Shown one piece after another: positions 1 to 64,000 of a stretch of DNA of 64,000 nucleotides. Source of the DNA: Arion vulgaris (lineage: Eukaryota; Mollusca; Gastropoda; Stylommatophora; Arionidae); assembly GCA_020796225.1 (NCBI GenBank), contig CM036755.1, forward strand, positions 85,879,803 through 85,943,802, given 5' to 3'. The notes under the pieces are model-generated. The model saw only the letters and a program-made list of their open reading frames with translations, was not told the DNA's origin and did not search any database. How positions within the stretch are numbered: the first letter of the stretch is position 1; the number at the start of each line of letters is the position of its first letter. A program made the position numbers and the translations under genes.

Positions 1-282
1 TTGAAAGCACACAAGACCACGCTTGCAACGTTATACCGTAGGTTCAACATGGTGTTTGAAAGAAACAAGACCACGCTTGCAACGTTATATCGTTTGTCCA
101 ACATGGTGTTTGAAAGCCACAAGACCACGCTTGCAACGTTATATAGTCTGTTCAACATGGTGTTTGATATCCACAAGACCACGCTTGCAACGTTATATAG
201 TCTGTTCAACATGGTGTTTGAAAGCCACAAGACCACGCTTGCAACGTTATATAGTCTGTCCAACATGGTGTTTGAAATATAG
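1..282. repeat. 54-bp minisatellite derived from a LINE reverse transcriptase
   Basis: About five copies of a 54-bp unit, open in two frames. Read on the minus strand each unit gives FKHHVEQTIxRCKRGLVA-like text, which continues directly from the reverse-transcriptase fragment at 283-540. The array is therefore an in-place amplification of 18 codons of that element. Confidence 0.85.
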
Positions 283-540
283 ACTACGATCAAACGTTAT
301 TTCAAGATAGCGCTGCCTGTCTATGCGCTCGATGGTATGTCCATCAAAGATTACACGGGGTAGATCACCTTTGACCATATAATTATTCAACGAGCACCAC
401 AACATACACGCTTTTTAGGATTGATCTTAGACCGAGACTCTTTACACCAACGCGTGATGGTTTGCAATGTTTTCTGAATGTCGTCAACCATCTCTCGTCT
501 ATCTGACACAGTTTTATATATATTAAGATTGACCAGGTGA
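283..540 (-). mobile_element. LINE reverse-transcriptase fragment
   Basis: Minus-strand translation gives decayed text such as SDRREMVDDIQKTLQTITRW, then KSRSKINPKK, WCSLNNYMVKGD and IERIDRQRYLEITFDRSL. This matches the region after the catalytic YxDD box of RNase H-bearing non-LTR elements common in molluscs. Frameshifts break it. It ends in the 54-bp array at 1-282. Confidence 0.75.
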
Positions 541-1835
541 CTACGATTGCGACCCTACCAAAGAGAATATGTAACAGAGAGGTAGATCAAGGGTTGAAAT
601 AATTACGCCGTTTGGAGACGGATTTGCCAGTAAACAATGTAACACAACCCCTATTTTTGGTACTAGATTTGAAGAAAAAAATAACCCAGTTATACATTTT
701 TTTTCTCGACAACAACTGAGTTTGAACCCAAAATGCGAGGTAAACATGCGTACTAATTTGAACAGTGCAGAATAGTTAGTGGAAATTTTCGCTCACAATT
801 AATAGTTTGAGACATTCGAAACTCTTCTGGAAGCCGGAAGTATTGCGTAACCAGGTCGACTTGGAGAGAAAATATTTTTATTCATCGGGAAAGAGGTTCA
901 GTTGTTTTATAAACACCATAATAGTACATTTCTGGATAATTTGGAAATTCTTGTGGAGAAATTGTTAGGAAGTATAAATAAGTCTGAAACACAAATCAGA
1001 GAGGAGACAGAACATTGCGCTGATTGAAGATGGAGCAGTTCATGGTTTCTGTCCAAGAGATTCTTTGATGGAGGAATAGAAGCCAGTGACAATGTCTGTA
1101 ACAGTACTTGAGGTAGCTTAGTAGAGAGCATAGAAGATGTTAGCGCTCTGATGGACATGTAGAATATTTCCTGGTAACTAAAATTTCCATGGAGATAGTG
1201 TCATAGTTCCCCAGATGGCAGCGGAGGAATGGACAGTTAGCCATATAGTTAGAGTAGTATAATTAGATTATTTAATAGTTGAGACTATGTGTTGTACTCT
1301 ATGTAGAAGTGCACACTAACTGAACATGACGATTTTGTGTAGTTAAATAGTGACGGTTTAGTAACGGTTGCTAGGAAGTTAGTTAGTAAATAGAGAGAGA
1401 GCATAAACCATTGCGATGAGAGGACATGTTTTTTGTTGATATCGGAATAATATCAATAAAGGCTATGAGTTGCAACTATACAAACATAGTTATGACATCT
1501 ATGACTGTGGGATGTATTGTAGTGGAGTTTATTTGTCATCATCATAATAATTAAAGCATGATAAACACAACAAGCACCCCCCACTACAGCGGTCGTTAAC
1601 AATAGCGTAGAGAGGAGTATTGGACATAATATTTAATTTAAAAACGAGATTACAGTGATCGACAGAAATGACACCGAGTTGACTGATTCGATACACAGAA
1701 TTCTGGACGTACATGAATCACATGGTGAGGATGAGACTTGTTTGTTCCTGTTCTTATTGAGTAGTACTGATCTTATATTACGGGAAGTCATGCTTGGAAT
1801 TACCACCACGTTAATCTTTGATATGGTAGAGGAGT
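541..1835. other. Unassigned intronic sequence
   Basis: No recognised gene. A stretch at about 1,190-1,520 containing AATAAAGGCTATGAG could be a decayed retrotransposon LTR, on weak grounds. A 60-codon plus-strand frame at 1,655-1,837 (starts MIDRNDTELTDSI) has no recognised family. Confidence 0.3.
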
Positions 1836-2325
1836 AGAATGGAGACATTGTTAATAGATGTAGGAAGTATCTCTGGCATTCATTACTATTAGACATTATT
1901 AATAGATGTAGTAAGTATCTCTGGCATTCATTACTATTAGACATTATTAATAGATGTAGTAAGTATCTCTGGCATTCATTACTATTAGACATTATTAATA
2001 GATGTAGTAAGAATCTCTGGCATTCATTACTATTAGACATTGTTAATAGATGTAGTAAGAATCTCTGACATTCATTACTATTAGACATTATTAATAGATG
2101 TAGTAAGAATATCTGGCATTCATTACTATTAGACATTGTTAATAGATGTAGTAAGAATCTCTGGCATTCATTACTATTAGACATTATTAATAGATGTAGT
2201 AAGAATCTCTGGCATTCATTACTATTAGACATTATTAATAGGTGTAGTAAGAATCTCTGGCATTCATTACTATTAGACATTATTAATAGATGTAGTAAGA
2301 ATCTCTGACATTCATTACTATTAGA
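1836..2325. repeat. 48-bp minisatellite, about 10 copies
   Basis: Head-to-tail 48-bp units containing GGCATTCATTACTATTAGAC. Because 48 is divisible by three, a stop-free minus-strand frame (MSNSNECQRFLLHLLI repeats) runs through it. This is a by-product of the unit and not good evidence for a gene. Confidence 0.95.
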
Positions 2326-2559
2326 AAACTGATTTTATTGTGATTCTGGTTGTTGTTTAGTTTCTATAATGTGAGGTCTCAGTAAAGTGACATAAATAAA
2401 ATAAATTATCAGTTGACAGTCGTTTAAATGACTGTTGGTGTCATTATTGACAGAATTGGAAGAATAGAATCATAATAAATTCATGTCTACAGGGAATCAT
2501 CTTTATTCCGGTGTAAATACTGGTGGTGCCGTGGCCAATTAATAGAAGGGGAAAAGTAT

Positions 2560-4060
2560 TCATCAGCGTTTTTCAGAGTGGATGATCTGGTGGCCGTTTA
2601 CGACTCTGATGTCGGTGCTGTGCCCAGTGTTTGAGGCATAATAACCTCATCATCACGCCTACTGCTACACAGAATGGATCCCAACAGATGGTAGCATGAC
2701 CAACTATCTCAACATTACCATTACTCTTGGAAGAGAATGTAGAGATTGGGGCAACATGAAGCATGATCTCGCAGTTAAGCAGCTGATAGAAGATAATGCA
2801 AGCGATGATGATGTTGTTGTATATACCGATGTGTCGGTTCATCATGGTGAGAAGTCCGGCTGGGGTTTCTGGCTAATGCGCATGGTAGGGTTGTTGCAGA
2901 GCGAAGTAGAGCGTACAGGACAATTACTTCTAGTATGAGGATGGAGTTTGAGGCCGTTACTGATGCGCCCCATTGGATCTCTGGGACTTCATTTACTGGG
3001 GTTGTTGTTGTATCTGACTCTCAGTCGATGCTTCATAAGATCCAGAAGTACATATTTAGATATGAGTTGGTGTCGTCATAAGTTTCTAACCTACAGAGGC
3101 TTTCCTGGATATACTGTCCTGGGCATGAGGGTGTTTACGGTAATGAGAGAGCGGACAGGCACGCATCAACAGCATCGATTTGTGGGGAGTTGAAGATGGA
3201 TAAGGAGGGTGTTCTCCGGTCTCTTCGCGACTGCCTGTTGGATGAGGAAACTAAAATCGATGTTGAATCGATAAATCGATTTAGGCAGTTTGGAGTTACC
3301 CATTTGTACAAGTCGAACTGGATACCTGAGAGGCAGAGTGAGAGATGTGTTTAATCAGCGAGCAACGGACCAATCAGTATGCATACTCTTCGATATCTGT
3401 TGGTTGAGACTAAGCACCTATGGTCTGCCAGAGTGCAATGACATTAGTTTAGTAACAATACAAAGTACTTTGTTTTATGTGTTTCGCTACTTGTTTTCTT
3501 GAAGCACTATTTGTGTGAACTTGTGTTTTTATTTGCTCTTTCGTTCTTATCGACTATTTTCATCATTTTTATTGTGATATATCAACAGTTTTTGTCAAGT
3601 ACATTCTTATTGTGATATATGAACAGTTTTTGTCAAGTACATTCTTATTGTGATATATCAACAGTTTTTGTCAAGTACATTCTTATTGTGATATATCAAC
3701 AGTTTTTGTCAAGTACATTCTTATTGTGATATATCAACAGTTTTTGTCAAGAACGGTTAGAATGTTACGCCCTCTGTGAAGCCCCTACTAGTGTAGGACG
3801 AGCGCATCCGAAACCGACGTTTTCGGCATAAGGAAATGTTCAAATCTGTTGTGCCGACTGTCAAGCACCTTCCTTTCCTTCGTGTGTACATTTTACTTTA
3901 ATTAATGATACTTTTAGCGCCGCATATTTCTGCTTGGACCCTCTGTGTTTTTACCACCAGTGTCAATTAGTGAAGTGCGACTTTTCTATTGGTTTTCTTG
4001 CTTTTTTCTGCCTGTGGTGAGGTCGTTCCGTACGCATCGTATGATAAGCACTCTTTAATT
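2560..4060 (+). mobile_element. RNase H-bearing LINE, 3' end, decayed
   Basis: Plus-strand frames give YTDVSVHHGEKSGWGFWL, a metazoan LINE RNase H core (the first Asp of the domain is in the TD pair). Frameshifted continuations follow (SDSQSMLHKIQK-like, CPGHEGVYGNERADRHAST-like) and a C-terminal tail ending near ISMHTLRYLLVETKHLW. It is the same family as the minus copy at 15,690-16,660. The 3' UTR-like part up to about 4,060 matches 15,290-15,600 and contains the 38-bp array. Confidence 0.8.
3570..3755. repeat. 38-bp minisatellite in a LINE 3' UTR
   Basis: About 4.5 copies of a unit containing TTATTGTGATATATCAACAG. The related single-copy sequence at 15,325-15,365 has TTATTGTGAT followed by CAGTCTTTGCCAAGAACGA, so the array grew from one segment of this 3' UTR. 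Confidence 0.85.
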
Positions 4061-4084
4061 ATCTTTTTAATTTCCTTGGATCCC

Positions 4085-4290
4085 CAAATCATATATAATA
4101 TTTACTAAGACTAACAGAGAATTGTGATGCCGTGTGTACACTCAACATGCAGATATTATTTACTAAGATTAACAGAGAGTTGTGATGATGTCAGTACACT
4201 CAACATGCAGATATTATTTACTAAGACTAACAGAGAGTTGTCATGATGCAAGTACACTCAACATGCAGATATTATTTACAGAAACTAACG
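4085..4290. repeat. 58-bp tandem repeat, about 3 copies
   Basis: Units contain TTTACTAAGACTAACAGAGA and end ACTCAACATGCAGATATT. No coding signal. Confidence 0.85.
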
Positions 4291-4457
4291 ATCTGCGTAT
4301 CTCAGAAATATCTAAGTTTTAGCAGGTAAGATGGATTGACCTTACAGAGATATAGATGACAAGCTGTACAATGGAAGTAGGTATAATCAGATGGTTACGT
4401 CTGATGAGCATATTTTGCTAGAAGATAAAATAGCAAAGAAAAACACTAAGTATCCTC

Positions 4458-4630
4458 GCTAGACACGACATGACGACAGAAGAGCACTAAACATTATTGC
4501 TAGACACGACGTGACGACAGAAGAGAACTACACATTATTGCTAGACACGACATGACGACAGAACAGCACTAAACATTATTGCTAGAAGAGATGTGACGAC
4601 ATAAGAGAACTACACATTATTGCTTACAAC
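4458..4630. repeat. 41-bp tandem repeat, about 4 copies
   Basis: Units begin CTAGACACGAC and contain TGACGACAGAAGAG. They lie just before the larger 46-bp array. Confidence 0.85.
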
Positions 4631-4729
4631 GACTTGACGACATACTATAGCTAGCAACAAAATGTAGTGATAAGATTGAAGATGAGTAGTAATCGTTTTT
4701 ACTAGGAAAGAGATGAATACTGAAATTCA

Positions 4730-7105
4730 CTTTTGTTAAGAAAGAAAGTGGAAGATAAAATGCTAAATCTCTCAACATCATGACTAGAAGAAAGTAGAGG
4801 ATAAAATACTAATTCTCTCAACATCATGGCTAGAAGAAAGTAGCAGATAAAATATTAATTCTCTCAACATCATGACTAGAAGAAAGTAGAAGATAAAGTG
4901 ATAATTCTCTCAACATCATGGATAGAAGAAAGTCTTAGATAACATACTAATTCTCTCAACATCATGGATAGAAGAAAGTCTTAGATAAAATACTAATTCT
5001 CTCAACATCATGGCTAGAAGAAAGTAGAAGATAAAATACTAATTCTCTCAACATCATGACTAGAAGAAAGTAGAAGATAAAGTGATAATTCTCTCAACAT
5101 CATGGCTAGAAGAAAGTAGCAGATAAAATACTAATTCTCTCAACATCATGTCTAGAAGAAAGTAGAAGATAAAATACTAATTCTCTCAACATCATGACTA
5201 GAAGAAAGTAGTAGATAAAATACTAATTCTATCAACATCATGTCTAGAAAAAAGTAGAAGATAAAATACTAATAATCTCAACATCATGGCTAGAAGAAAG
5301 CAGAAGATAAAATACTAATTCTCTCAACATCATGGCTAGAAGAAAGTCAGAGATAACATACTAATTTTCTCAACATCATGGATAGAAGAAAGCAGAAGAT
5401 AAAATACTAATTCTCTCAACATCATGGCTAGAAGAAAGTAGTAGATAAAATACTAATTCTCTCAACATCATGTCTAGAAGAAAGTAGAAGATAAAATACT
5501 AATTCTCTCAACATCATGTCTAGAAGAAAGTCAGAGATAAAATACTAATTCTCTCAACATCATGTCTAGAAGAAAGTAGTAGATAAAATACTAATTCTCT
5601 CAACATCATGTCTAGAAGAAAGTAGTAGATAAAATACTAATTCTCTCAACATCATGACTAGAAGAAAGTAGAGGATAAAATACTAATTCTCTCAACATCA
5701 TGTCTAGAAGAAAGTAGAAGATAAAATACTAATTATCTCAACATCATGTCTAGAAGAAAGTAGAAGATAAAATACTAATTATCTCAACATCATGACTAGA
5801 AGAAAGTAGAGGATAAAATATTAATTCTCTCAACATCATGACTAGAAGAAAGTAGAGGATAAAATATTAATTCTCTCAACATCATGGCTAGAAGAAAGTA
5901 GAAGATAAAATACTAATTATCTCAACATCATGTCTAGAAGAAAGTAGAAGATAAAATACTAATTATCTCAACATCATGTTTAGAAGAAAGTAGAAGATAA
6001 AATACTAATTCTCTCAACATCATGGCTAGAAGAAAGTAGAGGATAAAATACTAATTCTCTCAACATCATGCTAGAAGAAAGTAGTAGATAAAATAATAAT
6101 TCTCTCAACATCATGGCTAGAAGAGAGTAGAAGATAAAATACTAATTCTCTCAACATCATGGCTAGAAGAAAGTAGAAGATAAAATATTAATTCTCTCAA
6201 CATCATGACTAGAAGAAAGTAGAGGATAAAATATTAATTCTCTCAACATCATGGCTAGAAGAGAGTAGAAGATAAAATACTAATACTCTCAACATCATGG
6301 CTAGAAGAAAGTAGTAGATAAAATACTAATACTCTCAACATCATGACTAGAAGAAAGTAGTAGATAAAATACTAATTATCTCATCATCATGGCTAGAAGA
6401 AAGTAGTAGATAAAATACTAATACTCTCAACATCATGGCTAGAAGAAAGTAGTAGATAAAATACTAATACTCTCAACATCATGACTAGAAGAAAGTAGAA
6501 TATAAAATACTAATTCTCTCAACATCATGACTAGAAGAAAGTAGTAGATAAAATACTAATTCTCTCAACATCATGACTAGAAGAAAGTAGAGGATAAAAT
6601 ACTAATTCTCTCAACATCATGACTAGAAGAAAGTAAAATATAAAATACTAATTCTCTCAACATCATGGCTAGAAGAAAGTAGAAGATAAAGTGATAATTC
6701 TCTCAACATCATGCCTAGAAGAAAGTAGCAGATAAAATACTAATTCTCTCAACATCATGTCTAGAAGAAAGTAAAAGATAAAATACTAGTTCTCTGAACA
6801 TCATGGCTAGAAGAAAGTCAGAGATAAAATACTAATTATCTCAACATCATGTCTAGAAGAAGAAAAGTCAGAGATAACATACTAATTCTCTCAACATTAT
6901 GGCTAGAAGAAAGTAGAAGATAAAATACTAATTCTCTCAACATCATGACTAGAAGAAAGTAGAAGATAAAATACTAATTCTCTCAACATCATGGCTAGAA
7001 GAAAGTCAGAGATAACATACTAATTCTCTCAACATTATGGCTAGAAGAAAGTCAGAGATAACATACTAATTCTCTCAACATCATGTCTAGAAGAAGAAAA
7101 GTCAA
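4730..7105. repeat. 46-bp minisatellite, about 51 copies
   Basis: Unit: CTAGAAGAAAGTAGAAGATA, then AAATACTAATTCTCTCAACA, then TCATGG. Variants alternate GTAGAAG, GTAGTAG, GTAGAGG and GTCAGAG, and GACTAG, GGCTAG and GTCTAG. 46 is not divisible by three, so no long frame survives. Confidence 0.97.
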
Positions 7106-7690
7106 GCAAACTTGATAGAACAACTGTAACATCATATTGTAGAGAATCAATGTGAGAAGTACATCAAACCAACTTAGTCTAGAAAATAATAACAAGAACT
7201 ACTTGATATATAATTATATTGTTTTATTTCAATGTCTTAGACAACAAGTTTATGTAGAGTGGTATCCAAGTGAGGTAGACTAACAACACATTCGTGTATA
7301 GTAACATTTACTTGAATAAGTTGATTCTTAAGTCATGTATTCAAATGTTGTTACAATTCTTGAACTAATAGTAATAGTAGTCTTCTTGTTTCTCACAGAC
7401 AACACTTGAATATGATGTACGCTGATGTCAGTCATTGATATGATTATCCGTTAACCTATAGAAATATATACATTTCTTATGTTAGTTAGTTCGCATATGT
7501 GTTTGCGTTTCAATAAATATACATTATACCAGTTAGTTATCTAGTTAGTTAGTTGTTTGATGAATGTCATCGTTGTGTAAACATAGAATAAATAATGAAT
7601 AACGTAATACAACATGAACAGTGAAAAGAAGTATTATATGTAAACACTCATAGAATTGTAAATGTCGAAGTAAACACACTAACAACTGAG
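7106..7690. other. AT-rich intronic spacer
   Basis: No coding, RNA or transposon signal recognised. Short GTTAGTTA-type simple repeats occur near 7,485-7,560. Confidence 0.4.
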
Positions 7691-7915
7691 AGCGTGTCAT
7701 CTCTACCGACCAGGACATCGCCTCATGAAGAAAACAGGTACAATGTTAGCATGACATCTCTACCGACCAGGACATAGCCATATGAAGAAACCAAGTGCAA
7801 TGTTAGCATGTCATCTCTACCGACCAGGACATAGACATATGAAGAAACCAAGTGCAATGTTAGCATGACATCTCTACCGACTAGGACATAGACATATGAA
7901 GGAACCAAGTGCATT
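7691..7915. repeat. 57-bp tandem repeat of a SINE-like tail
   Basis: Four units containing CATCTCTACCGACCAGGACA and CATATGAAGAAACCAAGTGC. The SINE-like element at 24,700-24,925 has CATCTCTATCGATAGGTGTA and CATATGGGAAAAACCGGTGC in the same order, so the array looks like an amplified SINE 3' part. Confidence 0.75.
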
Positions 7916-8009
7916 GATGTCAAACGTTTGTCTTTAGAACCTTACATTTTACTGACGTCATGTTTATTTATATGTTATCTTCTCGTTTCTATGGCAACCT
8001 GATCTGTTG

Positions 8010-8228
8010 TTCCTGTCTGCACCACTGCCCTAACGTCCCATATCTTTATCCTTACAGGTTTTGTTATGACTTCCAACGATCCTGTCTGCACCACTGTCCT
8101 AACATGCCACGTCCTTATCCTTACAGGTTTTGTAAGGGTTGTCATCGTTCCTGTCTGCACCACTGTCCTAAAATTTCATGTCCTTATCCTTACAAGTTTT
8201 GTTATGGTTGCCAACGATCCTGTCATAG
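8010..8228. repeat. 69-bp tandem repeat with a Cys-rich open frame
   Basis: Three 69-bp units. A plus-strand frame (7,960-8,349, 129 codons) reads a 23-residue repeat RSCLHHCPNMPRPYPYRF, then C and GC. The minus strand is also open for 62 codons. Both may simply reflect a stop-free unit length divisible by three; no splice or promoter evidence supports a gene. Confidence 0.6.
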
Positions 8229-8379
8229 ACTAAACCTCATTACCAGATTGACTAGATCTCATCACACACTTTGTTTTCTCTTCAATACTAAATTACTCTC
8301 CCATAATCTGGATACAAATATCCCACTTCGTCTGATCATTATTTTGTGATCTGTTCTTCATGATTAATTTCACCCACAG

Positions 8380-8790
8380 AGAGTATACCTCCGACATACA
8401 CCCACAGAAAGGATATCTCCGACATACACCCACAGAAAGGATATCTCCGACATACACCCACAGAAAGGATATCTCCGACATACACCCACAGAAAGGATAT
8501 CTCCGACATACACCCACAGAAAGGATATCTCCGACATACACCCACAGAAAGGAAACCTCCGACATACACCCACAGAATGGATATCTCCGACATACACCCA
8601 CAGAAAGGATATCTCCGACATACACCCACAGAAAGGATATCTCCGACATACACCCACAGAAAGGATACCTCTGACATACACCCACAGAAAGGATATCTCC
8701 GACATACACCCACAGAAAGGATATCTCCGACATACACCCACAGAAAGGATATCTCCGACATACACCCGCAGAAAGGATACCCCGACATAG
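8380..8790. repeat. 28-bp minisatellite, about 14 copies
   Basis: Unit CACCCACAGAAAGGATATCT followed by CCGACATA. 28 is not divisible by three, yet both strands have long open frames because the unit has few stop triplets; three units make a 28-residue super-repeat. Confidence 0.95.
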
Positions 8791-9003
8791 CTCAGTCTCG
8801 TCGATGGGACACTACAATGCGACATTAGTCTCTTAATAATTAATCATACACAAGAAATTATATTAATGAAAGTACCTCATGGTTCTACTTTTCCTCTCAT
8901 TTCAATAGTTTACCATACCTCACTGTTTGACTTTTAATTTTGCTTATCTAGTCATACAATTATATTGTAAATTATCCAACAACTGTTATCATCTGTGACT
9001 TAC

Positions 9004-9030
9004 GTCCATGTTTGCTAGCGAACCAACGTT
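9004..9030 (-). CDS. Micro-exon 9 (RWFASKHG)
   Basis: A 27-nt exon with acceptor TATTTATTGTTGCAG and donor GTAAGTCACA. Phase 1 gives RWFASKHG. The joining codon from exon 8 is AAA (Lys). It is the last convincing unit before the left edge; the following 9 kb hold arrays and transposons but no clear further exon. Confidence 0.82.
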
Positions 9031-12000
9031 CTGCAACAATAAATATAGTTATAGGTATTATTCAAGCATTGAACGTTATTATGACTTAAGTCACATTTAA
9101 ACTTGTTGTATATGACTTTTGTATGTGACTAGGTACCACATACTCTATTTATATTGTTCTTTATATCTTTATCTCGTCGACAAAGCTTCTCCATATTGTT
9201 TACGTCTCTGTTTCTCTGTTGTCTTTGTTAACCCCGTTTAGGACATAGACCCAAAAATACACATGCAAACTTATGCTATATTTAGTTATCCAGCTCATAT
9301 CATCTTTTTTCTGTATATCTTTTACTTCTGCATTCAAATCTTTTATCTATTTATTTCTAGACTATTTTATCTCTCCTGGGGTTCCAGAAAAGAGCACATT
9401 TGTTAGAAATGTGTCCGGTGTTCTGAATTTTGTAGCTTCGAATCCGAACTGAATCACATGCGTACAATTTCCTGAATATTCCTGGAAGTATTAGGTAGCT
9501 ACGGAGTGTGTACATGGCGCTACAGTCTCGACAAGTGTTGTGTCATTTCTGACAAGATTGATGCAAGCAATATTGGAGAACTTGGAGCAAAGCAGACAAC
9601 TCATCTGAAATTCCTTGAACTGACTCTTGTTTGATATCACTCGGAATATCACAACTTGTGTTCTATTCAACAACAACGTCTTTTTTAAATCTTAGTTTTT
9701 ACTGAGATCTGCCGTTTTTCTCAACAACAAAACAGTCAGTTACAAGCCAGTAATTTTATATATCCAACCATGTTTCTCAACAACAAACAGTCAGTTAAGC
9801 AAGTCAGTAATTATATATATCCAGCCATGTTTTCTCAACAACAAAACAGTCAGTTAAGCAAGTCAGTAATTATATATATCCAACCATGTTTGCTCAACAA
9901 CAAAACAGTCAGTTAAGCAAGCCAGTAATTTTATATATCCAGCCATGTTTTCTCAACAACAAAACAGTCAGTTAAGCAAGTCAGTAATTATATATATCTA
10001 GCCACATTTTCTCAACAACAAAACAGTCAGTTAAGCAAGTCAGTAATTATATATCTAGCACATTTTCTCAACAACAAAACAGTCAGTTACAAGCCAGTAA
10101 TTTTATATATCAGCCACATTTCTCAACAACAAAACAGTCAGTTAAGCAACGTAAATATATATATCCAACCATGTTTTTCAACAACAAAACAGTCAGTTAA
10201 CAAGCCAGTAAATATATATCCAACCATGTTTTCTCAGAACAAAACAATCAGTTAAGCAAGTCAGTAATTATATATATCCAACCATGTTTGCTCAACAACA
10301 AAACAGTCAGTTAAGCAAGCCAGTAATTTTATATATCCAACCATGTTTTCTCAACAACAAAACAGTCAGTTAAGCAAGTCAGTAATTTTATATATCCAAA
10401 GCTTCCATCACTTAAACACACAATGTGATAGATAAATTAATTAAATGTAGGTCGTTACTTACTTCCTTCTGGTGTCTCTAGCCAATGTGCTGTGGAAATA
10501 AACAGACTCAAATATAACATTCAAGAGTTATCTGAAAAAGTTTGACTTATTAACACTTATAAACCTACTAGCAGTTTTACCCGTTCTTCACACGGAGAAT
10601 TTTGTTTAAATCTAGTTGCGAAGTTCCAAACTGTGCCGGATTGAGCATATTAAAGAAATATGCCACGTTGCCTCAAAATCGGCTTCTGTCAAATGTTAAA
10701 CAGTAGTTTTCTCTTCATGCTTGGTGCGAGAACTTTATGGGTTTACCACATACGTTTAAAATGTCCCACATTCGATTGCCAGTACAAACTTGATACAATA
10801 GAATTCCAGTCAAAATTGGCATATAACAATTTGCAAACTGAATTTATTTAGAGTCAGTTCTACCGTTGGAAATAACATTTATGTAGTTTTCATAATTTGA
10901 AACGATGTGGCTGACAATATCATTGCGAATACACATAGAAAAGTACGAGACTGTGCAAATTAAATAGGCATGCCCCATCCCCTGTCACTCGTATGACATC
11001 AAAACCGGCTGCTTTTCCATTCATAAAACTATAAAAAAACGGATCAAATGTTTAAAAATTAAATGTTTAAAAAAATGTCCTTCCTGTGAATTGAACATGG
11101 ATCTCCAGAATCTAATGGTCAAGAATCTAATGCACTCTGCCACCGGACAGACATGTTGAAAAACCAATAAATATATTAGTATTCGTGTGACTGCTGTGCG
11201 TATCACATGAACGGAAAGTAACAACATGACCACTGTGCGTATCACGTGACCGGAACGTTAAAACATGGATACACATATTCGGTGATTTCTGTACATGGCC
11301 ATTTGCGTTAAGTTGGAATATGGTTATAGAAACGAACAAATAGACCAGATTTACATTTCTTTTACTTCTTCCTATCTATGAAAGCTACCCTCTTGTCAAA
11401 TTTCAAGTCCCTAGGTCGTCCATATATCTTCAAACAATTAGGACAGACATACAATGTAATTCATGTATGTTTTATATATGTGTAGATTTATAACAAATAG
11501 ATACGCTTCCACTGCACTACAAATAAACTGATTTGTAGTTGTTTTCCCTGATCCTCCAATTCCAAATTAAAAAAGTAGTTCCGTTGTCTTTTAGCTAAAT
11601 TTGTTAATGGCACATGGTACTAATTTACACATATTTCACACATTTCGTATCTAGTACAGAGTAGCTTATAATATCAATTTATAAGATTAATTTTAAATCT
11701 ATGATAGATAAAAACAAACTATTCCTACTCTGAGCTGAAACTGAAAACGTCACTCCTGAAATCTACAATCAAGTGTTTGTAGTCGGCACGTTGTCAAAGA
11801 ATTTACTCGTATGTGTGATTTGTTTGAAGGGATGAGTTGAGAGATGAAGCCGAATTGGCTTTCAGTGTAAAAGCAAACAATGTGGTTATGAACAGTAGAA
11901 TTCTTACAAAATAACAATTTAAAAGCTAAAGAAGATGCTTTCTGGATTTCTATGAGGGAACAAATGTAATAATCTGTTATTCAGACTTTTTATTTCCACT

Positions 12001-15000
12001 AAATAGTATGGTTATCGTTAAGTCCGGAGGGGTAACTTGGGGCACTAGAAATGTACAACGAAGGCGATATGGCCCCTGCAGGTGCCGTGTTAGAGAATAC
12101 TGGTCTTGATTTGATATTGGTAATTTATGTAGATTATTCACGAAGAAGAGTCACCAACATCAGCATAAAAAGAAAGTTGGCACAGAACCTTGCTTGAATT
12201 ACATTGAGAAACAAAGAATGAAGTGGTTTGGTCACTTAATAAGAATGCATCCAAACTCCACAGTATACAGAGTCTTCTACAACAGAACATCAGGAACGAA
12301 CGCAAGAGGTAGACCACGGAAAAGATGATTAGATGTCATAGCATAATCTTGTCAAAGAGCAAAAATAACAATCACACAAACCACCAGAACAGCGCAAGAC
12401 AAAAACAGAAAATCACGACACTGGGCAATAACCTGGTAGCAGTGTGACGACAAGAGAAGAAGACGATTCATGAAGACAACCCTTTTTCTATTATTCACTT
12501 TTCAGTTTCTTTACATCTTGAAGCACATACAGGATTCTTTTCTTTCCTCCAATCCTGTTTTGCCTACCAGCACTAGTATAAGACGGAATGTCAAGAACGA
12601 GCACAATGAGGTTTTTTTTCAAGAACCCCAGAGGGAGCAACAGAAGTAACGAATATGATCAACAAATAAACAGGGTACATGTATTAAGAGCTTCCGAAAA
12701 AACAAATAGACAAACACGGGACTCGAACCACTTACATTAGTCCTACGACACAATCGCCTAGCCTAGCGTCTTTACGAGCGTCTTTACGAACACAACCAAT
12801 GAGTCATTCTATTAAAAAGGACTCAAGGGGGAGTGTCTTTCTCAAACGCTACGTTACAGCCAGACACAGGACAATCACGTAAGGTTCGATCGAACAGTGT
12901 TTGCACAGACACATGCTATAAGCTTATTGTGCTAGAAAGAACTCCCCCGTGAGTCATTTTTAATAGAGTGGCTCATTGATTGTGTTCGTAAAGACGCTCG
13001 TACTGCTAGGCTAGGCGATTGGTGTCGTAAGGACTAGGTAAGTGGTTCGAGTCCCGTGTTTGTCTATTTGTTTTTCAGAGCTCTTAATACCTGTACCCTG
13101 TTTATTTGTTGATCAATGTCCAGAACGAGATCTTGTGTGCGCCTTATAAGTAGTGTCTTACTTTGTTTCTGTTATCTCTGAGGCCCACCGTCTACGTGGC
13201 CACCCGTTTGCTTTGTATTCATTGTATCGGAGCAACATTGCTCTATTTGAGACGCACTGTCTGTTGGTAATTTGCTTATGTTTCCGAACCACTTAATTTG
13301 TTATTTCTTGATGAAGTTCAAAACTGATGTTGTACCCGCTTTCTTTCTGGCGTCTTCATTTCTCGACATGTCTCTTCTTGTTAGTCCCATCATTCTGCTC
13401 AGAGACCTTATCTCTGTCCTGACTAGTTTTCTTCTATCATTTCATCTCTGTCGTGACTAGTTTTCTTCTATAATTTCATCTCTGTCGTGTCTAGTTCTCT
13501 TCTATCATTTCATCTCTGTCGTGACTAGTTTTCTTCTATAATTTCATCTCTGTCGTGACTAGTTCTCTTCTATCATTTCATCTCTGTCGTGACTAGTTTT
13601 CTTCTATTATTTCATCTCTGTCGTGTCTAGTTCTATTCTATCATTTCATCTCTGTCGTGACTAGTTTTCTTCTATAATTTCATCTCTGTCGTGACTAGTT
13701 CTCTTCTATAATTTCATCTCTGTCGTGTCTAGTTTTCTTCTATAATTTCATCTCTGTCGTGACTAGTTTTCTTTTATCATTTCATCTCTGTCGTGACTAG
13801 TTTTCTTCTATCATTTCATGTCATCGTCCAGGTTTAGCACTCATAATTCTCAACTTGTAGATTGACTGTTCTAGTAACCTTCTAAAATTGTATGCGATTC
13901 TAAAATGGTAATTGTTCTTAAAGTTTAGATACAAAAAATCAAGTAAGTACATGGCTCAATAATTCTTCAATCTAACAAACACAATAAGAAGACAACAAAT
14001 TGAATATAGCAGATACTTACCTACACCAATAGTACCTGATAACCAATCATCTGTAAAGTAAAAAGAGTGAACAAGTTGTAATTTGAAAACTATCGATTCA
14101 GTATATATATATGGAACTGCAGTTAAACTATTTGATTGGCAAAACACGTAATTACAAAGTACTGTAGTTTTACAAATTACAAAAACAATGACAAAATACA
14201 GCAACGTTTCGACCAACAAGGCCTTTATCAAGCAAACGAACAAACAGGAGTGACAAATTAAAATGAAACACAAATGGACGACCAAATACAAACGTATCTA
14301 AGGAAAATCTGGAATAAAAACGAATAACGAAATAAATGTAACACAAAAACACACATAAAAACTAGAAATAGAAAGGAAAAGAAACAATGAAACATCTAGT
14401 AAATATATAACTTGAATACATTTCAACATATACCCATATAGATTACAAAGCATGGGAAGAGAAAGTACTAAGAAGCATAAGAATGTAATACGTTGAGCCC
14501 GCGTGGTCGCAAGGTACCATACAAAGAAATCAACCGATTCTCCAGAGCAAATCGACTGCGATCATCCGAGGAACATGATCGGATGGGTGTGACCTGGACA
14601 TCGTGAGCACCTTACGCGACATACGCCAATGCTCTGTGACCCTGTAGCCACCCATTTCAATGATACTGGCCATTTAGGAACAGTTCTATATCTACCATCT
14701 CTCTATCTAACTTACTGAAACAAATTAATGTTGAACAATTGCATTTTATATTGTATGTCTTGAATGTGAACATGGACATCAAACTGGAGGCTTTAAATAT
14801 ATATGGATATAATGATTGACCGATCAAATATCAATTCAATATTGTACTTTTATTTTACTAGGAGAAGGCGTGTACATGATTCACTAATAGCTGCATCCAA
14901 CACTAACCAGACTGCAAGAACTCAAGTTAATGATTAGCTGACAAGAACGCTATGCTGGCAGACAAAGAAGAATTGTAAACCAACAAAGAACCGGTGTCGT

Positions 15001-18000
15001 TGTCGCCCACCATCGATGGACATACTGAGGAGAGATCGGAGCACTTATGGACTAATTTGTTCGACGTGCAGTGATGGTGATCCGACGACTAAACTAAATT
15101 GAACTTTTATTTTACTATGTTTTGAAATAAGTTGTATGTTTCTGTTTTAGATGAGTTCATATATTTATTAATACCAACTATGTTTATACGGATCTGATCG
15201 TTGATCGATACACATAACACTGTATGTCTCTCGTTCTTGTATATGTTATATATGCCCTGTAAGCAATGTATCGTTGTTGTTGTTGTTTGGCTACGATCTT
15301 CTCAACCATTTCGATCATCCTTATTGTGATGTCGCCTAAACAGTCTTTGCCAAGAACGACTAGACGTTACGCACCTGTATGCCCCTGCATGTGTAGGGAC
15401 GGCGCATCCAAAATTTTCTAAATTGGCAATCTTCGAGTCTGTCTTACTTACCGTCAAACACTTTCACTTCCTTCGTGTGTACATTTCTCTATAATAATAA
15501 TTTTAATGCCGTATATTTGGCTTGAATCTACACCAAGGAGTATTTTGTACTTTGCATCATTTCTGATGGAGTGCGGTCGTTCCGGCTTAGAAATAATCTC
15601 AATACATCTGGGACTTGTTACTCGAACGATCAATTTTCGGCTGTTTTGGTTATTGGTTATTGGTTACTAAACTGACGTAATTGCACTCCGGGCAGAACTA
15701 TAGGTGCTCAGTCTCCCCCATCATATATCGAAGAGTATGCATACTAATGGTTCCTGTGGATCGCTGATTAAACACACCTCTCACTCTGCCTCTTAGGCAT
15801 TCAGTTCGACTTGAACAACGGGTAACTCCAAACTGCCTAAATCGCTTGATCGATTCAACATCAATTTTAGTGTCCTCATCCAACAGACAGTCGCGAAGAA
15901 TATCCCCCTTATCCATCTTCAACTCCCCAACAAACGATGCTGTTGATTCAAGCCTGTCCGGTCTCACATTACCGTAAACACCCGCATGCCCAGGACAGTA
16001 TATCCACGTAAGTCACTGGAGGTTAGAAACTTCTATAGACGACATCCACTCATACCGAAACCTGCCCTTCTGGATCTTGTGAAGCATCGACTGAGAGTCA
16101 GATACAACAACTGCCCCAGTAAATGAAGTCCCAGAGATCCAATGGAGGGCAGCAGTAACGGCCTCAACCTCCATCCTCATACTAGAAGTAGTTGTCCTGT
16201 ATGCCCCACTTCGCTCTGCAACAACCTTACCATGCGCATTAGCCAAGAAACCCCAGCCGGACTTCTCACCACGTTGAACCGACCCATCGGTATTTACAAC
16301 ATCATCATCATCCCTTGCATTATTTTCTATCAGCTGCTTAACTGCGAGATCAGTCTTCATGTTGCCCCAATCTCTACATTCTCTTCCAAGAGTAATGATA
16401 ACGTTGAGATAGTTGGTCATGTTACCCTCTGTTGGGATCCATTCTTCCCCTTTTGGTAGATTCCAACCGTAGTCACCTGGCCAATTGTTTCTCAGTCTGA
16501 GCCATCCACGACATGCCACGCTTGATTCTCGTGCCCTTAACATCATTAGTGTTCTTGTGTAGTGGATGTCTCTTATCGCAATAACCGGCATATATGCCTT
16601 GGTTTGGCGATTGCATGACTGGGCGAGTAACAGAAGGCCAAGCATATATCTCATCTTCACAATGGGGATATCTCTAGTGCAACCCAGGACTATACGTATA
16701 CCTTCATTCGGCTGTTATTTGACCCCTATTTGAGACATGGAGTGTATGATGTGCACGCCATCCTACACATAATTGAAAATGGAGAATTAAGGAGAATTAC
16801 AAGTAATAACTTCCGGTCAAGATGGTGTGGCAAGCTGGTTGTACATTTCTGTTGGCTTCTAACCGAAGTCGATTTTCAGTTTTCTTCGGATGGAATTTGT
16901 GTATTCTAGCCTGAATGTTATAGACTAGTGTATCTTGTGATCCATCTAGGGAATTCTGAAGTCACTGGGACACGCCTAACAAGCTGACAGTGGTATAATG
17001 TGAAACCCCTCTAAAGGAATTTTGAAGTCACTGGACAAGCCTAGCAAGCTGACAGTGGTATAATCTTATTTGTGCTCATATAATTATGAAGAAATTTTGA
17101 AAACCGATGAGCAGGCCCAAGAGATGGTAGGGACCAAGAAATATCGTCAAGAATATGCCTATTAATATATGTGAATCACAAATATTCCAAGACATCGTAG
17201 AACAAATGAAAAAAATCAAAAACTACAATGTTAGGAATATCAGATATTCCGAGTATATAATTGGAACTGCAGTAAAACTTTTGATTGGCAAAACACGATG
17301 TCCAGGTCACAGCCATCCGATCATGTTCCTCGGATGATCGCATGCGATTGCTCTAAGAAATCGTTGATTTCTTTGTAGTGGTGCCTTCGATCACGCAGGC
17401 TCAACGTATTACATTCTTTGGCATTGTTTCTCCGAGCTAGTAATCAGAGGCAGGCATATATCTTCATGTATTCATTATATTCCATTCTTATGCTTCTTAG
17501 TACTTTCTCTTCCATGTTGTAATCTATAAATGGGTATATGTTGCATGTATTCCAGTTATATAGTTACTAGATGTTTCATTGTTTCTTTTCCTTTTCTATT
17601 TCTGATTTTGTAGTGTGTTGTTTTTTGAGTTACATTTATTTCGTTATTCGTTTATTCCAGATTTTCCTGAGATACGTTTGTATTTGGTCGTCCATTTGTG
17701 TTTCATTTTAATTTGTCACTCCTGTTTTTCGTTTGCTTGATAAAGGCCTTGTTGGTCAGAAACGTTCTGTATTTTGTCATTGTTTATGTAATTTGTAAAA
17801 CTACAATACTTTGTGATTACGTGTTTTGAATAACAGATACACGCATCAAAGGACAATGCTGGAAACAGTTACATCTATATTACACATACCCATACACAGA
17901 AATATAAAACAATGCAAGAGTTAAATATGGCGTTTGATTCATCATAGACCCAGATAAAATAAAGTCAATACTACACATAGATCAGAAAGAATTATTACAA

Positions 18001-21000
18001 TCACAATTCGAGAAAATGTGGAAGACATGACCTACATCCAAATATATGCGCCTTGTAACACTGATATCAATGCAGAGGAATCCGATGCATTATATGACGT
18101 CATCAACGATACTATAAATAGAATCAAAGCAGGGGGAGACTACTTTCTATTGGGTGATTTTAATGCACATTTAGGTTCTGATAGGACATGAGTTGAGGCA
18201 TATCTAGGACACTTCCGAGACAACACTAATCAGAGAAATGAAAACGGCACAAGACACCTCTTATTGTGCAACCAGCATGACCTAATTATAATTCTGCCAA
18301 TACCGGTTCCAAGCCCTGATGAAAAAGGAGGAGGACTTGTGCGTGAGGCCAGCTACCTAATCACAAGAAATCACGAGCTACAGAAACTTGCAAGAAAGGA
18401 CGCCATACCGGTAAACCGACAAGCCAGGTGGTGTGAGGTGTACCTAGTGCATCAATGAAGGTTACTGATGAAAATTATGATACGAATTGGCAAGGCAATG
18501 TCAGCTTTTAAAAGTCTAAATAAAATATTGAACTGCAAGTTAGATAGTATTAAATCTAAATTACGAATTTTCAATTCAAATGTTGTATCAATCCTAACCT
18601 ATGTCATCGAGAGTTGGAAAATGACTAAAGACATAGAAAGCAAGTTGAATGCATTTGAAAATAGATGTCTGCGAAAAATAATGAATATAAAATGGAACGA
18701 ATTCAGAAGAAGTGATGAAATCAGAGACATGTCTGGTCAACCACTAGTGACAACTGTTATAAGAAGAGAAGATGGAGATATGTTGGGCACACCTTGAGGA
18801 GAATTGATCAACGAATATCAAAGCAGACATTGAAGTGGGATGCAAAGGGTTCAAGAAAGAGGTCGACCTAAAGAGACCCTGTAACGAACTTTGCTGAGAG
18901 AGGCAGGAAATATCGGTCTCAGTTCCATGGAGAAGATTGAGCGAGTTGCACAGGATAGAGCGGTATGGAGAAATTACTTGCAGGCCCTGTGTAACGTATA
19001 ACGGTACGAGAGGAATTATTATTATTATTATGACCTGATTATCACCAACACACAATGTCAACACCGGCAATCACACATTTATACCTGGTACAAATGGAAC
19101 AACTTAGACTGTAAGAGCCAAATAGATGTTATATTAGTCAAAAGATCAAAAAGAAGGTCAGTGATAGAGGCAAGGGCTATACCAAATTTATGCATAGACA
19201 CGGATCACAAAGCGGTAGTTATGACTATCAGAACACACAAGAAGAGTACCAGAGGGCAACACACTGCTACAAAATAGATACTCCAAATCAATACATTAAC
19301 AAGCGAGTCACAGGAACCATCAGTATGCATACTCTTCGATATCTGTTAGGAGACTGGCACCTATGGGTCCGCCCTGGAGTGCCATGACGTGGTTTACTAA
19401 CTAATACCAATAAATAACAGATGTCAACACGCAAGAGTCAAATCTTCAAAGAATTACATACAATTTTGCTATACTAAATAAAGAAAACAAGTCAGTAGAA
19501 GAAGAATGGACAGTATTTAAGAGAACTATATTAGAAGCAGTCACAGAAACATGCGGAACAGTAAAATAGAGAGGTACCAGAAAAAAAAAAATCACAACTT
19601 GGTGGAATCTTCTTCTTGTGTCCTCACACTGCTACATGGTTGTTGCTCAGTGTCGTGGTTTTCTGTTTTTGTCTTGCGCTGTTCTGGTGGTTGGGTGATG
19701 GTTATTTTGGCTCTTTCACCGGACTATGTATACTGTGGAGTTTGGATGCATTCTTATTAAGTGGCCAAACCATTTCATTCTTTGTTTCTCAATATAATTC
19801 AAGCGAGGTTCTGTGCCAAATTTCTTTCTTATGCTGATGTTGGTGACTTTGTCTTTTATGATGTTTGTAACTTTTCGCAGGCAACGCATTTAACATGTAG
19901 TTATTTTTGTGACTGCGCTTTGCTCAATGTCCATGTTTGGCTCTGGTAACACAAAGTAGGTATCAAAATGCTGTTGATCATCTGTTGCTTAGCTGCCTGT
20001 GAAATTTGTGGGTGCCTTAACAATGGAGCTAGCTGGTAGGTTACAGCATTTGTTTTTTGCACTCTAGCCTCTATTTCTCTATATATTCTTCCGTATTCTG
20101 TGAATAGGCCCAAAACCTAAGTCACGTATTGTTTTTATGGGATGTCTAGTTTATTATGTTTTCTTCCCATATTCATTATTTCTGTTTTAGTGTTGTTGAT
20201 TTTCATGTCATGATTTATACAATTTTTGTTCAAGGTGTCAATATGATGTTGTAGATCTTGTTCATTTTGATGTATCAGGCACTGATCATCTGCAAAAACA
20301 GTTCATTTATTTCATCATTATCTGAATTTGACTCTTGAGTTATTTTATCCATATATTCAATAAAGAGTAGTGGTGAGAGGACACAACCTTGTCTAACACC
20401 TGATGTAATGGAGAACCAGTCGGTCATTCCTTCTGTTGTTCTTACTGTACTCTGGCTATCTTGATATAATGCCATGAAAAAAAGTAAAGGAACCCTTTTC
20501 ATACTCATAAAATGCTATTCTGGTCTATAAATGAATATTAGCCTGTATTTTTCAATTGATCTTCGCAGACTGTTTATGGATATTGGTCAGCTGCACGCCA
20601 GCCCCTCTTATCCCAAACGCTATTGTCTGGTCCATTAGGGTCTGGGTCTTGCTCTAATATTGGTGGAAAATTCCACATGCTCGAAGAAACCCGACCACCA
20701 TCTCTTGTTCACTAACAACTACGCTACAGCGGCTCACTTATATAATGCCATAATATTACCTAATAGTTGTCCCTGGACGCCATATTCTTCAAGGATCTTC
20801 CATAGTTTGCACCTGTTTACTCTATCAAATGCCTTTTCCTGGTCTATAAATATAATTTATTTACTTTGATTGTAATCAATTGTTTGTTCACAGATCTGTC
20901 TTAGTGTAAATATTGCGTCTGTGCAGCTCTTACCCCTCCTAAACCCAAACTGGCTATTGCTTAACTGGGGCTCTAATATATGTCTTGTTCTTCGCTCTAA

Positions 21001-24000
21001 TATTTTTGCAAACATTTTTCCTATATGGCTCAAAGAGAATGCCCTGTATGTTTCACTCTCTTTTGTCTCCTTTGTTCTTCCATATTGGGACTATATAGCT
21101 CTCAGTCAGTCATCTGGAGCTTCTTGTGCCTCCCAAGCTATGTTAAAAATTCTGGTCAGCCATGTTATTGTTGTTGTTCTACATGCAAGTAACATTTCTG
21201 TTGTTATACCATCAATACCTGCTGCATTTTTAAATTTGCTTTGTTTTAGTGCCATTTCAACTTCTAAAATGTTCAATTGTTGGTATTTTCCATGTTTCAT
21301 TTGAAATGTTTCCGTACCTTGTGTTTCGCAGTTTAACAGTTCCGTAAAATATTCTTTCATCTGTTTTAATATCTTTGCTGTTGGTAAGTAGTTTCTTAGA
21401 CTTGTTATTTATAATGGTGACTGGATTGAATTGTTCTTCTCTTAGCCTCATTGCCTTGATGCTTCTGTAAAATTTCTTGGTGTCTTTGCGCATAGTTCCG
21501 CTAAATGTTCTCCATATTTTGCTCAAAATTCTGATTTAGATGACTTTATTTTTACTCTTCATTCTTGCTGTTCTGTATTTGGTGTAGTCTTCATCTAATT
21601 TTGACTTTTGCCACCTGTGAAAACATTTTTCTTTTCTTGTATAGATCTTTTAACTTGTTCATTCCGCCATGCTGTGTGTTTTCTGTGCTTTTTAACTTTT
21701 AAGTCCACAATTGTCATTCACTATATCCATGACATTTGTTTTGAAGATTTGTCATTCTTTATTTATGTTGCTTATTCCATCTAGGGCAGCGTTTCCCAAA
21801 GTGGGCGGTACCGCCCCCCTGTGGGCGCTGAAAAGTTCTAAGGGGGCGGTAGTGGGCTCGGAAGCATTTGGGGGCGTTCAGGCGTTCTAGGGGTCGGGGC
21901 TCCTTACAGAACAACTTAATAATATATATTTAAAAATTAATTATTTTAGTTTTTTTTTACGATTGAATAATCTATTTAAGCTCTTTTATTCTGCATTTGT
22001 AATACATCATTATAGCCTTTTTGCGCGATCCATTTTCTGCATTTAATTCATCTATGCTTTTTGACCCATTTCCAGCACCAGAAAAATGTATATACAGTAA
22101 TCGCAAACCAGCTAGATATAATCACATTAACGATATTGTCTGTCTTTGATCAAATTACAGTAGCAATGTGTTTCATGATACTAAAATAACAAGCTGTATA
22201 AACATGTTACTACATTTATTCACGCACGAAGATAATGAATACAGGTTACTGTTCACTTAACATAGTTACTACGATGTGCGGAAACCTACAAATATGGTCT
22301 GGTTAGAGCGGATCAGATCAGATCGGAAGGAAACCGAGGGAGGCTGCTGTGATACGTAATAAATTGGCGTTTAAGGACAAAGACACATATGTATGGTATC
22401 ACATAACCAAGCCACAAATGAATAACAAAATTATAAAACTAACAGAACAAAACAACGTTTCGGTCGTAGATCTTTATCAAAGGAACAAATACAGACAAGG
22501 AATTCAAACTAAAGCATAGATCTAAATGAGAAGGATGACTAGAGATAGATGCTTCAAATACTTACCTGTTCCCGAGCACACCGTGCAAACACTGAAAGTC
22601 TACACGTGGCGGTATCAGCACATCGGGTAGCAGAGGTGGGTGTGTCAGGCCACCTCCGATATGGAAAGACTATGTTGCAAGTGTATGCTGGGTGAAGATT
22701 AAACAGGGGGAGGCAACTCTCTATTATGGGAAGAAGTGCAAGGAGAAGTAATTGGAGCCGTACCAATACGAAAATAGCGCCTCCCTTTCCCCACAATAAT
22801 CGACCCCGTAAGTATTTGCCAGAGGAAAAAAGTGAGGAAAAGGATGATACGAATTTCTGAGTAGGGACAAGAGGAAACATGACACCAGACCGTGTAAAGC
22901 AGCATACCTGTGATGATGGTGGGAACTCGACAAACGTCAGGATGAAGAGACATAGGGCCTACTAGGTCAATATGCATAATAAATGGTCAAGAAACGGACA
23001 ATTCCAGACTCAGAGTGCTAGAGCTATAGTACTAATGACTCCCAAAAGCATGAGAGTGGAGCCGTTGAAATATGCATAGTATAAAAAGCGGTGTCAAGAG
23101 TGGCTACTTATGTGCACATTCGAGCTGACAGAGCGAAACATGACGGTCTAATGGCCAGGGATACCAAGGAGAGATAGGGGGGAGAAGAACGACGCAAAGA
23201 GGGGTGGGACGTTAAATAATAGAAAAAAGGGGGGGTTTGGGTTTGTCGGAGTGGAAGGGGAAGGGGTGGGAAGGGAAGAGAAAAAAGAACACTAAGCGTA
23301 CTGAAGTCGTATATTGATCCCTTTCGGTGCAAACACACCGAGTTGCACGATCAGGCGACATTCCAACGCTAGCCGGCTGAGATCATCTGAGGAGCACGGC
23401 ACCAGACCGGTGATCGAGACATCTCGACTACCTCGGTGGTTAGGACCATTGAAGTGGATCGCGACAGGTGTGGATGCGCTGTTGGAGATATCCCGGAGGT
23501 GCTGAGAGAAGCGGTCAGCAAGGCGTACGCATGTCTCCATTACGTACGCGATTCTGCAGCGCTTAGACAGAATGGCATAGATGAGGTTGCGGGAGACAGA
23601 GGAGAAGCCATGCCGGATAGTGAACGGTGTCTTGGGAAAGGAAATGGTGGAGGCCTTAAAAACGTAAGGACAGGTGAAACAACGGGACATAGAGAACGTG
23701 ATAGTTCCCAGTGTCCGCCCGAGGTGCGAAGCCTACTACGAACTAGAAGGTCACGTATGATCTTATCCCCGGAAGGCCACTAAGGGGAGAAGAAACGACT
23801 GGCAGGAAGACTTTCCGCATGATCCGCAGCTTCCGGAGTAGAATCCTAAGAGTTGGAGCATTGTGCGGGTGAAAGGTGAGCACCAATTTGGTGCGGTCAG
23901 AGGGGACGATGGACAGGAGAGGGCAGTGTGTCGAGAGATAGGAAAACACGGCGAAAGGCGTCGGCGAGAACCTCCTTGGGGTAAAGACGGCGTTGGAAGA

Positions 24001-27000
24001 AGTCGATCATCTCGTGAGCATTATGACGAAAATCGTTGTCGTCATAGCACAAGCGTCGGAGACGTAGGGGTTGAGAGAATGGTAGAGTCTCGACAAGCCT
24101 GGGGGTGGGAACACGTATAAAGAAGATAGCTGTGGGAATCAGTGGTTTTGTAGAACACAGTAGTGCGGAGAGAAGAGACACTGATAGAGACAATGATGTC
24201 CAGGAAGTTCACCGACGTGAGAGAGAGACGGAAGAGGTAAACTTGATCGAAGGATGGAAGTCACCAACGAATCGGATAAATTGTGATAACTCACTGTCCG
24301 ACATGTTAGTCACTCCTACTCCGTCGTCAATTGCACCCGATATTTACAAACTTTTAAGAATACATCAGGCTCTTCCTTCACATTAATTTGTAATTTTTTC
24401 TTTGTATTTTTAATTTGTAAATTCGAAAGCAGCAATTTTGTAATATATTTGATGGTGTTTTAATTATTACAATAATATTCTTACTAATGCCATGTAATCT
24501 CTTAATATGTATTCCTAATTTTCATAGTTAAACCATTGTATGAAACTGCATAATGTTATTCAAGTATACACTTTACAATCTTTACATATGGGTTACGTTT
24601 TATCCAAATCTGTATAGCAATAACTGTGTTCAAGATGAAGCATATATTGGCCACTACTTTTTCAATAATTTTGCAGCATAAGCAGTCATGTATCATTAGT
24701 TGATATTTGGGGGTCTCAATTGAGAAGTTTTAAAGTCGCTTACCTGTCGTACTGAAGGTTGGGGTTTCGAATCCGGACCGAGATACATGTGCAATTTTTT
24801 AATAAATCCTAGTAATGTTGCAGGAGCTACGGAGTTTGTGCTTTGTGCAATGCTCTTGGCAGATTTTATGTCATCTCTATCGATAGGTGTAGAACCATAT
24901 GGGAAAAACCGGTGCAATGAAGTAAATTTGTGGACCCTTAATTAGTTGCTATTTACTTTGAAAATATCAAACGGCTTCAATATAGAAAAATTGGGGGCGT
25001 TACAAAATGTATGTCTTGCAAAGGGGTCGCTGGCCCGAAAAAGTTGGGAATCTATGCTCTAGGGTGTTAAAAGCTGATGTAACTGCTCCTTCAATTTGAT
25101 TCCTAGTTTCATTATCATTTAACTTTTCAATATCTATTATTTCAATTTGCTGAGTTGTACTCCTGTCTTGTTTTCTAATTGGTTTTTGTAGAAATAGTAC
25201 CACTGGTCTATGATCAGAGTCTAATATTGCATTTGGGATAGCTCTAGCGTTTTGTATTCTCCATCTTTCACTCTTTTTTGCTAGTATAAAGTCGATTTGT
25301 GATACTTGGTTAATATTATTCCATTTATACCAAGTCAGTATCTGGCTTTTCTTATGTTGGTAACATGTGTTGGTGATAAATAGATCATGTTCTGCACATA
25401 TATTAAGCAGGTGTTTCCTGTTGCTGTTGCATTTCGTTGTTGGAATGACGAATTACAATTAGCAGTAAAACAGAAAAAAATGCAGTTATACAACATTGGC
25501 AAAAACAAACATGAAAACAACCTCAAAGAGTACAGAACAGCAATAAAACAAGCCAATAATATTATAAAGAAGTCCAAAATACAAGCTTGGCAAGATTACG
25601 GAGAAACATTACATTCTGATTACAAAAGTTCAACAAGAATGTTCTACAAGAAAATTACTACCATGCGAGAGAGACAAGAACAATACGAACCAACTGAAAT
25701 TATTAATGATGAAAATGGCCATGCTCTTAGAGAAAATGATAAGGACAGACGAAATACTTCAGGAACTACCAACCACATAGAGAGCACCAACTGAACACTC
25801 AAGAACACACAGTAAACTTCACTTCAGAAGTAGAACCAAGCATAGCACTATCAGAGAGGACCAACTGAACACTCAAGAACACACAGTAAACGTCACTTCA
25901 GAAGTAGAACCAAGCATAGCACTATCAGAGAGGACAACTGAACACTCACGAACACACAGTAAACGTCACTTCAGAAGTAGAACCAAGCATAGCACTATCA
26001 GAGAGCACCAACTGAACACTCAAGAACACGCAGTAAACGTCACTTCAGAAGTAGAACCAAGCATAGCACTATCAGAAAGGATCAACTGAACACTCAAGAA
26101 CACACAGTAAACGTCACTTCAGAAGTAGAACCAAGCATAGCACTATCAGAGAGGACCAACTGAACACTCAAGAACACACAGTAAACTACACTTCAAAAGT
26201 AGAACCAAGCATAGCACTATCAGAGAGGACCAACTGAACACTCAAGAACACACAGTAAACGTCACTTCAGAAGTAGAACCAAGCATAGCACTATCAGAGA
26301 TTAGAAATGCTGTAAACATGGTTCTATCTAACAAAACACCAGGCCCAGACAATATTCCTGTCGACCTAATAAAAGCAGCTAAAGAGGTGGGAATAAGCTG
26401 GCTTCATAGACTATTCAACCAAGTCTGTACCACACGAGAAACACATGAAGATTGGATCAATGCAGCACTAGTTCCCATCTGTAAGGAGAAAGGTAGCAAG
26501 AGGGACAGTACACAATATAGAGGTATAACGCTACAGAGCCAAACCGGAAAAATAATTGGTAAAGTACTAGAAAAAAAGGCTCCGCTACGTTATCGAGCCA
26601 CAGCTTAATGCCTCACAAATGGGATTCAGGAAGAACAGAAGCTGTATAGACGCGATATTCGCCCTCCGGCAGTTAGTAAAAAGGAATATTGAATCCTACA
26701 AACACCTGCACGTTGCATTTGTCAACGAGGAAAAAGCATTCTACCGCGTAGACAGGCACAAGTTGGGGGAAAATACTAACAACCTATGAGGTTAATGACC
26801 ACTTAATCAAACTTTGCAAGAGCCTTTATACAACCAGCCAGTGTAACTATTCGAACATACGACTATCAGTAAAATTTCAAGTAGGGTCAGGAGTAAGACA
26901 ATGTTGCGTACTATCTCCGCTGCTGTTCATCACATATATGTTCACCAATTTTAGCTAACACCAGCGAAAAAAAAACAACCTCGGGGAACTGGTTAACCGA

Positions 27001-30000
27001 ATTTCATTTTGCAGATGATCAGGCAATCATATCAACAACAGAAGAACAGCTATAACAACACATTAACATAATCCAGTTAACATGTAATGAATACTATGTG
27101 GGAATAAACATCGACAAAACCGAAGTAATGACATTCACCAGAGAGAAAAACGCGACCAACATCTCCATCGACAATCCCCCAATAAAACAAGTATAAGACT
27201 TCATATACCTGGGGAGCATTTTTACTGCAAAGGGAAGAATAACTAATGAAATTCGACACAGATGCAACAAAGCAACTCAAATGATAAGAGAAATTGCGCC
27301 AATTTAAAAATGCAAACATGTCAACATGAACACAAAAAGAGCAATGTTCAACACTATCTTTTTCCCCACATTATGCTACTAGTGCCAAACCTGGTCACTG
27401 ACAACAAATGATAGAATGAAAACTAGTCACGACATAGATGAAGTGTTTACGCAGAATGATGCGTGTAACAAGAAGAGACCGGTTGAGAAATGAAGACATC
27501 AGGAAAAAGTGGATACAATATCGGTACTAAACTTCATCAAGAAACAACAAATTAAATGGTTCGGCCACGTAATCAGATTACCAACAGACAGTGCACCTCA
27601 AAGAGAAATACTGTTCCTATAAAATAGTTACAAAACAAAAGGCAGTCCACGCAAAAGATGGATCTTAGAGAATTAACAGAGGCGACGTAAGGCACTATCT
27701 ACGAAGCACACACAATGGCCCGTTTTAGAAATCTCTCTTGACCTGACGCTGTGAGGCAAAACATGATTGGAGAAAACAAAAACAAAACAAAGAAAAGAAC
27801 AAATGAGAAAACACAGTTTGGTGAAGTGAGAATGATGAAAATAGTTTTGGTAATTTTTACAAAACGGACGTCACTGCACTCAGGGCACACAGATAGGTGC
27901 TCAGCCTCCCGCAACAGATATCGAAGAGTATGCATACTGATGGGTCCCGTGTCTAAACACACTTCTCACTCTGCCCATCATACATTTGGCTGTACCTGCA
28001 CAGCGGATATCACCAAACTGCTTCAAACATGTGGATAGATTCAACATATGTTTTTGTATCTTCATCCAACAAGTAGTCGCAATCAGACTGAAGAACATCT
28101 CTCGTATCCATCTTCAACTGCACAAAATTAGATATTGTTGATGCAAGCCTGACCACTCTATGATTACCACAAAACACCTGCATGACCAGGACAGATCTAC
28201 ATAAGCCTCTGGAGGTTAGAAACGTCTATAGACGACATCCACTCATACCGAAACTTGCCCTTTGGATCTTGTAAAGCATCGACTGAGAGTCAGATATAAC
28301 AACTGCTCTAGTAAACGGAGTCACATAGATCAAATTGGGGGTGGGGGGATGGGATCATTACGTCCTCAAACTCCATCGCCACACTAGAAGTAATTGCCCT
28401 ATATTCTTCATGTCGCTATGCAACAACTCTAACATGCACAATAGCCAAGAAACTCCATATTAATTTTATTCAAAAACTGATACGACGATGATTTCAGTAT
28501 CATCTTCCAGTTTTTGGAACAATAATTTGCCAATCAATAATTCATTGAACAATCAATCGATGACACTTCTCAACAACATTTTTAAACAAACAACTATAAT
28601 AAACTAACTTGTGTAGTGCATGCGTTACTTACATCCTTCTGCAGTATGCGTCCATTTCTCTATTAAAAATACAACACAAATATATAAATATCATTAGACA
28701 ATCTAATATATGGATATATCATTGTTAATGAGTATCGACTGAACAGTATTCAATTATGACAAGTGATATTAGTTTTCTTCTGTATATTATATATGCAATG
28801 ATTTTTGAAGTTCAGAGTATATCTGACGAAATTGGGGATGTGTAGAGTATATGTGGATTGGTGTATGCTTTCTAGATCATATGTGGATGGATGTGTGTTG
28901 TGTAGACTATATGTGTATGAGATGCAACTTATATTTGAAAGGATGCTTGCTGTGTACACTATATATAGGGTTAAATGTGTGTTATGTAGATTACAAGTAG
29001 TTATATGTTTTTGTGTAGATGTATGGTGTATATTTATATATATATAGATATATTTCTTGCATATAACGATATACGTTTATTTTGTAGATTACATAAACTT
29101 GATCTGCACGTATTATGACGGAGTGCTATAGTGCAGTTTGAGAGGTACCTCCCAGCTTGGAACGAACATTCTGCAGATGATCTCATTGATTATTATTTTA
29201 GTAAGTATTTCTCCCCATCAACTCCATCTTTTATCAAACATTAAGACAAACATACAAGTAGACATTTCATATAAAAAATATCAACAACAAAGTGTAATCA
29301 TTATTCTGTAAATATTATTTCTATAATAAAGTTATACACTTACGATACTCTTCGCTATTAAACCAATGATCTGTAAATTACAAATAAAACAAATATATTT
29401 TATATTATAAATTTTAACAAATTATTATAAATAACTAGACATGTACATTTTCGTATTCTTTAAGCTGTAGCACATTACTTGTATATTGAATGTCTGTTCT
29501 CTTTCCATCTATCTTGCTCTTGTAGACTCAATCTCTTACATTCTTACACTGTAGGTATGTATCAACATGAGACGTCTTTAACTTGATATATGTTAGTGAA
29601 TCAAATTTGTATATTTCGTTCATGACATTATATCATTGTTTGTTCTGGTAATATTGAAACTTATAATCAATAGATTGTATTGTATTGTGTGGTTCATGAC
29701 TTTATATTTCTCTTTCTTTGAAATACAAACGTTAAATATTGACAATGTCTTTGATATTCTTGCATTATTCCAGAATGTCATGCATATTGTATGGTAAATA
29801 TGAAATGATGCTCCTTCTCCTGCTGGATTAATTCAGTTGACATAGTATCGCATGCTGACGCTTCTCCTTGTTCGTCAGTTTCGGAAATATGTAGATGATA
29901 AACGTACTACATCTAACATCTCCAGTTTCCACAGTCTCATATTTATTTGTGTGTTGTGTCTTCCTACATTTCTCTGTCATAATCATGTATCATGTCTAGT

Positions 30001-33000
30001 TTTCTTCTTCTCATTTGCCTTAGTCAATGTTTATGTTTGACATTTGTTTCCCAACTTCTACCTTCATGAATGTCATTGATTCCCAACTCTACTTCATAGA
30101 ATGTCATTGATTCCCAACATCTACCATTGCATACCAATGTCATTGATTCCAACATCTACCTTACATAAGAATGTCATTGATTCCCCAACTTCTACCTTAC
30201 ATAAGAATGTCATTGATTCCTCAACTGTACTTACCTTACATAAGAATGGCATTGATTCCCAAACTTCTACCTTACATAAGAATGTCATTGATTCCCCAAC
30301 ATCTACCATTGCATAAGAATGTCATTGATTCCAACTCTACACTTCTGACCTTACCATAATGAATATCATTGATTCCCCAACTTATCATATTTTACTATGA
30401 ATGTCATTGATTCCCAACATCTACCTTACATATGAATGTCATTGATTCCCCAACATCTACATTGCATACCAATGTCATTGATTCCCAACTCTACCTTATA
30501 GAATGCATTATTTGCCAACATCTACCTTCATAAGAATGATCATTGATTCCCAACTCTACCTTCATAGAATGTCATTGATTCCACTTCTACCTTACATAAG
30601 AATGTCATTGATTCCCAACTCTACCTTACATGAATGTCATTGATTCCAACTCACCTTGGCATATGAATGTCATTGATTCCCAACTTCTACCTTACATAGA
30701 ATGTCTTGATTCCCAACTCTACCTTGCATAGAATTCATTGATTCCAACTCTACCTTACATAAGTGCCATTGATTCCCCAACTCTACCTTCATAAGAATGT
30801 CATTGATTCCAACTTACCTTACATAAGAATGCATTGATTCCAACTTCTACCTTGCATATGAATGTCATTGATTCCCCAACATCTACCTTCTAGATAAGAA
30901 TAATGTCATTGATTCCCCAACATCTACCTGCATAAGAATGTCATTGATTCACCAACTTCTACATTACATAAGAATGTCATTGATTCCCAACTTCTACCTT
31001 TATAGAATGTCATTGATTCCCAACTTCTACCTTCTAAGAATGTCATTGATTCTCAACTTACCTTCATAGAATGTCATTGATTCCTCAACTCTACCTTTCA
31101 TACGATGTCATTGATTCCCAACTTTATCTTACATAGTCATGATCAATGTCATATGATTTCCCAAACTTCTAACTATCATATGAATGTCTATATTTATTCA
31201 ACAATTCTGATCAACTTCCCTTACTAGAATGTCATTGATTCCCCAACTTCTACTTCCATCACAGAGTGATGATCCACAACATTTTCATTACAAATGAGTT
31301 GCATTGTTTTCTACCTTCTAGATGCTCATGAGCCCATACGCTTAAATGATTCGTAATGATTCCCAAGCTATATGCACTAATGTGCATTGTTTAACTGCAC
31401 TTCTGATTCTTGATCTTCTCCACTAGAATGCATGTTCTATCTCCTTCATGAATGCATTGATTCTAACTTCTCTGTCGAAAGAATGTTGATTCCAGCTTCT
31501 ACCTTACATAGAATTCATTGATTCTAGCACTACTCCATAGAATGTCATTGATTCCCAAACTTACTTACATGAATTCTTGAGTTCCAATCTTAATCGCTTT
31601 CTGGCCACTACAGAGTATTGATTCCCAACTTTCAGCCTACCATAAAAATGTCATTGATTCTCAACTCTACCTTCATAAGAATGTCATTGATTCAACTACC
31701 TTACATAGAATGTCATTGATCCCAAATTCTCCTACATAAGAATGTCTTGGATTCCCAACTTTACCTTCATCGATGTCATTGATTCCTGCACACTTGATGT
31801 TCATTATTTCCAAGCATGACTGTGTGAAGTGGTCTTACTTCCCTTCTCGTGTAATCTGATTTACAGCCAACTTTCCATGCTAAGAAGACTCGATCACGAC
31901 ACATTACCTTACATAGTTATGTCTTGTCCATACACTCGTGCCGATCATGTTCATTTCTCACAATCGGTCTGTCTAGACTTCTAGTAAATTCGAATGCATT
32001 TATTCTCTCTCTCTTAATCGTGTCATTCTTAACATGATGCATGATTTCAAATAAAGTCAAATATGATCCAAACTACTTTCATGATTCCTGCCTTACTTGT
32101 TTGATAACTATTTGGTTGCATCTACTTTCTAGAAAATGCCATTGTTCTTCACTGTCATGATCAGATTTTCAGCATCTGATTGTAAGACCAATAGTTGGTA
32201 GAGGCATTTCAAGTTAGCAAGAATGTTTGTTTCCAATATCTGTCATAAGAAGCAGTGTAGTTCCATCTGACATAAGGAGAGGAATGATGATTGATTCCAT
32301 GATTTACCTGACCGCTTGATGCAGGATTAAAAGTTGTTCAGGCTCCAATGTCTATCTATGTCAAAGTTCATAGAATACTTTCATAGCTTTCCTAACTAGC
32401 CTATAATTCTACCTTTAGTCAATAAAATCTCAGAATTGCACACTGTAGATTTGCACTGGATGGATTGACTCAAGTTGTAAATGGATTATTCATTGCGACG
32501 TTACTAGCATCATATTTGCAACTGCACTTATAAGATGGTTGATTCTAACTTCAGCAATCATCATTGTTTTACTTCTCCACTGAATGCATTTTTCAATCGA
32601 CCAATCTATGTTTCTGGATTCCGCCAAATCTACTTAGCAGATGATTATTCTCATAATTCTCTTAGATTGTCATTGATATCAACATAGTGTCTGATTACTC
32701 AGCTAATTGACATGAGACAGTCATTAGATGTCCACCAACTTTGCTGATTACATTGAGATGTCATTGATGACATCTAATATTAATAAGAAGTCATGTTCTT
32801 CCTTGACGACCTGCGTTTGATATGCAATTAGCTTAGCAAATAAGATTGATGGTCGCCAGCATTCGGCACACACTAGAATGTAACACGCACATCCTGCAAA
32901 ACATTCTTATTTCTAACAATTACATAGCAATAAGATGCCATTGTTCTTCTACGCAGAGATGATCAATTCCGAATTACTAGGTAATACAATGTCACAATTT

Positions 33001-36000
33001 ATTTTACAAAAGTCATGTCCTCAATACTAAACAGAGGAGCATTCACTGTTGCTAGCACCTAAAGCATAACTATTCCAATCGTACCTTCCAAAATGCATGA
33101 TCTGACCTACCTTCATTGCAATTCACAAGTCTACCTAAAATAATATGTCATCTGTTTGAACTGACAATAAGATGTCAGTTCTTCTAGAACTTATCTTGAT
33201 ATCTTCTGGGTTGGCATAGTAGGTGTATATGCACTACATGATCGTCAGTGCACTTCTGCCATACTGTAATGGAATCTTTACTCATTAGGGGTCAGTTTAG
33301 ACCTCTTGGGAGACTCGGCCAGCTTTCCAACAAGTTATGTCTTGATAGCGAAGCCACCCTACTCCTGTCTCTTCGAACGTCTACCACTCCAGTAGAATGT
33401 ATAGCCTGCATCAACCTCACACAATTGGCTTCTCCCAGCGAGTCGAGTCTCGCCTTAATACAGCTATGTCAATGTGTATATGGCTAATTCTTCTTCCAAT
33501 CAGGGCAGTAAGCCTTTCTGGTCTTTTGTTTTGTCTCTGTCAAGCAGAGTGAACCGTTCCATGCGCCTAAAATGAGTGGAAAGGATCTTGCCTTTCTTTT
33601 TGTCTTTCCTTTGTTTCGATTGCAGGAGTAGGTACCCACTAGCGGCAATAAGCTGGCTAGGTAGTGTTGGAACAGGCAATGTTTAGGGCACCTATTCTAG
33701 CCCCTTCGTCATGCCATGGAGGTGAGCAGTGCTTTCCTAGAGGGGCTGCCCCAGCCGCTCGGGGGCTGCTGAATCCCACTGCTCTCGATCAGAGAAGACG
33801 ACCATATGGCCTGAGCCGCCTGTGTGCAGGTCTGCAACTACGGCTGCCAGTGTACCACGCCTGCCGCTTCGCCGCTCGCCTGTCGCCACAGGACTTAGTG
33901 CGTGAAGTATGTTTGATGGATGGATGAAATAGTGACTTGCGCGATGATTTGGTTTAAAGTGATAAAGAGTTGCACAGTTCGTCGATCTCACTATCTCGCC
34001 CAATTCCTTCTGTGTCCAGTGGTAGGACAAAGTCGAGACGGCTGGAGAAGGATATGAGGTGCAGCGATGACCAGGACGGTATTACGCCTGGCCGTGCCTC
34101 AATACGCTCTGCAGCTGTTCTCGCAGACGCCTTCTTGTCCGTTGAACCAGGTATCGTTTCTTCCGCACATTCTGCCGAGTCCAGTCTTTGCATGCAGAGT
34201 TGACATACCAGGATTCACCGATTGGTTTAGTACCGGATGGGTTACCCCAACTTCTACCTTCCATATGAATGTCATTGATTTCCAAATTGTAAACCCTGTA
34301 TATGAATGTCATTGATTCCCAAATTGTACCTTGTATTTGAATGTCGTTGTTTGCCATAACTTCTACCTTTGTATATGAATGTCGTTGATTCCCAACTTCT
34401 ACCTAACATACGCATGTCATTGATTCCCAACTTTAACTTGCATATGAATGTCATTGATTCCTCAACTTCTACGATGTCTAGAATGTCATTGATTCCCCAA
34501 CTTCTACCTTGCATATGAATGTCATTGATTCCCCAACTTCTAACTTGCATATGAATGTTATTGATTCCCAACGTCTACCATGCTATGAATGTCATTGATT
34601 CCCAACTTCTAACTTATAAGAATGTCATTGATTCCTCAACTTTACCTTACATAAGAATGTCATTGATTCCCCAACTTCACCTTACATAAGAATGTCATTG
34701 ATTCCCAACTATACCTTACATACTGAATGTCATTGATTCCCAACTTCTACCTTACATAAGAATGTCATTGATTCCCCAACTTCTACCTCACATAAGAATG
34801 TCATTGATTCCCAAACGTCTACCATAAGTACCATTGATTCTAATCACCTTTACATAAGAAAAGTCATTGATTCTCAACTTACCTATAAGAATGTCATTGA
34901 TTCCCAACTTCTACTTACATAAGAATGTCATTGATTCCCCAACTTCTACATTACATAAGAATGTCATTGATTCCCCAACTTCTACCTTACATAAGAATGT
35001 CATTGATTACACAACTTCTACCTAATAAGAATGTCATTGATTCCCAACTTACCTTACATAAGAATGTCATTGATTCCCCAACTTCTACCTACATAAAATG
35101 TCATTGATTCAACTTCTACCTAATAAGAATGTCATTGATTCCCAACTTCTACCTTAATATAAGAATGTCATTGATTCCCCAACTTCTACCTTACATAAGA
35201 ATGTCATTGATTCCCCAACTTCTACCTTACATAAGAATGTCATTGATTCCCAACTTTTACTTTACATAAGAATGTCATTGATTCCCCAACTTCTACCTAC
35301 ATAAGAATGTCATTGATTCACCAACTTCTACCTTCAAGAATTCATTGATCCAACTTCTACATATAAGAATGCCATTGATTCCCAACTTCTACATTACATA
35401 AGAATGCCATTGATTCCCAACTTCTACATTACATAAGAATGTCATTGATTCCCAACTTTACATTACATAAGAATGCCATTGATTCCCCAACTTCTACCTT
35501 ACATAAGAATGTCATTGATTCCCCAACTTCTACATTACATAAGAATGTCATTGATTCCCCAACTTCTACATTACATACGAATGTCATTGATTCCCCAACT
35601 TCTACATTACATAAGAATGCCATTGATTCCCCAACTTCTACATTACATAAGAATGCCATTGATTCCCCAACTTCTACATTACATAAGAATGTCATTGATT
35701 CCCCAACTTCTACATTACATAAGAATGCCATTGATTCCCCAACTTCTACCTTACATAAGAATGTCATTGATTCCCAACTTCTACCTTACATAAGAATGTC
35801 ATTGATTCCCAACTTCTACCTTACATAAGAATGTCATTGATTCCCCAACTTCTACATTACATAAGAATGTCATTGATTCCCCAACTTCTACATTACATAA
35901 GAATGTCATTGATTCCCCAACTTCTACATTACATAAGAATGCCATTGATTCCCCAACTTCTACCTTACATAAGAATGTCATTGATTCCCAACTTCTACCT

Positions 36001-39000
36001 TACATAAGAATGTCATTGATTCCCAACTTCTACCTTACATAAGAATGTCATTGATTCCCAACTTCTACCTTACATAAGAATGTCATTGATTCCCCAACTT
36101 CTACCTTACATAAGAATGTCATTGCTTCCCCCAAATTCTACCTTACATAAGAATGTCATTGATTCCCCAACTTCTACATTACATAAGAATGTCATTGATT
36201 CCCCAACTTCTACTTTACATAAGAATATCATTGATTCCCCAACTTCTACATTACATAAGAATGTCATTGATTCCCCAACTTCTACATTACATAGATATCA
36301 TTGATTCCCAACTCTACATTACATAAGAATGTCATTGATTCCCCAACTTACATTACATAAGAATATCATTGCTTCCCCAACTTCTACCTTACATACGAAT
36401 GTAATTGATTCCCCAACTTCTACCTTACATACGAATGTCATTGATTCCCCAACTTCTACCTTACATAAGAATGTAATTGATTCCCCAACTTCTACCTTAC
36501 ATAAGAATGTAATTGATTCCCCAACTTCTACCTTACATAAGAATGTCATTGATTCCCCAACTGATATGTTAATTACGACTGACCTCTCTAGTTTGCTTGT
36601 ATACATCATCTACCTTCCTCACTGTAACCGATTTTTACAGACCCACTAAACAACAACAACCAAATTAAGAAAATGTGTCTTCCTTATATAGTCAATCTTG
36701 TGTCATACCTGCCGGCGTAGGCGATCATGTCTCTCTTAACAATTCTCTCTGGTTGGAGCATGTTATCAGTTCTGACGTCATTCTTGTGTCATACCTGCCG
36801 GCGTAGGCGATCATGTCTCTCTTAACAATTCTCTCTGGTTGGAGCATGTTATCAGTTCTGACGTCAATCTTGTGTCATACCTGCCGGCGTAGGCGATCAT
36901 GTCTCTCTTAACATTTCTCTCTGGTTGGAGCATGTTATCAGTTCTGACGTCAAACTTGTGTCATACCTGCCGGCGTAGGCGATCATGTCTCTCTTAACAT
37001 TTCTCTGGTTGGGGCATGTTATCAGTTCTGACGTCATTCTTGTGTCATACCTGCCGGCGTAGGCGATCATGTCTCTCTTAACATTTCTCTCTGGTTGGAG
37101 CATGTTATCAGTTCTGACGTCATTCTTGTGTCATACCTGCCGGCGTAGGCGATCATGTCTCTCTTAACAATTCTCTCTGGTTGGAGCATGTTATCAGTTC
37201 TGACGTCAATCTTGTGTCATACCTGCCGGCGTAGGCGATCATGTCTCTTTAACAATTCCTTCTGGTTGGAGCATGTTATCAGTTCTGATGTCATTCTTGT
37301 GTCATACCTGCCGGCGTAGGCGATCATGTCTCTCTTAACAATTCTCTCTGGTTGGAGCATGTTATCAGTTCTGACGTCATTCTTGTGTCATACCTGCCGG
37401 CGTAGGCGATCATGTCTCTCTTAACATTTCTCTTGGTTGAGCATGTTATCAGTTCTGACGTCATTCTTGTGTCATACCTGCCGGCGTAGGCGATCATGTC
37501 TCTCTTAACATTTCTCTCTGGTTGGAGCATGTTATCAGTTCTGACGTCAATCTTGTGTCATACCTGCCGGCGTAGGCGATCATGTCTCTCTTAACAATTT
37601 CTCTGGTTGGGGCATGTTATCAGTTCTGACGTCATTCTGTGTCATACCTGCCGGCGTAGGCGATCATGTCTCTCTTAACAATTCTCTCTGGTTGGAGCAT
37701 GTTATCAGTTCTGACGTCGATCTTGTGTCGAACCATGGTGTCAGATTATCCAACATCTTTTCCCTCTGCCTTCCACGATCTATCCTTCCCTTAATGTTAC
37801 CTGTATTGATCAAATGTTATAAACCTCCTCTTCGCAATATATGCCCGAAGAAACCTGATTGCCGGATTCTTATTCGTTTGATAAGGTCCTGTGTGTTTTG
37901 GTTGCAGACCTGATTTAAAACTTCCTCATTTGTTTTCTTCATTGTCCATGACATTTTCAGCATTCTTCTGTGAAACCACATCACCGTGGTTTATAATTAT
38001 CAATTGATTGTTTGTTTATTATCCATGATTCGCAGCCATACAGAAGTGTACACATCTGATGACAAAGGAGACGGTCGATTATTGTATTCACCAATGATTT
38101 CGAAAACGGGAGCTGGTTTGAAATTGGTATCAGGCCCAAGTGTGCACTTATAGTTCATACGTTCATAAATACGGTTCAAACTTCACTGCAACGAGTCTCC
38201 CCACAATTACTCAGTTTATGTGCCAATAAAAATCACACGAAATGCTAACAACTGTGAAATGTTTCCTGTGTGAGCAAATTCCAGAAGGAAACAGCCGCGT
38301 ACTGTCACAAAAAGCAACATGCACCGCATAAAATGCATATGACCGTCGCTAATATAGCAACACAAAACTGTTCATCACTTGAACTGCAATTTTTGTCGAA
38401 GGGAACAACAATCACGACAAAATCCAGCTTTCTGCACCCGCAATATAAACTACATACGGCAGATTGAGTTTGTTCCTCATAACCGCTGTCCGCCATTTTC
38501 TGAATACACGCAACATAGTGTGCACTAGAAACTACAATTGATAATTGATCAGAACGGTATAGAAAGAATTTGTACATTACTAAACGAACAGTGTCCATAC
38601 ATCGTGACAAATAAAAGAAATAAAATACACAAAGTTTTGATTGTCAGACCACCCGACCAGATAGATCAACTATGTAAACTGTGTAATAGATTGATGATAG
38701 AGCAAGTAAACTAAGAATTATAAACAGGGAAACACATCTCTCTCCAACCAACACATTCTATTGTTTACAAACACTAAGAAAAATAAAAATAAACTAACAT
38801 AGTTCTCCACAACTTCTTTCTTCTAAATAAACATACAAATATAAACAAGTAATCACATGTTTCAAACTTTATAAATAAACACAAGACACTAAAAATATAA
38901 AGTAATCACATGTTTCCACAACTTTATAAATAAAACACAGACACTAAAATAAGTGACAGAAATGACATACAAGTTCTTCCTTACCGTCCCCTAAACTTGC

Positions 39001-42000
39001 ACTAAATTCTTCTGTAAAATAAATATCTATACAAGTTTGAACATAGAAATGAATGATGTATTATTTTTCTGACTGTACATTTCAATATGTTTAATGTTTG
39101 GCGTTGAGATTAGGTGAGCGTCTCACTTGTCACACATACCATGTTCGCTAACTCGTAGAGGCATCTAGATAGTTCTCCAGAGATATATGATCTCAGTCTA
39201 GGTGAGATCGAGTTCCTAGTCCGATCGGAGATGAACGATAAAACGTAGGTCCCATGTTCAGTATGATCACGTACAAGAACCCTTGGCAGTTCAAAATCGA
39301 GAAGAACAGGCTGCAAGGCCGCTGCCAGGCAGCATTCATTAGAAATTATTTCTTAAAGATCAGTACGTATCAGATTTGATAAAGAATACAGACAAGAAAA
39401 CACAGTTGTCGTGGAGGCAGAAGTTTATCTGTTAATTTATGAGAACACATCTGAGAACGATTTAATAATTTCTATAAATGGATCAGTGATTCGACACGTG
39501 CAGAGTCGTGTATGTTCTTTCACTGCTCAAGTCAGAGAGAATGTTGAGAAGAAATACAGTAGCAGATGTGCAGTGACTACATACAATCTCACTCTAAGTA
39601 ACATGGTAGTAACTAAACCGATGGTATGGCTGGAGACACATACTTTTAATCATGCATTTTTTCTCACTGACTTGATGAATATAGTTTAACTATTGGATTT
39701 TGTAAAATGAGTTTATTTTTATTTTCAAGTTTGTTTTCCTACAAGGTTGAATGTAACAAATAAAAATCTCGTCTTAGGTTGAAAGCGACGTGCCACCGCT
39801 TAAAGAAGTTTTAATCCACCACATAGCAAACAAACAACAGCAATGATGACAGCTGTCTCAGACGTGTGTTGTTGCACATCTTTAATATATGTGGAGGTGT
39901 CAGTAGAATCAAATCATGAAACACAATTCAATATTACCACATGTGGTTATACATGATTCTGCTTGGATATGTGGGTGTTTTGTGTTTTAATTTTTCTCTA
40001 AGATCTCAACTGTACAACTAACTTTCAGCTTGCAGTTCCTAATGTGTTCTTGCAGTACTACATTTCCGCTATGCTAGTTCCTTATGTTTCTTGAATACTA
40101 CATTTCGCATTATTGGCTATGCTAGTTCCTAATGTGTTCTTGCAGTACTTACATTTTCATGGCTATTATGCTAGAGTTCCTAATGTGTTCTTGCAGTACT
40201 ACATTTCGGCTATACTAGTTCCCTAATGTAGTTCTTGCAGTACTACATTTCCGCTATACTAGTTCCTAATGTGTTCTTGCAGTACTACATTTCGTCTATA
40301 CTAGTTCCTAATGTGTTCTTGCAGTACTACATTTCGGCTATGCTAGTTCCTAACGTGTTCTTGCAGTACTACATTTCGGCTATGCTAGTTCCTAACGTGT
40401 TCTTGCAGTACTACATTTCGGCTATGCTAGTTCCTAACGTGTTCTTGCAGTACTACATTTCGGCTATGCTAGTTCCTAACGTGTTCTTGCAGTACTACAT
40501 TTCGGCTATGCTAGTTCCTAACGTGTTCTTGCAGTACTACATTTCGGCTATGCTAGTTCCTAACGTGTTCTTGCAGTACTACATTTCGGCTATGCTAGTT
40601 CCAAACGTGTTCTTGCAGTACTACATTTGGCGAACTTGAACATGGTATATCCAGCACTTAAAGTTTATATAGAAACACATAGCACACACTTTGAGAGTGT
40701 TTTTGACGTTTTAGTTTTCTGTCAACCAAACCGACAGTTGATGTTATCTAGCACAACTACCTTGATCGGCATCATAATATCACTTTAGTTTTCTGTCAAC
40801 CAACCCAACAGTTGATGTTATCTAGCACAATTACCCTGATCGGCATCATAATATCACTTTAGTTTTCTGTCAACCAAACCGACAGTTGATTTTATCTAGC
40901 ACAACTACCTTGATCGGCATCATAATATCACTTTAGTTTTCTGTCAACCAACCCGACAGTTGATATTATCTAGCACAACTACCTTGATCGGCATCATAAT
41001 ATCACTTAGTTTTCTGTCAATCAACCCAACAGTTGATGTTATCTAGCCAACTACCTTGATCGGCATCATAATATCACTTTAGTTTTTCTATAACAATAAT
41101 CGATAGTTGTTATTATCATAGCCAACTTTCCTTTGTATCTGATCGATAAATCGTCTATTAGTTTATTACGTCATTTGAAATTTGAAATTACTTTCTGCTT
41201 CTAATTTAACATTTCTGAATATGAAAATGTATATCATGTACAGTTAATTAGAACAGTTACAATTTATAATAAATATGATATATACTCAAGCAATAAATTA
41301 TAGAAGTATCTCATGTACATTTTTCTTTTATTAACATGTTTACTGAACTTATTTTTGAATTTTAGAAGTTTACTTTTTGTTTTATTAACATGTTTACTGA
41401 ACTTATTTTGAAATTTTAGAAGTTTACATTTTGTTTTATTAACATGTTTACTGAACTTATTTTGTGAATTTTAGAAGTTACTTTTGTTTTATTAACATGT
41501 TTACTGAACTTATTTTGAAATTTTAGAAGTTTACATTTTGTTTTATTAACATGTTTACTGAACTTATTTGGAAATTTTAGAAGTTTACTTTTTGTTTTAT
41601 TATCATGTTTACTGAACTTATTTTGAAATTTTAGAAGTTTACATTTTGTTTTATTAACATGTTTACTGAACTTATTTTGTGAATTTTAGAAGTTTACTTT
41701 TTGTTTTATTAACATGTTTACTGAACTTATTTTGAAATTTTAGAAGTTTACATTTTGTTTTATTAACATGTTTACTGAACTTATTTGGAAATTTTAGAAG
41801 TTTACTTTTTGTTTTATTATCATGTTTACTGAACTTATTTTGAAATTTTAGAAGTTTACATTTTGTTTTATTAACATGTTTACTGAACTTATTATGAAAT
41901 TTTAGAAGTTTACATTTTGTTTTATTAACATGTTTACTAAACTTATTTGGAAATTTTAGAAGTTTACTTTTTGTTTTATTAACATGTTTACTGAACATAT

Positions 42001-45000
42001 TTTGAAATTTTAGAAGTTTACTTTTTGTTTTATTAACATGTTTACTGAAAATATTTTGAAATTTTAGAAGTTTACTTTTTGTTTTATTAACATGTTTACT
42101 GAGCATATTTTGAAATTTTAGAAGTTTACTTTTTGTTTTATTAACATGTTTACTGAACATATTTTGAAATTTTAGAAGTTTACTTTTCTTTTTTATTAAC
42201 ATGCTTACTGAACTTATTTTGTGAATTTTAGAAGTTTACATTTTGTTTTATTAACATGTTTACTGAACTTATTTGGAAATTTTAGAAGTTTACTTTTTGT
42301 TTTATTAACATGTTTACTGAACTTATTTGGAAATCTTTGAAGTCTACTTTTTGACTTCATGTGGTGTGTGTGTGTGTGTGTGTGTTCACTGACATGTGCT
42401 GGACATGCTTCTACTCTAGAGAGAACATTGATGTTACTCTGTGACATCCTCAAAGATAAACAGAAGATGTCTGATTATATCCCAACATTCTGTTTTGGGT
42501 TTCCAGCAGGCTTCACCACAACAAAGTTTATATCGTTCATGGTGCGCTGCTAACAAGAAGAATCTGTAGCACTGGAGTGCTATGGGAAAGTAAAGCAGTG
42601 TCTTTATATTTTACTGTCTCATATCCTCGTGTGAACCATGAATCACATATGTCTCTCCTCGACCCTCCTCTATTCATTAACAAAATAGTAACATAGAATG
42701 TCAAATAAACACATTTATCAACAGTAGTCTTGTACATAACAAAAACTGTAACATGGAATCGTCATCCTTCAATATCTTGACCTGAGTCCAACTTTGCCAC
42801 CGTTAAGTGCCCTTCGTAACTTCAGTAACTCATAGACCAGATGTACCGACTCTGCTGCCTCTATAATCAAGTCATCACTCACATCATGAATCAATTCACC
42901 CCATGATCTTCCAATTCTATTTTTTTTCCTCACGATTCCTTCTATCATAATCTTGTCCTACCCTTTACAGCTTTTGTATGTACAGAATACTTCAATTACC
43001 TTAATCATATTTGAAGCACATCAATCTGTGACTGAGTTCCTTGTGAATATATATATATATATATCTACGCACACATACATACACAACCCAACTACATTCC
43101 CTATGATAAAAATTGTGTGGTCATCATCACCCGTGATGAACGAGCATCAAATATAATATATAATAATAATTCATCTCGTACCGTTATACGTTACATAGTA
43201 ATTTCTCCAGATCACTCTATCCTGGGCAACTCGCTCAACCTCCTCCATGGAACTGAGACCGATATTTCCTGCCTCTCTCAGCAAAGTTCCTTTCAGAGTC
43301 TCCTTAGGTCGACCTCTCTTTCTTGAACCCTTTGCATCCCACTTCAATGCCTGCTTTGATATTCTTTGATCATTTCTCCTCAAGGTGTGTCCAACATATC
43401 TCCATCTTCTCTTTCTTATAACAGCTGTCATTAGTGGTTGACCAGACATGTCTCTGATTTCATCACTTCTCCTGAATTCGTTTCATATTATATTCATTAT
43501 TTTTCGCAGACATCTATTTTCAAATGCATTCAACTTGCTTTCTATATCTTTAGTCATTTTCCAACTCTCGCTGGCATATGTTAGAATTGATATAACATTT
43601 GAATTGAAAATTCGTAATTTAGTTTTAATCCTATAGAACTTGCAGTTCCATATTTTATTATTTTCGATTTGTCACGCTTCATTAATTTCATTAATGTCTT
43701 CAATCCGGCTATTCGGTTTACATCTCACATCTCTACCTCTTGTGTTAACTTTCTTGACATCACTATCACTATCAGCCTATCCACCATCACTACATCAGTA
43801 TACTACAAGCCTACTGATGCACATAGTTTCTTCTTTATACCTCTTCCCATTCCCAGGCTTGTCGTGACTCTTTAGCATTCTCTCAACTCTTGCGCCTTCG
43901 TCGCCTCTGTAGCGAGGACGACGATTTTCTCTATAGAGCTCACGAGATGCTGGATTTCTTTCGTAAGCGCTTATACCCGGATAATGTGCTTGCTTCTGCT
44001 ATGCGGCGCGTTCAGCAAATTTCTCGCCAGGAGGCCTCTCTAACCAGCATAGAACTTCCAATTCTGACAGAGTGAAACTTGTCTTAACTTTCCACCCTCA
44101 TAGTTCCCTTGTGAAGACAGTCTTATTCCGTCATCTCTCCATTCTTCAGTCTGATCCTGAGACACGTTCAATCTTCCAACACTATCCTTTGGTGGCGTAC
44201 AGACGGGACAGAAGCCTTAAGGATATGTTGGTTTACAGTCGCCTCAAGCCTAATATCCAGTCATTTTGGCACCATCCAGTGTGGCCGTCGGCGCTGCAAC
44301 ACTTGTGCTGATGTAATACAGACCCGCACGGTGTCTTTTCCAAAACCACGTTCGTTGTTGAAGACAGTTTCATGTGCGAGTCCCGTTATATTGTCTATGC
44401 CATTATCTGCAAGCGGTGCAACAAGGCCTATATTGGGGAAAACGGCAGGAGACTAAGTGATCGATTCGCCCAACACTTGCGCGATATACGCCAATGCTCT
44501 GTGACCCTGTAGCTACCCATTTCAATGATACTGGCCATTCAGGAGCTTGCGATGTCCAGGTCACAGCCATCCGATCATGTTCCTCTGATGATCGTAGTCG
44601 ATTTGCTCTGGAGAATCGGTTGATTTCTTTGTATGGTACCTTGCGACCACGCGGCTCAACGTATTACATTCTTATGCTTCTTAGTACTTTCTCTTCCCAT
44701 GCTTTGTAATCTATATGGGTATATGTTGCATGTATTCAAGTTATATATTTACTAGATTTTTATTGTTTCTCTTCCGTTCTATTTCTAGTTTTTATGTGTG
44801 TTTTTGTGTTACATTTATTTCGTTATTTCTTTTTATTCCATATTTTCCATAGATACGTTTGTATTTGGTCGTCCATTTGTGTTTCATTTTAATTTGTCAC
44901 TCCTGTTTGTTCGTTTGCTTGATAAAGGCCTTGTTGGTCGAAACGTTGCTGTTTATCGTCACTGTTTCTGTATTTTGTAAAACTATAGTACTTTGTTTGT

Positions 45001-48000
45001 ACGTGTTTCGCATATTTTATTTAGACTTTTAAAAGATGATGTTGCTTTGCCAATTCGTATCATAATTTCTTTTTAACATTTCCTGTGCAATCAAAATTGC
45101 TACCCAAATAGGTGAACTGCTCTGTTATTTTTATCATATTAGATTCCAGTGTGATATCTGCATTACTTGCTATAGGTATCTTCATTATATTTGTTTTTCA
45201 TAGCTTATCTGCAGTCCAACTTTTGATGCTATAGATGACAAGTTGTCTGTTTTTCTTTGCATATCTTGGTTGTTTCTACTTAACAAGGCAATATCATCTG
45301 CAAAATCCAAATCTTCTAGTTGACTATTTTCTACCCAATCGATGCCAGTTTCGCCTCTGCAACATTTTCGCATAACCCAGTCAATGGCCACTCCAAACAA
45401 AAGCGGAGATAGAATACAATCTTGCTTTACTCCGGTTTCAGTTTCAGTTTGAAATATCTTCATTGCACTCCGGACATGTCCATAGGTGCTCCGATCTCCT
45501 TCGCAATATCTCCAACTGCGTCCAGCGACTGATCGTACCTGTTCGATTTTGATTGATGAGCCTACTCACGTACCTGTTATGCTGTTCTTTTCTTGTTACT
45601 CCAATCTTCAAACCGATCTCCTTCAATCTAGTAGTTGACGTGGATTGGTTTAAATTAAAAACTTCTTTGCGGCCACACTCTATGAGGGCGTTCAAAATAT
45701 CAGCTATATCCATTTGCTGGCCCTCTGATATGGTGACAGAGCCAGCCTTTGAAACAAAAGTTCCAGTTAGTTGTTTTAGTGTATTGTATAGCATTTTACT
45801 GTTTCCAGTCTTAGCTGCCTTTTCCCCTTCTTCAGCCAGTCGATTGAAATATGCTCTTTTATCTCTTCTAGCTGCTCTTTTCACTCCCTTGTCTTTTAGT
45901 CTATATTCTTCTTTAACTTGGATTTCATCTGTTGCATCCTTAGTATTAAATATTGCTAGTTTCATCTTTCTTCTTTCTTGAATATACTTCCAGGTGTCAT
46001 CAATTATCCAGGGTTTTCTGTCTTTCATCTTTAATCATGCGCTACTATTTGCTGCCCTCAATAGTTTGTCCTTTATCTTAGTCCATTTGTCTTCAATGTT
46101 CTGTTTATTTTCACCATTGAGTAACTCGAACCTATTAATAAGTTCGAGCTGATATTCCTCTTTACTTCTTTATTTTGTAGCCTTTGACTGTCTATTCGCA
46201 GTTGTTCTTTTTAGTATGGTGAATTTTCAATTTCAGTTTCAATTTACCTATGCATAAATTATGATCACTTCCTACATCCGCCCCTCTGTATGCATGAACA
46301 TCTAGTTATGATGTTCTAAATTGTGTATTTATGCACATATGGTCAATCTGATTCCTGGTCACTCCATCTGGTGAGTGCCAAGTAAATTTATGAATTTCCT
46401 TATGTGCAAAGATGGTACCTCCCATTACTAAGTTTGACAGCATACATAACTCCTCCAGTCTTTCTCCATTCTCATTCATTGTGTTTATTCCTTGTTTTCC
46501 TATAGCTCTCTCTACCCCTACATTATCACTTCCAACCTTGGCATTAAAGTCCCCATTACTAATAACAGGTCATGTTTTTGGGTCTTGTTAATTTGATCTT
46601 GTAGCTGCTCATAAAATGTGTCTTTCTTATCATCGACGGCCTCGTTTGATGGTGCAAACACTGAAGTATTGTCATATTGACATGCCTAGTACTGAAGTGG
46701 GCTCTGATTATCCGACTCGAGATGGGTTCCCATTCTAACATGCTATTTGCTACTCTAGGTGTCATCATTATAGCCAAACATTCAAAATGTTTACCGTCCT
46801 CTCTTCCTGAATATATGAAAGTTAATATACTAACTACTCTTCTATCTGTTCCAGGCCATCTCACATCACTTAACCCCAGTATGTCCAGTTCGTATCTCTT
46901 CATTTCTTCTGCAATTTGGTCTGATTTTGTAGCCGTGGCCATCGTTCTCACATTCCAAAATTCAATTTTAGTGTGTGTTTTTGAGCCAAGTAATGTACGA
47001 TTGCGGTTGCTGACTTTTGCAAAGCGGCTTTCATCGGCAACCGTCACATTGATGCACTAGGTGCACCGCACACTACCTGGCTGGTCGGTTTACCAGTATG
47101 GCGTCCTTTCTTGCATGTTTCTGTAGCTCTTTCAGTTTCTTGTGATGACGTAGCTGGCCAAACGCACAAGTCCTTCTCCTTTTTCATCCGGGCTTGGAAC
47201 CGGCATTTGCAGAGTTAGCATCATATGTATATATATAAATATATGTTATCTTCTGCATCAATGGTTTATGAATACTCTTAATTAGCACTTATATTTAAAA
47301 GTACATAAATGAATTTGCAAGAATTTCACTTATCTTCGTTTCGGGGCACATGGGTGTCGTTGGCAATGAGAGAGCAGACAGGTTGGTTGGCTCTGCCACC
47401 ATATCAGACGGCCAGCCAATGGATAGAGCTGATATTTTGAAAGCCCTCATAGAGTGGCGGGGAAGAAGATTTTAATTTAAACCAATCCACGTCAACTACT
47501 AGATTACAGGAGCTGGGTTTGAAGATTGGAGTAGCAAGAAAAGAACAGCATAACAGGTACGTGAGTAGGCTCATCAATCAAAATCAAACTGGTAGGGTCA
47601 GTCGCTGGACGCTGTTGGAGATATTGCAAAGGAGATCGAAGCACCTATGGACATGTCCAGAGTGCAATGAAGATATTCCAAACTGAAATGATTTTTAATT
47701 TCCTTGTTAAATGTCCTTGTTGAAATTAATACACGAACTATGAAAATATACACGCTCTTAGTATTGTGCTCTTTACTGTTCTATTAGTTTAATTCCATAG
47801 TAAACGGAACATTATTGAATATGATTTGTAACTTACTTCCTGGCTCGTTGTGTAGATACCATTCTGTAAAATAAAACAATACAATGTTTAAAAAAAATGT
47901 CTTTTGTCTGAATGTTTACATGACGAAACAATTAATCTTGTCTTGTTTCTTTATCTATCTTTTCTTTCTTCATTGTTGTTTCGTTGATATGTATGTTGTA

Positions 48001-51000
48001 CAATTTCGTCTAACATATGCTAATAGTAAATCACATAATCCGTTAGGGTTATAGGTCAACTACTTTATAATTAAAAACATGTAAGCCTGTCCACATATAT
48101 CTTTCCTTTGTTACACGTACACTTGTAAAATAAGTCACTTCTCAACCAATGCTTAACGTTGTCAGCTCCACCTTGTCTTCATCTTCCTCTTCTACTACGA
48201 TCATCAACTGTTTCCTGAAGAATTGTTTTTTTAAAACGAGGCATGTCTGTTGACAAGTTCGAGAAATTTCAGCTTACAATATTTCACTACTGTCACAAGT
48301 TCTTCCTGTTGGCCTGTTCGAACAATGTCAGCTTACAATGTTTCACTACTGTCACAAGTGCTTCCTGTTGGCCTGTCCGAACAATGTCAGCTTACAATGT
48401 TTCACTACTGTCACAAGTGATTCATGTTGACCTGTCTGAACAATGTCAGCTTACAATGTTTCACTACTGTCACAAGTGATTCATGTTGGCCTGTCTGAAC
48501 AATGTCAGCTTACAATATTTCACTACTGTCACAAGTGCTTCCTGTTGGCCTGTCTGAACAATGTCAGCTTACAATGTTTCACTACTGTCACAAGTGCTTC
48601 CTGTTGAACTGTCTGAACAATGTCAGCTTACAATATTTCACTACTGTCACAAGTGCTTCCTGTTGAACTGTCCGAACAATGTCAGCTTACAATTTCATTT
48701 CCTATCTGTCACAATGTAGTCTTCATGATTCTGTTGAACTGTCCGAACAATGTCAGCTTACAATATTTCACTACTGTCACAAGTGCTTCCTGATGGCACT
48801 GTCGAACAATGTCAGCTTACAATGTTTCACTACTGTCACAAGTATTCTGTTAGACTATCGAACAATGTCAGCTTACAATATTTCACTACTGTCACAAGTG
48901 CTTCCTGTTGAACTGTCCGAACAATGTCAGCTTACAATATTTCACTACTGTCACAAGTGTTCATGTTGGAACTGTCTGAACAATGTCAGCTTACAATATT
49001 TCACTACTGTCACAAGTACTTCCTGTTAGCCTATCTGAACAATGTCAGCTTACAATATTTCACTACTATCACAAGTGCTTCCTGTTGGTCTGTCTGAACA
49101 ATGTCAGCTTACAATATTTCACTACTGTCACAAGTGATTCATGTTGGCCTGTCTGAACAATGTCAGCTTACAATATTTCACTACTGTCACAAGTGATTCA
49201 TGTTGGTCTGTCTGAACAATGTCAGCTTACAATATTTCACTACTGTCACAAGTGATTCATGTTGGCCTGTCTGAACAATGTCAGCTTACAATATTTCACT
49301 ACTGTCACAAGTGCTTCCTGTTGGTCTGTCTGAACAATGTCAGCTTACAATATTTCACTACTGTCACAAGTGATTCATGTTGGCCTGTCTGAACAATGTC
49401 AGCTTACAATATTTCACTACTGTCACAAGTGCTTCCTGATGGCCTGTCTGAACAATGTCAGCTTACAATATTTCACTTCACTGTCACAACAGTGCTTCCT
49501 GTTGGTTCTGTCGAACAATGTCAGCTTACAATATTTCACTACTGTCACAAGTGATTCATGTTGGACTGTCGAACAATGTCAGCTTACAATATTTCACTAC
49601 TGTCACAAATGCTTCCTGATGGTCTGTCTAACAATGTCAGCTTACAATGTTTACTCTGTACTGATCATGTTACTGTCAACAATGTAGCCAATTCATACTG
49701 TCACAAGTGTTCTTGGCCTGTCTAAACAATGTCAGCTTACAATATTTCACTACTGTCACAAGTGATTCCTGTTGGTCTGTCTGAACAATGTCAGCTTACA
49801 ATATTTCACTACTGTCACAAGTGATTCATGTTGGCCTGTCTGAACAATGTCAGCTTACAATATTTCACTACTGTCACAAGTGCTTCCTGTTGGCCTGTCT
49901 GAACAATGTCAGCTTACAATATTTCACTACTGTCACAAGTGATTCATGTTGGCCTGTCTGAACAATGTCAGCTTACAATATTTCACTACTGTCACAAGTG
50001 ATTCATGTTGGCCTGTCTGAACAATGTCAGCTTACAATATTTCACTACTGTCACAAGTGCTTCCTGTTGGTCTGTCTGAACAATGTCAGCTTACAATATT
50101 TCACTACTGTCACAAGTGATTCATGTTGGCCTGTCTGAACAATGTCAGCTTACAATATTTCACTACTGTCACAAGTGCTTCCTGTTGGCCTGTCTGAACA
50201 ATGTCAGCTTACAATATTTCACTACTGTCACAAGTGATTCATGTTGGCCTGTCTGAACAATGTCAGCTTACAATATTTCACTACTGTCACAAGTGATTCT
50301 CCTGTTGCAGTCAGATCTCACTTGTCTGTCTGAACAATGTCAGCTTATAATATTTCACTACTGTCGCAAATGCTACTTTTCCAAATTACAATTTTCATTG
50401 ACATTAACATCTAAATCCGTTTCCAATCTTAATTTCATTTCTAATCTGAACATCTATCTCTTTCAAATACATATTTCAAATTATATAACGTTTTCAAAGC
50501 AATAAATGTTGCTCAGTTCTCACAGTATTTTGTTTTATGTAACTATATATATATTTATATACTAGCAGATGTATTCGTTCGTTGCATGGGAATTAATATG
50601 TTGTACGCTAATTGTAAGAGCATATAATTCACGAATATAAGTAAGTATGTTGTACGCTAATTGTAAAAGCATACAATTCACGAATATAAGTAAGTATGTT
50701 GTACGCTAATTGTAAGAGCATACAATTCATGAATATAAGTAAGTATGTTGTACGCTAATTGTAAAGCATAAATTCACGAATATAAGTAAGTATGTTGTAC
50801 GCTAATTGTAAGAGCATAAATTCAGAATATAAGTAAGTATGTTGTACGCTAATTGTAAAGCATACAATTCATGAATATAAGTAAGTATGTTGTACGCATG
50901 TCAATTAGTAAGAGCATCATAATTCATGAATATAAGTAAGTATGTTGTACGCTAATTGTAAGAGCATATAATTCACGAATATAAGTAAGTATGCTGTACG

Positions 51001-54000
51001 CTAATTGTAAAAGCATATAATTCACGAATATAAGTAAGTATATAGAACGCTAATTGTAAGAGCATATAATTCACGAATATAAGTAAGTATGTTGAACGCT
51101 AATTGTAAGAGCATATAATTCACGAATATAAGTAAGTATGTTGTACGCTTATTGTGTGGATTTGATCATAAGTTTCTACTTATGGGGAGTGTTATTTGTC
51201 TTGACATGCCTTCTTCATTACTGCCCTGGTTAATACTAGCAATGTAATGGAAGCTATGACAAAATTAACGTGGTACAATAGGATATCTCTCAAGCAAATC
51301 CTCTATGCAGACAATATTGCAACCACTTCGTGTAGGCGCAAGTATGAACAACTTGGTTTTATCAATAACTAATGTACAAGCCACATAAAGCAGACCAATA
51401 GAAAAAACATGAATCTCGTCAATCAATTCCACCTACTTTGTTTTTGTATGAATGTCTCTGAGCTTTATTAATAGCCATTGGCAAACACACGTTGTAATTG
51501 GAAATGTCCGTCTCTTCTACAAGTTGTTTTCTAATTGATGTCCGATAAATCATCACAGAAATATACCAGCAGTTGTACGTGTATATGGAAGGTTTTTATC
51601 TTCTTGTTTGAGTGGTCATGTGGTGACCTTGTTCAGAGAAATTATTTTAGTTTTCCTATGCTTGATTTCACTTTGGTCGCATCAAGCGTCACGAAGGCCT
51701 GGAAAGAACAATACTAGAGGGCAGAGTCCCGGGACGCAGAGGCAGACCAAGAAGAAGATGGCTACAAGATATTTAAAAACCATGAATATGACAATCGGCG
51801 AGGTGGGTGAACTGGCTAGAGATAGAGTGAATTTCAGATGTGCTGCAAAGAGAGCAACTTCCTATAAAGGATACGCACCTTGATGATGATGATGATGCTT
51901 GATTTTAGACACAATCATCTGGTACAATCATCTGGTACAATCATCTGGTACAATCATCTGGTACAATCATCTAGTACAATCATCTGATACAATCATCTGG
52001 TACAATCATCTGGTACAATCATCTGGAACAATCATCTGGTACAATCATCTGGTACAATCATCTAGTACAATCATCTGGTACAATCATCTGGCAGAATCAT
52101 CTGTCACAATCATCAAGCTGTATTAAGGCGGCGTCATTTATTCATGGATATCTGTATGTGTGTTATATAGAAGTGTAGAGCCATCATCACAATTAATATC
52201 TTCCATGGAGAATGTGAGAGTCCATTTGATAGCTCTTGCATTATCATCAGTTGTTTCACGTATCAAACCAAGCTTTGTCTATGTTGAATAGTAGGGATGA
52301 CATTACACATTGTTGTCACTCACCTGTTTTAACTTCATATTTCAGTTCGGAACTAGCTACATTACATGTGAATTAACTGTAGCAACGTGTCTTGAAGCTT
52401 TATAAAATATAGTGCGACATCTCAATATATGAGGAGCATAAGAGATCCTTCTCCTCCCGCACCATATATATATATACTAGGACAAGAATACAAGTTGGAT
52501 GCAATAGTTTTTACTTACGTCCTTCTCTTGATAATAAAAATGCCACTGTAATATACAAAATAATATTGGAATTATTCACTGAATGGATGTATTTATTGAT
52601 GATCATCAACATTACTGATTGTATTTCTTGTTTCTCCTGTTGCACAGACTATTTCTAAAATAGAAGTTATTAAAAACCAAAAAATACGACTAAGTCTATT
52701 ATTTCATGACTCTATTGCAAGTATCAACATTCGCCCCAATGTATGAGCTGGGATAATACGCTTTTGAAAAAGACTTGTCATCAAACGTCATGTTGGTGCG
52801 TTAACTGTAAAACTAAAATTTCGCTCCAGACTCGCCAAATATGCCGCCAACATAAAAGAAAACCATTATATTACAAAATTTAGGTCTCCTATAGCAATTT
52901 TTTCCATCAGACATTTGCGTCGGTTTAATTCTAAGATTGGGTTCACAGTTTCGCTACTGTAGAAATGATGGTTTTGCTGCAATTTGCATTGGACTGTAGG
53001 CATGAGTTGTTGTACTGACTGTAAATATCCACAACAAATCATGCCACGATATAAAAAGAAAAATGTTAGAGAGTTTCACGACAAACTATATTAAATATTT
53101 ATCAACAGATAATTGACTGTATAACCATCTAATATCGATGTCAACAGGGTTGCATATTACAAGGAAGGATTCATAAAAACAATTTGGATTAGAGTTTCAA
53201 CAGAGAATTGGATATTAAAAAGTATTTTTGATTTTTTTCCATCCAGAAGCACTTGAGCTTTCAGCTTTTCGGCTCGCTGCCTTGGACATCGTAACCCTTC
53301 GGTTCGGTGACACGCAAACCGTAAATCTGGAGCAACTGTGACTTTTCTGCCTGCCCACGGAATTAAACCGCACTCACAGGGGGCTTGTCACCAGTCTACC
53401 AATGCGCTACGAACACGCTGGGCTGGCGGACAAACATTTTTGTTCAAGACACCGTTACTGCTTGTAATACCGTTTTTTCGGCCTGTGTAGGGGCGGGGAG
53501 AGGAGGGGGAGAGGGGAGAGGGGGAGGTGAGCCTGAGAATTTAAGTGTCGCATTGCTTTAATCTTGTTATGCCCCCGACTTTAAAAATATCCTGGCCTTA
53601 CCGAGGATTGAATACGGGACTTCCGCATAACATCCTGGTTTGTTTTAATGTTAAATAGCTGCACGTTTAACATATCATTATTAGTTTCCATTTAGGTAAC
53701 TTTGTCTTTCAGCCTCCTGTGGGGCATATGCTCTATCGTATTATTTTGTTCTGAGCAACTGCTTCATTTACATCTGTATCCTCTTTGTAGCTATTTATAT
53801 CTCAGTTCCCTCTCCAACACAGTATACACCATGTGGATATTTAATATAATATTGTAGTCTATTTTCTATTCTCTTTCAACGGCTGGATAATGGAATTGGA
53901 TGTCCACTCTTGTCGTTAAGTGTAGGGGTGGTAGCTTTAATTAGTGTTCCAGTGCTATATGAGTCACACATGTTGGATTATATCTGTGTTTAATTAGTGT

Positions 54001-57000
54001 TCCAGTGCTATATGAGTCACCTGTGTTGTGTTATATCTGTGTTTAATTAGTGTTCCAGTGCTATATGAGTCACCATGTTGGTTATATCTGTGTTTAATTA
54101 GTGTTCAGTGCTATATGAGTCATCCATGTTGTGTTATATCTGTGTTTAATTAGTGTTCTAGTGCTATATGAGTCACCCATGTTGGGTTATATCTGTGTTT
54201 AATTAGTGTTCCAGTGCTATATGAGTCACCTGTGTTGGGTTATATCTGTGTTTAATTAGTGTTCCAGTGCTATATGAGTCACCTGTGTTGTGTTATATAT
54301 GTGTTTAATTAGTGTTCTGGGCTATAGAGTCACCTGTGTTGGGTTATATCTGTGTTTAATTAGTGTTCCAGTGTATATGAGTCACCTGTGTTGTGTTATA
54401 TCTGTGTTATTAGTGTTCCTGGGATATATGAGTCACCTGTGTTGTAGTTTATATCTGTGTTTAATTAGTGTTCCAGGGCTATATGAGTCACCCATGTTGG
54501 GTTATATCTGTGTTTAATTAGTGTTCCTGGGATATATGAGTCACCTGTGTTGTAGTTTATATCTGTGTTTAATTAGTGTTCCAGGGCTATATGAGTCACC
54601 CATGTTGGGTTATATCTGTGTTTAATTAGTGTTCCAGGGATATATGAGTCACCCATGTTGTAGTTTATATCTGTGTTTAATTAGTGTCCAGTGCTATATG
54701 AGTCACCTGTGTTGTGTTATATCTGTGTTTATTTAGTGTTCCAGTGCTATATGAGTCACCTGTGTTGTGTTATATCTGTGTTTAATTAGTGTTCTAGGGC
54801 TATATGAGTCACCCATGTTGGGTTATATCTGTGTTAAATTAGTGTTCCAGTGCTATATGAGTCACCATGTTGTAGTTATATCTGTGTTTAATTAGTGTTC
54901 CAGTGCTATATGAGTCACCTGTGTTGTGTTATATCTGTGTTTAATTAGTGTTCTAGGGCTATATGAGTCACCATGTTGGTTATATCTGTGTTTAATTAGT
55001 GTTCCAGTGCTATATGAGTCACCTGTTGGTTATATCTGTGTTTAATTAGTGTTCCAGTGCTATATGAGTCACCTGTGTTGTGTTATATATGTGTTTAATT
55101 AGTGTTCTAGGGCTATAGGAGTCACCTGTGTTGGGTTATATCTGTGTTTAATTAGTGTTCCAGTGTATATGAGTCACCTGTGTTGTGTTATATCTGTGTT
55201 TAATTAGTGTTCCTGGGATATATGAGTCACCTGTGTTGTGTTTATATCTGTGTTTAATTAGTGTTCCAGGCTATATGAGTCACCCATGTTGGGTTATATC
55301 TGTGTTTAATTAGTGTTCCTGGGATATATGAGTCACCTGTGTTGTGTTTATATCTGTGTTTAATTAGTGTTCCAGTGTATATGAGTCACCTGTTGGGTTA
55401 TATCTGTGTTTAATTAGTGTTCCAGGTATATGAGTCACCTGTTGTAGTTATATCTGTGTTTAATTAGTGTTGCCAGTGCTATATGAGTCACCTGTGTTGT
55501 GTTATATCTGTGTTTAATTAGTGTCCCAGTGCTATATGAGTCACCTGTTTGTGTTATATTGTGTTTAATTAGTGTTCAGTGCTATTGAGTCACCTGTTGG
55601 GTTATATCTGTGTTTAATTAGTGTTCCAGTGCTATATGAGTCACCCATGTTGTGTTATATCTGTGTTTAATTAGTGTTCCAGTGCTATATGAGTCACCAT
55701 TGTTGTGTTATATCTGTGTTTAATTAGTGTTTCCAGTGCTATATGAGTCACCTGTGTTGTGTTATATCTGTGTTTAATTAGTGTTCCAGTGCTATATGAG
55801 TCACCTGTGTTGGGTTATATCTGTGTTTAATTAGTGTTCCGGACTATATGAGTCACCTGTTGTGTTATATCTGTGTTTAATTAGTGTTCAGTGCTTGATC
55901 ACTGTGGATATCTGTTTATTTAGTCAGTCTATGAGTCACCTGTGTTGTGTTATATCTGTGTTTAATTAGTGTTCAGTGCTATATGATCACCCATGTTGTG
56001 GTTATATCTGTGTTTAATTAGTGTTCCAGTGCTATATGAGTCACCATTGTTGTGTTATATCTGTGTTTAATTAGTGTTCCAGTGCTATATGAGTCACCTG
56101 TGTTGTGTTATATATGTGTTTAATTAGTGTTCCAGTGCTATATGAGTCACCTGTTTGGTTATATCTGTGTTTAATTAGTGTTCAGTGCTATATGAGTCAC
56201 CCATGTTGTGTTATATCTGTGTTTAATTAGTGTTCAAGTGCTATATGAGTCACCTGTGTTGTGTTATATCTGTGTTTAATTAGTGTTCCAGTGCTATATG
56301 ATCACCTGTATATTGTGTTATATTAGTGTTCTGTATATGAGTCACGTGTTTGTAATCTGTGTTTAATTAGTGTCAGTGCATGGTACCTGTTTGGTTATAT
56401 CTGTGTTTAATTAGTGTTCCAGGGCTATATGAGTCACCATGTGTTGTGTTATATCTGTGTTTAATTAGTGTTCCAGTGCTATATGAGTCACCTGTTTTGT
56501 GTTATATCTGTTTTTAATTAGTGTTCCAGTGCTATATGAGTCACCTGTGTTGTGTTATATCTGTGTTTAATTAGTGTTCCAGTGCTATATGAGTCACCAT
56601 GTTTGTGTTATATCTGTGTTTAATTAGTGTTCCAGTGCTATATGAGTCACCTGTGTTGGGTTATATCTGTGTTTAATTAGTGTTCCAGTGCTATATGAGT
56701 CACCTGTTGGTGTTATATCTGTTTTAATTAGTGTTCCAGTGCTATATGAGTCACCTGTGTTGTGTTATATCTGTGTTTAATTAGTGTTCCAGTGCTATAT
56801 GAGTCACCTGTGTTGTGTTATATCTGTGTTTATTAGTGTCCAGTGCTATATGAGTCACCTGTGTTGTGTTATATCTGTGTTTAATTAGTGTTCTAGGGCT
56901 ATATGAGTCACCCATGTTGGGTTATATCTGTGTTAAATTAGTGTTCTAGTGCTATATGAGTCACCCATGTTGTGTTATATCTGTGTTTAATTAGTGTTCC

Positions 57001-60000
57001 AGTGCTATATGAGTCACCTGTGTTGTGTTATATCTGTGTTAATTAGTGTTAGGCTGTGAGTCACCTAGTTTTCTTGTTTAATTAGTATTCAGTGCATTGA
57101 TCACCATGTTGTGTTATATCTGTGTTTAATTAGTGTTCTGGGATATATGAGTCACCTGTGTTGGGTTATATCTGTGTTTAATTAGTGTTCCAGTGCTATA
57201 TGAGTCACCCCTGTTGTGTTATATCTGTGTTTAATTAGTGTTCCAGTGCTATATGAGTCACCTGTGTTGTGTTATATCTGTGTTTAATTAGTGTTCCAGT
57301 GCTATATGAGTCACCTGTTTTGTGTTATATCTGTGTTTAATTAGTGTTCCAGTGCTATATGATTCACCTGTGTTGTGTTATATCTGTGTTTAATTAGTGT
57401 TCCTGGGCTATATGAGTCACCTGTGTTGTGTTATATCTGTGTTTAATTAGTGTTCCAGTGCTATATGAGTCACCCTGTTTGTGTTATATCTGTGTTTAAT
57501 TAGTGTTCCAGTGCTATATGAGTCACCCATGTTGTGTTATATCTGTGTTTAATTAGTGTTCCAGTGCTATATGAGTCACCTGTGTTGGGTTATATCTGTG
57601 TTTAATTAGTGTTCCAGTGCTATATGAGTCACCTATGTTGTGTTATATCTGTGTTTAATTAGTGTTCCAGTGCAATATGAGTCACCTGTGTTGTGTTATA
57701 TCTGTGTTTAATTAGTGTTCCAGTGCTATATGAGTCACCTGTTTTGTGTTATATCTGTGTTTAATTAGTGTTCCAGTGCTATATGAGTCACCCATGTTGG
57801 GTTATATCTGTGTTAAATTAGTGTTCCAGTGCTATATGAGTCACCCATGTTGTGTTATATCTGTGTTTAATTAGTGTTCCAGTGCTATATGAGTCACCTG
57901 TGTTGTGTTATATCTGTGTTTAATTAGTGTTCAAGTGCTATATGAGTCACCTGTGTTGGGTTATATCTGTGTTTAATTAGTGTTCCAGTGCTATATGAGT
58001 CACCCATGTTGTGTTATATCTGTGTTTAATTAGTGTTCCTGGGATATATGAGTCACCTGTGTTGTGTTATATCTGTGTTTAATTAGTGTTCCAGTGCTAT
58101 ATGAGTCACCTGTTTTGTGTTATATCTGTGTTTAATTAGTGTTCCAGTGCTATATGAGTCACCTATGTTGTGTTATATCTGTGTTTAATTAGTGTTCCAG
58201 TGCTATATGAGTCACCTGTGTTGTGTTATATCTGTTTTTAATTAGTGTTCCAGTGCTATATGAGTCACCTGTGTTGTGTTATATCTGTGTTTAATTAGTG
58301 TTCCAGTGCTATATGAGTCACCTGTGTTGTGTTATATCTGTGTTTAATTAGTGTTCCAGTGCTATATGAGTCACCTGTGTTGTGTTATATCTGTGTTTAA
58401 TTAGTGTTCCAGTGCTATATGAGTCACCTTTGTTGGGTTATATCTGTGTTTAATTAGTGTTCCAGTGCTATATGAGTCACCTGTGTTGTGTTATATCTGT
58501 GTTTAATTAGTGTTCCAGTGCTATATGAGTCACCTGTGTTGTGTTATATCTGTGTTTAATTAGTGTTCCAGTGCTATATGAGTCACCATGTTGGGTTATA
58601 TCTGTGTTTAATTAGTTTCTAGTGCTATATGAGTCACCTGTGTTGTGTTATATCTGTGTTTAATTAGTGTTCCAGTGCTATATGAGTCACCTGTGTGGTT
58701 ATGTCTGTGTTTAATTAGCGTTCAGTGCTATATGAGTCACCCATGTTGTGTTATATCTGTGTTTATTTAGTGTTCCAGTGCTATATGAGTCACCTGTGTT
58801 GTGTTATATCTGTGTTTAATTAGTGTTCCAGTGCTATATGAGTCACCCATGTTGGGTTATATCTGTGTTTAATTAGTGTTCTAGTGCTATATGAGTCACC
58901 TATGTTGGGTTATATCTGTGTTTAATTAGTGTTCCAGGGCTATATGAGTCACCTGTTTTGTGTTATATCTGTGTTTAATTAGTGTTCCAGTGCTATATGA
59001 GTCACCTGTGTTGTGTTATATCTGTGTTTAATTAGTGTTCCAGGGCTATATGAGTCACCATGTTGTGGTATATCTGTGTTTAATTAGTGTTCCAGTGCTA
59101 TATGAGTCACCCATGTTGGTTTATATCTGTGTTTAATTAGTGTTCCAGTGCTATATGAGTCACCCATGTTGTGTTATATCTGTGTTTAATTAGTGTTCCA
59201 GTGCTATATGAGTCACCTGTTGGGTTATATCTGTGTTTAATTAGTGTTCCAGTGCTATATGAGTCACCTGTGTTGTGTTATATCTGTGTTTAATTAGTGT
59301 CCCAGTGCTATATGAGTCACCTGTTTTGTGTTATATCTGTGTTTAATTAGTGTTCCAGTGCTATATGAGTCACCTGTGTTGTGTTATATCTGTGTTTAAT
59401 TAGTGTTCCAGTGCTATATGAGTCACCCTTGTTGTGTTATATCTGTGTTTAATTAGTGTTCCAGTGCTATATGAGTCACCATGTTGTGTTATATAGTGTT
59501 TAATTAGTGTTCCAGTGCTATATGAGTCACCATGTTGTGTTATATCTGTGTTTAATTAGTGTTCCAGTGCTATATGAGTCACCTGTGTTGTGTTATATCT
59601 GTGTTTAATTAGTGTTCCAGTGCTATATGAGTCACCTGTTTTGTGTTATATCTGTGTTTAATTAGTGTTCCAGGGCTATATGAGTCACCTGTGTTGTGTT
59701 ATATCTGTGTTTAATTAGTGTTCCAGTGCTATAGAGTCACCTGTGTTGTGTTATATCTGTTTTAATTAGTTTCCAGTGCTATATGAGTCACCCATGTTGG
59801 TTATATCTGTGTTTAATTAGTGTTCCAGTGCTATATGAGTCACCTATGTTGTGTTATATCTGTGTTTAATTAGTGTTCCAGTGCTATATGAGTCACCTGT
59901 GTTGTGTTATATCTGTGTTTAATTAGTGTTCCAGTGCTATATGAGTCACCTGTGTTGTGTTATATCTGTGTTTAATTAGTGTTCCAGTGCTATATGAGTC

Positions 60001-63000
60001 ACCTGTGTTGTGTTATATCTGTGTTTAATTAGTGTTCCAGTGCTATATGAGTCACCTGTGTTGTGTTATATCTGTGTTTAATTAGTGTTCCAGTGCTATA
60101 TGAGTCACCTATGTTGGGTTATATCTGTGTTTAATTAGTGTTCCAGTGCTATATGAGTCACCTGTGTTGTGTTATATCTGTGTTTAATTAGTGTTCCAGT
60201 GCTATATGAGTCACCTGTTTTGTGTTATATCTGTGTTTAATTAGTGTTCCAGTGCTATATGAGTCACCTGTGTTGGGTTATATCTGTGTTTAATTAGTGT
60301 TCCAGTGCTATATGAGTCACCTATGTTGTGTTATATCTGTGTTTAATTAGTGTTCCAGTGCTATATGAGTCACCTGTGTTGTGTTATATCTGTGTTTAAT
60401 TAGTGTTCCAGTGCTATATGAGTCACCATTGTTGTGTTATATCTGTGTTTAATTAGTGTTCCAGTGCTATATGAGTCACCTGTGTTGGGTTATATCTGTG
60501 TTTAATTAGTGTTCCAGTGCTATATGAGTCACCTGTGTTGGGTTATATCTGTGTTTAATTAGTGTTCCAGTGCTATATGAGTCACCTGTGTTGGGTTATA
60601 TCTGTGTTTAATTAGTATTCCAGTGCTATATGAGTCACCCATGTTGTGTTATATCTGTGTTTAATTAGTGTTCCAGTGCTATATGAGTCACCTGTGTTGT
60701 GTTATATCTGTGTTTAATTAGTGTTCCAGTGCTATATGAGTCACCTGTATTGTGTTATATCTGTGTTTAATTAGTGTTCCAGTGCTATATGAGTCACCCA
60801 TGTTGGGTTATATCTGTGTTTAATTAGTGTTCCAGTGATATATGAGTCACCTGTGTTGTGTTATATCTGTGTTTAATTAGTGTTCCAGTGCTATATGAGT
60901 CACCTGTGTTGGGTTATATCTGTGTTTAATTAGTGTTCCAGGGCTATATGAGTCACCTGTTTTGTGTTATATCTGTGTTTAATTAGTGTTCCAGTGCTAT
61001 ATGAGTCACCTGTGTTGTGTTATATCTGTGTTTAATTAGTGTTCCAGTGCTATATGAGTCACCTGTTGGTTATATCTGTGTTTAATTAGTGTTCCAGTGC
61101 TATATGAGTCACCTGTTTGGTTATATCTGTGTTTAATTAGTGTTCCAGTGTATATGAGTCACCTGTGTTGTGTTATATCTGTGTTTAATTAGTGTTCCAG
61201 TGCTATATGAGTCACCTGTTTTGTGTTATATCTGTGTTTAATTAGTGTTCCAGTGCTATATGAGTCACCTGTGTTGTGTTATATCTGTGTTTAATTAGTG
61301 TTCCAGTGCTATATGAGTCACCTGTTTTGTGTTATATCTGTGTTTAATTAGTGTTCCAGTGCTATATGAGTCACCCATGTTGGGTTATATCTGTGTTTAA
61401 TTAGTGTTCCAGTGCTATATGAGTCACCTTTGTTGTGTTATATCTGTGTTTAATTAGTGTTCCAGTGCTATATGAGTCACCTGTGTTGTGTTATATCTGT
61501 GTTTAATTAGTGTTCCAGTGCTATATGAGTCACCGATGTTGTGTTATATCTGTGTTTAATTAGTGTTCCAGTGCTATATGAGTCACCCATGTTGGGTTAT
61601 ATCTGTGTTTAATTAGTGTTCCAGTGCTATATGAGTCACCATGTTGGTTATATCTGTTTTAATTAGTGTTCCAGTGCTATATGAGTCACCTGTGTTGTGT
61701 TATATCTGTGTTTAATTAGTGTTCCAGTGCTATATGAGTCACCTGTGTTGTGTTATATCTGTGTTTAATTAGTGTTCCAGTGCTATATGAGTCACCTGTG
61801 TTGTGTTATATATGTGTTTAATTAGTGTTCCAGTGCTATATGAGTCACCCATGTTGGTTTATATCTGTGTTTAATTAGTGTTCCAGTGCTATATGAGTCA
61901 CCCATGTTGGGTTATATCTGTGTTTAATTAGTGTTCAAGTGCTATATGAGTCACCTGTGTTGTGTTATATCTGTCTTTAATTAGTGTTCCAGTGCTATAT
62001 GAGTCACCCATGTTGTGTTATATCTGTGTTTAATTAGTGTTCAAGTGCTATATGAGTCACCATGTTTGTGTTATATCTGTGTTTAATTAGTGTTCCAGTG
62101 CTATATGAGTCACCATGTTGGTTATATTGTGTTAATTAGTGTTCCAGTGCTATATGAGTCACCCATGTTGGTTTATATCTGTGTTTAATTAGGTTCAGTG
62201 CTATATGATCACCTGTGTTGTGTTATATCTGTGTTTAATTAGTGTTCCAGTGCTATATGATCACCATGTTGTGTTATATCTGTGTTTAATTAGTGTTCCA
62301 GTGCTATATGAGTCACCTGTTTTGTGTTATATCTGTGTTTAATTAGTGTTCCAGTGCTATATGAGTCACCCATGTTGGGTTATATCTGTGTTTAATTAGT
62401 GTTCCAGTGCTATATGAGTCACCCATGTTGGGTTATATCTGTGTTTAATTAGTGTTCCAGTGCTATATGAGTCACCTGTGTTGTGTTATATCTGTGTTTA
62501 ATTAGTGTTCCAGGGCTATATGAGTCACCTGTGTTGTGTTATATCTGTGTTTAATTAGTGTTCCAGTGCTATATGAGTCACCATGTGTTGGGTTATATCT
62601 GTGTTTAATTAGTGTTCCAGTGCTATATGAGTCACCATGTGTTGGTTATATTGTTTTAATTAGTGTTCAGTGCTATGAGTCACATTGTTAATTGTGTTTC
62701 AATTAGTGTTCAGTCTATTGAGTCACCTGTTGGTTATATATGTGTTTAATTAGTGTTCCAGTGCTATAGTGAGTCCCTGTTGTGTATTATTCTGTATTTA
62801 ATTATGTCCAATTGGCAATGTTGAGTTATATCTGTGTTTAATTAGCGTTCAGTGCTATATGAGTCACCTGTTTGGTTATATCTTGTTTAATTAGTGTTCC
62901 AGTGCTATGAGTCACCCATGTTGATGTTATATCTGTGTTTAATTAGTGTTCCAGTGCTTTATGAGTCACCTGTGTTGTGTTATATCTGTGTTTAATTAGT

Positions 63001-63965
63001 GTTCCAGGGCTATATGAGTCACCTGTGTTGTGTTTTATCTGTGTTTAATTAGTGTTCCAGGGCTATATGAGTCACATGTGTTGTGTTATATCTGTATTTA
63101 ATTAGTGTGGTCACGATATTATCTTTCCATCTTTTTTTCGTAGTCTTTCCTTGGCTCTAGTATCTGATTTGTAAACATTTTATGATGTTATTATTGTATG
63201 CTGTTATTGGTGGTTGGTTGTATTCCATTTTCATTAATTGTCCAAACTACTGCATTTATTGTCTTTCAATGTATTCGTTGCATGAAGTTGCGCAGACTCT
63301 GCATCTGGTGTCCTCGTTTCGTTGTCTATCTTTCCTGGTGATTTAGCCTTCCTCAAGCATTTCATTTCACACATGGTGTGCTTTCTGTGGTGTGTTGCTG
63401 TCAGAGACCAAGTTTGGCACTGGTAACAAAGTGTTGGTAGAAACATACTTGTTATCATCTGTTTTTTCACTTCCATCTTGATATTTGTGTGTTGTAGTAA
63501 TGGTGCCAGCTGGTAGATTACTGAATTTCCTTTTGTCATCTTGTCTCTATCTAGTTTTCCGTCCTCTGTGAATATATTAGAAACGGTAAACAATGTAATC
63601 CAACATAATATAACGAATGCCGAATGGTGTGGAAGGGTACGATAACGTAGTGGTTCTTATGAGTTCATTAGAAAGATTTAAAAAATAAAATTCCAACAAA
63701 ATATTTTCACCATCTTCTAAATGAAATCGGGAACACTTGCAGGTGTTACATAATTCGTGCACTGTCGCTGAGATCTTCAAGTGTAAGAAGGAAATCATAG
63801 CCCACATGGTTACTCACTCAAATGCATTGATGGTACTATAAATCAATCAATTAATCAAGCATTCCCATTTATTGAAAGTTTCTAGAATGAAAGAAACTAT
63901 GTGATAAGTAAACTAATTGAATATAATACATTACTTACATCCATCGTGGGAAGTAAGCCATTTTT
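9004..63965 (-). CDS. Tandem micro-exon gene, partial (nine exons in window)
   Basis: Seen: nine segments of 27 nt (one of 30 nt), each bounded on the minus strand by a T-rich ...AG acceptor and a GTAAGT-type donor. All begin with 2 nt and end with 1 nt of split codons (phase 1-1). In transcription order they lie at 63939-63965, 52519-52545, 47837-47863, 38985-39011, 29344-29370, 28633-28659, 14021-14050, 10463-10489 and 9004-9030. The joined reading has no stop over 82 codons. Phase 0 meets stops in exons 4, 7 and 8; phase 2 meets stops in exons 4, 5 and 7. The nine peptides are alignable: an aromatic residue at the second full codon in all nine and Gly at the eighth in most. Junction codons give L, Q, K, D, Q, Y, A, K. 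Introns range from 684 to 14,582 bp. No start, stop, signal peptide or known domain is in the window, so both ends lie outside. Every exon is a symmetric multiple of three, so any could be skipped without a frameshift. The layout resembles the micro-exon genes (MEGs) known from schistosomes, but homology is not claimed and function is unknown. Confidence 0.85.
9385..9690 (+). mobile_element. SINE-like element
   Basis: TAGCTTCGAATCCGAACTGA resembles a tRNA B box (GGTTCGANTCC) plus flank. It is shared with 24,770-24,790, followed in both by an ACATG..CAATTT segment and then AGCTACGGAGT.GTG. The 3' part has drifted. Confidence 0.5.
9715..10400. repeat. 58-60-bp minisatellite, about 11 copies
   Basis: Units contain CTCAACAACAAAACAGTCAG and CAGTAATTATATATATCCAA. 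Several copies lack one to four bases. Confidence 0.95.
10463..10489 (-). CDS. Micro-exon 8 (HWLETPEG)
   Basis: A 27-nt exon with acceptor TGTTTATTTCCACAG and donor GTAAGTAACG. Phase 1 gives HWLETPEG, a near-consensus copy. Phase 0 contains TAG. The 58-60-bp array at 9,715-10,400 lies in the intron just downstream. Confidence 0.85.
10490..12100. other. Intronic sequence, mostly unassigned
   Basis: Between exon 8 and the LINE scrap at 12,110 only a tRNA-like SINE segment (11,075-11,165) is recognised. Short frames at 10,660-10,851 and 11,021-11,339 have no recognisable product. Confidence 0.4.
11075..11165 (-). mobile_element. tRNA-derived SINE fragment
   Basis: On the minus strand GGTGGCAGAGTGCATTAGAT resembles an A box and ATCCATGTTCAATTCACAGG a B box, about 45 nt apart as in tRNA-derived promoters. 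It is too diverged for a functional tRNA. Confidence 0.5.
12110..12480 (+). mobile_element. LINE C-terminal fragment
   Basis: Frame gives HQHKKKVGTEPCLNYIEKQ, then RMKWFGHLIRMHPNSTVYRV and GTNARGRPRKR, a typical C-terminal tail of non-LTR retrotransposons. It is followed by GACGACAAGAGAAGAAGACG as the 3' tail. The same sequence is found inverted at 19,609-19,900. Confidence 0.8.
12656..13115. mobile_element. Palindromic foldback element with tRNA-like arms
   Basis: Left arm 12,656-12,840 and right arm 12,936-13,115 are inverted copies at about 90% identity, both bounded by TGATCAACAAATAAACAGGG. The loop is about 95 bp. Each arm contains GTGGTTCGAGTCCCGTGTTT (B-box-like), and the right arm also has GTGGCTCATTGATTG (A-box-like). 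It could be two SINEs in inverted orientation or a foldback DNA transposon. Confidence 0.8.
13140..13440 (-). mobile_element. LINE C-terminal fragment
   Basis: Minus-strand text includes MMGLTRRDMSRNEDARKKAG and LNFIKKQQIKWFGNISKLPT, then DSASQ. It matches plus-strand sequence at about 27,470-27,600 (FIKKQQIKWFGHVIRLPTDS), so it is the same LINE family as the 17,850-27,720 element. Confidence 0.8.
13425..13825. repeat. 34-bp minisatellite seeded by LINE sequence
   Basis: About 12 copies of a unit containing TCATCTCTGTCGTGACTAGT and TTTCTTCTAT. On the minus strand it reads AAAACTAGTCACGACAGAGA. The LINE at 27,418-27,447 has AAAACTAGTCACGACATAGA at the matching place next to its C-terminal tail. 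Confidence 0.85.
14021..14050 (-). CDS. Micro-exon 7, 30 nt (DWLSGTIGV)
   Basis: A 30-nt exon, one codon longer than the others. The acceptor is CTTTTTACTTTACAG and the donor GTAAGTATCT. Phase 1 gives DWLSGTIGV, with the last G completing GCA (Ala) with exon 8. An alternative donor six bases upstream (GTAGGT) would give a 24-nt exon in the same phase. Stops close phases 0 and 2. Confidence 0.8.
   Translation of the reverse strand: MIGYQVLLV
14100..14690 (-). mobile_element. Penelope-like element 3' part with internal inversion
   Basis: The minus strand carries the Penelope 3' end: RSCSSDDRSRFALENRLISL-like GIY-YIG tail, then AATTTGTCACTCCTGTTTGT and TTGATAAAGGCCTTGTTGGT. At about 14,605 orientation flips: 14,608-14,680 is plus-strand sequence (GATACTGGCCATTTAGGA) matching 44,475-44,545. 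Confidence 0.8.
14860..15620 (+). mobile_element. RNase H-LINE 3' end
   Basis: Plus-strand scraps such as PPSMDILRRDRSEHLWTNLF are the C-terminal tail of an RNase H LINE. The following 3' UTR (15,290-15,600) is shared with 3,540-4,040. No intact frame. Confidence 0.65.
15690..16660 (-). mobile_element. RNase H-bearing LINE, 3' part (best copy)
   Basis: A 215-codon frame (16,013-16,660) contains a non-LTR RNase H domain: VNTDGSVQRGEKSGWGFLAN (first catalytic Asp in TDGS), MRMEVEAVTAALHWISG (catalytic Glu), VVSDSQSMLHKIQKGRFRY (Asp in SDS). After a frameshift near 16,010, YCPGHAGVYGNVRPDRLEST holds the usual NERAD box as NVRPD. The next frame (15,698-15,967) ends in CLRGRVRGVFNQRSTG and ISMHTLRYMMGETEHL. 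The frameshift and N/E/R changes make it a pseudogene. Confidence 0.88.
16661..17205. other. Spacer with a short direct duplication
   Basis: A segment containing GAATTCTGAAGTCACTGGGA and AAGCTGACAGTGGTATAAT occurs twice (about 16,945-17,000 and 17,015-17,065). No recognised gene. Confidence 0.5.
17210..17845 (+). mobile_element. Penelope-like element, 3' part
   Basis: Starts with GATGTCCAGGTCACAGCCAT (GIY-YIG domain end, decayed) and runs through GCTTGATAAAGGCCTTGTTG to TTTGTGATTACGTGTTTTG. It is preceded at 17,262-17,296 by an inverted scrap of the same 3' terminus (TTGATTGGCAAAACACG), also seen at 14,118-14,153. Penelope elements commonly carry such inverted terminal pieces. Confidence 0.75.
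18278..19041 (+). mobile_element. Internally deleted BovB-like RTE element with TSD
   Basis: The insert (18,291-19,028) begins with an RTE 5' leader (GGTTCCAAGCCCTGATGAAA) and jumps to the C-terminus: NVVSILTYVIESWKMTKDIE, ENRCLRKIMNIKWNEFRRSD, then RGRPKETL after frameshifts. It ends in an (ATT)n tail. It is flanked by ATGACCTAATTAT (18,278-18,290) and ATGACCTGATTAT (19,029-19,041), a 13-bp target-site duplication with one mismatch. Confidence 0.88.
19300..19420 (+). mobile_element. RNase H-LINE 3' terminal scrap
   Basis: TGTISMHTLRYLLGDWHLW matches the C-terminal end of the RNase H LINE family seen at 3,360-3,430 and 15,700. It sits inside the endonuclease half of the host LINE and interrupts its frame. 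Confidence 0.75.
22440..24390 (-). mobile_element. Penelope-like element (reverse transcriptase end plus GIY-YIG)
   Basis: The minus strand reads reverse-transcriptase C-terminal scraps (VNFLDIIVSISVSS, TTVFYKTTDSHSYLLYTC, LRLRRLCYDDNDFRHNAHEM, TKLVLTFHPHNAPTLRILLR). A GIY-YIG nuclease domain follows: NLIYAILSKRCRIAYVMETC, then VRLADRFSQHLRDIS, with GIY seen as IYA and YIG as YVM. The Arg and His of RFSQHL are kept. The 3' end holds TTTGATAAAGATCTACGACC then GAAACGTTG, a hammerhead-like motif. The element is G-rich and GC-richer than its host. Confidence 0.85.
24700..24925 (+). mobile_element. tRNA-derived SINE
   Basis: GGGGTTTCGAATCCGGACCG is a good B-box match, with tRNA-like sequence before it (from GGTCTCAATTGAGAAG). 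The tail CATCTCTATCGATAGGTGTA to CCGGTGCAATG matches the tandem units at 7,691-7,915. It lies inside the hAT shell. Confidence 0.65.
25441..27720 (+). mobile_element. LINE 3' part (reverse transcriptase), continuation of 17,850-19,608
   Basis: Plus-strand text: WNDELQLAVKQKKMQLYNIG, KIQAWQDYGETLHSDYKSST, then after the 74-bp array VNMVLSNKTPGPDNIPVDLI, YRGITLQSQTGKIIGKVLEK, QMGFRKNRSCIDAIFALRQL, RQCCVLSPLLFI-like and FHFADDQAIIS (F-ADD catalytic box). C-terminal FIKKQQIKWFGHVIRLPTDS and GSPRKRWI follow. Several stops and frameshifts. WWN at 19,608 joins DELQ here once the antisense insertion is removed. Confidence 0.88.
25780..26300. repeat. 74-bp minisatellite inside LINE coding sequence
   Basis: Seven copies of a unit containing GAACACACAGTAAACGTCAC and GAACCAAGCATAGCACTATC. 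The last copy runs in frame into the LINE (SEVEPSIALSEIRNAVNMVL), so the unit is element coding sequence. 74 is not divisible by three, so the amplification destroyed the frame. Confidence 0.93.
27870..28450 (-). mobile_element. RNase H-LINE 3' fragment, decayed
   Basis: The minus strand shows PISMHTLRYLLREAEHLSVC and PECSDVRF, KCMMGRVRSVFRHGT and, upstream, sequence matching the SDSQSML region at 16,080. The same family as 15,690-16,660, with more stops. Confidence 0.75.
28633..28659 (-). CDS. Micro-exon 6 (KWTHTAEG)
   Basis: A 27-nt exon with acceptor TGTATTTTTAATAG and donor GTAAGTAACG. Phase 1 gives KWTHTAEG, close to exon 8 (HWLETPEG). Exons 6 and 8 also share the first ten donor-side bases, GTAAGTAACG. 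Confidence 0.85.
29344..29370 (-). CDS. Micro-exon 5 (HWFNSEEY)
   Basis: A 27-nt exon with acceptor TTTATTTGTAATTTACAG and donor GTAAGTGTAT. Phase 1 gives HWFNSEEY, ending in Tyr instead of Gly. The codon to exon 6 is CAG (Gln). It is followed by the shortest intron seen, 684 bp, which lacks a large array. Confidence 0.82.
29371..30040. other. AT-rich intronic spacer
   Basis: No gene, RNA or transposon recognised upstream of exon 5 (in transcription order) before the 36-bp array begins. Confidence 0.4.
30040..36565. repeat. 36-bp minisatellite with a degenerate core
   Basis: Unit TTCCCCAACTTCTACCTTAC then ATAAGAATGTCATTGA. Copies are regular at 34,900-36,550, looser at 30,040-31,130, and barely recognisable at 31,130-33,240, where only scraps such as GTCATTGATTC remain. 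Both strands have long open frames (NVIDSPTSTLHK on plus, MTFLCKVEVGES on minus) because 36 is divisible by three. These are not genes. Confidence 0.95.
33245..34245. other. GC-rich non-repeat island within the 36-bp array
   Basis: About 1 kb near 50% GC, unlike its AT-rich surroundings. It contains GCCCCAGCCGCTCGGGGGCT and GATGGATGGATGAAATAGTG. Frames of 77-97 codons exist on both strands but none is recognised. The abrupt right edge (CCCCAACTTCTACCTT resumes at 34,246) suggests an inserted element; its identity is unknown. Confidence 0.5.
36692..37722. repeat. 86-bp minisatellite from a LINE C-terminus, with CRE sites
   Basis: Twelve copies of a unit containing CTTGTGTCATACCTGCCGGC and TATCAGTTCTGACGTCATT. 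On the minus strand it reads TSELITCSNQRE and MIAYAGRYDT, continuing the LINE tail at 37,723-38,110. Nearly every unit has the palindrome TGACGTCA. CG-rich CCGGCG recurs. Confidence 0.93.
37723..38110 (-). mobile_element. LINE C-terminal fragment
   Basis: Minus-strand text LLYGCESWIINKQSIDNYKP, then decayed IRSATKTHRTLSNE and ILRRGG, then HLINTGNIKGRIDRGRQREK and MLDNLTPWFDT. This is a typical tail of non-LTR elements. It leads directly into the 86-bp array. Confidence 0.8.
38305..38496 (-). CDS. Small open frame, 63 residues, hydrophobic C-terminus
   Basis: Begins with ATG in AAAATGGCGGACAG, a good animal start context, and ends in TGA. The protein starts MADSGYEEQTQSAVCSLYCG, is rich in Cys, and ends with a hydrophobic stretch FCVAILATVICILCGACC that could be a membrane segment. 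It lies in the intron downstream of exon 4 on the same strand. Family not recognised. It could be a real single-exon micropeptide, a first exon, or transposon sequence. Confidence 0.3.
   Translation of the reverse strand: MADSGYEEQTQSAVCSLYCGCRKLDFVVIVVPFDKNCSSSDEQFCVAILATVICILCGACCFL
38985..39011 (-). CDS. Micro-exon 4 (EFSASLGD)
   Basis: A 27-nt exon with acceptor TATTTATTTTACAG and donor GTAAGGAAGA. Phase 1 gives EFSASLGD. This is one of the most diverged units: Phe in the aromatic slot, and Gly shifted one place left. Phases 0 and 2 both contain stops, so only the shared phase can be coding. Confidence 0.75.
39100..39689 (+). pseudogene. Decayed LINE RNase H fragment
   Basis: The plus frame at 39,411-39,689 reads ISINGSVIRHVQSRVCSFTA, TTYNLTLSNMVVTKPMVWLE and THAFFLTD-like HAFFLTDLMNIV. 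It is alignable with LINE RNase H (TDGSV, MEVMAVT, LTDSMNML) but with the first Asp and the Glu replaced. The preceding 39,100-39,340 has no recognised frame. Confidence 0.65.
40020..40635. repeat. 42-bp minisatellite, about 14 copies
   Basis: Unit GCAGTACTACATTTCGGCTA, TGCTAGTTCCTAACGTGTTC, TT. Open in plus frame (QYYISAMLVPNVFL). The left copies have indels, the right copies are nearly identical. Confidence 0.95.
40690..41085. repeat. 74-bp tandem repeat, about 5 copies
   Basis: Units contain CACTTTAGTTTTCTGTCAAC and CTACCTTGATCGGCATCATA. Each has the short inverted pair TGTCAAC...GTTGA. No coding. Confidence 0.92.
41310..42352. repeat. 54-bp minisatellite, about 19 copies
   Basis: Unit TTTTATTAACATGTTTACTG, AACTTATTTTGAAATTTTAG, AAGTTTACTTTTTG. 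A 176-codon minus frame (KTKSKLLKFQNMFSKHVN repeats) is a by-product of the unit. Followed by a (GT)n run at 42,363-42,386. Confidence 0.95.
42390..43140. other. Intronic spacer
   Basis: No recognised gene. 42,770-42,960 has coding-like composition but no clear frame. An (AT)n run sits at 43,045-43,063. Confidence 0.35.
43661..45010 (+). mobile_element. Penelope-like element inserted in the RTE
   Basis: Plus-strand text: TFLTSLSLSAYPPS / VNFLDITITI, SVYYKPTDAHSFFFIPLPIP, FHPHSSLVKTVLFRHLSILQ, then FAQHLRDIRQ-like and RSCSSDDRSRFALENRLISL of GIY-YIG. The 3' end is GCTTGATAAAGGCCTTGTTG and GTCGAAACGTTGCTG. Target duplication CATATTTTATT lies at 43,649-43,659 and 45,011-45,021; removing the insert restores RTE sequence as seen at 18,505-18,535. 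Confidence 0.9.
45444..46028 (-). pseudogene. In-frame RTE / RNase H-LINE chimeric frame
   Basis: A 194-codon frame whose first about 110 codons are RTE linker (up to LYNTLKQLTGTFVSKAG) and whose rest is the C-terminal tail of an RNase H LINE: DIADILNALIECGRKEVFNL, KIGVTRKEQHNRYVSRLINQ, ILRRRSEHLWTCPECNEDI. The second part is found alone at 47,400-47,690. The fusion keeps the frame, though no function is implied. Confidence 0.8.
47335..47695 (+). mobile_element. RNase H-LINE C-terminal fragment
   Basis: SGHMGVVGNERADRLVGSAT retains the NERAD box of RNase H, then QPMDRADILKALIEWRG. After a frameshift, KIGVARKEQHNRYVSRLINQ and LEILQRRSKHLWTCPECNED. It ends shortly before exon 3. Confidence 0.85.
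47837..47863 (-). CDS. Micro-exon 3 (WYLHNEPG)
   Basis: A 27-nt exon with acceptor TTGTTTTATTTTACAG and donor GTAAGTTACA. Phase 1 gives WYLHNEPG. Tyr occupies the aromatic position, with an extra Trp before it. The start of its downstream intron resembles that of exon 1 (both contain ATATTCAAT after the donor), suggesting exon plus flank were duplicated together. Confidence 0.82.
48245..50350. repeat. 59-bp minisatellite, about 36 copies
   Basis: Unit TGTCTGAACAATGTCAGCTT, ACAATATTTCACTACTGTCA, CAAGTGATTCATGTTGGCC, with GCTTCCTGTTGG as a frequent variant. On the minus strand each unit has CACTTGTGACAG followed 12 nt later by GTAAGC, a splice-like arrangement. Plus-strand frames through it are repeat by-products. 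Confidence 0.95.
50570..51165. repeat. 49-bp tandem repeat, about 12 copies
   Basis: Unit GTATGTTGTACGCTAATTGT, AAGAGCATATAATTCACGAA, TATAAGTAA. It is preceded by CTAGCAGATGTATTCGTTCG TTGCATGGGAA, which resembles Helitron-type ends, and followed by the helicase remnant. Confidence 0.93.
51166..51541 (-). mobile_element. Helitron (Pif1-like helicase) remnant
   Basis: The minus strand reads SIRKQLVEETDISNYNVCLP then MAINKAQRHSYKNKVGGI, alignable with the helicase C-terminus of Helitrons (FAMTINKSQGQ-type motif VI region). Decayed DSCFFYWSALCGLYISY and a TCAYTKWLQ-like end follow. No full domain remains. Confidence 0.6.
51690..51895 (+). mobile_element. LINE 3' end with (TGA)n tail
   Basis: Text RVPGRRGRPRRRWLQDI, then in another frame TIGEVGELARDRVNFRCAAK and RATSYKGYAP before a stop. 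The last residues are typical of RTE/CR1-type C-termini, and TGATGATGATGATG follows as a microsatellite tail. Confidence 0.75.
51905..52120. repeat. 13-bp tandem repeat, about 16 copies
   Basis: Unit ACAATCATCTGGT. It begins directly after the (TGA)n LINE tail. Open in one plus frame (39-bp super-period) without coding meaning. Confidence 0.95.
52255..52350 (-). mobile_element. LINE reverse-transcriptase palm scrap
   Basis: The minus strand reads EVKTGE, QQCVMSSLLFNID, matching the TGVRQGCVMSPLLFN motif of RTE-like reverse transcriptases. Very short. Confidence 0.5.
52519..52545 (-). CDS. Micro-exon 2 (AFLLSREG)
   Basis: A 27-nt exon with acceptor TTTTGTATATTACAG and donor GTAAGTAAAA. Phase 1 gives AFLLSREG, with Phe in the aromatic position and the terminal EG shared with exons 6 and 8. 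The codon joining it to exon 3 is CAA (Gln). The preceding intron of 11.4 kb is mostly the 53-bp satellite. Confidence 0.82.
52546..53260. other. Intronic spacer
   Basis: AT-rich, no recognised gene or repeat between exon 2 and the SINE-like segment. Confidence 0.4.
53262..53435 (-). mobile_element. tRNA-derived SINE
   Basis: The minus strand has GTTCGTAGCGCATTGGTAGA (A-box-like) and GTGAGTGCGGTTTAATTCCG (B-box-like), about 45 nt apart, followed by a unique body ending in AGCGAGCCGAAAAGC. Good SINE head structure, not a working tRNA. Confidence 0.65.
53490..53527 (+). other. G-rich tract, G-quadruplex capable
   Basis: Six runs of three to five G within 38 bp (GGGGCGGGG...GGGGG...GGGG...GGGGG). 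Stands out in AT-rich surroundings. Confidence 0.7.
53570..53665 (-). mobile_element. Second tRNA-like SINE scrap
   Basis: The minus strand GAAGTCCCGTATTCAATCCT has a B-box-like core, with GGATGTTATGCGG upstream. Weak. Confidence 0.35.
53940..63105. repeat. 53-bp satellite array, about 170 copies, each with TGAGTCA
   Basis: Unit GTTATATCTGTGTTTAATTA, GTGTTCCAGTGCTATATGAG, TCACCTGTGTTGT. Two main variants differ at the end (CCTGTGTTGTG and CCCATGTTGGG). Nearly every unit carries ATGAGTCACC. Degenerate patches with many single-base losses occur at 55,890-55,940, 56,300-56,400, 57,040-57,110 and 62,640-62,830. This is the largest array in the window and makes up most of the intron between exons 1 and 2. 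Confidence 0.98.
63110..63625 (-). mobile_element. LINE C-terminal fragment
   Basis: The minus strand reads IFTEDGKLDRDKMTKGNSVI, YQLAPLLQHTNIKMEVKKQM, ITSMFLPTLCYQCQTWSLTA and MCEMKCLRKA, then frameshifted IERQ..FGQLMKME. Same broad family as the antisense LINE at 19,609-25,437 (YQLAPLL, LPTLCYQxQTW). It abuts the 53-bp array. Confidence 0.85.
63939..63965 (-). CDS. Micro-exon 1 (KWLTSHDG)
   Basis: A 27-nt exon read on the minus strand. The acceptor is a T-rich tract ending TTTATTTTGACAG and the donor is GTAAGTAATG. In phase 1 it gives KWLTSHDG, with the last base T completing a Leu codon with exon 2. It is the most upstream unit visible; only 35 bp of the window lie beyond it, so earlier exons are probably outside. 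Confidence 0.85.
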
Positions 63966-64000
63966 CTGTCAAAATAAACAAATAGAAATGTTCTATCTAA

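Follow-up and report, generated by a model that had tools for sequence, protein, structure and literature searches.

Clustered arrays of predicted 27-nucleotide micro-exons encoding nine-residue repeats in Arion vulgaris

Introduction

Can segments of 27 or 30 nt, scattered over about 55 kb of one DNA strand, be the exons of a gene, and if so, of what kind of gene? The question is raised by a 64-kb stretch of the Arion vulgaris genome, here called the window (C3:85879803-85943802, in a contig C3 of 91 Mb; the assembly is 1.52 Gb in 3227 contigs). The original prediction read the nine minus-strand segments in it as a gene of symmetric phase 1 micro-exons with an aromatic nine-residue repeat. 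The analysis described here indicates that the repeat exons are almost certainly real and form a gene family. The preferred reading, with a probability of about 0.82, is a clustered family of micro-exon genes: arrays of 27-nt (some 30-nt) phase 1-1 exons encoding nine-residue units.

The window is dense in minisatellites, many of which have units of 28-86 bp; the largest has a 53-bp unit and covers 9 kb. An example from the tandem-repeat listing is:

Window 53936-63108: minisatellite stretch

A Pfam search found reverse-transcriptase and RNase H fragments in the window as well, and together with the minisatellites these fit introns such as a large animal-like genome would have. The window gave no match to Rfam at the gathering threshold and no tRNA in a tRNA scan. 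One minus-strand open frame of RNase H transposon type (window 16013-16714) matches an unnamed database protein at 94% identity across 64% of the frame; its best named animal match is from the land snail Bradybaena similaris (41%). A search of viral contigs for a relative of the window's reverse transcriptase turned up seven stretches that fit the pattern, none of which was confirmed.

Results and discussion

Nine micro-exons in the window

A broad scan of both strands for AG-N20-39-GTRAG recovered the nine segments among many minisatellite matches. Splice sites were scored with a matrix of generic frequencies, not fitted to the A. vulgaris genome. The repeat micro-exons from the splice-site and frame scan are, in minus-strand order:

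Window 63939..63965, minus: KWLTSHDG, 27 nt, phase 1-1; first of the window's nine, seventh among the 15 found for the gene
Window 52519..52545, minus: AFLLSREG, 27 nt
Window 47837..47863, minus: WYLHNEPG, 27 nt
Window 38985..39011, minus: EFSASLGD, 27 nt, GTAAGG donor; weakest member
Window 29344..29370, minus: HWFNSEEY, 27 nt
Window 28633..28659, minus: KWTHTAEG, 27 nt
Window 14021..14050, minus: DWLSGTIGV, 30 nt
Window 10463..10489, minus: HWLETPEG, 27 nt
Window 9004..9030, minus: RWFASKHG, 27 nt; 3'-most found

Eight are thus 27 nt long and one 30 nt, and together they make up 246 nt, or 82 codons, in 54,962 bp, which agrees with the 82 codons over about 55 kb given at the outset; the introns between them would be 684-14,582 nt. 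The frame test likewise agrees that phase 1 is the only phase open across all nine. Under a rule close to that of the original prediction (GTAAG donor, length 24, 27, 30 or 33 nt, acceptor score of at least 2), the minus strand of the window yields nine candidates and its plus strand none. Phase 1 is free of stops in every one of them, and their second codon specifies W, F or Y in every case and W in six. The random-sequence control that had been named as a possible refutation gave a mean of 0.02 and a maximum of 1 candidate in 300 dinucleotide-preserving shuffles of the window, against nine in the real sequence. The claim of a common acceptor, donor, length and phase holds.

The set also emerges from less directed scans. 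When splice sites alone were considered (lengths 12-60, score at least 6), 27-nt segments accounted for 8 of 21 minus-strand matches versus 0 of 21 on the plus strand, and in a free-length splice scan of the window the top three and five of the top six matches are members of the set, the fourth being a shorter reading of exon 14021. Each exon was also scored against a peptide profile of the other eight, with random open 24-mers for comparison. Eight of them outscored the random peptides (P from 0.00025 to 0.0102), whereas exon 38985-39011 (EFSASLGD) did not (P = 0.16). A profile that tolerates weaker splice sites found no tenth member in the window.

A longer minus-strand gene and a convergent array

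Extension of the phase 1 exon search into flanking DNA had been proposed as a check. The flank searched was 240 kb (a further 10 kb was added later), with a profile built solely from the nine window exons. At a score of 10 or more it found 14 new exons on the two strands; 50 shuffles of the 240-kb flank, searched on both strands with the same profile, gave a mean of 0.1 and a maximum of 1. E-values from DNA profile searches that took in the training exons were not counted as evidence. Six of the 14 continue the minus-strand gene upstream of the window (profile and splice scan; positions on the window scale):

73620, minus: HMWIGSTDA, 30 nt
108223, minus: SWLKSTGG
114115, minus: MWLQHPGG
120520, minus: DWLYDYEG
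130313, minus: AWLETKTG
139669, minus: IWLLGKYG

The minus-strand gene therefore has at least 15 repeat exons (nine in the window and these six) at C3:85888806-86019497, spanning 131 kb. The estimate of "at least nine" is borne out as a lower bound, and nine is the window's share alone. In the 44 kb further upstream no more exons were counted, the only other matches there being those of a tandem array that scores below 10. This is a long minus-strand array at C3:86026877-86035648, whose units mostly spell HMFAGRTEG, flanked by weak splice-like sites. HMFAGRTEG-like units, which have weak donors and all score below 10, make up 53 of the 72 profile matches and were excluded from the exon counts; their weak scores most likely arise by chance.

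To the left of the minus-strand gene lies a convergent plus-strand array of about nine exons (profile score at least 10 unless given):

C3:85792811, plus: GWLNTERA
C3:85793429, plus: QWLGGAGG
C3:85799447, plus: IWLKTPQG
C3:85804441, plus: RWLFTSYA, score 7.7, not among the 14
C3:85806409, plus: KWLLEHPGG, 30 nt
C3:85813114, plus: SFLATEDG
C3:85815914, plus: MWLDEEGG
C3:85835488, plus: IWLHTPEG
C3:85847369, plus: AWKEAKDK, poor fit to the repeat

The two neighbouring arrays have 24 exons, 21 of them 27 nt and three 30 nt long; W occupies residue 2 in 19, L residue 3 in 18 and G residue 8 in 17. Two members fit the repeat poorly (EFSASLGD at 38985 and AWKEAKDK at 85847369). The in-frame amino-acid similarity of the 21 27-nt exons exceeds that in all 300 column shuffles and is far above that in the other frames. 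A scan of 284 kb that required just TGG as the second codon, an open frame and fair splice sites, and that accepted any length from 18 to 180 nt in steps of three, gave 21 candidates, of which 20 are 27 or 30 nt; the remaining one (48 nt) has its acceptor in common with exon 86000322. One of the 21 is outside the 24-exon list:

C3:85816171-85816200, plus: AWFDDMLPS, 30 nt

As a control, 22,377 bases of unrelated loci in the same genome were searched with a 21-exon profile, and one match was obtained with a score of 9.4 (IFISEPDG, weak donor) and none above it; matches below about 10 are therefore unsafe by themselves.

Two further segments lie close to the arrays. Between exons 86019471 and 86010115 on the minus strand, C3:86017421-86017499 is a DWLQEDDEE... 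segment with a family-like acceptor and the donor GTAAGTAA; its 79 nt are not divisible by three, and it may be a repeat exon that has gained an insertion. The other, C3:85791289-85791318 (plus strand), lies a short way upstream of the plus array. It is a 30-nt KRQTYPDLP segment that has very strong splice sites but lacks the WL pattern, and it may be another kind of exon belonging to the plus-array gene.

A genome-wide exon signature

The assembly was then searched with a strict pattern (CAG, five bases, TGG-YT, thirteen bases, GGA, one base, GTAAG), which leaves five codons free. There are 49 exact matches in 1.52 Gb, versus one for the pattern written backwards, and 45 of the 49 lie within 6.7 Mb of C3 (79.33-86.01 Mb), where they are grouped by orientation:

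C3 79.33-79.51 Mb, plus: 10 matches
C3 83.58-83.75 Mb, plus: 5 matches
C3 83.79-83.93 Mb, minus: 11 matches
C3 85.45-85.47 Mb, plus: 4 matches
C3 85.61-85.63 Mb, plus: 3 matches
C3 85.70 Mb, minus: 1 match
C3 85.756-85.758 Mb, plus: 2 matches, copies in an inverted duplicate (see below)
C3 85.82-85.84 Mb, plus: 2 matches
C3 85.89-86.01 Mb, minus: 7 matches

One of the four matches outside this region (on contig C2898) is identical to a C3 exon. A scan of viral contigs with an exon pattern gave one match (L001), which lies inside an ordinary bacterial-type open frame and was taken as chance.

Phase 1 is open in 48 of the 49 matches, the exception with a stop being C3:85612623; the null expectation is 13.7 broken, with a minimum of 5 in 2000 draws, and the other two frames are broken in 31 and 22 of the 49. 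The matches comprise 46 distinct sequences, and their free positions lean toward S or T at residue 5 (23 of 49) and E or D at residue 7 (22 of 49). A separate piece of 20 kb was taken from the 83.79-Mb array; in it, all four pattern matches have good acceptors and GTAAGT donors, neither of which the pattern fully required, and no other match of score 6 or more is present there on either strand. The strict pattern recovers just 9 of the 24 exons of the two neighbouring arrays (two more of the 49 are the copies in the inverted duplicate), and thus C3 may be estimated to hold about 120 repeat exons.

At the level of sequence, then, the exons, their common phase, their splice sites, their amino-acid pattern and their clustering on one contig are firm. 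The reading as a symmetric phase 1 micro-exon gene with an aromatic nine-residue repeat gains strong support from the flank prediction and the genome-wide scan. That there is a gene here is upheld; its description as a single gene was an understatement, as several such arrays are clustered together and this is one of them.

Exon joining and the question of isoforms

Each exon would encode one unit of the form x-W-[LF]-x-[ST]-x-[ED]-G together with a junction residue split between exons, and the exons are presumably spliced together in order. Single exons could then be skipped, gained or lost in frame, with altered repeat length and sequence as the outcome. The original prediction went further and held that the frame survives the skipping of any exon, giving up to 512 isoforms. 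This is an overstatement: 381 of the 511 non-empty subsets of the nine window exons are open, a stop codon arises when the exons are joined in any of five ordered pairs, and skipping exon 52519-52545 alone makes a TAA at the new junction. The final base is T in exons 63939 and 28633, and a T followed by AA or AG forms a stop. For the 15-exon minus-strand gene 24,447 of 32,767 subsets are open, and for the plus array all 511 of 511. The eight consecutive junctions in the window are all open, and since 28% of random orders are open too, this is not decisive.

Whether exon skipping makes isoforms in life stands at about even odds. The strongest alternative is that all exons are always spliced in; the symmetric phase would then simply result from repeated exon duplication, and the protein would be a structural repeat of fixed form. 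This alternative falls only a little short of an even chance. Duplication of an exon with its flanking intron would by itself yield equal phase, the splice sites are mostly strong, and the stop made by skipping exon 52519, with 130 of the 511 subsets broken, means that free skipping is not fully protected. On the other side, a last base T, which makes stops with the usual AA, AG and GA starts, occurs in only 2 of the 49 pattern exons even though these start mostly with AA or GA, and the fully open plus array suits skipping; a scarcity of T would suit free joining, and common descent may explain both observations. The most far-reaching version of the preferred reading is an independently evolved, chromosome-scale micro-exon system outside the flatworms, in which some 100 or more nine-residue exon cassettes, interchangeable and arranged in about nine groups, with most joins open, would make combinatorial repeat proteins through skipping and through rapid gain, loss and inversion of arrays; this is doubtful, although not far-fetched.

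The predicted repeat product

Joined in order, the exons of the minus-strand gene would give IWLLGKYG-E-AWLETKTG-Q-DWLYDYEG-N-MWLQHPGG-R-SWLKSTGG-R-HMWIGSTDA-K-, followed by KWLTSHDG-L-AFLLSREG-Q-WYLHNEPG-K-EFSASLGD-D-HWFNSEEY-Q- and then by KWTHTAEG-Y-DWLSGTIGV-A-HWLETPEG-K-RWFASKHG. The protein read from the spliced message would be a tandem repeat in which tryptophan recurs roughly once in nine residues. Cysteine is absent from the 24 repeat units of the two neighbouring arrays and from the 49 pattern matches. A protein search with the joined nine-exon repeat gave no candidate with three shared words, a tripled joined query gave 6464 candidates with none at E ≤ 10, a Pfam search with the window repeat found no family, and among solved structures there was none at E ≤ 1 (best E = 1.5).

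By analogy, the product is somewhat more probably secreted than not; it may be a secreted or extracellular, fast-evolving protein, and a guess at its function would be a secreted repeat protein with a structural, adhesive or defence/interaction role, in which repeat number and variety outweigh exact sequence. A scan of the flanks for the first exon, the stop codon and the polyadenylation site of the minus-strand gene, terminal exons having been suggested as a further check, gave several candidates for these ends, none of which stands out. Among the several candidates for a signal-peptide first exon is C3:86042001-86042091 (minus strand; MFNMLVFFFLFVCVQCQHNELRS...), which ends in phase 1 and lies 22.5 kb upstream of the first repeat exon. 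Hydrophobic open frames just 5' of repeat exons were attributed to translation of the T-rich acceptor.

A precursor of many small peptides, one per micro-exon and released at basic junction residues after glycine, would be another way to read such a product, and it has some appeal for the plus array, where six of eight junction residues are K or R and five of these six follow G. The corresponding figure in the minus-strand gene is only 5 of 14, dibasic pairs are occasional and not regular, and the signal-peptide scan fixed no signal peptide, all of which makes such a precursor improbable.

Duplication, inversion and loss of exons

The first 50 nt past the donor hexamer were compared among the 24 exons (276 pairs). 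The downstream intron flanks are alike in 25 pairs, versus 2 of 276 when shuffled, the clearest pair being 63939 and 10463; therefore the copying, an ancient one, took in the exon along with the edge of its intron. An earlier test of the window exons alone had found flanks alike at P < 0.05 in 10 of 36 pairs downstream and 6 of 28 upstream, with a control that retained a few repeat copies. The 3' part of the minus-strand gene also has an inverted copy nearby:

Window 4095..14098 (minus), copied at C3:85751855-85760772: about 84-95% identity in the larger blocks, with unmatched stretches between them

Sequence supports a recent date for this segmental duplication. In the duplicate, exon 9004 is identical (C3:85757548-85757574, plus) and exon 10463 differs by one base, its first (C3:85756322-85756348, plus); at the position that corresponds to exon 14021, neither the tryptophan codon nor the donor remains, and the acceptor has changed. 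Exons can therefore drop out of these micro-exon genes, and because all are phase 1-1, such a loss keeps the frame unless the new junction codon is a stop. The family would thus appear, with support from the sequence, to have grown by the copying of exons with their flanking introns and by recent inverted segmental duplication. Separately, a 27-nt EWLKSDIG exon recurs at C3:79468330, 83583070 and 83745428 (plus strand), in arrays 4 Mb apart, with at most its last base different, which is read as recent long-range duplication or conversion.

The stop in one of the 49 matches, the loss of exon 14021 and the 79-nt DWL segment suggest that some arrays may be decaying. If these are taken together with the irregular repeats, all of the arrays might be relics, pseudogene remains of a once-working gene carried along by duplication. 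Neutral drift should have broken more than one of the 49, given five free codons and 46 distinct sequences, and splice sites are good in all four matches of the separate array, so this is very improbable. Chance alignment or a repeat artefact, which a minisatellite-rich window with its many AG...GTAAG matches might have produced, is rejected, because the nine exons all lie outside the listed minisatellite arrays, 46 of the 49 pattern matches are distinct, and the controls speak against it (9 versus 0.02 in window shuffles, 14 versus 0.1 in flank shuffles, 49 versus 1 for the backwards pattern and 48 of 49 open against the frame null).

Relation to known micro-exon systems

Micro-exon genes have been counted by the presence of at least four consecutive exons shorter than 70 nt and divisible by three, in genes with at least seven exons of which micro-exons are at least half, as set out in PMC7653826. 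The minus-strand gene has 15 such exons of 27 or 30 nt on one strand (consecutive as predicted), and at least 15 predicted micro-exons count toward the seven. Judged by its predicted architecture, it falls under the term micro-exon gene as applied to schistosomes and tapeworms. The schistosome parallel drawn originally is apt in this respect; as to sequence kinship, the joined nine found no homologue in two protein searches or in Pfam. Schistosome and tapeworm genes of this type have, in the accounts cited, long consecutive runs of symmetric micro-exons with lengths divisible by three, and S. mansoni antigen 10-3 (MEG-4) has 27-bp exons (PMC7653826, PMC4015677). They differ in that here 21 of the 24 exons are 27 nt and nearly all carry the same xWL....G unit, the introns reach 14.6 kb in the window, and the pattern matches are gathered within 6.7 Mb.

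The bicycle and megacycle genes of aphids, as described in PMC9168663, have many similar small internal exons, nearly all of which start from codon position 2. In megacycle the micro-exons number over 100 (one species has 118 exons within about 100 kb), and the gene expanded through internal duplication; the megacycle repeats, without an obvious CYC motif, are about two CYC motifs long and span several exons (PMC9168663). The arrays described here are like these in that exons start at codon position 2 (9 of 9 in the window, 48 of 49 genome-wide), and like megacycle in growth by internal duplication. Bicycle genes have paired CYC motifs, whereas the present units have no cysteine, a difference with no bearing on megacycle; in megacycle several exons make up a repeat, whereas here one exon is one repeat.

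Elastin-type and collagen-type genes also have small symmetric exons, with exon-by-exon growth of a repeat protein and constant intron phase. The present arrays resemble them in the last two features and differ in that the unit is unrelated and the exons are mostly smaller and kilobases apart. A literature search of limited depth recognised no such family outside flatworms and aphids.

Gene finders easily overlook micro-exon genes, each exon being shorter than most alignment seeds; this family is detectable because exon length, phase, splice sites and the nine-residue pattern agree. Its presence suggests that clustered micro-exon genes may be commoner than the record from parasitic flatworms and aphids implies. 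A simple exon signature has been gained, with 49 matches in 1.52 Gb versus one backwards, and the recent inverted duplicate lets the loss of one exon be seen directly; with these two in hand, exon turnover and its consequences for the protein become testable.
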